Source of the DNA: Massariosphaeria phaeospora
Taxonomy: Eukaryota > Ascomycota > Dothideomycetes > Pleosporales
NCBI GenBank assembly: GCA_011032825.1
Contig: JAADJZ010000015.1
Coordinates: forward strand, 124,001 to 188,000
DNA: 64,000 bases
Direction of reading: 5' to 3'
Shown piece after piece: positions 1-64,000 of this stretch. The notes beneath the pieces were generated by a model. The model had not been told where the DNA came from and did not search any database. It saw only the letters and a program-made list of their open reading frames with translations. Positions within the stretch are counted from its first letter, which is position 1; each line of letters begins with the position of its first letter. A program made the translations under genes and the position numbers.

Positions 1-307
<307 letters not shown>

Positions 308-647
308 GGTGCAGCGGGGTTGACGTCGCAGGGTCGATGGCGCGGGTGCACGCCGAGGAGGAAAGAAATTCGAGCGCCGTGGCTGGAGAACGCGCCAAGG
401 CCTGCGCCACTACCGACCGGCCCGACCTCGGCCTGACTCACCCATTCCATAACTGCAACTTCTCCGTCTCTCACCCTCATCCACACCACACCACACCCCC
501 ATACCTCACCACATCGCCGCCCGACCACTATACAAAACCAAGCAGCCTGCCGGAGCTACTCCAGAATCGGCCTTTTTCAGTCTGCTAGCTACAACGCCGC
601 TGGTGACGTCACTTCGACTTTCACGAAACCGCTCACGACCCTTCACG
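308..647. promoter_or_regulatory. Divergent promoter region KRR1 / KIN17
   Basis: 340 bp between two divergent start codons, so it must hold both promoters and 5' leaders. It contains a C/CA-rich stretch (about 465-530). No specific factor site could be assigned by eye. Confidence 0.5.
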
Positions 648-1476
648 ATGCCGCGCGCAGAGATCGGCAGTACGAAGCATGTCGCCAACCAGATGAAGTC
701 GAAGGGGTTGCAGCGTCTGCGCTGGTGGTGTGAAGGTAAGACCCTGCTGCCATCCTCCCTCCAAGCCTGTTATTAAAGATGCCACAGCATGTGAAAAGCA
801 GTGCCGCGATGCAAATGGCTTCAAATGTCACGTCCAATCTGAAACCCACGTCCGCAAACTGCAAAGCATTGGCGAAAACTCCCGCGGCTACATCGAGGGC
901 AAAACGGCCGAGTTCCAGCGCGATTTCGTCTCCCTCTTGCGCACCGTCCACAACGAGAAGTTCGTCAACGCAAACAAGGCCTATGGAGAGTACATCAAGC
1001 ACAAAGAGCACACCCACATGAACGCCACCCGATTCCACAGCCTGACCGAGTTCGTGAAGCATTTGGGACGGGAGGGCATAGTGAATGTGAAAGAGGACGA
1101 CAAGGATGGGCTGATGATTGCATGGCGAGACGTCAGTGTGGCGGCAGTGGAGCGGAGGGAGGCCATTCGGGCGCAAGAGATGGCCGAGGCGAGGAGTGGT
1201 GCGGGCGAGGACAAGCTGTTGAAGAAGATGGCGCAAAGGGCGAAGTCGGAGGCAGAAGCGAGGAAGGCTGCGCAGGGACAACAGCCTGAGAAGATCCCAG
1301 AACTAGCACCCCCGGCTGGAGACATGCCAGTGAAGCTCAGTTTCGGACTCAAACCAAAGACACCCCTGCCAAACGGTCTCGGTCAGATGAAGAGCAAGAG
1401 CATCTTCAAGCGGGCACGGACGGACGGCGATGAGAGCGAGCGACCGAGGAAGAAGAACATTACCAACCCTGCTTGA
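648..1476 (+). CDS. KIN17-type DNA/RNA-binding zinc-finger protein
   Basis: Orthologue of Kin17, a nuclear nucleic-acid-binding protein tied to DNA replication/repair and pre-mRNA processing. Exon 1 is 648-735, intron 736-787 (52 nt, GTAAG...ACAG), exon 2 788-1476; 258 residues. The junction restores LRWWCEACEKQC, giving a C2H2 finger: Cys-x2-Cys, then GFKCHVQSETH with His-x5-His. The Kin17 middle domain follows (FVSLLRTVHNEKFVNANKAY, HMNATRFHSLTEFVKHLGRE, then an EDDKDGLMIAWRD-like block). The C-terminus is charged (KLSFGLKPK, RPRKKN) and looks like a nuclear targeting tail. It is shorter than animal Kin17, lacking the C-terminal SH3-like/KOW part, as many fungal forms do. The start at 648 gives the conserved MPRAEIGSTKHVANQMKSKG opening. 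Confidence 0.93.
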
Positions 1477-1648
1477 TACAATGGGGCGTTGTGAGAAACA
1501 ACATAACCTTCAACACATTTGTTAAAATGGCGTGTACTGTCCAGAGCATCAGATATGCCAGGTGAATTGAGGTGAATTCTAAGACAGAAATTCCACAAGG
1601 GTATATGATAAGTAAATAACACCAAAGTCCTGCCTACCGCCATTTACC

Positions 1649-3709
1649 TCACCACTCCAACCGATCATCACACGTCAACCCTACATCCCACCTCTCCTCC
1701 CCACGCCACACCTGCGCCCCGCTATTTGAACCCGCCACGACGCGTCGAAGTTCGCTGATCATCTCCCCGGGCCCGCTGGCGAACACCTGTGTCCGGCCAC
1801 GCACAGTGCCCTCCACGAACTGCTGTACTACAGCCTGCAGGTCCGGCCGGTTCTGGACGTGATCGAGCGCGGCCTTGGACGTGCCGTGCACCGAGAGCGC
1901 GGACGAAGAAGTCGACGAAGATAAGGACGAGGACGTAATATCTTCCTTCGCAGCAGGAGCTTTTTCGTCAAACCCCGAAACCGGAGCGGATACTGAGTGA
2001 GAAGGCCCAGTACCCGCGGATACAGTGCTACCGTCGCTACCACTGTCTTCCGTGGCACGCGTTACGTATATGTGCACTCGCAGGCCTGATGTGCGTGCCT
2101 CGCGCTTCAGGACGGCGAGCTCGGGTGCTACCCACTCGAGATCACGGGCGTGCCGTACTACCCAGACGAGTGTGATCCGACGGTCACGCGTGGGCGGCCG
2201 CGCTGCGAGGTCGAGAAGCACGGGCAGCACGTATGTGATGCCGGTGCCGCCGGCGATGCACAGGACGTTCGTGGAGGGCGGGAGAGCGCGGGTCGTGGCT
2301 TCGCCATAGGGCCCGTTGAGGACGACAGAAAGAGTTGCAGCAGCGGCGGGGGCCGAGCCATCTGGTGCCTCCTTGACGGTGGACTTGAGGGCGCGGCGGG
2401 CAGACAGTGCAGCAATGCGTTTCGTCTCCCCCTTCTTGGCGCGGAAAACGTAGCTGTGGTGTTGGGCGTCGGCGTTGAAGACGGGCCGGCTGAGCGGGGT
2501 GAAGGGGTGGCTTTGCCAGACGCTGGACTCGGGGAAGGTCAGGTAGAAGTGTTGGCCGACGGCCCAGGCGTCGTGCGGGTGCTCGAAGTCGAGCCGCACC
2601 ATGTCGCCGTGGGGCGCGTCCGGGAAGAAAGAGACGGAGGCCGTCGCGCAGCGGAAGCCCATGTGGCCCGAGGGCAGGAAGTTGTAGTGCAGCAGCGCGG
2701 TGCGCACAAGGCGGATCGCGCGGTCGAGGAACCACACGAGCAGCGACGGCAGCAGGAAGACTTTGAGCTGCGCCCAGTGGCCCCAGCAGGCGCCGATGTA
2801 TAGCATGGCGAGCACGTAGTGGGCCTTGCGGAAGAATTCGTAGCCCGTGAGGCGAATGCCCCAGGGGGTCGACAGCACCACCATCAGCGTGAGCAGGATC
2901 ATCGCCACGACGCCCCACACCATGTACAGCTGCTTGATCCACTCGACGCCCACGCTGGGCTGCGGCTGGTACAAGCGCAGCTCGACGACGCACCAGCCGA
3001 CCGTGTGCAGCGCCGACTGCGCAAAGATGATGTACCCCAGCCAGCGGTGCAGGAAATTGAAGCTCTGGTACGGCAGCCCCGTCACGAGCGACAGTATCGA
3101 CTCCCGGCTCGACAGAATCACCGACAGCGGCGTGAGCGCGTAGGCGATGACGCCGATGCGGTCGGCCCACGGGCCCAGCGACGTCCGCGTGTTGTACACG
3201 CCCGGCATCTTCTTCACCGGCGTCACCCACTTGCCGTACGCGATCCCCACAAACGACCACACGGCGAGGTACCCCGTCAGCACCGCGAGCACGAGCACCT
3301 GCGTGCGCGTCGTGCGGCCGAAGACCGGGCGCGCCGCGTCGGGCAGCAGATATCGGCGCGCATACGCTGGCACGGCGCGCTGCAGGCGTTCGAGTGCGCT
3401 ACGTCGTTCTCGCTCGTTCGGGGTCTCGCCAGCCGGGACGGGCAACTGCACGCTCGAAGACGACTGCGGGTGCAGAACCCGGCGGCCGATGGCCCACACG
3501 AGCAGCAGGGCGCCGAGCGTCGCCCAGATGATGCCCACGTAGTACATGCCGAGATCGTGGCTGCGGTACACGACGTCGAGGTAGCGGCACGAGCCGGCGT
3601 CGTTGGTGCAGGGCATGGCGCGGTCGGCGTAGCCCCAGTGCGGTTCCAGGGCGGAGGCTTCGCTGAGGTTTTGGATGTGTGCGCGGGGGGAGAGGAGCGG
3701 GGGCGCCAT
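1649..3709 (-). CDS. Ferric-chelate reductase (FRE family, plasma membrane)
   Basis: Single-exon, 686-residue flavocytochrome that passes electrons from NADPH through FAD and two haems to reduce extracellular Fe(III) or Cu(II). An N-terminal membrane span (about 55-75) precedes the ferric reductase transmembrane domain (about 160-330). Bis-haem histidines fall in two pairs 14 residues apart: H222 (FLHRWLGY)/H236 (LHTVGW) and H297 (KAHYVL)/H311. The FAD motif HPF is at 401-403; NADPH-site motifs GPYG (466) and GGTGITYVLP (487) follow. The Ser/Thr-rich insert near 570-630 is variable in the family. I chose Met at 3709 (MAPPLLSPR); an in-frame Met 21 codons upstream (3772) is possible but gives a poor leader. 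It diverges from a Ctr copper transporter, consistent with reductive metal uptake. Confidence 0.93.
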   Translation of the reverse strand: MAPPLLSPRAHIQNLSEASALEPHWGYADRAMPCTNDAGSCRYLDVVYRSHDLGMYYVGIIWATLGALLLVWAIGRRVLHPQSSSSVQLPVPAGETPNERERRSALERLQRAVPAYARRYLLPDAARPVFGRTTRTQVLVLAVLTGYLAVWSFVGIAYGKWVTPVKKMPGVYNTRTSLGPWADRIGVIAYALTPLSVILSSRESILSLVTGLPYQSFNFLHRWLGYIIFAQSALHTVGWCVVELRLYQPQPSVGVEWIKQLYMVWGVVAMILLTLMVVLSTPWGIRLTGYEFFRKAHYVLAMLYIGACWGHWAQLKVFLLPSLLVWFLDRAIRLVRTALLHYNFLPSGHMGFRCATASVSFFPDAPHGDMVRLDFEHPHDAWAVGQHFYLTFPESSVWQSHPFTPLSRPVFNADAQHHSYVFRAKKGETKRIAALSARRALKSTVKEAPDGSAPAAAATLSVVLNGPYGEATTRALPPSTNVLCIAGGTGITYVLPVLLDLAARPPTRDRRITLVWVVRHARDLEWVAPELAVLKREARTSGLRVHIYVTRATEDSGSDGSTVSAGTGPSHSVSAPVSGFDEKAPAAKEDITSSSLSSSTSSSALSVHGTSKAALDHVQNRPDLQAVVQQFVEGTVRGRTQVFASGPGEMISELRRVVAGSNSGAQVWRGEERWDVGLTCDDRLEW

Positions 3710-4244
3710 GGTTTTGGCGTGCTTTGGTTGGGTTGCTGTGTGGGTGGGTGGATGGAGAGGGATATATGGCAACCCAAGTCCAAGACCGTGGTAGACTGGC
3801 TAGGAGATGGGAAGAGAGAAGGCTGCATGTGCGGTACGCATCTGTGTGGCAGCTGTCAACCCACGCTGCTATATGTATAAATTCGCCATGGTGGCCAATT
3901 CGACTGTAGTTTGCAGCGCTGCGCTCAAGTCCCGGCCCGAATGGCCATGTCGTGCCCAGGGCCAAGCTGCTAGAACGTTCGATTTTTACCGGAGGGGTGG
4001 GGTAAATGAGCATGTTTGCGCAGGATAGCCGGACGCTAGAAACCTGGCGTACAAGGTAGTGGGGAGTGGGTTATATTCACATCGGCGGCCGGTCGCGGTG
4101 GTGGTGGATTGAATTGACCTTTTTTTTTTTGCGATTTCTAGGTTTGTTTATTTGTCTTTGCAGGCAGGCAAGTTACCTTAGCTGACGACGACGTGATAGT
4201 TCACAACTGTCCAGACACATTTACATAACCACTATACCACCATC
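3710..4244. promoter_or_regulatory. Divergent promoter region FRE / CTR
   Basis: 535 bp between two divergently transcribed metal-uptake genes. A run of ten T residues lies near 4121-4130. I looked for a copper-regulatory TTTGCTC core and for HGATAR-type iron-repressor sites and saw no convincing match, so co-regulation is inferred from gene arrangement only. Confidence 0.4.
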
Positions 4245-4888
4245 ATGAGCCACCACAGCAGCGGGAGCACCGCTCCAAATACAGCGAACGGCGAATGCAT
4301 CAGTGAAGTGCGCCGCCCATCCCACCCCCCTTCTCCCAGTCACTCACTGACCCCCACCCCGCGCAGATGCTCTGGAACTGGACCGTCGTCGACGCCTGCT
4401 TCCTCTCGTCCTCCTGGCACATCAAATCCAACGCCATGTTCGCCGCCTCGTGCATCGGCATCGCGCTGCTGGTCGTGTGTCTCGAGGTCCTGCGCCGCGC
4501 GGGCAAAGAGCACGACGCGTACCTGCAGCGCCAGTTCACGCGGCACCTGCGGCGGCGGCAACGCTCGCTGCTGTCTTCCGCTGCGGATTGCTGTGAGCCG
4601 GGTGCACGTGGTGCACTGTCGTCGGCCTATGCGACGTTCCGCGCCAGCCCGCTGCAGCAGCTGTGTCGCGCGCTGCTGCACGGCGCGACGGTGGGGTTGG
4701 CGTATATTGTCATGCTGCTGGCTATGCACTATAATGGCTATGTCATCATTTCTATCGTGCTGGGGGCCGTGGTGGGCAAGTTTTTGTGCGATTGGATGGT
4801 GCTGAGGGTTCCGTACTCGGGGGTTGGAGAGAAGAGCGAGAGGGATACGGGGGGTGATGGCGCGGGGCCGACAGGGTGTTGTGCGTAG
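4245..4888 (+). CDS. Ctr-family high-affinity copper transporter (CTR3-like)
   Basis: Trimeric Cu(I) transporter of the plasma membrane. Exon 1 is 4245-4307, intron 4308-4366 (GTGCGC...GCAG, phase 0), exon 2 4367-4888; 194 residues. The splice gives GECISEMLWNWTVVDACF, nearly the same as the start of yeast Ctr3 (CKISMLWNW...). TM1 carries SCIGIALLVV, TM2 ends in the methionine-rich MLLAMHYNGYVIIS, and TM3 has the GAVVGKF small-residue helix-packing motif. The protein ends in a CC pair (GCCA), typical of the Ctr copper-relay tail. The cytoplasmic loop is Arg-rich (HLRRRQRS). An alternative donor at 4303 (GTGAAG) would break the frame. It is paired head-to-head with the ferric reductase. Confidence 0.92.
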
Positions 4889-5530
4889 GCGGTGGGGGCA
4901 GGGGGGGTGAGGGTGTTTGTTTGTTTGGGCAGCGATGGGATGGACTGGTGGAATATGGGGTGTTGGGGAAACTGGTGATTAGGTACCTGAGGATTCGAAG
5001 CCCATTTTGTGATACCTAGGATGGGATGTAACGTCATGTGGCGAAAGCATCGTCCTGACGGAATTCAGTACCAAGTGAGGCTTTGACGATTCGCTGGCAT
5101 GTCGATGGGTGCTACCTCCTCACCTGTCGGGATATCGTCGTTCTGCATCGTGGTGGACGATGCTGGAGAAGGGAGCAGCCCGCACGTTCAGATATCGGAT
5201 GGAGTCGCGTCGATCCTTCTCATGCCAAATCTTGGCCGCTTCTTAGTAATCAGCAATGTTGCTAGGCTTGGGGCGGATTAGCGGGGTGAGAGTCTTGGCT
5301 TGCTGGCGTGAGACACGGGGTGCGGCGTACATGTTCTGTGAAACAAAGACCCTCGAACCCCCAAATCTTCTCTTCGTCCTCACCTTTTCTCGCAGACTTT
5401 CGAAGAAACCTGCGGTCCCCATATGGACGATCAGGAGTGTGTATAGGGAAGATGTCGGGGCGGATTCTGTACTAACTGCAATATCTACTCTACGCAGACC
5501 TTTCCTCCCTGTCCTCTTTGTCTCTTCATC
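4889..5530. other. Intergenic, CTR to SET-domain gene
   Basis: 3' flank of the CTR gene and promoter of the SET-domain gene. I see no conserved coding exon, RNA gene or repeat here. The only open frames are short and lack recognisable motifs. Confidence 0.4.
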
Positions 5531-6953
5531 ATGTTTTCATTCGTGTCCTTCTTCACCATTTTTCTACTTCTATCATTCTCCTCTGCAAGATCGGAATCGC
5601 TACGGAGCAGTAGACTCTCTCGGCAATGTTGGCATGAATACCCATTATCGACGGTCAACATTCAGAGCTCGCTAGACGGTTCATCTGAGCTCGTTGTTAC
5701 GCCTGATTACCCAACCGACGAGACGACTAGAGTAAACTCGCCATGGACGCACGCACCTATCTGTACCGACGTCCTGCAGAGTCTAGGCAGTAAGCTGTGT
5801 GTATACACGAATACCTCTTTCAGCAACGGAAGAGGTATTTCAATCTTCACCACGCCGACCGTTGCCGCCGAGTTCGCATCGCTGCCGGCATTTCAGGATC
5901 CCGCAGCCCTGGCCAACGTCAACATCTTCTCAGGCAACTGGTACACTCAAGAACTGCCCGGGAAGGGCATGGGCGTACTTGCATCTCAGCACCTCAACTT
6001 CGGCGATCGCGTCACAGCCTACACCCCCGCCTTGCTTGCCCACCCAGCCGAAGAGCTCTCGACCATGGACCGCGAGAAATACTTCCGCATCGCAGTCGAT
6101 CAGCTGCCTGCAGCAACTAGAGACAGCTATCTGCAACTCAGCACCATCTTCGGGATCCCCGAGGTCCGCGTGCAGGACATCGTCAAGGCAAACACGTTCC
6201 AGCTGGAGCTCGGCGGCCAGAACCACCTGGCGGTCTTCCCCGAGACATCGCGACTGAACCATGCGTGCTCACCCAAGTACGTTTCGTTTGCCGTCTTATG
6301 TGCATCTGTAGCTAATCGTGCAAGTGCGCAATACTACCTCGATCCCTCGACGCTCACGCACTTCGTCCACGCTACGCGACCCATCGCTCCAAACGAGGAA
6401 ATCACCATCTCTTGTGCGTACCCCATCCTCCCTCTCTCTCCTCAAACGTGCCCCTTCCCCTCCCCTACCCAGTACAGTAGGGTACTCCGTCCCCAAACAC
6501 ACAAACCTAACCGACCCGCCGCCAGACATCTCGCCCCTCGACCCCACCGCCACACGCCAAGACCACCTCCTCACCTCCTTCCACTTCACCTGCACCTGCC
6601 GGCGCTGCGCCACCCCCGCCGCCACCGACAGCACCCTGCACGCCATCGCCATGCTGCAGCAAACTCTCGGCGCTTGGACCAGCGGCGGCTCGCACGACTA
6701 CCTCGCCATGGCCGAATCACTAATCCAGACGTTCCAGCGCGAGGGCCTCGAGGGCTTTCTGGACGTGCCGTACGGGCACGCGGCGCTGGCGTATAATGCT
6801 GTGGGCGATGTGGAGAATGCCGTTAGGTACGCGGAGATGGCGGCACAAGCGGTGAGGCTGAAGGATGGGGCGTGGACGGAGAATTTGAGGGTTTGGGAGG
6901 AGGTGGGGAGGGAGCCGAGGGGGCATTGGAGTTATAGGAGAAGGGTGGGGTGA
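5531..6953 (+). CDS. SET-domain protein with N-terminal signal peptide
   Basis: Lysine-methyltransferase-like SET protein. Exon 1 5531-6276, intron 6277-6324 (48 nt), exon 2 6325-6413, intron 6414-6525 (112 nt), exon 3 6526-6953; 420 residues. A hydrophobic leader (MFSFVSFFTIFLLLSFSSA) looks like a signal peptide or anchor. GKGMGVLASQHLNFGDRV is the SET N-terminal block. RLNHACSPN (about 241-249, restored across intron 1) is the cofactor-pocket motif. Exon 2 gives FVHATRPIAPNEEITISY, with the Tyr restored across intron 2. A post-SET Zn cluster C301-x-C303-x2-C306 follows. The C-terminal helices (NAVGDVENAVRYAEMAAQA) resemble the TPR-like tail of SMYD-type proteins. The substrate is unknown. 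A secretory leader on a SET protein is unusual, though many ascomycetes carry SET proteins of this general layout. Confidence 0.82.
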
Positions 6954-8270
6954 GGGTGAGGGGGTGAAGCGTGTGGACTCGTTGTGGGGGATTGAGATCA
7001 AGATCTGGTGACTCGACGCGCCTCACGACGATTGATTGATAGCGGGGGCGACGAGTCTGGTGCCTAGCTACCTACCTACCTACCTAGCTACCGACCGACC
7101 GAGCTACGTGAACGTCGTTTCAGCTCCGTACCTACCCTACCATATCCTCCCAGGCCCAACGCCGCCATTCCCCGAAATCGCAATTCCTCGCACCGACCGT
7201 CGCAAAACAGCCGATGAGCCATCGCCGCACGAATCAAACCACATTCTCTTTCTCCCCGCAGCGCTGCGCAGACAAACGCGTCCAGCCTGCCTCGTGCACG
7301 GAAAACCAACCCGGCAAGCTAGGAGCAAGGAGCAATTTGTAATAGTTGCGCGATGGGTACGCAAGACGGAGTGGGTAGCGTAGCGAGCCTTTGCACTAGA
7401 CGGCTACTTTGCGATTGAAAACATCTCTCCATAGGCTCAGTTCGAAGTCCTGCGTATCTGTCTGCCTTGAACGCATTGTATGCCGTCGCGTGCGGCGTCT
7501 CAAGAACTGGTTGGGTAGGTACCTAAGTGGCAGCAGCCTACAAAATTTCAGTAGACAGACAGGCTACCTCTCTCTCCTATACAGTCCTGCATGTCACTGT
7601 CTAGATCTTCGCAAATCGCACGCTCGTTTCTTAAACACTGTGCTCTTTCCCTCACCTCTCTTCTCCTCTTCTCCTCTTCTTTTCTGCGTCCGCGTCTGCA
7701 AACTCGCGCAGCAACCTACCCGCCGTGGGACAACGCCGACCTTATTCTGCATCCTCCGCGCTAAGCAGAGCTGAGTTGAGCTGAGCTGCCGTGTTCTCAG
7801 CGAAAGATCGTTCTGCCCGTGTGGCAGCTTGTGCCGGCAGTGCGTCGAGAGAGATGGTGTGTCCTGGTGGCCGCTCTGTCGCGTCTGCGGCGCGCTTTCG
7901 AGCGCGGGGTTCAAGCGTTGGTGGCAGGGCGAACGGCTGGGAAAACAGACTTCTTGGGTAGGTCTACAGTGTCGCGTTGGCCTCAGGCTAGGATCGAGGC
8001 CTGATTACTGGTACTGCCGCTCAGTGACTGCGATGGCGACGCGGTGATTTGTTCTTGTATGACCTCATCTCCTGCGCACACCCGGCCGCCGCGCTCAACA
8101 GCACCCTCAACCGTCAACCTGGCGGCTCTACATACTAGGAGGCTACATGTGAGTATCAAACAACAGACATATACGAACATGTTTCCCATGCAACCGACAG
8201 ACCAACCCCGCCTCCAAACTCAACAACAATAACAAACCTCACAAACACCAAACAACACCCACCCGCAATT

Positions 8271-8315
8271 CTTCTTCAAGCCCTCGTCCACTGACGAAGT
8301 ACTCAAACGAAAAAT
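8271..8315. repeat. Dispersed short hairpin repeat, copy 1
   Basis: An 18-base string (cttcttcaagccctcgtc) is followed by a complementary gacga and then actcaa-cgaaaaa. The same 18 bases and the same trailing pattern recur at 19603-19645 with a different loop. The compensating stem (cgtc/gacg) is kept while the loop differs. Function unknown. Confidence 0.4.
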
Positions 8316-8574
8316 ATATATTAGGAAGTGGCCGATCACACTCCCCAGCCCATACACTCCCTCCTCGAGGAGGAAGCTGCCAGTCATCGCATCCGCACTA
8401 GAACCTACTCAGTAGTCACAGGGTTAGCGCACCGGCCTGCAGTCTGGGAGGGGCACTGCTGAGGGTGCCTAGTGAAGAAAAAAAGGGTGGAGGAGGGAGG
8501 CAGCGGACGGGCTTATATACGTGCGGGCGGGGGCGGGCGAGGGCAGGCGCTAGTACTGTCAGCGAAAGGTAAGC

Positions 8575-8790
8575 GAGCGCCGGGGAGGGGCCGAGGGGGG
8601 TGGGGGGGTGGATTGGGACTAGTGGGGAGGGAGGAGGAGGGAGAGGGTGGGTTAAGCGATCACGGGGGAGGGGGGCAGAGGGTGGATTGGGGTTAGCGGC
8701 GACGGGGGAGGGAGGAGGGGCACAGTGGGGCGGGGCGGATTTGGGATGGGGTGAAGGTGAGGTGAAGAGAAGGGAAGGGAAGTGAAGGTG
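8575..8790 (+). repeat. G-rich, quadruplex-prone block
   Basis: About 200 bases with many runs of four to seven G on the + strand, including two copies of a ggtggattggg unit (about 8605 and 8680). It could form G-quadruplexes and could be hard to sequence. Confidence 0.45.
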
Positions 8791-9529
8791 GCATGCATAG
8801 TTGGAGAGGAGGAGCGGTAGTATGTACGGCTTGGAAAGAGTTTGCGGTTAGTTCTGCAGACACTTCACGAAGGCGTGTTGTGTCTACAATGCTCTTCTAC
8901 CAACAGCCTCGCCCTAAAGAGTAGGTAGTGTTGATATTCTGCGTTGCCTGCTCCGCTCGCGGCTCCGCTAAACTGTGAACGAGGGATCTCAGCGTGCAAT
9001 ATATATGTGTACGAAGCAAAGCGGAGTGCGGAAGAGGATAATTGCAGAGGCTGTACGAGTAAACAGCATCTGTAGATATTTGGTCGTTGTTTTACTTACC
9101 TGATGTAGGTGAGCGTAGCGTCCGTCCTCGAAGGAATCTACATGTATACGGTTGGACTAACGACTACTACCACCACACACTTCGCGTCTACCCAGCTGTT
9201 AACATCACGCTCGTCTGCGCCTATCCGCTCGCTCGTTAGAGCGGCTAACGCGCCAATTTGTATTTGGATAATTGCTGTGCGTGGAATAGTAGATATAAGG
9301 TAGTAAGTCTTTTGCGGAACTCCGCAGCAGGTTTGAGCTTTGCGAAGACTTTCTCTGCGGAAGGGCGGATTTGGTGGAGAGCAGAATGGATTAGCTTGAT
9401 TGATGACAAGTTTGCTTAGCAATTCAATTCACGGTCCTTCTCCCCGCACTCTCAAACGTCTATCCACCCCACCCGGTGTAGATATATCCTCCTCATAACT
9501 TGCATCTACACATCCAGACTCGCGCCGCC

Positions 9530-10986
9530 ATGCCCGCCTTCGAGCAAGCATACACCGACGCCATCGAGGCCAAGATCCTGCCCGGCTACGCCCTGCTAGC
9601 AGGCGACAAACATGGTCAGCCAGCCGGACGTCCATAGGGCTGTCCCTCCACCACCCGTTCCGTTCCGTTCAGTCCCGTCCCTCTTGAAGGCTGTCTACTC
9701 ACGCTCCACCAGGCCAGACGCTGCACGCGAGCGCAGCAGGCGTGCAGTCGCTCAAGCCCGGGTCGACGCGGCCCTTCCAGCTCGACACCGTCTGCGCCAT
9801 CGCCTCCATGACAAAGCTCATGACCGCCATTGCCGCGCTGCAGTGCGTCGAGCGCGGCCTGCTCGACCTCGACGCGTCGGTGAAGGACCGCCTGCCCGGC
9901 ATCGCCAGGTACGGCATCATCACCGGCTTCGACGACGAGAAAAATGAAGCTGTCTTGACACCAGAAGCCACGCCCATCACCTTGCGGTACGTATGTACCT
10001 ACCCACCCACCCAACCCACCTACCTGCCTGAATCAAACAAGGCTCCTCCATAGGCTCGCGAGACCCTTTCTCCAGTCTCCGACCCCCCAGCCCCTCACAT
10101 CTGACCTTCCCCCGCCAGCATGCTCCTCGCCTACACCAACGGCCATGAATACGACGCCCTATCCCCGCTGCTCACCAAATGGCGGGCCTCGCGCGGCGAA
10201 ACCCCCGGCGCCGGCTCCACCGTAGAGCAGAAATCAACGCTGCCGCTTGTCTTCGCGCCCGGCACCAGCTGGCGCTACGGCGCCGGCAGCGACTGGGCCG
10301 GCAAGCTCATCGAGCGCGCCTCAGGCCAGACGCTCGAAACCTTCATGCGCGCGCACATCTGGACCCCGCTCGGCATCTCCGACATGACTTTCTTCCCGCA
10401 CGCGCGGCCCGCCATGGCGGCGCGTCTGGCGACCATCAGCACGCTCGACGCGCAGGGCGCGGGCCCGGCTGCCGACGCGCCAGACTTCGACATCCTGACC
10501 GGCGGCACCGAGTGCCTGGGCGGCGTCGGCGCGTATGCGAGCACCGCCGCGTACTTTCCGCTGCTGCAAGCCGTGCTGCGGCGCGACACGGCACTGCTCA
10601 GTCCAGCGTCGTGGACCGAGCTGTTGCGGCCCCAGCTCGATGCGCGCTGCAAGGCCGAGTTCAACGCGTACCTAACGTCGTCGCCGCTGCATATGCAGTA
10701 CCTGGGCATGGGGCTGCCAGCGAGCGTGGTCAAGACGTGGAGTTTTGCGGGCATGGTGTGCGAGGAGGGGGTTGAGGGCCGCATGGGCAAGGGCGCGGTC
10801 ATGTGGGGCGGCTTGCCGAGTATGGCGTGGTGGGTGGATTCCGAGGCGGGGCTTTGCGGCGTTGCGGCTTGTCAGGTGATGCCGCCGATGGCGCCGGTGG
10901 TGATGGCGCTGCATGAGGGCTTTCAGCGGGGTGTATATGGGGAGTATGGAATGGGGGTGGAGGTAGAGAGCAAGGAGAGTCGATAA
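9530..10986 (+). CDS. Serine beta-lactamase-like hydrolase/esterase (class C / PBP fold)
   Basis: Member of the beta-lactamase/transpeptidase-like family, which in fungi includes esterases and acyltransferases. Exon 1 9530-9614, intron 9615-9712, exon 2 9713-9986, intron 9987-10118, exon 3 10119-10986; 408 residues. The catalytic Ser-x-x-Lys is S60-M-T-K63 (AIASMTKLMTA). The family's HTSG-like block reads AYTNGHEYD just after intron 2. The second-motif Tyr is Y173 (TSWRYGAGSDWAG). A C-terminal WGGLPSMAWWVD block stands where the third motif (normally K/H-x-G) should be. No signal peptide is seen, so it is probably cytosolic. It could be a LovD/EstB-like acyl-transfer or esterase enzyme; true beta-lactamase activity is not implied. 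It stands alone, with no biosynthetic cluster nearby. Confidence 0.85.
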
Positions 10987-11074
10987 GGTAGGCAGGTAAG
11001 CTTGATAGAAGAGTAGTACTGTCTATACAAGCAACTATCAATTACCCCCTATCCGGATCTATTGCCTATCAAGA

Positions 11075-11168
11075 TGCTCGGGCCTAGGGTTTCTCCGAAG
11101 AATCTTCAAAGATTGCCCGCGCGGAGACAATCTCTTGAGAAGTTTTCAGAGAAACTTTGAGCCCGAGT
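11075..11168. repeat. Imperfect 94-bp palindrome
   Basis: The left arm (from gctcgggcctagggtttctc) and the right arm (ending gaaactttgagcccgagt) are inverted copies of about 42 bp with scattered mismatches around a short GC-rich centre (cccgcgcgga). The outer gggcaatc string recurs at 11194-11201. It looks like a small foldback/MITE-like element decayed by mutation. Confidence 0.5.
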
Positions 11169-11801
11169 AGGGTTTACAGAGTAGAAGCTTTGGGCAATCC
11201 TCTTGCTAATAGTACCCATTTGAGCAATACGTAAAGACTTACCTTTATACCTACAAACGTTAAACCCTATTGTATCCAGCATGGCAAAGGATGCTCATAC
11301 CAGGAAATAGCTGCCTCCCATGATCCCCTTCTCTTCCCTTCTCTTCTCTTTCCGCTTACTTCACTTCGTCCACGCCCCACAACCAACTACCTACCTACCT
11401 ACCTACCCAACTCCATCCACCATCCACCATCCCATCCTATCTCATCCCATCCCGTATCCAACCTCCCTTCCTCCCCTATCTCCACTCCCACCACCTTACC
11501 ATCAATCTGCATCTCATCTCATCTCATCTCGCGCCGCCTTACCACCTACCTACGCACCCACCAGCCCTCTATGATCGCAGCCCACCATGTACCTACAGCC
11601 AGCGACGTAGGCGGAACCACACCACGCATACATTCTCCTAGATCCCAGTACAGATACACGTACATACCATATCATCTACAAATCTATCTATCAATTATCT
11701 ATCCATCCACCCATCATAACCATAACCATAATCATGATCATGAAGCAGCATCCCCGCATAACCAAAACAAACGCCGAAAGATCCTAAATCAAGGTATAAG
11801 G

Positions 11802-11868
11802 TATCGCAGTGTGGTGGACATGAAAGGGCCAACCAACCATATCGCAGTGTGGACGTGAAAGGGCCAAA
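11802..11868. repeat. Short tandem direct repeat
   Basis: Two copies of an about 30-bp unit, tatcgcagtgtgg followed by an acatgaaagggccaa-type sequence. They differ by a 3-bp insertion and one transition (acatg / acgtg). Confidence 0.5.
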
Positions 11869-12010
11869 ACAACCCAGCCCAACCCAACCCAACCCGCCCG
11901 GATATATGCATGAAACGCAGAAAACCATCCACCCAGTTTTTGTCATGATGGTACAGACCAGACCAGACCAGAAACCGCTCGTTCAGTCAATCAGTCAGTC
12001 AGTCAGGCAG

Positions 12011-13668
12011 TTAGCACACCTTCGCCGTCAAATTCCCAAAATGCGTATCCACAACCTCCGCCGCACCGCGAATCGTCCACTCAACCGTCTCCATGCCATT
12101 CAGCCCACTCGCCCAGTACGCCTTGCCCTCGCCCTGCAGCGCATTGAACTCGTCGTACACGCCATTGCGCAGCGGCTCCGAGTCGAAGTGCGGGAAGTAG
12201 TCCCACTTGCGAAACGCGCGGATGTCATCGTCATGCAGCGGGCGACTGGGCGCCGTCGCGTTGCGCGGGTCCTTGTTGAGCGCCGACATGGTCGATTGCA
12301 GGAGGTCGCGCGCATAGGCCTCGGACTGGAAGGCGCGGTAGGGGCCCCAGGACCAGGCCGTGGAGATGTCGCTTTTGGCGTTGAGGCGCAGGACGGCCAC
12401 GGGCTGGCCGTCGCTGGGCGGGGGGGCGAAGGGGCTGGGGCTCGAGGAGATGTAGGAGACGCCGAAGGGCATGTCGAATTTGTAGGCTGAGGAGTAGTAG
12501 TTGTGTACGCCGACTTTGGAGAACACGTTGTGCTCGGCTTGCGTTAGGTCCAGGCCGACGTTCTGCAGATTGTCGAGTGTGGGGGGGAATGCGAGGACTA
12601 ACGATGAGCACTCTTGGTGGCCCCATAATCGCGGTGAGTTGCTGTGGGATCTTGAGAAGTTGCCGTTAGGTTTGGTGTATGTCAGAACTGGATTTCGCCC
12701 TGATCGATCGATGCGATGGATGTCGTGTTCGAGGTTGATTGGGGTTTTGCGCAAGGTTTTCTTCGCCCACTCAACCCACACTTTGTTGAAGTCCGTGTAG
12801 TAGACATTGTGCTGCCCAATGAATGCGGTGAGAATATCCGGAGTGATGTATTGTAGGACATAGAGCTGGCCACGCGTCAGTATATGCATGCCGAGACCAT
12901 GTCATCGAATACGCGAAAAAGTAAGATCGACTTACAGCTGGGACCTCCCTAATATCCCCGTAACCGTAAAGCGCCAACGGGTTCACAAGCAAAAGCGGGA
13001 GCACAGTGAAGTTGTTCTTTCTGAACCATTCGGCGCCGGACACGGTGAGATCGGCTGGTACACCTTTCTGTTCTAAAGTTAGTCTCTCCAAGAATACGGT
13101 TAACACATTCCACCGTACCTTGAAGCTAGGCACGCTAATCGGCACAAACATTTTGCGCCACAGCCCAGCGTATCGGGCTATCTCCTGAGCTATCTGTACC
13201 AGGAAGCCAGGGTCTAGCGGTAGTACATCCAATATCTCGCCCTCTGTGTAGTTGAACCGGAACATCTGTCTTGCACCTGCGAGGGCGAATTCTTCAATGG
13301 CAACACCTGCTACGTCGACGACTTTGACTGTTTCCGAGTATGACGCGTTCGAAAAGAAGGCTGCGCCAAGCGGGTGGAATATTCCTCTGAGGGTGGTCAG
13401 CCGCGTTTACTCGCGTAGATTTTCAACCACCGTGCATCACTCACTGTTCATCGTAGTATGACTGGCATTTCCCACCGATTTCTGGTTGTTTCTCAAAAAT
13501 GACTGCTGGAATACCCTTCGCCTCTAGTCTGCTCGCCGCCGTCAATCCAGAAGGTCCCCCTCCAATGACGCATACTGGAGGTTGTGAGCGTCTCGTCGGC
13601 GACGCTGAAGCTGTGAGCGACAGTATCGCAAGTAGCGGCAGTACCAATGACCAATTGTTGGAATGCAT
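12011..13668 (-). CDS. Secreted FAD-dependent amine-oxidase-like flavoprotein
   Basis: Flavin amine oxidoreductase family; substrate unknown. Exons 13668-13445, 13386-13119, 13067-12936 and 12865-12011; introns of 58, 51 and 70 nt; 492 residues. A signal peptide (WSLVLPLLAILSLTASASP) precedes the Rossmann motif PVCVIGGGPSGLTAASRLE (GGGPSG at 36-41). The acid that ends the second strand is E59 (AVIFEK), followed by IGGKCQSYY. Intron 1 joins YYDEQ to GIFHPLGAAF. Intron 2 must end at CAG (13068) rather than at the nearer TTTAG to keep frame; its branch site CTAAC is present. Intron 3 joins GDIREVPA to LYVLQYITP. The leader suggests an extracellular or vacuolar enzyme. No terpene or polyketide genes lie next to it. 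Confidence 0.85.
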
Positions 13669-15570
13669 GGTGCGGAGAGGTGGTAGGTTTCGGTCCGGTC
13701 GGTAAATCGGAAGCGAAACAGAGGGGATATGATCCTTATAATCCAGTGCTTTGTTGCCCAAGCTACAACTTGACCTGCAAGGCCGTGCCTTGTTGCCCGC
13801 GCTACAAAGACTGCTTTTTGTCTTTCACTGGCCTTTGGCTGCGCGGTGCGCTGGCAATGATTCGGGGTCCGGACGCTAACGACGATTCCGGATGCCGTCT
13901 GCGCCAGTTCGCCGAGTTTGCAGGCCCAGACAAGCGATTCGGGAAACACTGGGACGACGAGGCGGTCGTGCGCAGAGCCTTCGGGTTCCCACCATGACGT
14001 TTTTGACAGGGTGACAGCCTGGGTCGTGCTGCAGAGGCGTGGGGTTTAATTGTCGGGGGCATTCTCCTGCCCTTAACGGTTACCTGGGAAACCGGCGCAG
14101 CGTGAATTGGGCATTTGCACGACGATGTGTCGCCTGTCCGCCCAGCTGGTGCTCTGCAATAGGTAGGCGACGCAACGAGGCTGAGTGCGCTGATGGCGTC
14201 GCAATCGATAGCGTTCAGCGCTGGTAGGCTTGGATGCGGTGAACAGCTGTCCAGCAGTCTGGGGTCTGCAGATGTCATGATGCAGCCGATGCATGGCCAT
14301 AGGGATGCATACGCCACATGCCCGATGCGGCCTGCGTTGCCGAGGCTCTACCGGCCGCACGGGGACCCAGCGCCATGTTTGAGCTGCCACGCCGACCGGT
14401 GCGCTGGGTGGTTCCTGACTCTTCAAACATCCACCACCCCTTTACCTCGTCAGAGCAGCGCCTGCAGCAAGAGGCCGTCCCAGCATGACACGCTCGATGG
14501 CGTTATCCAAAACTCGCGACGGCCATACCTTGGCGCGGTGATGGCATGGCCGGGCGAAGCGACAACCCCACGCTGGACTCGCTGGACCGCCAGCAAGTCC
14601 GCCGGACAACTCATCAAGCCTCGGCAGCCAACGAATCCACCATGAGCGCTCGACAAAGCGCGCACTTTGTGCGGCTATGTAAGTAGGCATGGCGAGAAGA
14701 AATATATGACCATGGAGATGAGCGAGACAGCGCAGCGCAGACTCGCAGAGTAGAAGTCCGAAATGACATCATGAAAGCACAGACAGAAGAAGACCGACGT
14801 TGGATCAAGACCTTGAAAGGTTTAAATAGAGCCAGACGGGCGTGCTGTCGCACGATAAAAGGGAACGAAGGGCCAGTCCGCGAGTCCGCCAGAACCATAG
14901 CTTTTCCAATTTCCGTCGACTGCGACATCAGAGAGAGCATATGCCGGAGCGACCGAAGAGCGAGAAGAGCGACTCTGTTCTTGGAGTAAGGAGGTTACGG
15001 TATACCCTTGAATGTTTGCCAAATGCTAGCAAGGTGGATCTTCCAGAGCTCCAATCAGACTCCTGCCATCGTCGACTTTTACCTATCCCTCTAGTTGTCC
15101 AGCTATTCCCTCTACGAGCGGTTGGCAAATATTGCAATACATCGTAGTGCATCGGGGTTCGATTGCCCGCTCTGTCGATCCTGGACTGCGGTGACGACCT
15201 AGACCGGTGGGTCGTTTGCGCAACAGGACGTCGCGACCGGCCACGGATAACGGACGATGCTGCTCTCCCAGACACTGGAATCCATAAGCGGCACTTCACA
15301 GAGCGATCATGGATGCGAGTACTTTCGACATGATCACATTACCGCTATCGATGAGACTCGCTCGCTAACAGGACACAAAGGAAAGGTGGGTATGCACGAA
15401 TCGCGAAATCGTAGGAAACGCTAAGCCCGAGGTGACCGCCGAATGAGATGCAGAGAAAACGTGGCAACGTGTGTTGAGCAGGAGTGATCCGAATAAGCTC
15501 TACTGGCTACAAAAAGCGCCTAACGTATGAGGGTATTAGTTAGAAGGAAATAACAGAAGAGAAGATCGAG
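13669..15570. other. 1.9-kb gene-free region
   Basis: Between the amine oxidase start and the 3' end of the Pth11-like gene. Several open frames of 60-170 codons exist on both strands, but none shows a conserved motif, consistent splice signals or biased composition. I annotate no gene here. Confidence 0.45.
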
Positions 15571-16818
15571 TTAATACATGTAAGCTTTTTGCTGTTCCAA
15601 ATCAATATCGAGTCGGCTTTTGTCTGTGCTTCCACTCATAGGTCGTTGACTTGGCATACTGCTGCAGGCAGCAGTCACAGGCCTTGAGTCGTTGTCGGTG
15701 AGCTTACGGTTGTCCATCTCCACTTGGTCGAGCACGGGAGTAACCTTCTCTTTGCGTCGGCTGACCCCCGAACCATTCGCATATCGCGATCCCTGAGTTC
15801 TCGCCCGCGCTGGAAAGAGAAGGGGCTTCAAGGCGGGAATGCAACCACAGATGACTCCGACGTTCGTCTCGACAGCGGTCCACACCCAGATCTGAAATCC
15901 CTCCCACGTAACGTCGTACGTTCTGAAGAGAACGAAATGGACCCAGTAAGCGCGGAAGCTGCCAGCGACGACGATTACCCCACCGACGGAGAAGAGGACA
16001 GCGAGGCCGATGCGCTGGGACATTGGGAGGTTTAGCGAAAAGAGGGTTGGGATGGGTAAAGCGTAGATCATAAAATCGGTAACGACGTTGAGGGTGGCTT
16101 GGACTACGAGAGGTGGGCCTTCTGGGATGCAGTCGCGATGGTCGGCGAGCAGAGTCCAGTAGCTCGAGATGGGGCTACGGTTGTCAATGACATGCACGAT
16201 TAATAGAGTCTCGAATCGACTTACACACATTGCACCCAAAGTGCAATGAGGAAAACTATGAAGGCTGCGAAGACGATGCCGAAAGTTACCCAAACCAGCT
16301 TACGAAACAACGACTTGGCCGGAGCGATTCGGAAGTACGAGACCAGAATCGACATTTTAACGAAGCTCGAAGCGAGCACGAAGAGTGTTTGGCCGGCCAT
16401 CGATGCCTACAACAGTCAGCTGGGTCGCAGATCGAAAAATGCTGGTAGGTAGTACGAACCTTCCTGCCGGCCTCCATTTGTGGAATTTTCATGTCCCACA
16501 CGTGAAGGTTCCAGCCGTACATTTGTGTCGCCATGATCACAAGTGCTGTCGTCCCACAAGACCAGATCTGGCAACGTCAGTTGACACGTCGCACCCACGC
16601 CAGGAGTCGTCACCCACCATTGCAACCACCATCAGCCAATCGTCCCACCAACTCTTATGGAGCCATCCGATCCGTATCCAGAGCCGTAGAATAACGCAGA
16701 CGAGGGCAATGGGAAGCAGCGTCAGCTCGACAATCATCAGGCCCGGGCCTCGCGTGACTGGGTCATTGTAGTTGGGCGCGGGCCATGTCTTCCGGATATC
16801 TGGCGACGGGAACCTCAT
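15571..16818 (-). CDS. Pth11-like rhodopsin-fold 7TM receptor
   Basis: Integral membrane protein of the Pth11-like (fungal rhodopsin-domain) class, restricted to Pezizomycotina and often involved in surface or host sensing. Exons 16818-16618, 16567-16460, 16406-16225 and 16174-15571; introns of 50, 53 and 50 nt; 364 residues. Marker blocks: [20 protein letters not shown] (TM1), the DDWLMVVAM motif, [52 protein letters not shown] with a conserved Cys before TM5, [21 protein letters not shown], and [20 protein letters not shown] (TM7). The cytoplasmic tail is Ser/basic-rich. There is no CFEM domain at the N-terminus, so it belongs to the CFEM-less group. In intron 3, GTAAGT at 16224 is preferred over the overlapping GTGTAA. 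Confidence 0.88.
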
Positions 16819-19602
16819 CGTGGACGAAAGTCGCAGGGCAGAGTACTACGCAGCACTTCAGTCGACTCCAGGGTGCAGCTGGGAATAGAGCATCGTCCAA
16901 GCAGGAGAGCACGGGACAAGCAGCATTGATATACACCGGGGCACTCAGCGTGGGCGGAGGCGAGCGGCGCATTTCAGCTATGGCGCAGCGGCTCCACAAT
17001 GGCAAATCGAGGTGCTGAGGGGCAGACACAAAATGCCCGCTTTGGAGCACGAGTGGAACACTCGCATAGTAGCTCCACAGCGATGCGTCGCGGGTAGTGG
17101 ATGCCATGCCGCCGCTGCGTAAGGGGACCAGGTACCACAAGCCGTCAGTCAGCTTGTCTGCACCGTGACTTGCCAGTGCGGCGGTCGCGGTAAATTCGAC
17201 GAGTGCCAGGAACAAGCACCATTGTTGATGCGGCTCGCCGTTGGACAGCTGGCAGAAACCCTGTGAGCCAATTGCTGCGCCCAGGCTGCGTGGCGCGACG
17301 CTTCTGGGTCTACAGGGTCTCGCGGATCGCCGTGTGATTTGGGGACGCTGGTGATGAGAGTCGCGCGCCCTTAGGTCGAAGTCTCGTTTTGGGAATCGCT
17401 ATTCGCGCGGGTTCCAGACTGGGGGAAGTGATGGCACCATCTTGTAGTGTTGAGTGAGTGAATATTGGAGGGTGGAGGTGGTGAAAGACTTTTGCGTCCG
17501 AGCGCTCGGTAGATCGACCAATGACAGCATCCCGGCCTGACTGGGGTGATCGACCTCGAACAAATCAGCTGCCCGCTGCTGTGCAACGTACTATCACATC
17601 TTCACCGGCGGACGGAGAAATGACTGACGGAGCCGATGCAGCGCTTGTCGCTTGTCGCTTGTCGCCCTCATCCATAGGTCCAGCATTCTTCCGACCGTCT
17701 GCCGGCCGTGTGGTAATGTCCCGCCCGGCTCTGCTTGCAAGCTTTTCCCCTGAGCGTCAGCAACTCTTTCCAATTGACTGGGAGTGCTCCTTCGTCTTTG
17801 CTCATCTTCATCTTCAGCTACATGACTATCGATTCGACATCTCGTCGTCTACTGACCCAAAAGCGAATGTGTGGAGATGCCCATGCTGGCCTGCGCTTCC
17901 GCCACACATCCTCCAACACCTCTCCTGAGAACAACCTTATTTCCGCCCTATCCCTCACCACTTCAGACAGCATACCGACGAGCGAACCCCCACTCTTCCC
18001 AACGACGCGTTCGCGCAGGGCACCCGCACCCGCACCCGTACCCGCAGAAAGGGACCCGACCCTCCCACGACATATATCCGATCACCAAACCTCTCTACTC
18101 CACACCGACAACTAATGTCTTACCATCAGCAACACCCAACCAATTCAATCCAAGCATGCTCGTGCTCTCGGCGACCGCGGGGCCGCCTCAACGCTGTAGG
18201 TCCCGTATATCGCTTGGCGTCGTCTGTGTCACTTTCCCATCACGTCGAATCCCCGCAGATGGGCACCCGGGTCACGCGCAGTATCTACCACTCGCATGCA
18301 GTATCTGCGACTCGCGTCCTGGCACCCGGGACCCCGTTGTCGTTCTGTCGGTGGCGTCTTCGTTGCAGTCGTTCTAGACTATGGGCTTAGTGGGACTGTC
18401 AGCGGTATAGACACGTATGTATGCTATCGCAAACGACGACACCTCTGGTAGTAAAGTTTCCGGCATTGAGACTGCTGGGGAGGTTAAGCCCGAACCGGCA
18501 CATCTTCATCAGGATGGTCCCAGCCCGCCAAGCACCCCTTTGGTGGCTACATTCCCTGGCACCGAGTCCGCTGGTGGTGTGGAAAGCACGGAGGAAAGCG
18601 AGCCCGCCAATGCGTTCACGCTTGATCTCGAGATCGTGGACCCGGAGAGCGTGGCGACGTCAAGATCAAAACCCACGTTGACGACACATCCCACGTCTGA
18701 CAGAGATATAAGCCATAGGAAGTGTACGATCGATCTGCATCGGACGACAATAGATGAGCGACACAATGGCGGCGTGTGGAGGCAGGCAGCAATACATACG
18801 ATCGATGAATGGCGCACAATTGGCTGTCAGAAACCGGCGCGTTGAGAAAGGAGCCGTGCGCGAAATTCGTGTACGGGAAGGAAAGAAGGCGGATTGTGGG
18901 ATTTGGAGGAAATTTGGTCGCTGAGAACTTATATTGATTGAGCTCGCCGTTCTTTTAAAGAGGCTGGGTGCTTGAGCGGTGGTATCCGAATGCGCTGCGA
19001 GCTTTGAGGTAGCATGCGACTGTACAAATGTGCGTAGTCTCGTTGGGTTTGGGGCTGGACAATGCTGACGACACGATTGCGCAAAGTCACATAAGCTTCC
19101 GGGCTGCGCAATGCTCGCTCATTTTCTTATGCAGGGTTTGGTTGGTTGCAGAGTCTGGCGACTGTTGTGTCATTTCAGGTCGGCTCCCCAATTCATTCTT
19201 TCGCAGAGCTTCCTATCAATCTCCAGAAACCTGTCTGTCGCCCTTGTGTAGCATACAGGCAAGATGCTCACTCGCTCTCCCACCCTCAGCCTCTTTCAGA
19301 CAGTCACTTTAGAGCGTCTTTACTTCGTGGATCTGCCCTTCCATACATCAATGGCGTGATCCAGTTTCGACAAGAGTACGGGAGTGCATTTGGTTTCACT
19401 GGTTGTATCAACCACCATTGGGCGCGACATAAACCACAAGCTTTGGTCGACAACGATATCTGACTTTATCGGAGTCATCCTGACGAACCATGGTTCTAAG
19501 AGGCTCCACAAAATGGCTACCCATTCAGCTTCCGCTGAATACAAATGAGAATTTGCGCAAACTTTTACCCAAGGTCAACGACAGATCAGCTAAAGAATAC
19601 TC

Positions 19603-19645
19603 CTTCTTCAAGCCCTCGTCGTGTAGACGAGCACTCAACGAAAAA
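19603..19645. repeat. Dispersed short hairpin repeat, copy 2
   Basis: Shares the 18-base cttcttcaagccctcgtc string and the gacga/actcaa/cgaaaaa sequence with 8271-8315. Here the stem is longer (ctcgtc/gacgag) with a different loop. Confidence 0.4.
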
Positions 19646-19832
19646 AAATGGGCGCCGAGCGCCGTCTATGGATACGGCCATAGAACCTAGCTTTCGGAAC
19701 GTAACCAAGTCGCTTTTCCAGCCATCAGTCCGACCACTGATAACCTTGAAGTGCCAGGCAAGAGGATTCCTGGTACGAAACACATGCTGGGCCAAGACTT
19801 GGCGGGAGCCGTCTAGAGGTCAAGGTCCATCG

Positions 19833-19871
19833 GTCTGACTTGGACTCATTGATGAGTCCTAGAGGTCAGAC
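19833..19871. repeat. Nested inverted repeat
   Basis: Outer arms gtctgac (19833-19839) and gtcagac (19865-19871) enclose a perfect inner palindrome ggactcat-tg-atgagtcc (19842-19859). A ctagaggtca string occurs on both sides (from 19813 and 19859). Confidence 0.5.
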
Positions 19872-20533
19872 TCAACAGCATGGAGGGATCGATATCTTTC
19901 CGCGGGCGAAACCGGTGATACTCGATGGGCTGTCGGCCTCGAGAACGGAATCTGAAACAAGTACCGCCTGCTCGTAGCGGTACCTGTCAAGCAGGTACTT
20001 CGAGTGGTTCCAGGCGGACTTTGGGTAGAGAGGCAGACATGATAAAGATCGGGAGCTGGTGGCGTGCGCAGCTGGAGAGGAAAGAAGGGTTGGAGGGTGG
20101 AGGGCTTAAATACCCAGAAGCTCAGACTCACGCTAGCAGAGTCAGCGATATTTAAGCGATCTCGACGCGGTTGCCTGCCACTAGCGGTAACACCTGCTTA
20201 CCTAACCGAACACGTGACCTTGCGCCGCGGCGGGCGAGGTTGCGCGTTTGATATTGTCCACACTCACAACCGAAAACGTCATCGGTTATCTCTTACCATG
20301 CAGCAGCGCTAGTCGCAACACCTGCAGGCAGTCCGGACCCTCCTTCCTCATCCCCTCTTACCCGTCAGTGCGCAAATGGTGAGTGAAGCACATATGACAA
20401 AGCAATCAGTGACTATAGGTGAGTGGTCGTGCGTTTCTTTCACTTGACAGCTATAACACGTAGCTGCTCCGTGCGCTTGGTTTCTTCGATCGCTACCCGG
20501 CTGCAACTTACGCTCTCTCTCAGATTATCACCG

Positions 20534-21515
20534 ATGGCCTCCAATCGCGGTCCCCCGGGGCAAATTCCCACATATGCCGACTTGGAAGAGTTACGCATGA
20601 GCCTGATCGCCATTCCCAACTCAATGGACAAGGGCACCGACGCCGCCCTTAACGCCAGGCTTCGCGCCCTCGCCCCCGCCAACATGCATGCCAAGCTCAA
20701 GCAGCAGGAGAGGGAAATCGCGAGATTGGAGCTCGAGCGCGACAATGCTCTGAATAAAGGCAAGGCTGTTGAAGAAGCTCGCATCCAACTCGCCCTGGAG
20801 ACGGCTGCTCGGGTGAAGGCGGGGTACAAGAACAACACACTGGCGGCCAAGTTGGCATCTATCGAAATGGAGCGTGATATGTTGGTGAAGTACAGCAAGA
20901 CGGAGCCACTTCAAGCAAAGTAAGCCAAGAGAAGTGAGCAACGAGATATAACCTGATTTTATCCCAGTACAGGCGAAGCTACTAGACTCGTCCCTTTTTC
21001 CGAGAGAAGGTATGCAACTCAACGATGCTGGCATATTATGAGAGCTTGCAGACTAAAATCCGTCTAGTGTTACCCATGGATCGTCACCTACGCAGATGTA
21101 TCAGCCAGAGTAAGTTTCAACAAGCAAGCGCAAATCTCCTGATCCTAAACCTTCTAGGGCTATCAAAGACGCGACGCCTGCGCCCGGCTCGAAAAAACGG
21201 AGGTTGTCACCGGGCTCGGGCCAGACGTCTCCGGGCCAGGCGTCAATCATGGGAATCATCGTTTGCACTCTATGCTACATCCATGACCTACAATGCGATA
21301 CTCAGGAGCCATGCAAGAACTGCGACGAGCGTGGAGTCGGAGTCAGGTGCAAGCGCAAGCTTTGCGACAAAGCTGGTGCTTGTGTGCGTACCGACTGTGC
21401 ATTTGCCCATCCGGGCGACGGATACGTCAACGCGTTCAAGATGCACCGGATTCGTAGAGCCGACTATCCTTGCAAGGAACCTAAGAGGAAGAAAATCCGG
21501 AACAAGAAAGGATAA
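20534..21515 (+). CDS. Coiled-coil protein with Zn2Cys6-spaced cluster plus CCCH-like finger
   Basis: Four exons: 20534-20919, 20968-21009, 21068-21109 and 21158-21515; introns of 48, 58 and 48 nt; 275 residues with all phases consistent. The N-terminal half (about 15-125) is a long helix rich in Glu, Lys and Ala (KLKQQEREIARLELERDNAL), probably a coiled coil. A basic SKKRRLSPGSG nuclear-localisation-like segment is at 168-178. Next comes C193-x2-C196-x6-C203-x5-C209-x2-C212-x8-C221, the spacing of a Zn(II)2Cys6 cluster. It is followed by C226-x5-C232-x4-C237-x3-H241, a CCCH spacing of the Nab2 kind. I recall similar Cys-rich CCCH proteins as expanded in Dothideomycetes, function unknown. Intron 2 must end at the second AG (21067); the first gives an in-frame stop. 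Confidence 0.75.
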
Positions 21516-21992
21516 TACTGAACAATCACCGCCCACAGCGCGGCTATGTCGACCCAGCCTTCTACTCCAAATCGAGTAATGCTTCCGCTTGCCTATCGAT
21601 AACAGACGTGCCCCGCTTGCATAACGACGATGCAACTACGCCTTTCTTCAACACACAATCAATCTCGGCTTCAATGTGCAGGTCAAAGAGCGAATGAAGA
21701 GCCATTATGAACACCTGTATCTTATTTCCAAGTCCTCTTTGTCCCCACGTGCGGCTGTACACTCCGGAGAGCTTGTGAGTCAGCTACTTGGCAAACTGCA
21801 ACGTATCATTTCAATTAGGCTACTCTCAAGGGCGGAAGGTAAGACCTTTTCGTATACGTCTGTATGACTCGAATAAATGTTTCAAAGTAACACACATCTG
21901 GCTTCTCACATTCCACCAATTCTCCTTTCCTTGATTGACCACAGGGCCGCTCTCGTACGCAACTCCCTAACCATCCATCCCAATCGGAAACA
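21516..21992. other. Intergenic
   Basis: 3' flank of the zinc-finger gene and promoter of the DUF3605 gene. Nothing recognisable seen. Confidence 0.4.
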
Positions 21993-22697
21993 ATGGGCGA
22001 GCCTCAGCTAGACGTCGAGTCGCAGCCAGCAACCTTCCAATCAACCTGGACCTCGAACCCCGACCCGACTGCGCTACCCTTCCCGCGAGACAAACCGCCC
22101 TTCCACCTCACCGCGATCGACTGGCACCAGCTCGGCATCACCGACGACCAATTCACGCCGCACACGTGGGAAAACATCCACGAGCTGATCGCGACCGGTC
22201 AGCTCGACGAGCTCAAGCGCTGGCCGTCGTTCCTGAAAGCCTACCTCGCATGGACCGCGCACGTCAAAGCAAAATATGGCAGCGCCACCCAGTACCTCTT
22301 GCAGCAGCGCCTGTTCTGGACGCCGCTGTCCGACACCGGCGTGCTGCGCTTCCCGCTGCAGAACGAGACGCCGTTCGCGGACCCCGCCGACTACAAGATC
22401 ATCCGGAACGACTGGACGTATGCCGTCACGCCTGGCATCTCGCACATTGTCGTGTGGTCGAAGAAGCCGCTCGATGTTGACAGCGACGGCGCGCTGACTC
22501 AGCACGGCCGCGCGCTCGTGACGGATTTCATTCGGCGCGAGTTCCGTGAAAAAGCGGGAGAGCGGGAAGACGACGAGGGGTCCAAGGTGCAGTGGTTCAA
22601 GAACACGACCAACTTGCAGAGTGTGAGGAGCTTGGAGCATGTCCATGTTTTGGTGAGGCATGTAGATGACGCCGTCTTGAAGCAGTGGATGAATTAG
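21993..22697 (+). CDS. DUF3605 protein (GlcNAc-induced Gig1-like)
   Basis: Single-exon, 234-residue cytosolic protein of the DUF3605 family, the fungal family that includes Candida Gig1, induced by N-acetylglucosamine. Family features seen: an N-terminal WENIHELIATGQLDELKRWP helix pair, SFLKAYLAWTAHVKAKYGSA, the invariant KIIRNDWTYAVTPGISHIVV block, a WSKKPL turn, and the C-terminal LEHVHVLVRHVDD motif with paired histidines. A biochemical role has not been settled for the family. The start at 21993 (MGEPQLDVES) is the first Met and gives the usual length. Confidence 0.88.
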   Translation: MGEPQLDVESQPATFQSTWTSNPDPTALPFPRDKPPFHLTAIDWHQLGITDDQFTPHTWENIHELIATGQLDELKRWPSFLKAYLAWTAHVKAKYGSATQYLLQQRLFWTPLSDTGVLRFPLQNETPFADPADYKIIRNDWTYAVTPGISHIVVWSKKPLDVDSDGALTQHGRALVTDFIRREFREKAGEREDDEGSKVQWFKNTTNLQSVRSLEHVHVLVRHVDDAVLKQWMN

Positions 22698-23312
22698 GGT
22701 TTTCGGGAGGACTCCAGTTTCGCACAAGAACAGAGTTGGCGAGCGATAGAATCAATGTGAGCCAAGGAAGGAAACCCGCCTATAGAAAAACTGCATCCTG
22801 ACGTATCGGGCATGTCCAGCTTCTGAGGTTTTTGCAAAGTCACGTGTGTCAGATTCACCCGCACCGGCTATTCGCCAAGGTCAAGCCGCCCCGACTAGAA
22901 AAACTCCACCTTCGATCTTGCTGACACCTAGACTGGCCGTCTCAACGATCGATCTTAATAAAATAGTTTCGGACGCCGTCGAGCTTATAACCAAAGCCGC
23001 GATTGGTTCAACTACCTACGAACTTCTCCTCTGTCGAACAGCCCGCTATTCACGCCACCACAATCCTTCCTCACGTCTTTTATCACTCAAACCATCCCAT
23101 AAGCCTTGTGGTAATTATATGAAATTAGCTTATGGAGACTTTTCGGAGACTTTTGGCCAGTTATTGCGGCACGGATGGCAAATTTATAGCTAAGCTAGCA
23201 TCCGCGAACTTCCGCACATCACAAGCCAGCCCCACCCTCTTCCTACAGCATCCAGCTCTATATCTATAAAACTCCCCACCTACGCTCTCCTCACCCCGAA
23301 CTACAACCCTCC
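22698..23312. other. Intergenic
   Basis: Holds a 115-codon open frame (22846-23193) without conserved motifs; probably non-coding. Contains the promoter of the flavoenzyme gene; a TATA-like string (ctatatctataaaac) sits about 50 bp before its ATG. Confidence 0.4.
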
Positions 23313-24326
23313 ATGGCTCTCCACCCCCGCCCCCAGATCGTCGAAGGCCTGATCATCGGCGGCGGCCCCGCAGGTCTCGCCGCCGCATTGGCATTCGCCC
23401 GCACCCGCGGCACAGCCATACTCTTCGACTCGGCATCCTACCGCAACGAAGGCATCACGCACATGCACACAGTGCCGTCGCGCGACCACTTCGACCCCGC
23501 CGACTTCCGGCGTATCTCGCGTGAGCAGATTGAGTCGCGCTACGACTCGGTGTGGTTCGAGAAAGCGACCATCACGCACGCTGCCAAGAAAATCATTGGC
23601 AGCGAGGGATACGAGGGCTTCGAAGTCAAGGACAGCAATGGCAAGACGTATGGGGGGCGCAAGCTGATCCTCGCGACGGGCTCGCGCGACGTGTTTCCTG
23701 ATATTGCGGGCTACGCGGAGAACTGGCCGAGACACATATTCCAGTGTCTGGGCTGCGACGGGTACGAGCAGCGCGGGACGCCGATCGGCGTGCTGGAGTT
23801 CAAGCACCCGATGGCATCGCACTTCGTCAGCATGGCGCTGAACTTCGACCCCCGCGTCACCATCTTCAGCAACGGGCCCGTGGCAGACGCCGCGCCCATA
23901 CAGCACGCGCTCAAAGTCTCCAAGGCGCTTGGCGCGACGCTGGACGAGCGCAAGATCACGCGGCTGGTCAATAACGGGCCGTCGCACACAGACGGGGTGA
24001 CGGTCGAGTTCGAGACGGGCGAGCCGGTGACGCTGGGGTTTCTGGTGCACAAGCCGGTGACGGTGAATAGGGCGCAGGATCTGGTGGAGCAGCTGGGGCT
24101 GGAGACGGTGGATCCGGCTATGGGCGGGCATGTCAAGGTGCTGAATCCCATGTTCAACGATACGAGTGTGAAGGGGGTGTTTGCTGCGGGGGATACGATG
24201 GTCATGATGAAGCAGGTGACGGTCGCCATGGCGGAGGGCGTCAAAGCGGCGGCTGGGGCGGGGATACAGTTGGGAGAAGAGAAAGCTGTCGCGGCGCTTA
24301 AAGCGTATGAGGAAAAGGGGAATTGA
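23313..24326 (+). CDS. Thioredoxin-reductase-like FAD/dithiol oxidoreductase (GliT/TrxR fold)
   Basis: Single-exon, 337-residue class-II pyridine nucleotide-disulfide oxidoreductase. The FAD Rossmann motif is GGGPAGLAAALAFAR (16-30). LATGSRD at 120-126 is the ATG motif. The redox pair is C145-L-G-C148 in FQCLGCDGYE, as in thioredoxin-reductase-like dithiol oxidases. Near the C-terminus GVFAAGDTM is the second FAD motif. The NADPH-binding GxGxxA/HRRxxxR signature of true thioredoxin reductases is weak: the region reads VLEFKHPMASHFVSMALNF. That suggests the oxygen-dependent GliT/HlmI-like branch rather than an NADPH reductase. No gliotoxin-type cluster genes are adjacent, so the disulfide substrate is unknown. 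Confidence 0.85.
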   Translation: MALHPRPQIVEGLIIGGGPAGLAAALAFARTRGTAILFDSASYRNEGITHMHTVPSRDHFDPADFRRISREQIESRYDSVWFEKATITHAAKKIIGSEGYEGFEVKDSNGKTYGGRKLILATGSRDVFPDIAGYAENWPRHIFQCLGCDGYEQRGTPIGVLEFKHPMASHFVSMALNFDPRVTIFSNGPVADAAPIQHALKVSKALGATLDERKITRLVNNGPSHTDGVTVEFETGEPVTLGFLVHKPVTVNRAQDLVEQLGLETVDPAMGGHVKVLNPMFNDTSVKGVFAAGDTMVMMKQVTVAMAEGVKAAAGAGIQLGEEKAVAALKAYEEKGN

Positions 24327-24507
24327 AGATTGACAATATCTTTCGTGGAAAATAGCCGGGTATAACACTGTGGACCGCAACACTCTCTCAGTCCGTTCTT
24401 CAAGGCGTAACTCTCATGTACCCGGGGCGGTATAGGCGCTCGTCTGTAAGACCAAGGCTGAATGAAGGGTATGCAGCAATGTTTCTGTCCCAGAGTCTCG
24501 CCCGAAG

Positions 24508-24795
24508 CTACGCTCCGGCCAGCATCTCATCTGAAACGTAGTAACCAACAAGCTCGCGCTCGTTATAAGAGCCCCGCTTTGTGTACGCAATAAGTTGCCG
24601 TGCCGGGGACCTTGCAGTGAGTGACGGCGAACTTGTGGGCCTCGAGATATCTTTGGCCGTAGGCATACTCGGCTTGTTCTGTAGTAAGTTAGTGCGTGGG
24701 GGGAGGGGGGAAGTGTGCAGATATGTTACTTACCGATGATGCACTGCTTTATAGCTTTGAACGTCTTGTACAGTGTTATCGAAGAGTATAACCAT
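24508..24795 (-). pseudogene. AYG small-protein family, copy A (frameshifted pseudogene)
   Basis: Degraded member of the nine-copy family. The exon 2 remnant (24678-24508) encodes EQAEYAYGQRYLEAHKFAV in one frame; the matching LIAYTKRGSYNERE block is in another, so an indel lies near 24615. The conserved phase-1 intron is intact (24733-24679, GTAAGT...ACAG) after an ATC ATC G codon end. In exon 1 the only ATG (24795) is out of frame with the Ile-Ile codons, implying a second indel. It diverges from copy B (start codons 510 bp apart). Confidence 0.7.
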
Positions 24796-25305
24796 AGTGA
24801 TGGGAGGTTGTGGGTAACTGAGAGGTAGGTTTGTCGGGTGTAAGAGGAGATTTTGGACGTAGATACGGAAGTTTAAGTAGAAGCGATGAGGGTTGCAATG
24901 TGGAATGGAGGTCTATATAGGTACGGACTCCTTGTTCGGCTTTGCGACCTTCTGGCCAAGCTCTCGGTAAGCCTACAAGAATCTACATCTGCAAAGGTAC
25001 TTTTTGCTAACACCTACTAGAGCAAAACCGCTGCGTCTCAAAGTTGGAACCGCCAACTCCTCTTAATCTATTTGCTACATTGAATGAATGGTATTACCGC
25101 AAACGTGAAAGTGTGAGGGAAAGCAAAAGAGAGAGAGAGAGAGAGAGAAGAGGCGAAGACTTTTGCTCCGTGAGAGCAACGGAAATTTCTCGCAGAGGAT
25201 AACCACGTCACCGGCGCCACTGAAACCGCTACGGAAAAATTATCTCCCGAGTGGAAAATCAAGAACCTCAGATTAATTCTTCTCCAGCCTCCTCACACAC
25301 CCATC
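24796..25305. promoter_or_regulatory. Divergent intergenic region between family copies A and B
   Basis: 510 bp with a GA microsatellite at about 25129-25149. It would have served both divergent family members. No factor sites recognised. Confidence 0.35.
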
Positions 25306-25762
25306 ATGTCCTTTCCTTCTCGAATGGGCATCGTCCCTTACAACGGCACCATGGCGGAAGACGCGGGCCCAGTCGGCAGCTACATGCTTACCCAAGAAAT
25401 CATCAGTGAGTTCGCAGCTCGCCCTTCCGCCCTCAGCCCCCACTAACAACCATTAAACAGACAAGGCCCAGTACGCCTACGGCGACGTCTATCCCCACGG
25501 CCATACGTTCAGCGTCCTCGAAGTCCCACTAGACCGACAAGAAATCGCGCCGAAGCGTACTTGGGAGGCCCGACTCATTGTCTATACGCGCGCAGGTTGT
25601 TTCTCCGAGCACACCATCGTCAAGGAAGCGCGAGTCCCGGCAGCCATCTGGTACAATGTGGAGGGACGTTGGACCGCCGGTGCGCCGTATATGATCGAAG
25701 CCCTGGAGGAGCTAGCTAGAATGGTGGACGTGGACTACAATAGGAAGTTTAATTCCACGTAG
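25306..25762 (+). CDS. AYG small-protein family, copy B
   Basis: Family member that looks intact. Exon 1 25306-25405, intron 25406-25460 (GTGAGT...ACAG, phase 1), exon 2 25461-25762; 133 residues. Exon 1 ends in LTQEII; the split codon gives Asn, then KAQYAYGDVYPHGHTFSVLE, ARLIVYTRAGCFSEHTIVKE, and a C-terminal helix ALEELARMVDVDY. No signal peptide or membrane span, so probably intracellular. Predicted order is helix-strand-strand-strand-helix. A branch site/acceptor-like signature (gctaac...caatag at 25826-25841) lies downstream of the stop and is shared with copy C, so a 3'-UTR intron or an alternative C-terminus is possible. Function unknown. Confidence 0.72.
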
Positions 25763-26629
25763 TAGGGTTGCTTCGTTTGACAAGGGTGGGCTTTACATGA
25801 TGTGCTCTTTAGCTGGAATGCGTACGCTAACGATTCAATAGGAACTCAAATGCTATGAGCGCATGCACGAACGGCGAACATAACACGCAAGATGAAGTTC
25901 TTCTGAACTCCTTGCTGGGATCTACCTAGATCAATCAATCTAGAACTTCAACAACTCGCTGAACCCCAAACAAGAATAACATTTATGCAAGTTCCCAATC
26001 GATCCATTCTATACCACCAATCTCGTATACATACACGAAACAATAGACCGGGCTCCTCTACACTAACCCCCCAAAGCTACAAACCAACATATTGCTCTCG
26101 CTGCCCACCCCGCCTACCTAGCATCTATCTAGCCATTCCCCTTCCACTCCCGCTCAAATACTGCACCCTATTACCCCACACCCCCCTCAGCCAATTTCCT
26201 ACATACAAAGTCTTGAAAACAGGTAAGTTGGACGAGATGAATGCATAATGCATGGTAACGTTTCTAGCAGCCCAGCCGTATCCGCGCAGAATGTCACAAT
26301 TCAGTTTTCAATTCCGTTTCTCTTTCTTGTGCGGCATTTGGCACGAAACATTACTATAAACTCAAACTACAGAGTGAAAGTCTGGGAGAGAAAGAAACGG
26401 TGAGAGAGAGAAGAGGTCGAATCAGTGGCACGACTGTGTAAGAGTGAAAGAGATAGAAGTCTTTTTGTATCCTAGCGCCCAAGCTTGCGGGACGTCACCG
26501 CCGCCGTCACCGCCTCAGGGACCAACCACGGGATATCAATCTTCCGAGAGCAAGTATAAAGAGCCTGAGAATGCGAATACACATCCCGACACCAAACTTC
26601 TCCACACACCAACCACCTACAAAGTTATC
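25763..26629. other. Spacer between family copies B and C
   Basis: The segment about 25826-25975 is similar to about 27060-27230 downstream of copy C, including caatag, atgctatg-gcgca and gaacttcaacaac-cgctg. The duplication therefore included 3' flanks. Otherwise nothing recognised. Confidence 0.5.
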
Positions 26630-27011
26630 ATGGGTTTAGAAGAAAACTACATCCGCAAGCAGAACATCATCAGTAAGCCCCCACTAGATATGCAACCTAA
26701 GCATCGCTGACGTTCATCGACTAGGCCAGGCCCAGTTCGCCTATGGTGCGCGGTATCCCCATGGCTCTACCTTCAGTGTCATCGAGTTTCAACCGGGCCA
26801 TAATTCTAAGATCGGGAACTTCTACATTGCTCAACTTATAGTCTATCCGCGACTGGATTCTTTCGTCGAGCGTGTGGTCGTCAAGGAAGCAAAAGCCAAA
26901 GATGACACACCACTAAGTATCTTCGCGGAGGCTAGGACTGCCGTGTACGAACTTGCCCGTTTGGTGGATGAGGATGCACACAAGCTGTATGCTGCCCCCA
27001 AGGAGAAATGA
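26630..27011 (+). CDS. AYG small-protein family, copy C
   Basis: Exon 1 26630-26672 (MGLEENYIRKQNII plus one base), intron 26673-26724 (GTAAGC...CTAG, phase 1), exon 2 26725-27011; 109 residues. The split codon gives Ser, then QAQFAYGARYPHGSTFSVIE, QLIVYPRLDSFVERVVVKE and a terminal helix VYELARLVDEDAHKLY. It is the closest relative of copy B, in tandem with it and sharing downstream sequence. No targeting signal seen. An alternative third exon using a donor near 26984 (GTATGC) and the acceptor at about 27078 is open but unproven. Function unknown. Confidence 0.72.
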
Positions 27012-27862
27012 TTGACGGTGTCGGTGAGAATCATCTAGCGCTCTTTATTATCTAGTGTGTATACTAACTATCAATAGAATCTCGATGCTATGCGCGCAAG
27101 CCCAGACAAGCAGGAGTAAGCGGCTAGGGACATATCAGCAAAAAGACGCAAGGTCTTCCGACTTCCTTACCGGGATCTTATCTAGATAGATCAAACTAGG
27201 AACTTCAACAACACGCTGCACTGCCTAACTAATGATACCATCCGCCCGTGCATGTTCCTATGAACTCTTCCAACCAAATTCTCCTATTCTTGAGTGTAGA
27301 GACGGATAAAACAACATAAAAGTGTAGGCATAAGCAACAGCGGCCAACGCACGTCCTTTTAAACTTTGTTCTGCGATGACTTTGAGCTCAATTGAAACCC
27401 TTATAAGAACATTTTCAATCAAAGGTTTTCGCGAGCTTGTTGCGACGAGACCTTTTTTTTTTGGAACCGTGAGTTGAGTGGTTGATTCGTTTTGTGGAGA
27501 GCGCTATTAGAACCATGGTTCGTCAATAACAGTCTACACAAACCTAATTTGAAGGACAGTTTCTACCCACCCTCAACATCACTACTCCCTTTGGTCGCTA
27601 TCGACGGTCGGTTGAATAAATGCTATTGTGCGGCACAGCATACTGACGTCAGCAGGAAAAGGACTTGGCTGCATGAACTCGATTAAGGTCCTCTTCGTCA
27701 TCGATGCGGCACAGCTGCATAGCCAAAGATCTGTCCACAACGATCTGTTCACATCAGTATCGCATATATATCAGCTTTTACACACAAACAGGACACCGTA
27801 CTTTACTGAAAGCACGTACATGTGCTGATCACAAATCAAAATCTCGACTAAAAACTTCCTAG
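27012..27862. other. Intergenic
   Basis: The first 220 bp are the duplicated 3' flank shared with copy B. About 27488-27532 is similar, in inverted orientation, to 19480-19515 (core tagaaccatggttcgtca). No gene recognised. Confidence 0.4.
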
Positions 27863-29572
27863 ATGAAGCCATCAAACATGAATCGAGATGAGAGCCCTCC
27901 TCGTCCACCTACATCGACATTCTCAAATCTTTCAGAAGATCTCAAGCTCGACGTATTCGATTTCGTCCGATCCAAGAGCGACCAAGGGAATGCGCGGCTG
28001 GTCAGCCAGGTGAGCGCGATCTCTGCCATGCTGTTTTCTTCAATTCGGACACGCTGACTCTTTTCCTAGGAATGGAACCGCCTTATGAGGCCGGCAATGT
28101 GGAGAGACTTCACGACGAGTTTGCGAGGCTCTTTCGCAAATGATCTCCACAAGCCATCAGAACAGCAGCTTGTCTGCTTCCATGACATCCGCGCGCTGGC
28201 TGTGGGGGGAAAACATGTGGGGTCCGATTACGAAGCCTGCTTCTCGAGCTTCATGCGCCTGTTGCGCAGCGATCAGTTGCTTCACTTCACTAGCGCCAAA
28301 GAAACTCCGCTCAAGATGGTGCAGCTGCTCAGTATACTACGTCAACAGAAGAATCTACGAAGCTTCCGAGCGCGATTGGATTTGTCCAACACGGCCAGCG
28401 AAGACAAGGCGTCTTGGACTACTGAGCAGACTTCCTTGGTCACATCAGCTCTCCGTGCACTGACGTCCCTCCGGATATATTTCAAAAATGGATCCAGCGC
28501 GGACAACGGTCATGAGATGGAATGCAGCAGTAGTCTCGTGAAAGCTGCGCCTCTGCTCGATTGTCTCGAGATATGTGGATGGCGGCCGACCCCAAACTGG
28601 CGGGAAGTCTGGGGCCCCCGGATCGACCCAATCCCTCCAACGGCTCTCTTCGGGAATACTGCAATTCTAAACCACATTCCTCGAAAACTTAGGCACCTTC
28701 TGCTGGCTGACGCGAATCTATCTGGCGTCGAAACCACGCTCCTCAGCGCGCTTGATTGCGCCACTCTCTGTTCGCTGAAACTCGAATACTGCGACAAGAT
28801 TGTCCCTTTCTTGCAAGCACTCACGACCTCTATCCAGCAAACAGGAACTCAGCTCAAAGTTCTTACCATTCGCACCCGAAACGACGAGATAGCGGGTGAC
28901 AACGATTGCACCCGTGAAGTGAGAGATCTGCTATCTTCTTTTGGGGGCTTGGAGGAGCTCGAACTCGACTACATGTGGTGCGGATACCTTGATTGGAAAG
29001 CCACCCTCCGCACTCATCGGACACTGAAGAAGTTCGAAATCGGCTCCGGGCATCTGGGCGATGGGCACCCTCTTTGGACCGAGAGAATAGCGGCGGCGCT
29101 GAACCAGTGCCCGAATCTGCAGTACTTTATTTATTCCCCCACCCGACTCACGTCTGGATACATTTTGGACTGCCAGATTCCAGGCTCGCTACCTATGGGA
29201 CTCGTAGAGTCGCTTGATGTTGTCGCGGCAACCCCGACTCTCCGCAAGCTCCGTTTGCTGACTGCACCTGGACTTAGCGAAGATAGGATCAACCGCCGGG
29301 ACCCAGCCTGGGTTCAAAAAGCCAGCGATATGGCTCAAGGCGTTGCTACGCTGGTCCTAACGCATCTCTACTTAAAGGGGTCAAACATCCAGCTGCTTAT
29401 TCTGTCCCCTAGCTCGCGATGGAAACAAGCTCATAATGATCGCAACCAACACTATTACCCGCATTACTGTTACAGGCTCCAGACAGTCGACTATAAGGGC
29501 AAGAAACTAATCATCGCCGCTCCTCTACGCGACTATATAGCGGAGTACCCTGACGCCGCGATTTTTGTGTGA
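27863..29572 (+). CDS. F-box/LRR-like protein
   Basis: Exon 1 27863-28009, intron 28010-28069 (60 nt, phase 0), exon 2 28070-29572; 549 residues. An F-box-like segment (NLSEDLKLDVFDFV, then ARLVSQEWNRLMRPAMW across the splice) is at about 20-65. It is followed by a long region with irregular leucine-rich repeats (KLRHLLLADANLSG, LCSLKLEYCDKIVPFL, GLEELELDYMWCGY, TLKKFEIGSG). The expected role is a substrate adaptor of an SCF ubiquitin ligase, but such fungal F-box/LRR proteins are numerous and rapidly diverging, and no substrate can be named. The last about 60 residues are less repeat-like. Confidence 0.75.
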
Positions 29573-30424
29573 AAGTATAAGAAGTTGACATATGGTACTG
29601 GAGCGTCTCAAAGTATTTATATAGTCATTTAGAGGGAACCATCTGCTTATGCAAAGTTCACTTGGCTTTGAATAGAAGGTTTCGTGCTTGTACATAGAGT
29701 TTTAAATCTTAATGAACTGTTGTAAAAGTTCCTAGGTGTCAGCGGCAAAGGTAGTGTACCTAATCTCTTTACTCTACCTCTAAGCGTCGTTCGTATTCAA
29801 ATTGTGTTATCAACTCGACTGCCAACGACCTATACCACCTCCGTGGTGCTCATATAAGACCTGCTGAAATAGCAAATAAAGATGGCAAAACACCAGACTT
29901 GTAGATCTTTCAACGTTCTAACGGTTCGCTAGAAACGAACGAATTTCGCAAAGCTCAAGCCTTATATCTTATGACACGTACATAAAGAACACGTACATAA
30001 GACAGACATGATGCAAAAGGCATAGTACAAAAGACCACCTGTTCGTAATAGAACCAAGTTGCGGTCAACGTTCACAATTGTGTATCATAAGCACAGTCAT
30101 GATCTTTCAATTATTTCTTTATCCCGTTGTGACATGTCGGTTGCTTCTCCCCAATTGGTTAACCTTGTTATCTTGTACTCAGATGTTATTTCTTAGAGAA
30201 CTATGCAAGGCAAGGAAAGGCGCTGACAAAGTTGCTAAATTGACACAGTGTCTGAAAAGGTTCCCCTTCTAAAGTACTAAAGACAAAGGAAATAGCTACA
30301 TGTACTCGGCGCTGACACCCCCTCTCTGAGCTGGATAAGAAATAACTAGAGCATGCATGGAACACTTCCCCCGAACGAGGGATGTTTGTACCCAAATAAG
30401 GAGTGGTCTCACTGAGGAATATCT
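29573..30424. other. AT-rich intergenic region
   Basis: Convergent 3' flanks of the F-box/LRR gene and the nucleotidyltransferase-like gene. A 16-base ataaagaacacgtaca-type direct repeat lies around 29975-29998. No gene seen. Confidence 0.4.
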
Positions 30425-31668
30425 CTAACACCTCGCTCTGTTCACGCGGTCCCTGATCGCCTGATCAAGCCCAGTCATCGTCTGGTCGGTAACGAGCCTT
30501 GCAGAGAGCGTAACAACCGATCCGATTTCCTCTACACTCTTGCCCTGCATCGCACCCCATTCCGCAAAATCGTTCATAGTCAGATCTCGGTTTCTTATTC
30601 CCTGTTGCTGTCGAGTCTGTGCTAGGAAGAACTGGGCGTCTTGCTGATCTCTCTCTTTGTATTCCTGGCCCCTTGCTCGAAATTCCGCAATGCGAATCAT
30701 TTTGCCCATAAGTTGCATTCTCCAATCACCATGAAAAGCCGTGAAGTGATGGCCTTCCCAGGCGACTAGGTGGCTGTTCACACTGAGAGCTTCCCTTGCA
30801 CTTGGATCGGCGTGCTCGTCCCATCTATTATTGAAGGGGTCTTCTTTATTGATTTGTGGAATGATTTCGAATTTCCCAGGGTTTTTTGCGACCATTCTTG
30901 TGACAGCCTCATTCATTGCTTGAAGAAACTCAGGTCCCTGGTCAGGGGGGATTGAGTAGTCGATATCTCCTGTTTTGCCATCTGGTCCACGTGAACCAAA
31001 TGCAATGCCAGTGATGCCGCCCACGAAGATCATCTTGTATTTACTTACCAATCCAAAGTCACGCTCTAAATCGCCTAATTCACGGTCGACGTCTTCAAGT
31101 ACTAACACAAATTAAAACACGATCGCAGAGGGAACAAGAGCAACATACCTTGGATCCATTCGGGATATGTCAATGCCTTTTCCTGGCCTGACATTCGCTT
31201 GTCCAATTGTGAGTTGAACTCGAGTTCCTCTAGGCCACGTTTGGCATTTCCACATGGTGTTACCCGCTTGATATCCGAACTATCATAGAGGGCGCCCCGC
31301 TCAATCGCCATCGAAGGACCCTCCGGTTCCTCATTTCCGTTGGGCCGTCCCGGTCGAGGCTTGGTACCAGATGCAGGCCTGTAGCCGGCAGGGGGTTTAG
31401 CAGGTCGGGGATTGGGAGTGACTCGTTTGGCGAGCCCATCATTACGTGGATCGTCGAGCGGGTAGTCACTGATATGGGTGAAGTCCACTTTAGGAGATCG
31501 TTCAGCGAGTCCATCATTGCGAGGATCGTCGAGCGGGTAGTCGCTTATATGAGTGAAGTCGACTTTGGGGGCTCTCTCATCAAGGGCGTCGTTAGCACCT
31601 TGAAGAGCTCGAGCCTGAACTCCGCCCAAGGCGATGAGGCCCAAGATGGTAGCGAGAACGTGACGCAT
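30425..31668 (-). CDS. Secreted protein: Kex2-flanked repeat plus nucleotidyltransferase-like domain
   Basis: Exon 1 31668-31149, intron 31148-31102 (GTATGT...TTAG, phase 1), exon 2 31101-30425; 398 residues. A signal peptide (residues 1 to about 19, LATILGLIALGGVQA) is followed by two nearly identical units (about 33-55 and 58-80) of the form PKVDFTHISDYPLDDPRN-DGLA. They are bounded by DER, ER and KR, so the second ends in a Kex2-type Lys-Arg site. A Pro/Gly-rich linker follows. The C-terminal half contains FVGGITGIAFGSRG and then GDIDYS (D219-x-D221), a GG...GS...DxD pattern like the nucleotidyltransferase fold, with further helices. Repeats cut at dibasic sites recall fungal ribosomal-peptide precursors, but only two units exist and only one perfect KR. 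Role unknown. Confidence 0.7.
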
Positions 31669-33528
31669 TTTACACGGTTGAGGTTATTTGTGAAGTAAAG
31701 AAAACGAGATAGGCTTTCAAAAGATCAGATGCTGTAGTAAGAAGCGGTGCTGGACTGTTGTATGGTCGAGAAAGGAGGGTGCGCTCAACTCCCTTTATGT
31801 AGCGTTATGAGCTGGAGGTGCGCCCTTGAGGACACATCTGGTGCATTTTGACACCTATGTCTCTTCTGAACTTAGCTATCGAGGGCTGCGATCGAACCAA
31901 TCTCTGCATTCCACGTTCATCATGAACAGAAGGTCGCTCCTGAGAACCAAATCCAAGAATGGCACAGTAGTATATCATGTGAACGGTACGGGGCCGACAC
32001 AGAAATGTGATCCGTTGTGCCTCTTCAGAGATTGGGAAGCACGAGTCCTTTCCTGGCCTCGAACGATAGATGGTCCTGCCTCTTTTCATCACCTAACCCT
32101 ACGAGCTTACTAGAGTGTCCTTTTCTAAAGGCTGTGTCTGTTTCGAAAATCATATTGTCTCACTCCATCACCCTTACCGTAGATCACTGTTCCTCCTTTT
32201 GAGCTTAGGATTGTTTCAAACATGCTCCTAGCTATGTGAGCAGTCGGCATTCTTGCTCAAGGCCACAAGACTACCAACACACATCGCCGCTCTAATTTGA
32301 AACGACCAGGAAGTATAGCTGTACTTGTACGGCGTGGTTGTGAAGCCGCCATCGGAAACCGGAGTTTGACTCAGATTCTGTGAAAGGTGTATATTTCGCC
32401 GTTAGAAGGATCGAGTTCGCCGCCAATTACCTTGGCCTTGATGCTGGTGAGCTTGTTTCGAAGTTGGAGGGATTTCCCTCGCCGTAGGTATGGCGACCCG
32501 AGAGGGGGATTTATCCGGGGACCTCGCCGCAATCCTGTGGCGCGCACAACATCTGGCGCCTAAAGCCAAGTGGTTGAGCCAACCAGATTGAGTTTATTTC
32601 TGAAGTTGCCTGAGTCACTCGTGTCATCCGATCCTTTCGGCACCGGTGGTAGCATGTTAACGTCACGTGTGCAGTAATTCACACTCCTTTAACCTCACCT
32701 ACAAGTTTGCTATCAAAGCTCAATGGACACATATCAGAACGAGAAGGATCTGAAGGCGTGAGGGACACATCATCTGCAGATGAAAGACGATACAGCGGCG
32801 CACGCGAAGAGGGTCATGTCTTGGACAAAGGAATCGGAGCAATGGCTGCAGACTTTCGTTCGTTTCGAGGTATCCAACGTTGTATTGAAGACGTAGTCTC
32901 AAGACCAGAGCAGCGATGTGGCTTTTAGTGTTGCGTAATGCTGAATTTTGTTGGGGGTAAACCTTGTGCCCCAGGTTATTAGCAAGTTCGAATTCACATA
33001 GACTCTGCATTAGTCTTTAGTTACCAGAATAGGGACTGCTCACTGCTGTGAGTATGAACTGGTTCGTCTGATCAATCGCGAGTAATCATGCTGTAAGTAT
33101 AGCATACGTGCATTGACTATTTCCCTTACTAAATGGGAGATGCATTATTATGGTTAGAAACAACAACCTGCGTATTCTGCGTCTTTCCATCTTACACATC
33201 AAAAATCATGGACACAGAGCCGAAGCCGTATTTAGATTTGAGACTATGAGGTCGCACTATAGAGAGTAGAAACGGAGTTCATTATACAACAACTCAGGCA
33301 AGTAACCAAACAGAACAGAATCTCTGTTGAGCAAAGCATATGTAATAGTGGATTGGAATTTATAACATGCGGGAAAATAGCTCTAAGCAGAATACAACAG
33401 GTTCAGAATACACTACAACGAGCGAAAGAGCGGAAAACCAGTTCCGAATGGTTCCGAATGGTTCCAAAAACACCAACACCAACACCAATCAACCCGCGAA
33501 ATTTAGCACGAACAATGAGCGACCATGC
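31669..33528. other. 1.9-kb gene-free region
   Basis: Promoter of the repeat-containing secreted gene plus unassigned DNA up to the 3' end of the next gene. Open frames are short and without motifs. A duplicated gaatggttcc occurs near 33446-33465. Confidence 0.4.
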
Positions 33529-34143
33529 CTAAAGAGGTTTGGGGATCTCAGAGTAAGGGCTGTACTTGAGTGATTCAGGACGCGGAAAGCGAGTCTTCTG
33601 CATGTCTTCAGGGCACTCCATGCCATCATAGCCGCCCTCTACATGGAGATCGTAATCACTCTCCCACACGTGGAAAGCCAACAGGACATTGTCCCCGTCG
33701 TCTTGGGGATCCCTCTTGCCCATGCAGTCGTGGAAGCCGTCGTGGAACCTCTGCGCGAGATCCTTGTTGCCGAATAGGCGATCGGGAGTGTCTTGCTTGA
33801 GACAGAGGTAGAAGACTACGCCTTTGCCGCCCGACGTTTCGCCCCCACACCAGAGGTTGGTGCACATTCCACGCGTGCCGAGGTACTGCTTGGGGATCTC
33901 GGCGCGCGCTTCCGAGCTGAGTCCCATTTGCAAATCGTCGGTTTCTCCCATGAGTCGGAGGCCCGCGAGAAAGGCACGCTCGCCAAAACTCGTCCAGGCA
34001 GTGTCGTGGCAATAGTGCCAGATGTCGTCTCGTTTGGCTAGAGAGGTTGAATTGAAAGACTCCCGGGTAACATTAAGTGGCGTGGCAACAGAGAGACTGG
34101 CCATGGTCGCTACCGCCAGAGTAGTTGGAGAGAGAAACTTCAT
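33529..34143 (-). CDS. Small secreted Cys-containing protein with pro-peptide (effector-like)
   Basis: Single-exon, 204-residue protein. A signal peptide (MKFLSPTTLAVATMASLSVA) is followed by a short Ser/Asn-rich pro-segment ending at K37-R38, a Kex2-type site. The mature part starts DDIWHYCHDTAW and contains six cysteines (C45 and those in RGMC, LWC, FYLC, HDC, MEC), enough for three disulfides. There is a possible N-glycosylation site in the pro-segment (NVTRE). No known domain recognised. Size, leader and cysteine content fit a candidate secreted effector, which is inference. It lies in the accessory stretch with other secreted proteins. Confidence 0.75.
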   Translation of the reverse strand: MKFLSPTTLAVATMASLSVATPLNVTRESFNSTSLAKRDDIWHYCHDTAWTSFGERAFLAGLRLMGETDDLQMGLSSEARAEIPKQYLGTRGMCTNLWCGGETSGGKGVVFYLCLKQDTPDRLFGNKDLAQRFHDGFHDCMGKRDPQDDGDNVLLAFHVWESDYDLHVEGGYDGMECPEDMQKTRFPRPESLKYSPYSEIPKPL

Positions 34144-34980
34144 TGCGGAAAGGATTGGAAGTTATAGACGCGTGCAAGATTCGGTGATGCTGTTGTTGGA
34201 TTGGAAAAGACAGTGTGGTGAAGAAGTTTTTCTGACGATAAAGACAGTGCAAACCGCAGTCTTAAAATACTTCACAGCGTTCTGTGACTTCGGCCTTTGG
34301 TGTATATCCCTAGCCAAGGTTTTGGGTCGACTAGTGCTCTTCTGGACAGAGTATCATCTTTCCTATACCAACTCGAGGCGAACCTGTACATGTGTACACA
34401 TTTCGAAGTGAAAGAACAGATTGTGTTCTACCGCCGCAAACCAATCCCCCTGTCTCGGTGCCACAGTGATTCTAGCCAGTCCTTCTCGTGACATGTACAT
34501 TTGTCCTTTGGACAAAGATCCATCTTTTGGTGCAAAGCCAAACGTGGAGCAGTCGGTGTACCAAAATAGGATCGCACTTCTGTGCCACAGCACTGGAATT
34601 GGATCCTCCTGTCTCGGTGCCACCAGGGTCGGGGATATGAACGTAAGACACCGCACAGATGCGGCATAGCCGTCATAGGCCCCAGCACGTGCCCACAAGA
34701 AAACATTTGCGCGATCGGGACAGACAACATCGTTGCGTCAAAGCATGTTTTAGCCACGTGGAAGGAAGAAGTTGAGACGGACGGTTTTTGGTACAATGTG
34801 TCCAGAAACGACCCGCAGTACAAAACCAGCGAAATGGCCGTCTACAATCAACTCCAAAGTCACTGTCTCTCTCCAATCACTTTCTTATCCCACTCTTATC
34901 GCTCAAACTACTGAGTTTTGGGCAATTTTCCCGTTGTCTTGAATTCTTCATCCAGCAGGCGCATATGCACCAATTGCAAC
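34144..34980. other. Intergenic between two secreted-protein genes
   Basis: A 16-base cctgtctcggtgccac string occurs twice (about 34449 and 34608). No gene recognised. Divergent promoters for the flanking secreted-protein genes. Confidence 0.4.
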
Positions 34981-36374
34981 ATGTATAAATGCATCATCTC
35001 AATCGTAGCTGTGGCTACCACTTTGCTTTCGATCCCGCCCACAGCCTCCGCAAACTCCAAGATCATTCCATGTGTCGTCGGCAATGGTAACGATGAGCTT
35101 TGCGACTCTTGTGACGAAAGTAAGGCCATCGAAGTCACATCGTGGGAGAAAGCCACTTGGGTGAAGGACTTTACCATGGGAGACGCTCCGTCTGATACCG
35201 GACCTGGCTACAAGGTGTACTGGGTGAGCATTGCTCTGTCGTGTGGACTTATGTTCACTACTTTCGCTGACAAGCCCACCAGAAAATCGAGCAGCCAGCG
35301 GACAATTGCCGCATTCTCCTCTTCGATGATTTCAACACCGACAAAGGAAGCGTCGAACCAAACCTCTCCGGAAGAATCCGGGTCTCGGTCAACAAAGGCG
35401 GCTGCTACATGTCAACGATCCGCTCCGGTGGTAAGGTCCTCCCTAACGAACCGTACTTTGTCAAGGTGGCTGACCTCCTCGTCCTCCTATGTAGGCGTGG
35501 GCGCTGGAGCTTGCTGTGGGGCCGATTGCACGAGAATCGGCGCGTTCCCAGGTGCTCCGACAGCGAAGCGTGACAAGATAGGCCAATCTCGGAGCAGAGG
35601 AATGCGGTCCTTGCCTGCTCCAGATAATAGGAATATTTCGATAGCGAACAGCAAGGAGTCCCGGGCCTCGACGCGAGACCATGTCCGGCGCAAAACTGGC
35701 GGCCAGCATCCTAATCCCCACGCCCAGCCGGCCCCAGGACCAGCACCCGAAGGACAGTGGAATGTAAGCCATCGCAGCCTTGTTCGTGTACCATGTACGG
35801 CCTTCTGATTCCCGAAACAGTGCAAAGCCGAGAAGAACGGGGCAACGTACACGAAGTCTGGAAAGCAGGTCGTCGACGGAAACTCGTTTCCCTGCGGCTC
35901 CGACATCGGCTGCGACCTATCGATTGACTTTTCCGCGAGCGTAGCTTCAGGCGTGTCCGCCGAGAAGACGACAACCTACACCAACAGCGTCGGCAGAACG
36001 CACGAAGTGAGCGCCGGTTGGATGTACGCCGGGCCCATGGCAACCTATACATTCGCGTACAGCAAGGAGTTCTCCGAGGCGCTGGCGTCGTCGACGGGCA
36101 CGTCCAACACGGAGACAAAGTCCAAGGGCATCGCGTTTAGGCAGCAAGTCACGCCGGGGTTCCAATACAATGGTAAGACCTGGCCCCAAGAGTTAGCTAC
36201 GATCGTTGCGCTAATGCCCCATCAATAGTCTGGTGGGCGCCTACGCTTACGTGTCAGATGTGGACGCTCGCTTGCGATGGAGGCGTGGGCCCGTTCGAGA
36301 AATGCGAGCCTTTGATCGATGCGAATGGTAGTCCAGTTGGGGAGCAAGGGATTATGACGACTGGCCGAGCTTAG
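34981..36374 (+). CDS. Cys-rich secreted protein, unknown family (middle splice unresolved)
   Basis: Exons I can support: 34981-35223 (signal peptide CIISIVAVATTLLSIPPTAS, then CVVGNGNDELCDSCDE), 35283-35430 (ADNCRILLFDDFNTD, NKGGCYMSTIRSG), an exon ending at 35763 (PAPEGQWN), 35821-36172 and 36229-36374 (stop). Introns at 35224-35282, 35764-35820 and 36173-36228 are clear. The 5' end of the third coding exon is not resolved; a phase-1 acceptor at about 35541, 35554, 35582 or 35603 would fit a donor at 35431. The C-terminal part is rich in Ser/Thr and alternating polar residues (SASVASGVSAEKTTTYTNSV), with a Trp/Cys block (WWAPTLTCQMWTLAC). The alternating pattern recalls beta-rich pore-forming folds, but this is only a resemblance. 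Function unknown. Confidence 0.6.
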
Positions 36375-36500
36375 ACAATTAGTGAACTCGCGTATCGTAT
36401 AATGTTGAAAAGCAGAAGAAGAGAGAGAATGAAGGAGACAACGAGCGAGCAGAAAGAGAGAAGAAAGGTCTTACACCAAGGGTAGCTTGGCCTTAGGCTA

Positions 36501-36525
36501 GGGGGGGGGGGGGGGGGGGGGGGGG
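36501..36525 (+). repeat. Poly(G) tract of 25
   Basis: Uninterrupted run of G after gccttaggcta. The exact length may be unreliable because long homopolymers are error-prone. Confidence 0.8.
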
Positions 36526-36593
36526 AGCTACCAAAATGTTGTGTTGATAGGGAGAACTATCTCGCGTGACATCTACACTACACAGGATAGAAG

Positions 36594-36790
36594 ACAACCT
36601 ACAATTTAGCTTTTGTCTTATATCTTCCAGTATCAAGTTAACACTTAGTACAAAATTGTAGCTCTATAGAGTTATATCGCTACATTAATATACTCGTTTT
36701 AGAGGCGCGCAGATTTATCGTTATAGTTCCAGGAGATCCCGATTCCGTAAGAGCGAGCGGTCACCCTAGATAGTAACGGCAAACAGGTAA
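36594..36790 (+). repeat. AT-rich dispersed repeat, uninterrupted copy
   Basis: Aligns by eye with the two halves flanking the Fot1/pogo element (about 41040-41134 and 42986-43090). Shared blocks: acaa-ttag-ttt, ttatatctt, ttttagaggcgcgc, tttatc and ending gtaata. The copies are diverged and AT-rich, so probably an old mutated transposon fragment or solo terminal repeat. Family not identified. Confidence 0.6.
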
Positions 36791-36891
36791 TATTGTGCAC
36801 TTAGCTATTTCTACATTTCGAAAGCCCATCAACGAACCGGCCGCTCATACCTTTGATGGACATGTGTGCTCTCAACGACCAGATCCCCGTT

Positions 36892-38283
36892 TCATACAAT
36901 CTCAAACTCGTAGTAAACATAGGCCGAGTATTCCTGGTCGCCCAGGTGGCCGGTTGCTTGCATGTCGTTCGACGTGGCTTGGTCGTCCTTCTTGATGCGG
37001 CCCTTGCTGTCGCGCCCAAACGCGTTGCCGCCGAGGTACGAGTAGTTGGAATCTAGGTTTTGTTTCGCCTTCTTCGCCAGCTTGGAGGTCGTCTGGAATC
37101 GGGTCAGTGGATAGTATCTTGCGCAAAAACACGCGGTCGAAAAGCCTTACCTGTACCAAGCCACTCACAAAGTCGAGCGGCAGTCCATAGCGCAATACCG
37201 TTTCCACGAAGACCCTCAACGCGAGCACGTGGATCCAGATCATGGCGCTCTCGCTGTACCCCGTTCGCCCCAACCTCAACGCCTCGCCCCAAAGCTTCCT
37301 CTCGTCACTCTGTAGCTTGTCGACCTCCTTGGCCTCGGCCTCTTTCCCGCCCTCCTTGTACTTGAAGTCTCGGGGCGTCCAGCGCTTCTCCCTACAGTGG
37401 TGCAGGAACTCGGCGGAATGCTTCTTAAATGTGACGACGGAGAGAAGGGTAAATTCGTCGTCGGATGCAATCTCGGACGCGGAGCGTGGGACTACCATAG
37501 GGGCCATCGACTCGTACGATTTGTAGAATTCTTTGACATTGGCTTTCGGCACGGCGATGAGGTGGGTATCGAGGTATTCGGAACTTTGGATGAGCTGGCG
37601 GGGGTTTACTACTGAGACGAGCGACTTTGTCGAAAGATTCCCTCTGTTCCCCATATCAGCAAAGACAACTGTGGCCGAGTGCGATCATGCATACGTCTGC
37701 CTCCGTTGTGAAGCCACCAGGCTGGTCTTGGTCTGGTTGTACTGGTTGTACTTTGCTTTCACGTCGTTGTCGATGCCTGCGATTTCCTTTGCGGCATGTT
37801 AGTGGCTGGAACTCAACGGAGCCGGAAGTCGCACCTTTTGCAGCGAGTCTATCAAGTCGGCGATGGGTTTATCTGCTCGGTACTTGACCTTGTTCCACTG
37901 GAACTTCCGCAAGTACTGGTCTACGGGTTCTGTACACGATATCAGACAAGGCCCGTGCTGAGGGAACAGGGCGTGGCAGACGTACTGTCGTTGATCGTCT
38001 TCTGCTGCTGCACCTTCCCTTCGTCACCGTCCAAGAGGTTCTTTAGGGTATCTCCAACCTTGCCCACGACGGCTTCGCAGGCACTCTCGAGCTTGGCCAA
38101 GTCATCGGCCTGCTGCACCAGCGCGTCGAGCGTGCCGATCTTGAATTGCGGTATGGCGAAGGCGTGCGTGGTGCCCTCGTTGGTGACGGTGGCCTGCAGG
38201 GCTGCTAGGGCTTCCTCGGCGTGGTTGGAGGGCATGATGGACGTGGGCAGGGAGACGAGGAGGTACGTGGCGCCTTTCGACAT
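36892..38283 (-). CDS. VMA5: V-type proton ATPase subunit C
   Basis: Subunit C of the V1 sector, which joins V1 to the stator and controls reversible assembly of the vacuolar proton pump. Five exons: 38283-37986, 37929-37835, 37786-37695, 37643-37151 and 37092-36892; introns of 56, 48, 51 and 58 nt; 392 residues, the usual length. Restored blocks: MSKGATYLLVSLPTSIMPSN, NDKPVDQYLRKFQWNKVKYR (intron 1), EIAGIDNDVKAKYNQYNQTK, SQRRQTGNLSTKSLVSVVNP (intron 3), then AMIWIHVLALRVFVETVLRY, GLPLDFVSGLVQ, and NLDSNYSYLGGNAFGRD near the end. All are diagnostic of Vma5. It shares a 217-bp promoter with GCV1. Confidence 0.96.
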
Positions 38284-38500
38284 GGCTGCGACCTGGAGAC
38301 GGCGGCGGGCGGGCGGGTTGCAGGGGGAGGTGCGGCGGCGATGCGGTCGGGGTGGTGAGCCGTGAGCCGCGAGCTGTGGTGGGATGAAGTTGGAGAGCTC
38401 GAAGCCCAGGGCGGCTGCAGGCCCGAGCGGCAGTGCCGTCACCGCCCACACCGAGAGCCGGCACACCTCGTTTCTCCCTCACACCTCGCTACACTTCGCT
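38284..38500. promoter_or_regulatory. Bidirectional promoter VMA5 / GCV1
   Basis: Only 217 bp separate the divergent start codons, so 5' leaders and promoters of both genes must overlap or abut. It is GC-rich with no TATA box seen, typical of housekeeping divergent pairs. Confidence 0.55.
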
Positions 38501-39962
38501 ATGGCTGCGGAACGAGCAGCCACGGTGCTGCGGCCGGCTTTCAATGCCATGGTGGGCTCCTGTACGCGCTCACAATGCGCCGTCACCTCCCGATTATCAG
38601 CCCGAAGCCTCTCGGTACAGGCTTCCCGACCCCGCAGGCTGCTGCGCATATCTCCACAACACGTCCGCCACGAGTCCTCAGGCGCGCCAACGGAGAAGAT
38701 TGGAAGAACAGGTCTATACGAGCTTCACGCCAGACATGGGGCCAAGTTTGTTCCGTTTGGTGGCTATTCCATGCCCGTACAGTACAGCGACCTCAGCATC
38801 GGCGAATCACACAAGTGGACTCGGGAAAAGGCGAGCTTGTTCGACGTTGGGCACATGTGCGGACATCTTCTCCATCGCTCTGTTGGTCGCCTGCTGATTA
38901 TCATCCAGGCTCCAGCACGAGTTCTCTGGCCCCGGCGCCGAGGCGTTCCTGCAGCGCATCACCCCATCGTCCGTGTCAACCCTCCCAAAATACACCTCGA
39001 CCCTCTCCGCCCTACTTCACCGCGAGACCGGCGGCATCGTCGACGACACCATCATCACACGTCTCCCTGACAAGTTCTACGTCGTCACAAACGCAGGCTG
39101 CAGAGAAAAGGACCAAGCATATCTGACTGCCGAGCTAGAATCATGGAAGAGTGACTCCTCCAACCCGGCCGTGGAATGGAAGGTACTCGATAATCAGGGC
39201 TTGCTTGCTCTGCAAGGTCCGCGGGCTGCCGAGATTTTGTTACGAGTGCTCGACGAGGACGATGCCAACCCGGAACTCGATTTGGTCACTCCCTATTGGA
39301 GGAACGTGCATGCGCTCGACCTGCTGCACTTTGGCCATTCCTTCTACGCCATTATCAAGGGGACCGATGCAGTAGTCCTCATTAGCCGTGCGGGCTATAC
39401 CGGCGAGGACGGCTTCGAGATCAGCATCCCGCCGTACGCCACTGAAGCCATAACCGAGTTTCTGCTCGATTCGGCCAAAGATGACCTGCGGCTGGCTGGA
39501 CTTGGCGCGCGCGACACGCTCCGTCTAGAGGCAGGCATGTGCCTGTACGGTCACGACATGGATGATTCTACCACACCCGTCGAAGCCGCGCTCTCTTGGA
39601 TCATCGGCAAGGACCGTCGAGCGAACGGCGGCTTCCACGGCGACTCTGTCATTTTGCAACAACTCAAGAAAAAGTCAGAGGGCGGTGGTGTATCACGGAG
39701 ACGTGTCGGCTTCGTTATCGATGGCTCACCGGCCCGCGAAGGTGCTGAAGTGGTTGACGAAGCTGGCGAGAAGATCGGCAACATCACGTCCGGATGTCCG
39801 TCGCCGACGCTGAAGAAGAACATCGCCATGGGATATATCAAGGACGGGATGCACAAGAGTGGGACAGAAGTCGAGGTCGTCGTAAGGGGCAAGAAGAGAA
39901 GGGCTACGGTAACTAAGATGCCTTTTGTGCCTACCAAGTACTATAAAGGAGAAGTGCCGTGA
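38501..39962 (+). CDS. GCV1: Aminomethyltransferase, glycine cleavage T protein, mitochondrial
   Basis: T protein of the mitochondrial glycine decarboxylase complex: transfers the methylene group from aminomethyl-lipoyl-H protein to tetrahydrofolate, releasing ammonia. Exon 1 38501-38856, intron 38857-38908 (GTGCGG...CCAG, phase 2), exon 2 38909-39962; 469 residues. An Arg/Ser-rich N-terminus (about 1-60) is a mitochondrial presequence. Markers: [30 protein letters not shown] with the Met split by the intron, [59 protein letters not shown] and [13 protein letters not shown]. The C-terminal barrel is complete. All folate-site blocks look intact. Confidence 0.95.
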
Positions 39963-40485
39963 ACGAAGTAATGCTCGATAAGATGGCAATGTTTGCCCAC
40001 CCGCTCGCAGGGGTTACAGTTAGAGAACTTGAGGATAGGCGAAAGCAGGGTTAATCAGAACAACAACAGGATCTGATTGGAGCTTTAGAGAAACCTCTCT
40101 GTTGGCGCTTGGCAAACATTGCAAGTTTATACGGTTATCATAAAGATCTAATCCAACCCTCGAGCCCATGTTCAGCATTTTGTCCCAATCTCATTGATCA
40201 CTCCACGGTTCGACGAGAAATATTGCTTGGGGGTTAGCAAGAGAAGAAAGACAAACAGGATATGTAATGTATTATTTATGTGACGCGCTAACGTCCCCAA
40301 ATATGTAGGTCTGCCGTTCTTCTCCACCTCTCCATTTTCTACCTCCACTCCGCATGTGTCAATAACTCGTCATTACAAACGAAGCTTTAGCCCCCAATTC
40401 CACACCCTCGACTCCCTGGAGGTTTTGCAAAAGTGAGGCATTTACCAAGGAACACCACAACACTGCCTGAAACAGTACGAACTCC
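39963..40485. other. Intergenic
   Basis: Convergent 3' flanks of GCV1 and family copy D. Nothing recognised. Confidence 0.4.
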
Positions 40486-40940
40486 TCAGCCCAGCACACC
40501 CTCATCGACAACTTTATTGAATAGCTCTTCCAGCGCCTCAAAGAAGCCACTGTCCGACTCTCCTTGACCAAGAACCGTCTCAAAAGCTGGCTTCCCGTCC
40601 TCGTCGGCTCCCGTCATTTCAACGAGGTGCGCGCGGAATTGATCGCCAGGGTTGTCTGAGAACTCTTTCCTGCTGAGCATTATCGAGGGGCGTGTGCTGC
40701 TGGTTGTGCGGGCTTGGTCTGTGCATAGAATAGGGGGAAGTGGTTAGCTGGCTGGTTACTACTGGTCTGGTCGATCGCTGAAGGGGACTTACCGAGGATG
40801 AGCGTCTTGAGGTGCTGGATCGGCTTCAGCTCGGAGCGCGTGAGTCCTATCAGGTTGCTGGCGGGCTCGCTGGCTGGCTCGCTGGTTGGCGGGCTGGCTG
40901 GCGAGTTGTTGGACCGGCTGGCGGGAGGGGCGTCGGTCAT
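40486..40940 (-). CDS. AYG small-protein family, divergent copy D
   Basis: Exon 1 40940-40793, intron 40792-40719 (74 nt, GTAAGT...ACAG, phase 1), exon 2 40718-40486; 126 residues. The N-terminus is a Ser/Pro/Ala low-complexity tail. The exon ends LKTLIL, then the split codon (Asp) and QART, replacing the usual QAQFAYG. Later DQFRAHLVEMTG aligns with the (A)xLIVYT strand and GFFEALEELFNKVVDEG with the terminal helix. It is assigned to the family by intron position and phase plus the second half; the central motif has decayed. It diverges from copy E, with the Fot1/pogo insertion between them. Function unknown. Confidence 0.58.
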
Positions 40941-41134
40941 GCGGACGGACTCGGTTTCAATCCTTCGGATTGGTTCTGTTAGATACCCTCTCTTGCGGAA
41001 ACCAGATCTCTAAAACTAAGGCTGAACACGCTACGTTATAAATAACACCCTATTTACAACTTAGATTTTATATTATATCTTACAATATTAAGTAAACGCT
41101 GTGTATAGAATTATAGCTTTCTATAGGTATATTA

Positions 41135-42983
41135 ACGTAATGGATCACCGAACCCGCCAGATCACCGAACCCGCCAAAATTCCTTGGCACAACCAACTCA
41201 TCTCAAAGATTATCAAATTAATCACTATCAAACAAGGAACCTGCGTACGTCGTGCTAGCCTCAGATTCAGAAATTGCTTTTGAATCCTTTTGGCAGGTTT
41301 GGGCATTGTGCCCTGTATCACTACAGTTTCTACAGCGCCGTAGAGCTGGTTGTGCCCTTTCTTAACCCTCCCCACTACGTGCTTTCTTTGATAGCTGAGG
41401 CGCTGTAGACGCTTTAGCAGCTACCTGCGCTGATCTGTTACTGTACTCTATCGTACTACTTGTCTAAATTCGCTTCCGTTTGCGCGATTTCCGCTTGGTT
41501 ATCCCTGCTAATTGATCTTCAAGCTCCTTAATACGGTGGTCTTTGAGCGCGTTCTGATGCAACATTAATTCAGCTCCTTTTACAAGCTAAGAGAAGCTAC
41601 TTTGTGCAAAAGTAGGCGATCTAGTGATAGAATCGCGTACTAGCTTTGATTGCGATCCAAATTCGAGTGTATTGCTTAGAGTCTTTGACTGCCACGGCGT
41701 CTTTAGTGCGGAGGGCAGTAGTAGAGTACGCAGCTGTACTTCAAGACAATCAAGGACTACCTGCGCGTTGATAGGAACTAGCTCTGAAGCCCTAAAGGCT
41801 TTCTTGCAGTTCTCTGTTGTAAACACCTCGAAAAACGCGTCTCTAAAGGCTAGCAGGAAGCCTTCCTTGTTAATATAGAAGACGCGCCGGCGCGCCAAGT
41901 CCTAGACGCGTTGGGAGTACTTTAGCTTCAGCAGTAAGAAGCAGACCACATCTAGAAGCTAGAGAATATAGGATGAATAGGCTAGCATGCAGAGCGTGAG
42001 GATCTTGTTCTCAAGGCAATCGTCCTTGAAATCCTGAGATTGGTGGCTCTCATGACCGTCTAAAATAAGCAGCTGATACACTCTCACCTAACGCGCCTTT
42101 GTATGCGCGTCAAAATGCTTCAACCACTTAAGACTAAGAGAGTTGTTTGTCCGGCCGTTCTTAGAGACTGAGAGCTTCTAATTGCTAGGTATAGAGTCCT
42201 CCCCGTACTATGCTGAAATGTAAACGCGTCCTTTGTAGATGATAAAGAGCAGGATCGCGTACCCTGCGGCGCAGATGCTCTGGATAACTGTTACCCACTT
42301 CCGGTTGCCTGGCTGGATAAGATTAGGTCGAGTACGTCTCTAAGAGCCTGTGACAACTTTCATAGACCTAATCACGCGCATCTGGAAGCCAGTTTCGTCG
42401 AAGTTGTGCACGTCATCCTCCTGGATGCCGTACTAGGCTTTGGTATCCCTAACTAGCTTGAATCACGCGCCAATCACCTCAGGATCTTCCTGCTGTATCC
42501 TCTGCCGGTCCTTTGCTCAATTGAAGGCCATCTTAAGCTCGCCTAAACGCGTTACCAATCTTGTAGCCTATTTCTTGCCCACTGGCTCTCCACCTCGCGC
42601 AGCTACTAGTTTATCCCCTATATCTCCCACCTCAGACAGCCGGGGGGCAAATCCTCGCGAATCAAGGTTGAGGATATATTAAACGATTGTCTGCTCTTCA
42701 GTTGCAGTAAGCTTCTGGCAGTTGGCAGGTAATTCGCCTCGAAATAAGATTCCTCTCGCACGTTCGTCAAGGCTCTGGCGTTTGACGTTAAAGGCAATAG
42801 CAGCCGCTCGATAGCTTCGGAATTAGCCGGAATTATAGGCTTCAAGGGCAAGCTGAAGTCTCCCTTCGTGTTGGTGTGATAACGCGTTAGTTAGTTGAGA
42901 CATATCGCGTTGATGGGGGAGGTAGCAGTCTTGGCAAAATCTGGTGGGTTCGGTGATCTGGCGGGTTCGGTGATCCATTACGT
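41135..42983 (-). mobile_element. Fot1/pogo-type (Tc1-mariner superfamily) DNA transposon, inactive
   Basis: 1849-bp element with terminal inverted repeats of about 45 bp beginning acgtaatggatcaccgaacc. Each end carries two gatcaccgaaccc(g/a)cc subrepeats and is flanked by TA (41133-41134 and 42984-42985), the expected target duplication. Size and TA target fit Fot1/pogo elements. It encodes one degenerate transposase on the - strand. It is nested inside the AT-rich repeat and lies between the divergent family copies D and E. Confidence 0.88.
41218..42903 (-). pseudogene. Fot1/pogo transposase pseudogene
   Basis: A reading frame of about 560 codons interrupted by about ten stops, mostly TAG, as expected when C-to-T changes convert CAG or TGG. 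Recognisable parts: an N-terminal helix-turn-helix region, a CENPB-type segment (QKLTATEEQTIV, NLDSRGFAPRLSEVGD), the DDE domain with NFDETGFQMR and LLILDGHESHQS, a YINKEGFLLAFRDAFFEVFT block, and a C-terminal zinc knuckle CRNCSDTGHNAQTC. The many stops fit repeat-induced point mutation. Not a functional enzyme. Confidence 0.87.
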
Positions 42984-43305
42984 TACTGTGTTAGTTAATC
43001 TTTTTAGAGGCGCGCTAATTTATCTTTTAAGTTCTAGATATTCTGCTTCTATAAGAGCACCTTGTCTTTGCTAAATGTTGTTAACCCTGTAATACATATC
43101 AAGAGTCTAGGCAGATAGGTGGGCCTAGTCCGAGTTTGGTCATGTAACCTCGCTTAGCTACAAAGGTACGGCCACCTGCTGTATCGGGCACTAGCGCCGG
43201 GTATGTACTGGACACCAACTTGTAGCCTAAAACCACGCCTCCTCTTCCACATCCTCGCCGACAGTCACTATAACCACTCAATACCTACTCTGATCAACTG
43301 AGAAC

Positions 43306-43922
43306 ATGGCAGGACGCGGCCGCTATGAAGAGGTCAAGCTTATGGAGATGCTGAAGGGGCTTATTATCAGTACGTTGCCGGCAACTGCCATCTCTTAGTA
43401 TTAAACATGTGAGGCGAGACGCAGGAGCACGGGATAATCTGGTGTCTTTGCGTCGCTTTCCTCTTACATCGCGGCTGCTTTTCCTCCCTCGTGTCTATCG
43501 ATTCTACCAAGACAAACGGTTTGCTCGTGCTGCTGCTCCGCTCCTCATGTCCACCCTACCGGCCCCACCATCTCCTACCCCCAATAACCCCTCCCTCATC
43601 TCTCACCCCCCATCTCCTATCCCCCTCCTATCCTCCCAACCCCTTCTAACCCCTCCTTCCCCCCTCCCCAGCCCAAGGCCAAGCGACCTTCGGCGCCCAA
43701 AACAACCTCGGAAGTGTCTACAGCGTCGTCGTCGACAAGAAGATGAGCCCGGGCGGCGCGGACCAGAAGCAGCAGTGGCACTACCACGCCAGCCTTATCA
43801 GCTACAAGATGCAGGGCGATTGGCGCAAGTACAAGCTCATGCGAAGGAATGCGGATCCGGCGTGTCGGACGGCGGTCGAGGCGTTGGAGGATCTGCTCGA
43901 GACGCTGTATGCGGAGATGTAG
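43306..43922 (+). CDS. AYG small-protein family, copy E
   Basis: Exon 1 43306-43369 (MAGRGRYEEVKLMEMLKGLI-I plus one base), intron 43370-43671 (302 nt, GTACGT...CCAG, very pyrimidine-rich), exon 2 43672-43922; 104 residues. The split codon gives Thr, followed by QGQATFGAQNNLGSVYSVVV, HYHASLISYKMQGDWRKYK and a terminal helix ACRTAVEALEDLLETLYAEM. The intron is at the family position and phase but is six times longer than in other copies, probably through growth of the CT-rich tract. No targeting signal. Of all copies, this one most resembles a double-stranded-RNA-binding fold at its C-terminus (inference). Function unknown. Confidence 0.68.
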
Positions 43923-44723
43923 GAAGGTGGGAGGGGGAAGGGGAAGTTTGATGGGTGTTGGGTATGTACGCTGGGAATGAGTAGGGTTGGAAGCGGTCGG
44001 ATTCGAGTGCGTGCTATCTGAACCTGGATAGTTCGTCCTTTCTGAATGGATGCGGATGGTCAATACAAATGGTACCGAGAAACTTTATCATGAAAACATT
44101 TGTCATGCGAACCTTGGAGTGAAATTTACCAGTCACGTGACACAATACTCCAGTTTCACTACCTCAAGTCCTCTTCAATGCTCGGAGGACAGGTCGCAAG
44201 GTACGTGATCGCTAGTACAGCATTCTACTCAGAATGCTTATCAGCCTACTTAGAACAGAGAAAGCAACTATGGAGATCACTATTAGGGATGGCCAAACCC
44301 CTCAGCAAGACCGATGAGGATTATGCGTATCCAGGCGGACAGTTGGGCAATTCTTCGGCATCACAGATGGAAAGACTTCTTGCGAGTTGGCAATGGACTG
44401 CATTCTGGTGGACGGGAGAGAAGTTGAATGAGAATAGAAAAAGCCTGGCTCTTTCCGACGTCAAGAAGAAAAGGAATATAGGGATACACAAGAGACACAT
44501 ATGGATATCAAGCCTTCTCTTCAGACCAGAAACCCCGATTATAGACACGTGAATGGTGGAAAACGCCTGAAATGCATTCTTCAAAACGCCAGACACGATT
44601 ATTTGCCTGCGGCATCCGGGAACAAAACATGAATGACTTCATCTAGCAACGTGAAAGCGAGATGCGTACTATGCCACTGTTAGCCAACCATTTCAACATC
44701 AAATCTACTGAGCACTATGATAC
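43923..44723. other. Intergenic
   Basis: Convergent flanks of copy E and MDM1. A 150-codon open frame (44100-44552) has no recognisable motif and is not annotated. Confidence 0.4.
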
Positions 44724-47700
44724 TCACTTCAACCGCTGATTGTTAACCGTAGACTCCAACTTCTTCGCCGCCATTTGCGCATTCGCCCTGCCCACCACAC
44801 TGGCCGCCAACTCCGGCACCAGCGTAGCCAGAACCACACCCGCCTCTTTCCTACTCTTCACCCGCTGCGCAGGCGTCCGCTCAACACTTTGTTTCAGCCT
44901 CCCGTTCGGCCACATGGTGCCCTTCACGGTATCAATGTAATTGGCGATATTGTCCTGCGAGATGAACGTGTTGAACTGGTCGCGGACTTTGCGCTCGATC
45001 GTGCCCCCGAGAAGTTGGTGCAGGACGACGACGACGGCGCGGCCACGTAGCCAGTTATTCTCGCGGTTGAGTTCGAACGTCTCGAGGAACAGGTCGCAGA
45101 TCGGGGTGACGAAGGGCTCGAGCTCTTTGTTTTCGAAAGCGAGTAACTCCGCCTCTGCCTCTGCGTCGGATTTGGGGTCTACACCTACGTTTAGCACGGC
45201 TGACGCTGGGAGATGGAGAGATACAGCAGTTCCATTGCTGCTTGCAAGCTGGTTTGTCGCTGCGGAGATGAGGTTCTGGCCGGCGACAGAGAGTTGGTCG
45301 AGGACGGGGATGTTGCCGAGAAATTCTTCCATGCCGTCGGCGACGGAGTTGTAGATGCGAGTGACAAAATCGTTTCCGTTCGGGTTCTGGGTAGATGAGG
45401 GGTCTGTAGGGGATATGGCGGCTTGGGAGAGGAAAGAACGGAGCTCACGGCTGCGGCAGACGGCTGGAATTGTGAGTAATTCCTACAGCGAACCATTAAC
45501 GATGGAAATCTCCAATCCAAATGAGAGTCATACCCGGAGATACTTCTCAAGACCAAGTCGCCGTTTCTGCAAGAAGTCTTTCTGCAGTTTGAGTACCATC
45601 TGTCGGCGCGGAAACTCCATAGTCCTGACTTGGGGAAATTTAGTCCGCAAACGCTTGTTCAGTTCGTGAAACTCGCTATATCTTCGCGTGACGACCCAGG
45701 CAGCAGCTGGCATTTGATCGCCAGCCCGGCGGCGAACCTCAATAACATCTGCAAGGTATCAGACGAATCACCTCATCATAACGAGTTGAATTTACTCACA
45801 CATCGCAAACTCCTTTCCGTCCTCGTCGTTGCCAACCATGATCGACTGGATAAAGATAGTTGCACGTCCGTACAGGCTGTTGTCACTTTCCTGGACAATG
45901 TACTGCTGCCTCTGTAATTCCTTCCGCTGGATCTCTCGTTGCAAGCTCGCCTTGGACTTGCGCAGGATCCTGAGTTCCGCAGCATTGTTGGTCAGCTCAG
46001 CTTTAGCTGTCAAAGAGTCCACGATAGACTCTTGAGTGACTAAGCGCTCGATGTCTGCCGTGAGAGTGTCGATAGCCTCAGCTAGCCCTAAGTCTCCAGG
46101 AGCTGCTTCGTGGATCTCATCTGCTTCTACCTTCATACTAGGGTCTGCCTCTTCGAGCTCGTCTTCTAGAAACCTTTCCTCATCTCCAAAAAGATCATCA
46201 TTGAAGACACCGCGTGTCTGAGGCGCACCAACCAGACCAAGGGATGATATGCTAAGCTTCTCTGTATTGGTACCCTTCCGAACAGCCAGGGGGTTTGGCG
46301 ATAGGATGCGAGGAAAATCCGTAGACCCTTTCATCGACTCGTTATCGAGCGGTGAGTTCAGATTAGGTTCGTAGAATAGCGATCCTTCGGGATCGTCGCC
46401 CATAATGTCGCTGAGGGCTGCTTGCATCGCGTCCACGACTTTCGAATCGTTGCCAATTGCCCGAGTAGCCCCCACATCGGGATCTAAGCTTGCTGTCGAT
46501 TGCGCCATGTGGTCGCTATCGTAATCATCATCAAATAGCGGTGTTCGTATCGGTGCACTTCCATCCAGGGATCGGCGCAATGGTGGGTCGATAGTCGCGG
46601 CCAAGCCTTGACTTTTGAGGTCGGAAGACGAAGCAACTGCTCGGCGAAGATCTGGGATCTGAAGAGCGGGTTTCTGCGCGGACTGCGTTCGTGATATCTT
46701 GAAAGGTACAGTCAAAGAACCGTTGTCCAATGTCTGTGCTACAAGCTTTGTATTGACAGAACTCTTGCCTGCACTTGCGGCTTCATCCATAGCAAGCCAC
46801 TTGTAATACAAATTAGACCTTTTGAATCTCCGAAAGTGTGGCTCTTGTAAGTCTTCGTATACTGATGTCTGAGCTTTTAGCAGAGATCTTCTGGCATTGT
46901 AATATTGTTGTGGAGTCGCCCCTCGGCCGGCCTTGAGAAAATCGGTAACAGCTTGCCGTGCTTCTGGCAAAATCCTGAGCTCCGACTTTGAAAGATATGC
47001 TTCATTGATTTGTGCGAGGTCAACACGATCAGACTCCCTCCATGTAGGCAGTGAGCTTTGATGTTCCAGCAGCTCGTCGGTGTCTTGTTCAAGAGGGTTA
47101 CGGAAGGCGTCGACGACGATCCAAAATTGGACGAGCCGCATCATGTTTGCTTGGTCCATGAACTCCATGAAACATGACAGGCCCGAAGCATCATATAGTA
47201 CGTCTCGTAGAGAAGCATTTTCGAATCTGGATGAAGTCCGCTTGTGTTTGGGCTTCTCCTGAGCAGCGACCTTGGCACGTACGGACCCGCCAGCGCCCAA
47301 GTTCGCAACCTTTTGGTCTAAGACCTTCTTTGCGGTCTCTAAACGGCGTAAATAGATTTGATCTTGTCCTTCCACGTCAGAGTCTTTTCGTAGTTGACTG
47401 GAGATCTCACTCCGGAAGCGGCGCGCGTCAGCTAAGGTATTAGTCTGTCTGATTGCTCTGATGAACCTTTCAAACTTTCGTTCATTGTCGCCAGGCGAGA
47501 GTTTAGGGAACTGGACATTCTTGGGCGGTTTCGGAGATGGTGGCGCATGTTCGTCAAGTGCGGCGCGCAGCTTACGAACAGTCTTGCGTTCTTGTAGTAC
47601 GGTTCGACCCTTTCATGGTCAGTGTGGTTCACGCGATAAAGTCAATACTTACGTATCCCTCCATCAGCTGGTTCCAAGTATCTGGATCGGACAGTATTTG

Positions 47701-48513
47701 CATCACAGGGGAGAGTACTGCGCAGGCCACCAATTCTTTAATCAAGACATTAACAGCAGGGCTTGTAGACATGTTCGCAGGCATGACTTTAGGCAGCAAT
47801 CGAGCAACAATGTTTCGCAGATGTTGTTGTTGCACGGGTTTTGTATTCGAATATGCCAGCGACGCCGCTGGGTGTAGACGGCCATCTTTATACTTGGCTG
47901 CAATCGCGAGATCGAGCTCGTCTGACTCCGTGACGTCACGCGATAGCTTCCGCCCTCGCACACCTCTCTCTGCCTCATACGCCGCCTTCAAGTGGTCGGT
48001 AATCAGAGGTACCATGCGTGATACCACCGTTTCGACCATGTCTACACGCAGTAATCGATCTCTTATCTCGCCCAATGCCGCTCGAACCGCTCGGTCGACC
48101 TCGTTGACAAAGACCGGGCTCTTGCTAATGTTGCCGTACCAGCTCTTGACAAAATCCTTCAATATCAAGCCGACTAGCACGTCCATACTGTCAGAGACGG
48201 CGAAGGACATGGGGTACAAGGGTTCCATCATGTACATGGACCGCTTGGTCAGCGCTTCCTTCTCAGCCTTCCACTTTTCCGGCGCAAGGAAGGCGGCGTG
48301 CCGTGGGCCATAGTAGTTGTCCCCGCCATCGCGCAGTCCTTCCGGCCAGGCGGTGGTAAGGGCGAGCCATGCTTGGAGTGTGACGATGGCAACGGCGCCG
48401 GCGACGAAGGCATAGGGCAAGAAGCGGAGGGAGGGCTGCCAATGGGTGAGGTAGCCCCAGGCGATGAAGGCGGCGACGGCAGCGAGGATCACATCTCTGC
48501 GCTTCAGGGCCAT
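44724..48513 (-). CDS. MDM1: MDM1-type sorting nexin (PXA-RGS-PX-nexin C)
   Basis: Membrane-anchored sorting nexin of the Mdm1/SNX13/14 class, which tethers ER to vacuole/endosome and affects lipid and organelle inheritance. Exons 48513-47653, 47609-45800, 45748-45534 and 45482-44724; introns of 43, 51 and 51 nt; 1214 residues with consistent phases. Domains: two hydrophobic N-terminal segments (about 8-50), PXA domain (about 85-285), RGS-like domain from about 414 (ASLRDVLYDASGLSCFMEFM, LVQFWIVVDAF) to about 555, a disordered stretch, a PX domain (about 865-965; VVTRRYSEFHELNKRL, FPRRQMVLKLQKDF), and the C-terminal nexin domain (about 1060-1190; NNWLRGRAVVVVLHQLLGGT). Start at MALKRRD; an upstream Met at 48663 is in frame but adds a non-conserved leader. 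Confidence 0.92.
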
Positions 48514-49850
48514 AATCGTGCGGGCGGCGCCCGATGTGGCATTTTGCGTGTTGACCTGACGTCGCTGCTGTCGGACCGCGGCATGTTTCCACTCCGCGCT
48601 GCACGGGCCACCACCCCCACTCTCCAGCCTTCCAAGGTTTCTCCTCTCCGCTCCCCTTTTCACTCACGACCACGGTGCTCTGCGCGACTATGAGCAATAT
48701 GCGACATGACCAAGTTCAGGTCACACCGATCATGGTGCAGTACCTTATTGGGACGAACCGGAGGCAACCGCGCCTCGAGAGACGCACTTCGGAGACATCC
48801 TACCCGCCTGCTACCTCTCCCACGCGCGCCCTCGCGGAAGCCAGCCCTACCAGGAGATGCCCGCTGACAGTGTATTGGTCGGCTTGCTTTCGTGCAACTG
48901 GGCAATGCCATCCCAATCTTACTTAGATCTTATCTTAGAGGCGAAATTCCACCCCCACGGTGCCACATCCCGCTCCCAACAAGTCCCGCCGGGACACTTG
49001 AAGAGACACCAATAACAAAACGATTGTTGAGTAGCCAAGCACATGGCGGAACGCCTTCAAATTCCTACATGCCCCAGACTTCTCCTGCGCCGTCTTTTAG
49101 CATCCTGCGCTAACGATGACGACCTTTGTTCCTGCATGTTGTGCGGCGCCTACGACAGTGGTACAGCCTTAAGGCGGAGTCTCATTGTCTCAGGTAAATA
49201 CAAGTTCTACTGCTCGATGAACTAGACAAGAGTCTCAGGAAGAATTTGATTCAAGTCTCTGTTCATCGTAGCCGAGCTGTTAAACCCTCTCTATAGGAAG
49301 ATCCGAGCTACTCTGCGCGCACATGAACACCAAATATCGTACCTTATAGCCGATGTGGGATACTCACGCCTAATCTTGTCGTCCATGCGTTAGCCCCCCA
49401 CCACAACGCGGCTGGCGGTGCGGGCCTGGAAGTTAGGCTTCAGAAATCAGCCCCACGGGTTATCCGAAACACGACATAGACCCGAGTTGCTGAGTTGGGC
49501 GATCGGTAACGAGGCTTTTTCTAGTTCCTAGCCAATGAAACCGTTCAAAGGTGGTTTTTTCTTTCCTATCTTGCCGAATTACTATCTCCATCGCGGCTAA
49601 CAGCAAGAGATTCCTAAATTGCTTTTTATCGCCTCGCGCCGTTGGAGATAAGCTATTCAACACAACCCCCATTGCGCCACGATCGTCTTGCCCTGCGTGT
49701 TCTCCAAGGCGAACGTGGGGACGGAGTGGAGCATACGGTAACACCGGCCATATATGATCAACGTTCGGTACTGGGTGGATCCACGAGAAGAAATGGATAG
49801 GACACCGTATTATAAGCTTGCTGCCAAATCCTTATCCTTACACAGCAAGA
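48514..49850. other. Intergenic
   Basis: Divergent spacer between MDM1 and the GPCR gene. Short open frames only; nothing recognised. Confidence 0.4.
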
Positions 49851-51253
49851 ATGGAGTTGAACAAACACCTCAGTTCGAGAGTCGTACTTTCGGCGCCTTC
49901 AGATCACAGCAAGATTCGCACCCTCAGTGAAGTCATTGTTGCAGTATCTGTGTTGAGTATCGTCGGTGCAGGATGGATCATAGTGAGCTTCTGTGTAAGT
50001 GACAAGTACGACTCTCAAATTAGTGAGGATATTAACTGTACGTATAGATGTTTAAACAAGTCAGGACATTTAGGCACCAGCTCATTCTTGGGCTTGCCAT
50101 TTCTGATTTCTGGATGGCCGTGAACTTCCTATCATCATGTGCTATGAACTTGTCCGGCCATACGATTGGAGATCCTCGGCAGCAGAAGTTTTGTAGCTTC
50201 AACGGCTTCATGACTCAGTTGTTCGTCGTTCAGAGTCAGTGTTCTCCCCTAGTCTTTGATCGACAGCGCTTAATTGTTTGACAGCGGACTACTGGGTGCT
50301 AGTAATCGCTATTTGCACCTTTCTAATTTTAGCCAATTACAAGCACATGTCCACGTGGATTCAGGAGCACCGCGTAGTCTTATGGTTACTTCCATGGGGA
50401 TTGTCTTCGTTGTGGGCGGCAATAGGGTTGGCATCTGCGGGTTATGGAAATATCGGCGCTTGTAAGTTAACCTTTCACGTCCAACATGTTCGTAGGAGCA
50501 TTCAGAAAATAACATCTGACCCGTACGCAGGGTGCTGGTTTACCAGTGACAAAGTGCGCCTCCTCGTCAACTTTATCCCTCGATGGCTTATTATCATCGT
50601 AATTCTCGTACTATATGCCCGTCTCTACCGACTCATCTACACGGCGCACAACCGCTTCATGTCTTTCAACGACGATACGTCACCGCAAGGTCTCCAGCCC
50701 GATACGCTCGAGCCGGAAACCGGATCAGTATCCTCTACCCACCGCATTGGGCACCCGACGATATCTTTGCAAATGGAGAGCAAAGACACAGAAGCAGGCC
50801 TTGAGCAAACTGATGGGACTATACACGGACGAACGCATGCCAGGCAACCGAGTCCGCTGCTTAAGAAGATGGCTCGGCAGATGATGGCTTATCCGCTTGT
50901 GTATATGCTCATTTGGACGATACCTACCAGCATTCGAATATATCAATCTGTCACCGGAAAGCCCGCGCCCTTTGGTATCGCGACTGTGGACAAGGTAAGC
51001 ATTCGACGACCCAAACGTATCAGCGAAATCTCCCTTGCTTAACATTAATCAGGCGTGTATTGTCATCCAAGGCTTCGCAGATGCCGTCATCTACGGCATC
51101 AACGAGACGTCCGTTGCGGCATGGCGCGAGAGCTTCCGCAAGTCCCCGCCTACAGCTCCGGCACCTGCACTACCGAGCATCTCCGTCAACGTCCGTCACG
51201 ATATCAGGGTGGAGCGGACTCTACGATCTGAATCACTTGATGAAATCCTGTAA
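49851..51253 (+). CDS. G-protein-coupled receptor, cAMP-receptor/Git3-like
   Basis: Seven-span receptor related to fungal Git3/Gpr1-like and Dictyostelium cAMP-receptor-like GPCRs. Five exons: 49851-49994, 50048-50234, 50285-50461, 50531-50994 and 51053-51253; introns of 53, 50, 69 and 58 nt; 390 residues. TM1 is IVAVSVLSIVGAGWIIVSFC, TM2 follows FRHQLILGLAISDFW (the LxxxDxx pattern), TM3 contains VLVIAICTFLILANYK, TM4 LWLLPWGLSSLWAAIG, and TM5 follows the Trp/Cys loop (WCWF...RWLIIIVILVLYARLY). A long Ser/Thr-rich third cytoplasmic loop leads to TM6 (MAYPLVYMLIWTIPTSIRIY) and TM7 (ACIVIQGFADAVIYGINETS). Ligand unknown; signalling through a G-alpha/cAMP route is inferred from the family. Confidence 0.87.
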
Positions 51254-51715
51254 CATTCCGACTTGTACTAATATGTTGTTTTGAAGGCTAGGTTTTGGCA
51301 AAAGTACTCATGACATAGAGTTCTGCAATACTATTGGGTGGCATTAACTTGCTAGATTACTTTACATACGCGCATCTTGCTTCCTTCCGTTTGTTCTCCT
51401 GTCCCTCACCCTCCTTCCAGAATTCGTTGCTGATGAAGACAGACGTTAGGCAATCTTCTTAACAGTATATGATTCTCTAGCTGTATGTAGATGCTTTACC
51501 TTTCTCTTTACGAAGCCCTGTTGTATATATATACTAGGTAATGTATAAGAGGGGACATGTACATGTGGCACCCAGGGGTAAGAGTGTAGGAGAAGATACA
51601 TTGTTCATCAATATACTTTATGAACCAGTTCGACAGGACCCTGGAGAGATCTACTCGATCCTGATCCTCCCACCACCCGGAGAAGTCGCGCCGTACTCGA
51701 GGTAAGCCATGCCCC
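51254..51715. other. Intergenic
   Basis: Convergent 3' flanks of the GPCR and family copy F. Nothing recognised. Confidence 0.4.
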
Positions 51716-52151
51716 CTATGCAATCTCTTTCGCATTCACATCCGCATCCACCTTCTGCGCCAGCTCCAGCAGCACCCTGATCGCATTGTCACTCGCCCAC
51801 GCGTTCTCATCCCCGGCCTTGCGCTCCAGCTCCATGCGCACTTTCTTGACAACGACCGGGTGGCTGAAGGTGCCGGCGTTGGTGTACACAACGACGCGCG
51901 CGATGTGCGTCTCGGTGACGACGTTCTTGCTGCCGGGTTCGGGCTTGGCGGGGTTGCGGATTTTGGACTCGATGACGGCGAAGGTATGGCCGGTGGGGGT
52001 GCAGCGCGCCGTAGGCGAATTGCGCTTGCGAGGTGATGTTTTGCTTCAGGGCGTGGAGATTGGAGAGGTCGTCGAGCGGGGATGGGGATGGGGTTTGGCC
52101 TGGCGGGTGGCGCAGGCGGACTTGCGGGGGGGTGAAGAGCGGGCGGTACAT
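51716..52151 (-). pseudogene. AYG small-protein family, copy F: intronless and frameshifted
   Basis: The N-terminal frame from 52151 runs continuously through LKQNITSQAQFAYGALHPH, so the family intron is absent at exactly the conserved site. Just after, near 51990, one extra C (cacc-ggc) shifts the frame. The other frame then gives GHTFAVIESK, VVVYTNAGTFSHPVVVKK and a terminal helix NAIRVLLELAQKVDADVN, ending at a stop at 51716. Without the indel it would be a typical member of about 144 residues. It diverges from copy G. Either a recent pseudogene or a one-base sequencing error. Confidence 0.75.
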
Positions 52152-52583
52152 TGTGGTGGTAGGGCGGAGTTTCGGTGGTGGTGGTGGTGGATCGTGGTTG
52201 TAAGAGGATGGATGAGGGGTGCTTATGTACGGTCGGCAGGATTTGCCACTTTGGGGTCTGGAGGTGAGGGAAGTAGAGGTGAAGTTCACTGTTATTGGTC
52301 AGATTATGGACTCACTGATGGGTCAGAGACTCCTATGGGGGCCACTCCTTTCACTGGAGTTAGAGTGAAGGGTGTTCCTGTAGGTGAGTCTTGTTGGCTG
52401 CTAATATGGTAAGTTTGTGAGGTAAGTTGGCTATGACACGACTCAGACTACGTCGCGTAAGGTGAAGTAGCTAAAACGTACAGCTAACCTAGTTATTTGA
52501 CTGACTAACCCCAGCTCTCTAGTCCCTTCGACCTTCAACAGCACAGACCCCGACGTCTCGATAACACCACCCACAACATCAAA
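52152..52583. promoter_or_regulatory. Divergent intergenic region between family copies F and G
   Basis: 432 bp with a GGT/GTT-rich stretch near 52170-52200. No factor sites recognised. Confidence 0.35.
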
Positions 52584-53067
52584 ATGACCGCCGTCCAGCT
52601 CGAAGAAATCCGCGCGGCCAACCTCATCAAGGAAACCATCATTCGTAAGCTGTATCCTCGTTTTCGATCCAGCTTTGTGCTAATATCTATCTATCTGTTA
52701 GCCCAGGCTCAGTTCGCTTATGGCAAGCTTTTCCCAGAACATACTTTCAGTATCATCACCTGGACAAACCGCCAAGTGGCCCACGCCCAACTCATCGCCT
52801 ACCAGGGGCCTCATCTCTTCGACAGCTTTACGAAGATTCAAGCGGCCGCTATCTACCTCGAAACTGAGGCCATGGCTCTTTCCAGGTTGCTTCAATTCGT
52901 GAATATGGATGTCGCTATACGTATGGACGGCGACATACCACTTAGGTTCAAAGAAAGAATGGGTAAGTGTTGATATATACATTAGAGATACAGTTGTATC
53001 TATACTAATTCAGCAATCAGATATCAAGATTGAAAGAGCAGATTCATTTAACTCTCATCCGCTCTGA
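52584..53067 (+). CDS. AYG small-protein family, copy G (three exons)
   Basis: Exon 1 52584-52644, intron 52645-52701 (GTAAGC...TTAG, phase 1), exon 2 52702-52962, intron 52963-53020 (GTAAGT...ATCAG), exon 3 53021-53067; 122 residues. If intron 2 is retained, translation ends three codons later at 52973. Exon 1 ends AANLIKETII, the split codon gives Pro, then QAQFAYGKLFPEHTFSIITW (one residue shorter in the PHGHTF block) and AHAQLIAYQGPHLF. The C-terminal half is less like the others. The second intron parallels the caatag signature downstream of copies B and C, suggesting a three-exon ancestor. Function unknown. Confidence 0.68.
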
Positions 53068-53534
53068 ATCTGTCCACAGTAATTTCCACCATGGTGCTAT
53101 TTGGGGATGGTCGAGAAACGGAGATCTTAGAGGAGGAAGTCGAGCTATGAAGCTTACATTCACACATAAAGTACTGAGTACTACCGAATGAATGAAAAAT
53201 CCTCTATCCTTCGCTACTGATTCATGAAACATGATTCAACGTATCGCTCAGTAACTTTGCTATACCCCTAGGCATTGAACATATGCTTAGCACAAGCAAT
53301 CCCAACAGGAGATTAAACTGGCGTAGAAAGTGCGTGTACGTTCAGCGCGTAGTGTTTGGTAGGAAAACAGAAAGAAGATGCTCGCAAAGGAAAACAACAA
53401 GTTTGTAGCAAATTGGTTTGCTAACAAGTGGCTACATAAGAACTTACCTTTGCGGCAGTCTACAATCGTACCACCTTTCCCACATCACAACCCCAATCAA
53501 CGAGGAATCAACGCCCGAAAATCCCACAATAAGT
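53068..53534. other. Intergenic
   Basis: Spacer between family copies G and H. Nothing recognised. Confidence 0.35.
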
Positions 53535-54009
53535 ATGGATCTAGGTCCAGACCACCCGGACTTACTCGTCGCCCATCCCGCAATGGCGAAACTAGCCAAA
53601 GCCACCAGGGAAGACATCATCAGGAACTCCCTCTCCCCCAAGCCTTCCCTACCCTACTATAGTCAAGTAAACCTAACATGCGTCCACAGCCAAAGCCGAA
53701 TTCCTGTACGGCGCGGACTACCCCGAAGCCCATACTTTCAGCGTCATCCATGCCCGAACGTCGCACCGCGATCCGTCCGCAGATGAGAAGCCGGTGTTCA
53801 TAGCCGCGCTTGTGGTGTACACGAACGCGGGAAGCTTCAAGGAGCGCAGAGTGCTGTACACGTTCCGGTCGGACGATGCTATGACGCCTCTGTCTCTCAT
53901 GAGGCGGTCTCTGAACGATCTTGCAGGGGAAGTGCTCAATAAGGCTTTCGAGGATGGAGAGATCGTTGGGAGTATTGGCAGTACGGAGGTTCGTCAATGG
54001 AAAAAATAG
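53535..54009 (+). CDS. AYG small-protein family, copy H (splice donor apparently lost)
   Basis: Exon 1 53535-53622 ends ATREDII plus one base at the family position, but the next bases are GG instead of GT (53623-53624). The rest of the expected intron is present: CTAAC branch site and CACAG acceptor ending at 53689. Exon 2 (53690-54009) reads KAEFLYGADYPEAHTFSVIH, AALVVYTNAGSFKERRVLYT and a helical C-terminus. With splicing the product is 135 residues. Without it, translation runs into intron sequence and ends at 53786, losing the conserved core. No alternative GT lies close by. It is either damaged or read wrongly by one base. Confidence 0.6.
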
Positions 54010-54429
54010 GGGTTGTTGAGGGTTTTGTTGATTGCGGTAACTTTGCTGAGTCTGGGTTAAACAACTGAATCCAATAAATAAGTGTTGGTGTTGAGCAATA
54101 TACGTTAGCGCTACGTTCGTGAAACAGAGTAATTCGATTTAGTCTGAACCGCTGTAGCAGGGTCTCTCGTAAAATCCTTGTCTTGAACCCCCGAAGCTGA
54201 TTTCTGTTTACCTCCAACTTCTTTCAGGGACCTAGGGATATAGGGAGTTGGAGGTTATAAGTTATTTGATGGCCTGGAGTTACATAGCGAAGTTATCAAA
54301 GCCTCCTACGTTGTCTATTGAGGAGACCTTACTACACCTCCTAACTTCCTACCATAGAAACCCATGATGCACTCTCAACCTGGCAAGTACCACGTAGAGA
54401 ACTCGATTCGCTCTTCCGCGTTAAGCATA
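54010..54429. other. Intergenic
   Basis: Convergent spacer between family copies H and I. Nothing recognised. Confidence 0.35.
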
Positions 54430-54943
54430 CTATCCCCTTCCATGCCATCGGACCCAATCCCTCAACCCGCCTTTCCGGCCTGTGCATAAAGCTGCTCTGT
54501 CCATCCCATCAGCGCATGCATGCATGCCACGAACGACACACGCCACAGCATCGAAAAATCGCAGCACCGGCATATACGTACCGATCTTTTCGTTTCGCTC
54601 GTAGAAGAAATCTATCATCACGTCGTCCAGATTGTCCAGCAAGCGCTGCAGGGCCGCCAGCTCTGTCGCGCCCAAAGCGAAATCGAGCTCTTTGCGCTCC
54701 TCAAAGCTGTGCAGCTTGGTGTACGCGACTAGGATGCCGATGTAGTCGTCGTTGTATGTAGCGACGACCACGTCGAAAGTATGGGCCGTGGGATTATCGT
54801 GGCCGTGGCAGTAGCGCGCTGTGCCTGGGATGGGTGTCAGTAACTCGGTCGGTCCTGAAGGAGCGCGCCTCGAGGTATTTAGGCTGGGATTGGGGAAGGT
54901 TACTGATGATTTTCTCCTTTATGTTTTTGATAACTTGGTCCAT
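54430..54943 (-). CDS. AYG small-protein family, divergent copy I
   Basis: Exon 1 54943-54904 (MDQVIKNIKEKII plus one base), intron 54903-54825 (GTAACC...CCAG, 79 nt, phase 1), exon 2 54824-54430; 144 residues. A Met at 55018 would add 25 residues. The split codon gives Ser, then TARYCHGHDNPTAHTFDVVV, GILVAYTKLHSFEERKEL and a helix LAALQRLLDNLDDVMIDFFY. It then carries a longer C-terminal extension with a VLRFFDAVACVV stretch and an Arg/Gly-rich end. The AYG motif has become CHG. It is convergent with copy H. Function unknown. Confidence 0.63.
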
Positions 54944-55483
54944 TGAGGGCGGTTGGTGCTCGTCGAGCAAGACGGTGTCGTGGAGAAGTCGTGAGAAATT
55001 CAAAGCTAAAGGAAACACCCAGGATCTTATATAGCCACCAAGCAGCGAACCCTTTTACTTAACACTTTCGGTTTTATAGAAACTGCTTAATCAGCAAACA
55101 GCAGACTCACCTGGATTACAGGCAGCCTTTCCCTTCGATTGCAGCCTTTCCCTTCGATCGCAACCTTTCCCTTCGATCGCAACCTTTCCCTTCTGTTGAT
55201 CTCCTTGTGCCCTTTAAAGCCAAACCGCGTTGAGTCTATCTAATCACCTTGAGCAAACCTAGTACGTGTGCTAAAGAATACACCACGCGGTTAACTTGCA
55301 GAGTAAGCGATGATGTTTCAACATCTGCTAGGCTAACGCCTAGCCTGCCGATAGCGGCTTAGTCAAAAGAGCCCCACCTGGTAGCCCACCATTGGACTCG
55401 CGTAGCCTTGCATGAGACGACATGCACCAAGAGTTGGCGTCCTTTGCACACGGCCAAACTCCAAGGTTTGCTTCACGTACAGC
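54944..55483. other. Intergenic with a 19-bp tandem repeat
   Basis: Divergent promoter between copy I and the HAS1-like gene. Contains the minisatellite listed next. Confidence 0.4.
55122..55197. repeat. 19-bp tandem repeat, four units
   Basis: Four copies of gcarcctttcccttcgatc with small differences: units 1-2 have cagcc, units 3-4 have caacc, and unit 4 diverges at its end. Confidence 0.85.
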
Positions 55484-57254
55484 ATGGACCCCTGCCAAGA
55501 TACAAAGCGCAAACGCGATGACGGTGAAGACGAGCGCTGCCTCACGCCGGAGATGGAATCTTCTCTTCGCACCAAGCGCCAGCGCCGTCGCGATAGCAAC
55601 AACGATTGCGACAACGACAGCGACAGCGATTGCGACAGCGAGAGCCAGGACAAGGATGACGGCGGATCCTCAAAAGAGCAGCTGTATTCAGAGTCTGCGC
55701 TTTCTGTCGTTGTCGATCCTACGTCGTTCGCGCACCTCAATCTCTCAGAGCGCACCACTACGGCTATCAAGAAAAGGGGCTTCGAAAAGATGACGGAGAT
55801 TCAGCAGCGTGTGTGTTTTCTGGCCTCCATCTTAGTGTAATACCAACCCCGGACAGGCCATACCGCCTCTCCTGGCTGGCAGGGACGTTCTCGGGGCCGC
55901 CAAAACAGGGTCGGGAAAAACGTTAGCGTTCCTGCTTCCCGCCATCGAGACGCTCCACTCGCTTCGATTCAAACCTCGCAATGGTGTGGGCGCCATCATT
56001 ATCTCACCTACCCGCGAGCTTGCTCTCCAGATATTCGGTGTTGCTAGAGAACTCATGGAATCGCATTCCATGACCTACGGCACTGTGATGGGCGGGGCGA
56101 ACCGCAGTGCTGAAGCCGTGAAACTCTGCAAAGGCGTGAATCTCCTAATTGCTACTCCGGGCAGGCTGCTAGATCATCTACTCAACACGAGATTCGTATT
56201 CAAGAATCTAAGGGCCCTCGTTATTGACGAGGCGGACCGGATACTCGAGGTTGAATTTGAGGAGGAGATGCGCAAAATCGTGAGGATCTTGCCCAGCGAT
56301 AACAGGCAGACGATGTTGTTCTCCGCCACCCAGACCACCAAGGTTGACGATCTTGCGCGCATCTCTTTACGCCCGGGTCCGCTCCATGTAAGCGTTGACG
56401 AAAACAAAGAATATAGTACTGTCGATGGCTTAGAACAAGGTTACATTTTGTGTCCCGAAGACAAGAGGTTCCTCCTGCTCTTTGCGTTCCTGAGGAGGAT
56501 GCAGAAGAAGAAGAAAAAGACAATCGTCTTCTTCAGTAGCTGCAACTCAGTAACGTACCACGCGGGCTACTCAACTATATCGACTGCCCCGTCTTGGACC
56601 TCCACGGGCAGAAGAAACAGCAGGCACGCACAAATGCCTTCTTTGAGTTTTGCAACGCCGAAACTGCCATCCTTCTTTGCACCGACGTGGCAGCACGTGG
56701 GCTCGACATCCCCGCCGTAGACTTTATCGTCCAATACGACCCTCCAGACTCCCCGCATGAATACGTACACCGGGTCGGTCGGACTGCTAGAGGAATCAAC
56801 GGCAAAGGCCGTAGTGTCATGTTACTTCAGGTATATATAGTGTGCCCGGCATTGAAGTCACTAATCAACTAACGCCTCGCAACAGCCCAGCGAGATTGCC
56901 TTTCTCACGCACCTACAATCCGCACGCGTCCCCCTCGTAGAATACGAATTTCCCAAGCTCATCAACATCCAATCCCAGCTGGAGAAACTCGTAGGAACTA
57001 ACTACCATCTCAACAAGAGTGCCAAAGACGCTTTCCGGTCCTATCTGCACGCGTATGCAAGCCACAGCCTGCGCTCGGTCTTCGACGTGCGCAAGTTGGA
57101 CTTGCAGAAACTCGCTAAGGGCTTTGGGTTCGCGACCCCGCCTCGTGTCGATGTTACTATAGGCCAGAGTTTGGCCAGGGATAGAGCGAAGGGCCGGAGA
57201 GAATATGGAAAACAACCCAGGCAGGACCAGTTCAGCAAGAGGTTGAAGACTTAG
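55484..57254 (+). pseudogene. HAS1/DDX18-type DEAD-box RNA helicase with an internal frameshift
   Basis: Nucleolar helicase of the Has1 class (60S and 40S ribosome assembly). Exon 1 55484-55810, intron 55811-55856 (GTGTGT...ACAG), exon 2 55857-56830, intron 56831-56885, exon 3 56886-57254. An acidic N-terminal tail precedes [20 protein letters not shown] (motif I), [10 protein letters not shown] (Ia), ATPGRLLDH (Ib), [10 protein letters not shown] (DEAD), FSATQT (III), VFFSSCNSV (IV), [20 protein letters not shown] (V) and [11 protein letters not shown] (VI). Just after VFFSSCNSV one base is missing near 56566, so [15 protein letters not shown] continues in another frame. Everything else is conserved to the C-terminus. 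Since Has1 is essential in yeast, this is either a dead second copy or a one-base sequence error. Confidence 0.8.
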
Positions 57255-57423
57255 GGTGCCTGTGCGCGTGGTTTAGGACTACGTCCGATTACTTTGCTTG
57301 GCATGCTCCCGTTCGATTTTGTCCGGCGCGGTCATAGGCTGGGTTGCGAACCAGTCATTGCAATACACGCTGATGCGGAGGACTTCCTCGTGTTCACTAC
57401 GGGTGTGAACCAAAGTAGCAAGG

Positions 57424-57978
57424 GCGATAGCGGCGAAGCCAGACAGCCCGTACACGTCCATCATCAACGCCAACATACGCCTTGGCCGCGTTGGCCGCGT
57501 TGGCCGCGTTGGCCGCGTTGGCCCCAAAGAGATCACTGTGGGCGTGCTGAAACGACACATCAAGGAAGCAAACGCGGAAGGCATCCAAACCTTTTTCCTT
57601 TGACGGTATGTTAGCCGCAGCGCGTGAGCTTTTGTAGCTAACATGATCAGGCTTCCCCCGTAAGCTCGACCAAGCGGACTCTTTCGAGCAAACTATTGCG
57701 CCCATCAGCCACATGATAGTCTTCGACTGTCCGCAACCAGTTCTCATCGAACGCCTCTCATTGCGTGCCCGGGCAGACGATGATGCAGAGAATATCGTGC
57801 GACGCATAGAGACATTTAATGCCACCACGTCGCAGCTCAGGTCCTCGACAAGTATAGTAGCTTAGGCAAAGTCGTGCTAATCAAGACCGACACAGATGTG
57901 GCAGACGTGGCTACGAGACTGCAGAAGCTATTAGAAGAGGTGGGACTGGTCTTGCAGCCTAAAATGGGAACAGAATAG
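57424..57978 (+). pseudogene. Nucleoside-monophosphate kinase remnant (adenylate/UMP-CMP kinase type)
   Basis: Conserved NMP-kinase blocks in broken frames: DSPYTSIINANIRLG, PKEITVGVLKRHIKEA, QTFFL / DGFPRKLDQADSFE, MIVFDCPQPVLIERLSLRA, ADDDAENIVRRIETFN, VLDKYSSLGKVVLI. The N-terminal P-loop (GxPGxGKGT) is not visible upstream. An extra T at about 57600 shifts frame between FFL and DGFPR (where an intron GTATGT...TCAG at about 57606-57650 also lies), and another shift occurs near 57841. A 9-bp minisatellite (cgcgttggc, four copies, about 57487-57522) inserts GRV repeats just before PKEIT. Truncation, two shifts and repeat growth mark it as a pseudogene. Confidence 0.68.
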
Positions 57979-58301
57979 GTGAGAAGCTAGAGAACAATTT
58001 TGGTTGTCATGAGTTGCGATGCGGCCGTCTACCTACCTACCTACGTCAGATTACCGGCTATCACCCGCCTACCAACTATGCCGGACATGGGCGGTGCGAA
58101 GGACAACCCACCCGCGCAGAATGGACAAGAAGATCAGGCAAATAGCTGTACAGGTTGTTTGTTACTGTTCAATTTGAATTTTCGGTTCTACTGTGTCCCT
58201 GTTTGGGCTTCATGTCGTATCGTATCATATCATATCGTATCACTCTCCCTTCAATCCTGTGCCGCCTCGGCCTTGGCCTTGCCCTCCACTCCACTCCCGC
58301 C
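57979..58301. other. Intergenic
   Basis: 3' flank of aldehyde dehydrogenase and spacer. CTAC and catatcgtat-type microsatellites are present. No gene. Confidence 0.4.
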
Positions 58302-59994
58302 CTACCCAAACAGCGCATCCCCCAACCGAATACTAACCGTCTTCGTCTGCAAATAATTCTCCAGCGCCGCCTCACCCAACTCCCTGCCAATACCACTCTG
58401 CTTGAACCCGCCAAACGGCAACTGGTGATGCAGCATATTGTACTGGTTGACCCACACGGTGCCGGCTTTCAGCGCATTGCTGACCTCGAGCGCCGTGTTG
58501 AGGTTGCTGGTGTGCACGGCGGCGGCGAGCCCGTAGCTGGTGTTGTTGGCCAGCTTGACGACTTCTTCTTTCGTGCTGAACTTGGAGATGGAGCACACGG
58601 GGCCGAAGATCTCTTCTTGCACAATCGACATGTCTTCGGTGACGTTGGAGAAGATGGTCGGCGCGATGAAGAAGCCTTTGTCGCCGACGCGCTTGCCGCC
58701 CGTTTCGACGGTTGCGCCGGCTTTTTTGCCGTCTTCGATGTAGCTGTGTGGGTGGGTTAGTGGGATGGGTTCGAGAGTTAGGGAGTGGAATTGTGGACTT
58801 ACCCCATGATGCGGTCGAATTGCAGTTTCGAGACCTGCGGGCCCTGGAACGTGTTTTCGTGGAAGGGGTCGCCGACTTGGTTCGCTTCTGCTCGCGCTTT
58901 GAAGTGCTGGATGAACTTGTCGTAGATGGAGTCCTGGACGTAGATGCGCGAGCCGGCGCAGCAGCACTGGCCGTGGTTGTAGTAGATGCCGAAGTTGACC
59001 CACGAAATGGCGTTGTCAATATCCGCGTCCCCGAAGACGATGTTCGGGCTCTTGCCGCCCAGCTCGAGAGTAACCTTCTTCAGATTGGAGCTAGCAGCGG
59101 CCTTCATGATCTGGCGGCCGACGATGGTGGAGCCGGTGAAGGCAATCTTGTCGACGTCCATGTGCGAGGAGAGGGCCGCGCCGGCGATCTTGCCAATGCC
59201 TGAGATGATGTTGATGACGCCGGGAGGGAAGCCGGCTTCCTTGACGAAGGTGGCGGCTACGAGTGCGGAGAGGGGAGTCTGCTCGGCCGTCTTGAGGACG
59301 ACACAGTTGCCAGCAGCCACGGCGGGACCGATCTTCCACGCCCACATGAGGAGTGGGAAGTTCCACGGGATGATCTGGCCGCAGACACCAATCTACAGCA
59401 GTTAGCTATGCCTTTGCCACCGACTCGAGGACTGTTCTTACCGGCTCCTTCCTGATATAGTTGAAAGTATCCGCATTCGTATCCACAACCTTGCCCTCGA
59501 TCTTATCCGCCCAGCCCCCATAGTACCTCAGACAGCCAGCACAGTTGCTGATATCCCCCTTTGCCAGCGTGATAGACTTGCCGTTGTCCAAGGACTCGAC
59601 AGCAGCAAGCAGCTCCAGATTCTTCTCGAACAGGTCAGCCAGATTCGACAGCAGCCTTCCCCGCTTCTGGGGCGACTCCCGCCGCCAGCCGCCCTCGAAG
59701 GCTTTCCGCGCGGCGGCCACGGCAAGGTCGACGTCCTTCTCGGTGGCCTCTTGTACAGAGCAGAGGACGGACTCGTCGGTGGGGTTGATGACCTCGAACG
59801 TCTTGCCGTCCACGCCTTTGACCCATTCGTTGTTGATGAAGCTGAGGCATTTGTCAGCAGCTGCAATGCAAATTGGGACTGGAGTCTCGCGGTGGCGAAA
59901 GCACTGCACCGAGAGTGGGTGTCACTTACAGGCCGATGGGCTGGTCGTACTCGCCAGTGAGCGGCGTCTTGAGCTTGACTGAGAGACCCGACAT
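58302..59994 (-). CDS. NAD(P)-dependent aldehyde dehydrogenase
   Basis: Class 1/2 aldehyde dehydrogenase, oxidising acetaldehyde and similar aldehydes to acids, close to fungal AldA. Exons 59994-59930, 59841-59442, 59392-58803 and 58743-58302; introns of 88, 49 and 59 nt; 498 residues, the normal length. Motifs: [14 protein letters not shown] across intron 1, the [16 protein letters not shown] cofactor block, [10 protein letters not shown], the general base E265 in LELGGKSPN, the catalytic Cys within GQCCCAGSR (298-300, probably C299), [10 protein letters not shown] and [15 protein letters not shown]. There is no obvious mitochondrial presequence, so probably cytosolic. All catalytic residues are present. 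Confidence 0.95.
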
Positions 59995-61546
59995 CTTGTT
60001 GATAGTAAAAAGCCAGGTGGACGAGTTGGGGTATCGTAGATGAAGCTCGGGGTAGTAAGGAGAGAGGTGATGTGAGGAGGGGGAATACGATGTTATGCTC
60101 GGTCGAGTGAGGGGCAAACCAAATCTTAAGTACCGCCGGCTTTACGATGACAGCATGGAGTTACAAGCCGTCAGCCATCATCCATCAGCCATCCCATGTT
60201 CCCGATCGAGGACCTAGCGACAGCCTCGGCCTTGGGACGCCCGTGAACGTCTCGCGATCGCGGAGCAACGAATGGGCGTGCATGGCGGCGTGCTTGTTGT
60301 GGGGGAGGGGTAGCACGCTACTGGTTGCAAAAGCGGGGTTCTCCGGTGCGCCGCAACAAATGCCCCTCTGCGATGGCTTCGATGGCCCTGGCCCTGTCCG
60401 TGTGCATGCTAACGCCCGCTGGTCCAGTGGATAACGCATGTCGGCTCAGTAATCTACCCGGGTTAGATGATCAGGGCGGTTTTCTACGCGACGGCTTACT
60501 TCTAGCCCATCATCCCCATCCATCTCTCCCAGCTGAACACGTTAGCATCTCAATACACGCGACAGCTTACATCTAACTAACCCATCATCCCCATCCATCT
60601 AACTCCGCCAAATACGTTAGCATCTCAATACCTTACATTCAACCCATCATCCCCATCCATCCAACCCACTCAACACGCTAGAACAATCCCGCGTACGTAA
60701 GCTAAGCTAAGCTAAGCTTAAGATGCGATAACTTACCTAACCTATATCAAACAATGGGTTAGATGTAAGCCGTCGCCGTCCCCAATGTCGATCCCACCAT
60801 ACCCTCAGCTACATCCCAACTACCCTCCCCCCCTCAAACACCCGCCGAACACCACCACCACCAGCATGTAGACAAGCCCATACCCAAGAGAGATATAAAC
60901 CCCCCCCCCGATTTCGACAAAACAGTTGTTCTGCAAGCCATGCCCGGCGCAACTCTGCTCCGCGCAGACGGACGGACCGAGTCGCACGCCAAGGAAGCCG
61001 ACGGGATGGTAGGTAGATGGGTAGATAGGCAGGCAGGTACCCAAGTAGCCCCCTTTCGTATGCAGAGGATGCCCAAGGCCATGCAGGGCAGGGCATCTCC
61101 CCGTACAAAAGCCTCGCATTGCCGGACCATGGCATTCTCTCAGGCCATCGCGCTCCTCAACACGCCAGCCCGCCAGCCCACAAGCACGCACGTCTTATCA
61201 GTCTTTCTTAAGCATCACCAGTAAGTAGTTCATTGTCAAAAGGGCACAGCAGTGAACAGGAAACCTTCAGAGTTCCATTTTGATGATGGGGGGTGTAATC
61301 CGAGACGGGACACCGCTAGATCGAGACGGCAGACTATGAGCTGCAAATCCTCGCCCTACTATACAATTCCTCCAAAGCACTGATCACCCGGCATCGCTCT
61401 GTACACACATCGTGCAGAGAATCGCCGAAAGAATCAAAGTGGGGAATATAATGAACCGTTGTGCTCCGTAACCATGACCCATTCCCCGTACGCAACCCTA
61501 AAAAGAGATCGAAGAAGAAAGAGTCGGATGTGATTGCTGCAGCTGT
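59995..61546. other. 1.55-kb gene-free region with tandem repeats
   Basis: Promoter of the aldehyde dehydrogenase gene and 3' flank of YRA1. Contains a tRNA-like 5' half (60414-60450; see findings), tandem cccatcatccccatccat units and an agcta microsatellite (about 60700-60718). No protein gene recognised. Confidence 0.5.
60487..60776. repeat. Complex tandem/inverted repeat
   Basis: Three units of about 70 bp, each with cccatcatccccatccat; cacgttagcatctcaatac-like sequence links them. An inverted copy of gcgacggcttacatctaaccc occurs at about 60755-60776 (tgggttagatgtaagccgtc), so the block could fold back on itself. Confidence 0.65.
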
Positions 61547-62861
61547 TCAGAGCATTTCATCGTCCATTGCGATATCACCACCACCGGAAGTCTGGGTCAC
61601 GTCACCATTGCCGTCGTTGTTGACACGGTGCGGGAAGTAATCCTTCATTTCCTGATCCATTTCCTCAACGGTCTTCTTGGCCTTGTTTGATCCTCCACGG
61701 CCGCGACCGCGTCCACGGCCTGAGTCACGACCACGTCCCGATGTCTTCGTGGCAGTCGCGGGCTTGGGCTTGTCCTTTCGAGCAGGCCTAGGCAGTTGTT
61801 AGTTACTAGCCGCGAAACAGAAGTAGACTACTTACTGGACGCGGGCGGCAAGGCTGGCCTGCGCGGTTGTAGCAGGAACGTGGGCAGCAGGGACCATCAT
61901 CTCCACCTTGATAGGTTTGCGATCGATTTTCATGCCGTCAAGTTCGCTCATGGCCTTCACCGCCTGCTCCTGCTTGAAGAAGGTGATGGTAGCAGTACCG
62001 AGGCTACGACCATTGGCACCGTAGTTGATGATAACCGACTTCGGCTTTCCGGTATCGGTGGCCGTGACGAAATAATCCTAAACGGGCTATTAGTGGGCGG
62101 CCTAAGGAGAAACTTCGTAGGATCATGAGCGACACGGCGGCGACATGAGTCCGGCTGAAGAGGTAGCTGTTTCAGTCCAGCGGGTCACAAGGCGAATCCG
62201 TGCTGTGAGGCCATCCTCGTCGCTCCGTGATTGAATCGCCTCAAGTCCATCCGGGTGGCAATAAAAAAACTCATCAGACTGCGAAGTCGACCCGCTGGAC
62301 TTCAACCGTGCTCTTGCCTGTGTGAGCTGATCGCCTTGCTTCAGCGACACCCACGGGCGCTCACATGCTGCTAGGTGCACCGCCCCTCGGACGTGCCAAT
62401 GGGACGATGGTGTGTCCTGTTGTGCAATGCATATGCATGGTGGGCAGCCCAGCAAGGTTTGCATAGCATGGCCAGACTCGTGTCGCTCGCCTCGTGCGAC
62501 TTGGATGTGGGCTCAAGGACCGCACATGGTGTGACATACCTTGAGAGCTTGCTCATCGACGTCGACAGGCTGCCACGCGTTAGTGTTTGGTAGACAAAAG
62601 GCGTACCGAAGAACATACAAGACGTGACACCATAATCTTGGCTTCGCCACCACCAGCCTTTGGGGCCGGCGCAGTGGGGACAGTGGCGCGCTGTTTACCG
62701 TTGCGACTCTTGTTGATACCTCCGACGGGTCCTTGGGGAGTAGGGACGACTCGGTCACCACGGCCACCACGACCTCCGCGACGGCCACCACGGCCTCCGG
62801 CGCCGCGTGGGGCGGTCTTCACGATATCGTCGAGCGACATGGCAAGTTTTCCAGTCGACAT
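61547..62861 (-). CDS. YRA1: YRA1/ALY-REF mRNA export adaptor (RRM)
   Basis: RNA-binding adaptor that recruits the Mex67 export receptor to mRNPs. Exons 62861-62619, 62569-62540 (only 30 nt), 62077-61836 and 61787-61547; introns of 49, 462 and 48 nt; 251 residues. An N-terminal REF motif (KLAMSLDDIVKTAPR) is followed by an RGG-rich stretch. The RRM, assembled over three exons, is KIMVSRLPVDVDEQALKDYF through ATITFFKQEQAVKAMSELDG. A C-terminal GRGRGRGRGG box and an acidic tail with a second conserved helix (KKTVEEMDQEMKDYF) end the protein. The 462-nt second intron is far longer than any other intron in a housekeeping gene here. In budding yeast the long YRA1 intron mediates autoregulation, so it may be regulatory (inference). 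Confidence 0.9.
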
Positions 62862-63548
62862 TTTGTCGGTGGTTTTGAGGGTTTCGAAGGAGTTGAGCTT
62901 CACGTGACACAGCGCAGGCTGCGAAGACACGTGGCAGAAGGTCGACGGTCGCGCGACAGCTGGTAGGCGGATGCAGCGACGGACGGGGTCGCGACGTGGG
63001 CGGCTGTTGTTGATGGCGCTGACGGGCGGGCACGCGTAGGCTGCAGCGAGGGTCGCAGAACGGGACTCTTGTGAGGGAGCCGACGCGTCTGAGATGCTGT
63101 CGCAGAGGTATTAGTTTCTGCTGCGGAGTGGGCTGCGAGCTGGCGCGAAGAGGGCGTAGAGATGGTTGCGGGCACGGTGAGGGTGAGCGGGTGTGAGAGT
63201 GGTAAGGAGCAGGAAGGGAGCGGGCCCGGTGCGAAACAAAACTCGCGGCCGGCCCACTAGCGGCGCTGAGTCATGCTAGCGCCGCCCGTACTGCCCACGT
63301 TAGCGCCCGGGCGGTGTGGGCGCTGCGCTGCCTGCCGCCTGGGTAGCTGCGGCTGCGAGAGGTAGTCGCGCCCGACATGGCGAGAGAGCTCCTGCCTGGC
63401 GACCGCACGACGACCGACCGACGATGGGCGGATGATGCAGGTGCACTCTCTATAATGGCGACTCCGGTACGTCCTGGCCGCCCCGTGCTGTGCGCTCTTC
63501 TCGCCGCGCCGCCCCTCCCCTCCGCTGCTGCTGCCTCCCCATGGCGTC
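62862..63548. promoter_or_regulatory. Divergent promoter region YRA1 / VPS11
   Basis: 687 bp, GC-rich, between divergent start codons. An out-of-frame ATG (63377) lies before the chosen VPS11 start. No coding exon recognised. Confidence 0.4.
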
Positions 63549-64000
63549 ATGGCGCTGCTGACACCCACCAAGTGGCAGTTCAGGTTCTTCGACGTCTCCC
63601 AGGTCAAGCTGCCCGACGACGAGGGCGCGTTCCTGGCCGAGGTATGGCGCCGCCGCTCTGCTGCCCCCCGCGGCCCCCCCTGATGACACGCTGCAGCCCG
63701 GCAACATCACCGCCGTCGTCTCCGGCTCCGAGAGCATCTTCTTTGGCAGCGCCGATGGCGTCGTGCGCATCGTGTCGCCGGCCTTCAAGGTCGTGCGCTC
63801 GTTCCGCGCCCACGACACGGGCGCCATCACCCACATGAAGCAGATGCAGGGCACCGCGCTGCTCGTCACCGTGGCCGAGGACGTGGCCGACGAGCCGGTG
63901 CTGAAGGTGTGGGCCCTGGACAAGCTGGAGAAGAAGACGGGCATGCCGCGCTGCCAGAGCACCCTCACCATCCACAACGGCCGCAAGCACTTCCCCATCT
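63549..64000 (+). CDS. VPS11: VPS11/PEP5 vacuolar sorting protein, 5' part (runs off the right edge)
   Basis: N-terminus of Vps11 (Pep5), a core subunit of the HOPS and CORVET tethering complexes that drive endosome-vacuole fusion. Exon 1 63549-63641 (WQFRFFDVSQVKLPDDEGAF), intron 63642-63696 (GTATGG...GCAG, phase 0), exon 2 63697 to the window end. Exon 2 gives ITAVVSGSESIFFGSADGVV, FKVVRSFRAHDTGAITHMKQ, VTVAEDVADEPVLKVWALDK and CQSTLTIHNGRKHFPI, which match the beta-propeller start of Vps11. The catalytic-type RING finger and alpha-solenoid lie outside the window. Start chosen at the Met giving MALLTPTKWQ; a Met 8 bases upstream is out of frame. Confidence 0.9.

Follow-up and report, generated by a model that had tools for sequence, protein, structure and literature searches.

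A 64,000-nucleotide stretch of the genome of Massariosphaeria phaeospora, a dothideomycete of the Pleosporales (C7:124001-188000 of the 42.08-Mb assembly; hereafter, the window), contains a group of short, mostly two-exon genes whose products resemble one another and no named protein. The questions raised by this locus are which of these genes are truly related, how many are intact, and what kind of protein they encode. We find that the family is real, and slightly smaller and more damaged than first described: it is a genuine, small family that is named by none of the libraries searched, its members are homologous and share an intron site and phase, and within the sensitivity of our searches they are confined to one 30-kb stretch.

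Membership, gene models and extent of the family

The first-pass annotation had proposed nine loci. Profile tests support homology among eight of these (A to H), but the ninth, locus I, scores like its own shuffles. Five copies are intact two-exon genes (B, C, E, G, and H) and three of the eight are damaged: A is a pseudogene, D is frameshifted and intronless, and F lacks a splice donor. The nine loci, in window coordinates, are as follows.

24508..24795, - strand: copy A, pseudogene; intron 24733-24679; profile E-value 1.2e-5 for one of two frames
25306..25762, + strand: copy B, intact, 133 aa; exon 1 25306-25405, intron 25406-25460 (55 nt, phase 1), exon 2 25461-25762; leave-one-out E-value 1.1e-14
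26630..27011, + strand: copy C, intact, 109 aa; exon 1 26630-26672, intron 26673-26724 (52 nt, phase 1), exon 2 26725-27011; leave-one-out E-value 3.2e-16
40486..40940, - strand: locus I, two-exon model possible; family homology not supported
43306..43922, + strand: copy H, divergent, intact, 104 aa; exon 1 43306-43369, intron 43370-43671 (302 nt, phase 1), exon 2 43672-43922; spliced protein E-value 1.1e-5
51716..52151, - strand: copy D, intron absent at the family site, frameshifted; downstream frame leave-one-out E-value 7e-9
52584..52973, + strand: copy E, intact, 110 aa; exon 1 52584-52644, intron 52645-52701 (57 nt, phase 1), exon 2 52702-52973; leave-one-out E-value 2.3e-7
53535..54009, + strand: copy F, donor broken (GG at 53623); exon 1 and exon 2 (53690-54009) recognizable; exon 2 leave-one-out E-value 1.3e-14
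54430..54943, - strand: copy G, intact, 144 aa; exon 1 54943-54904, intron 54903-54825 (79 nt, phase 1), exon 2 54824-54430; leave-one-out E-value 2e-7

In a leave-one-out profile search covering 6420 ORFs (264 kb), copies B through G are recovered at E-values of 3e-16 to 2.3e-7. In the same search the exon-2 frame of H alone reaches 0.003, and the front half of D, which lies in another frame and outside those profiles, reaches 9e-5 to 1e-3. When spliced H is compared to a profile of the six others, it scores 24.4 bits (E-value 1.1e-5), and none of 5000 shuffles scores as high. An exon-2 profile built from six copies (B to G, with A and H outside the profile) and run on the 1543 ORFs of the window recognizes one frame of A at 1.2e-5 and H at 0.0005; the second frame of A scores 0.02 and the front frame of D only 0.18.

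Locus I was rejected as a family member. It reaches 1.4 bits in a first test, in which 14 of 2000 shuffles exceed it, and -0.6 bits in a later one, in which 262 of 5000 score as high; as a genome query, it retrieves itself and one chance match at an E-value of 2. A possible phase-1 intron follows Leu-Ile-Leu in this locus, but is insufficient to support membership.

The profile finds no further copies within 100 kb on either side of the window (best other ORF at an E-value of about 0.2), and seven family queries (C, the consensus, B, F, H, G, and E) find none in the rest of the 42-Mb genome. Every match obtained with these queries or with the profile falls at 24.5-54.9 kb of the window, with limited sensitivity to divergent copies: query C found just B and F besides itself, the consensus missed A and H, and E and H each retrieved themselves alone. 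Given that divergent copies were missed in this way, distant copies may exist elsewhere in the genome.

Among about 5.8 billion proteins, a word-based search with C, an eight-row alignment (seven members and locus I), and the consensus as queries, which returned 4, 1256, and 6 candidates, respectively, finds C alone and no relative among the proteins of other species. The two-exon model of C is 100% identical to the deposited M. phaeospora hypothetical protein BDV95DRAFT_608496 (109 aa). As far as this protein search reaches, just one of the eight copies has a deposited protein, which suggests that most members of such a family may have escaped annotation. Pfam, NCBIfam, and PDB sequences contain no significant match to the family, in agreement with the initial impression that it belongs to no named one, and in the text covered by a literature search neither BDV95DRAFT nor the family was found in print.

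The shared intron, damage and divergence

The exon-2 blocks first noticed in these loci ([QK]AQ[FY]AYG, HTFSVIE, LIVYT, and a C-terminal helix) are borne out. A shared intron site and phase had also been claimed, and this holds, with canonical intron ends, for A, B, C, E, G, and H, but not for F, in which the donor is broken, or for D, from which the intron is precisely absent. In the five intact copies, phase-1 GT..AG introns of 55 (B), 52 (C), 57 (E), 79 (G), and 302 nt (H) directly follow the Ile-Ile codons. Pseudogene A retains an intron at the family site, 55 nt long and canonical at both ends; its ATG frame is out of step with exon 2, within which there is a second frame shift. Exon 1 of F ends ATC ATC A and is followed by GG in place of the GT donor, and the acceptor is at the expected place.

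In copy D, AAC ATC ACC runs intron-free into TCG CAA GCG CAA TTC, and this copy thereby has the spliced form at the exact intron site (NIT-SQAQFAYG as compared to NII-SQAQFAYG). The frameshift lies a few codons past the intron site, between ..GALHP and GHTFAVIE. Because D lacks exactly the intron predicted in the others, it provides independent natural support for splicing; most likely, its intron was lost via an intermediate that had been spliced, or through conversion with such an intermediate.

Pairwise identity across the family is 18 to 44%, and even the neighbors B and C are just 44% identical (dN 0.53, dS 1.22). In line with coding constraint, the third codon position is the most different in 15 of 21 pairs; it is tied in one; the five opposite cases all involve H or E. 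Values of dN are below dS in 16 of the 20 defined pairs, including all seven with at least 33% identity, and above it in four (dS is undefined in one further pair), but dS is near saturation, which makes dN/dS a weak guide.

At the DNA level, identity between B and C is 56% in exon 2 and 52-59% in other parts, with the exception of an element downstream of each gene.

25895..25964, + strand: 70-nt element downstream of B, 81-83% identical to one downstream of C
27150..27221, + strand: matching element downstream of C

This element is better conserved (83%) than genes B and C themselves (56% in exon 2), and it has no further genome match at an E-value of 0.01 or below. DNA similarity is detected in both orientations, linking B to C, A to B, B to F, and C to D, and local duplication with inversion would fit this pattern.

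Predicted protein

Each intact gene would encode a small protein of about 12-16 kDa; G carries a C-terminal extension that is absent from the other copies. No hydrophobic leader is detected in B, C, E, and G by a crude test, in which the 12-residue Kyte-Doolittle mean near the N-terminus is at most 0.78; in H, the highest such mean is 1.39, starting at residue 10. Kyte-Doolittle windows therefore do not reveal the N-terminal signal peptide of secreted effectors, and with no leader the product is probably intracellular.

Structure prediction gave two models of low confidence (pLDDT 67.8 and 61.3; pTM 0.57 and 0.50), both with a sheet of three or four strands and one C-terminal helix, and with N-terminal parts that differ between them. 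The fold would thus be an antiparallel sheet of three or four strands followed by a long helix at the C-terminus; a short N-terminal segment, whose coding sequence spans the intron, would come before the sheet, and the copies would diverge in their loops. The top listed structural match of the second model, tied for top in the first, is the N-terminal part of an AcrIF protein (7dtr; AcrIF24 in 7xi1 and 7t3j). However, AcrIF is a phage protein, identity is 4-17%, and the Z score possibly reflects just a common arrangement, so we do not claim kinship.

Residues G8, L38, Y41, and L77 are invariant in six copies, a set that depends on the alignment (L91 alone in the eight-row alignment with locus I; Y55 and L91 in a seven-row one), and no catalytic pattern is apparent among these Gly, Leu, Tyr, and Leu residues. 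Because conservation is concentrated in the hydrophobic core and turn positions and loop lengths vary, a partner-binding or regulatory module is likelier than an enzyme. We favor, with moderate confidence, a small intracellular partner-binding protein.

A resemblance to the double-stranded-RNA-binding domain (dsRBD; PF00035, dsrm) had been suggested from the sequence, and is not supported by closer comparison. If these were degenerate dsRBDs, a helix-strand-strand-strand-helix unit would bind structured RNA without the KKxAK signature that sits at the start of dsRBD helix 2. The one point of positive support is common topology, since the predicted fold, like that of dsRBDs, is a small alpha/beta unit combining an antiparallel sheet with a C-terminal helix. 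However, the first helix is absent from both low-confidence models, and no [KR][KR]xA[KR] motif occurs in the seven sequences tested (B, C, E, G, H, exon 2 of F, and the D piece). There is no general basic bias: the predicted pI is neutral to acidic in five of the seven (5.6-6.8 in B, C, E, G, and exon 2 of F) and 8.6-8.7 in the D piece and H. The distance from the strand-3 aromatic residue to the ALxxL-type helix motif varies from 18 to 32 residues in seven copies, a spread of 14 in the strand3-helix2 stretch through which dsRBDs contact RNA. None of the eight alignment rows matches dsrm up to an E-value of 10, at which HMMER filters drop most weak matches, no dsRBD appears among the PDB-sequence matches up to the same value, and none of the 50 matches listed for the second model is titled dsRBD. 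Profile-profile comparison with dsRBDs gives a probability of 0.1-0.5%, against a weak positive control of 12.8%. We consider a degenerate dsRBD family very improbable.

Origin of the cluster and its surroundings

Our best explanation, to which we give about an even chance, is a lineage-restricted orphan family of small partner-binding proteins that expanded locally and evolves by birth and death. The copies would have multiplied within one 30-kb stretch of the M. phaeospora genome, where five are now intact and three damaged.

The same cluster might instead be decaying, with the remaining open frames no longer expressed or functional. Damage in three of the eight copies, the single deposited protein, and dN values that are not far below dS, and above it in four of 20 pairs, are all consistent with relics. 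However, for all their divergence, five copies keep intact frames and canonical introns, 16 of 20 pairs have dN below dS, and the precise intron loss in D points to past transcription and splicing of a copy, so that we regard wholesale decay as unlikely. Alternatively, these intracellular proteins may have been diversified by conflict, in settings such as fungal self/non-self recognition, meiotic drive, antiviral defense, or the delivery of leaderless proteins. Such an arms race would account for clustering, fast divergence (just 44% identity between neighbors B and C), length-variable loops, frequent damage, and the lack of a relative found among other species' proteins. A bolder reading is of a family born in or near this lineage, lacking relatives elsewhere and devoted to intracellular recognition, in which the loops of locally duplicated copies diversify and the sheet core and the N-terminal part that spans the intron stay constant; we rate this as improbable. 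Against conflict in general, five of the ten neighboring open frames scanned have a Pfam match and none of these five is a recognition or drive gene, the nearest HET-domain match lies about 17 kb beyond G, which is unremarkable with 106 in 42 Mb, and every one of the seven pairs that share 33% identity or more has dN below dS. Conflict as the driver is therefore improbable.

A lineage-specific set of duplicated orphans is an ordinary kind of family, since locally duplicated lineage-specific orphan genes are frequent among fungi; this one is unusually clear in that gene structure outlives sequence. Like other such fungal families, it has few or no database relatives, local duplication, pseudogenes, and short proteins, but here what the copies share most stably is their exon-intron structure. 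Provided that the intact copies are expressed, the cluster would be a compact case of a family without detectable relatives arising, spreading locally, and decaying, in which the intron marks descent stably where the sequence signal is nearly lost. For the bicycle genes of aphids (PMC9168663), gene structure is likewise reported to carry the homology of very divergent copies; however, the organism and the proteins are different and the parallel is one of method alone.

Pfam matches in the neighbors comprise a pyridine-nucleotide oxidoreductase, V-ATPase C, glycine cleavage T, and an RGS-domain protein, with no common theme; a fifth, GPCR C-terminal, is below its cut-off. The 106 HET-domain matches found genome-wide form a large set of putative self-recognition genes; the one closest to the cluster lies at C7:195993.

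Several other features were observed in the window. Pieces of an interspersed repeat, with a unit of very roughly 160-200 bp, occur at 36560-36780, 41055-41181, and 42937-43058, the first of which has at least 39 other genome matches at 71-81% identity. Some copies seem, by eye, to be bounded by inverted ends of about 27 bp, which would make the repeat a possible non-autonomous DNA transposon; no inverted repeats turned up when the three pieces in the window were scanned. The open frame 31105-31683 (- strand) begins with a hydrophobic stretch and contains two 25-residue units that are nearly identical (PKVDFTHISDYPLDDPRNDGLA), each followed by ER or KR, with a DNA repeat 79% identical over 96 nt. 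It has no Pfam match and by eye resembles a Kex2-processed repeat peptide precursor. Two more open frames between family copies, 33532-34161 (- strand), with a hydrophobic start by eye, and 34915-36228 (+ strand), for which the Pfam scan covered 35809-36225, have no Pfam match. At 60486-60681 there is a short tandem repeat, whose period is about 71 bp.
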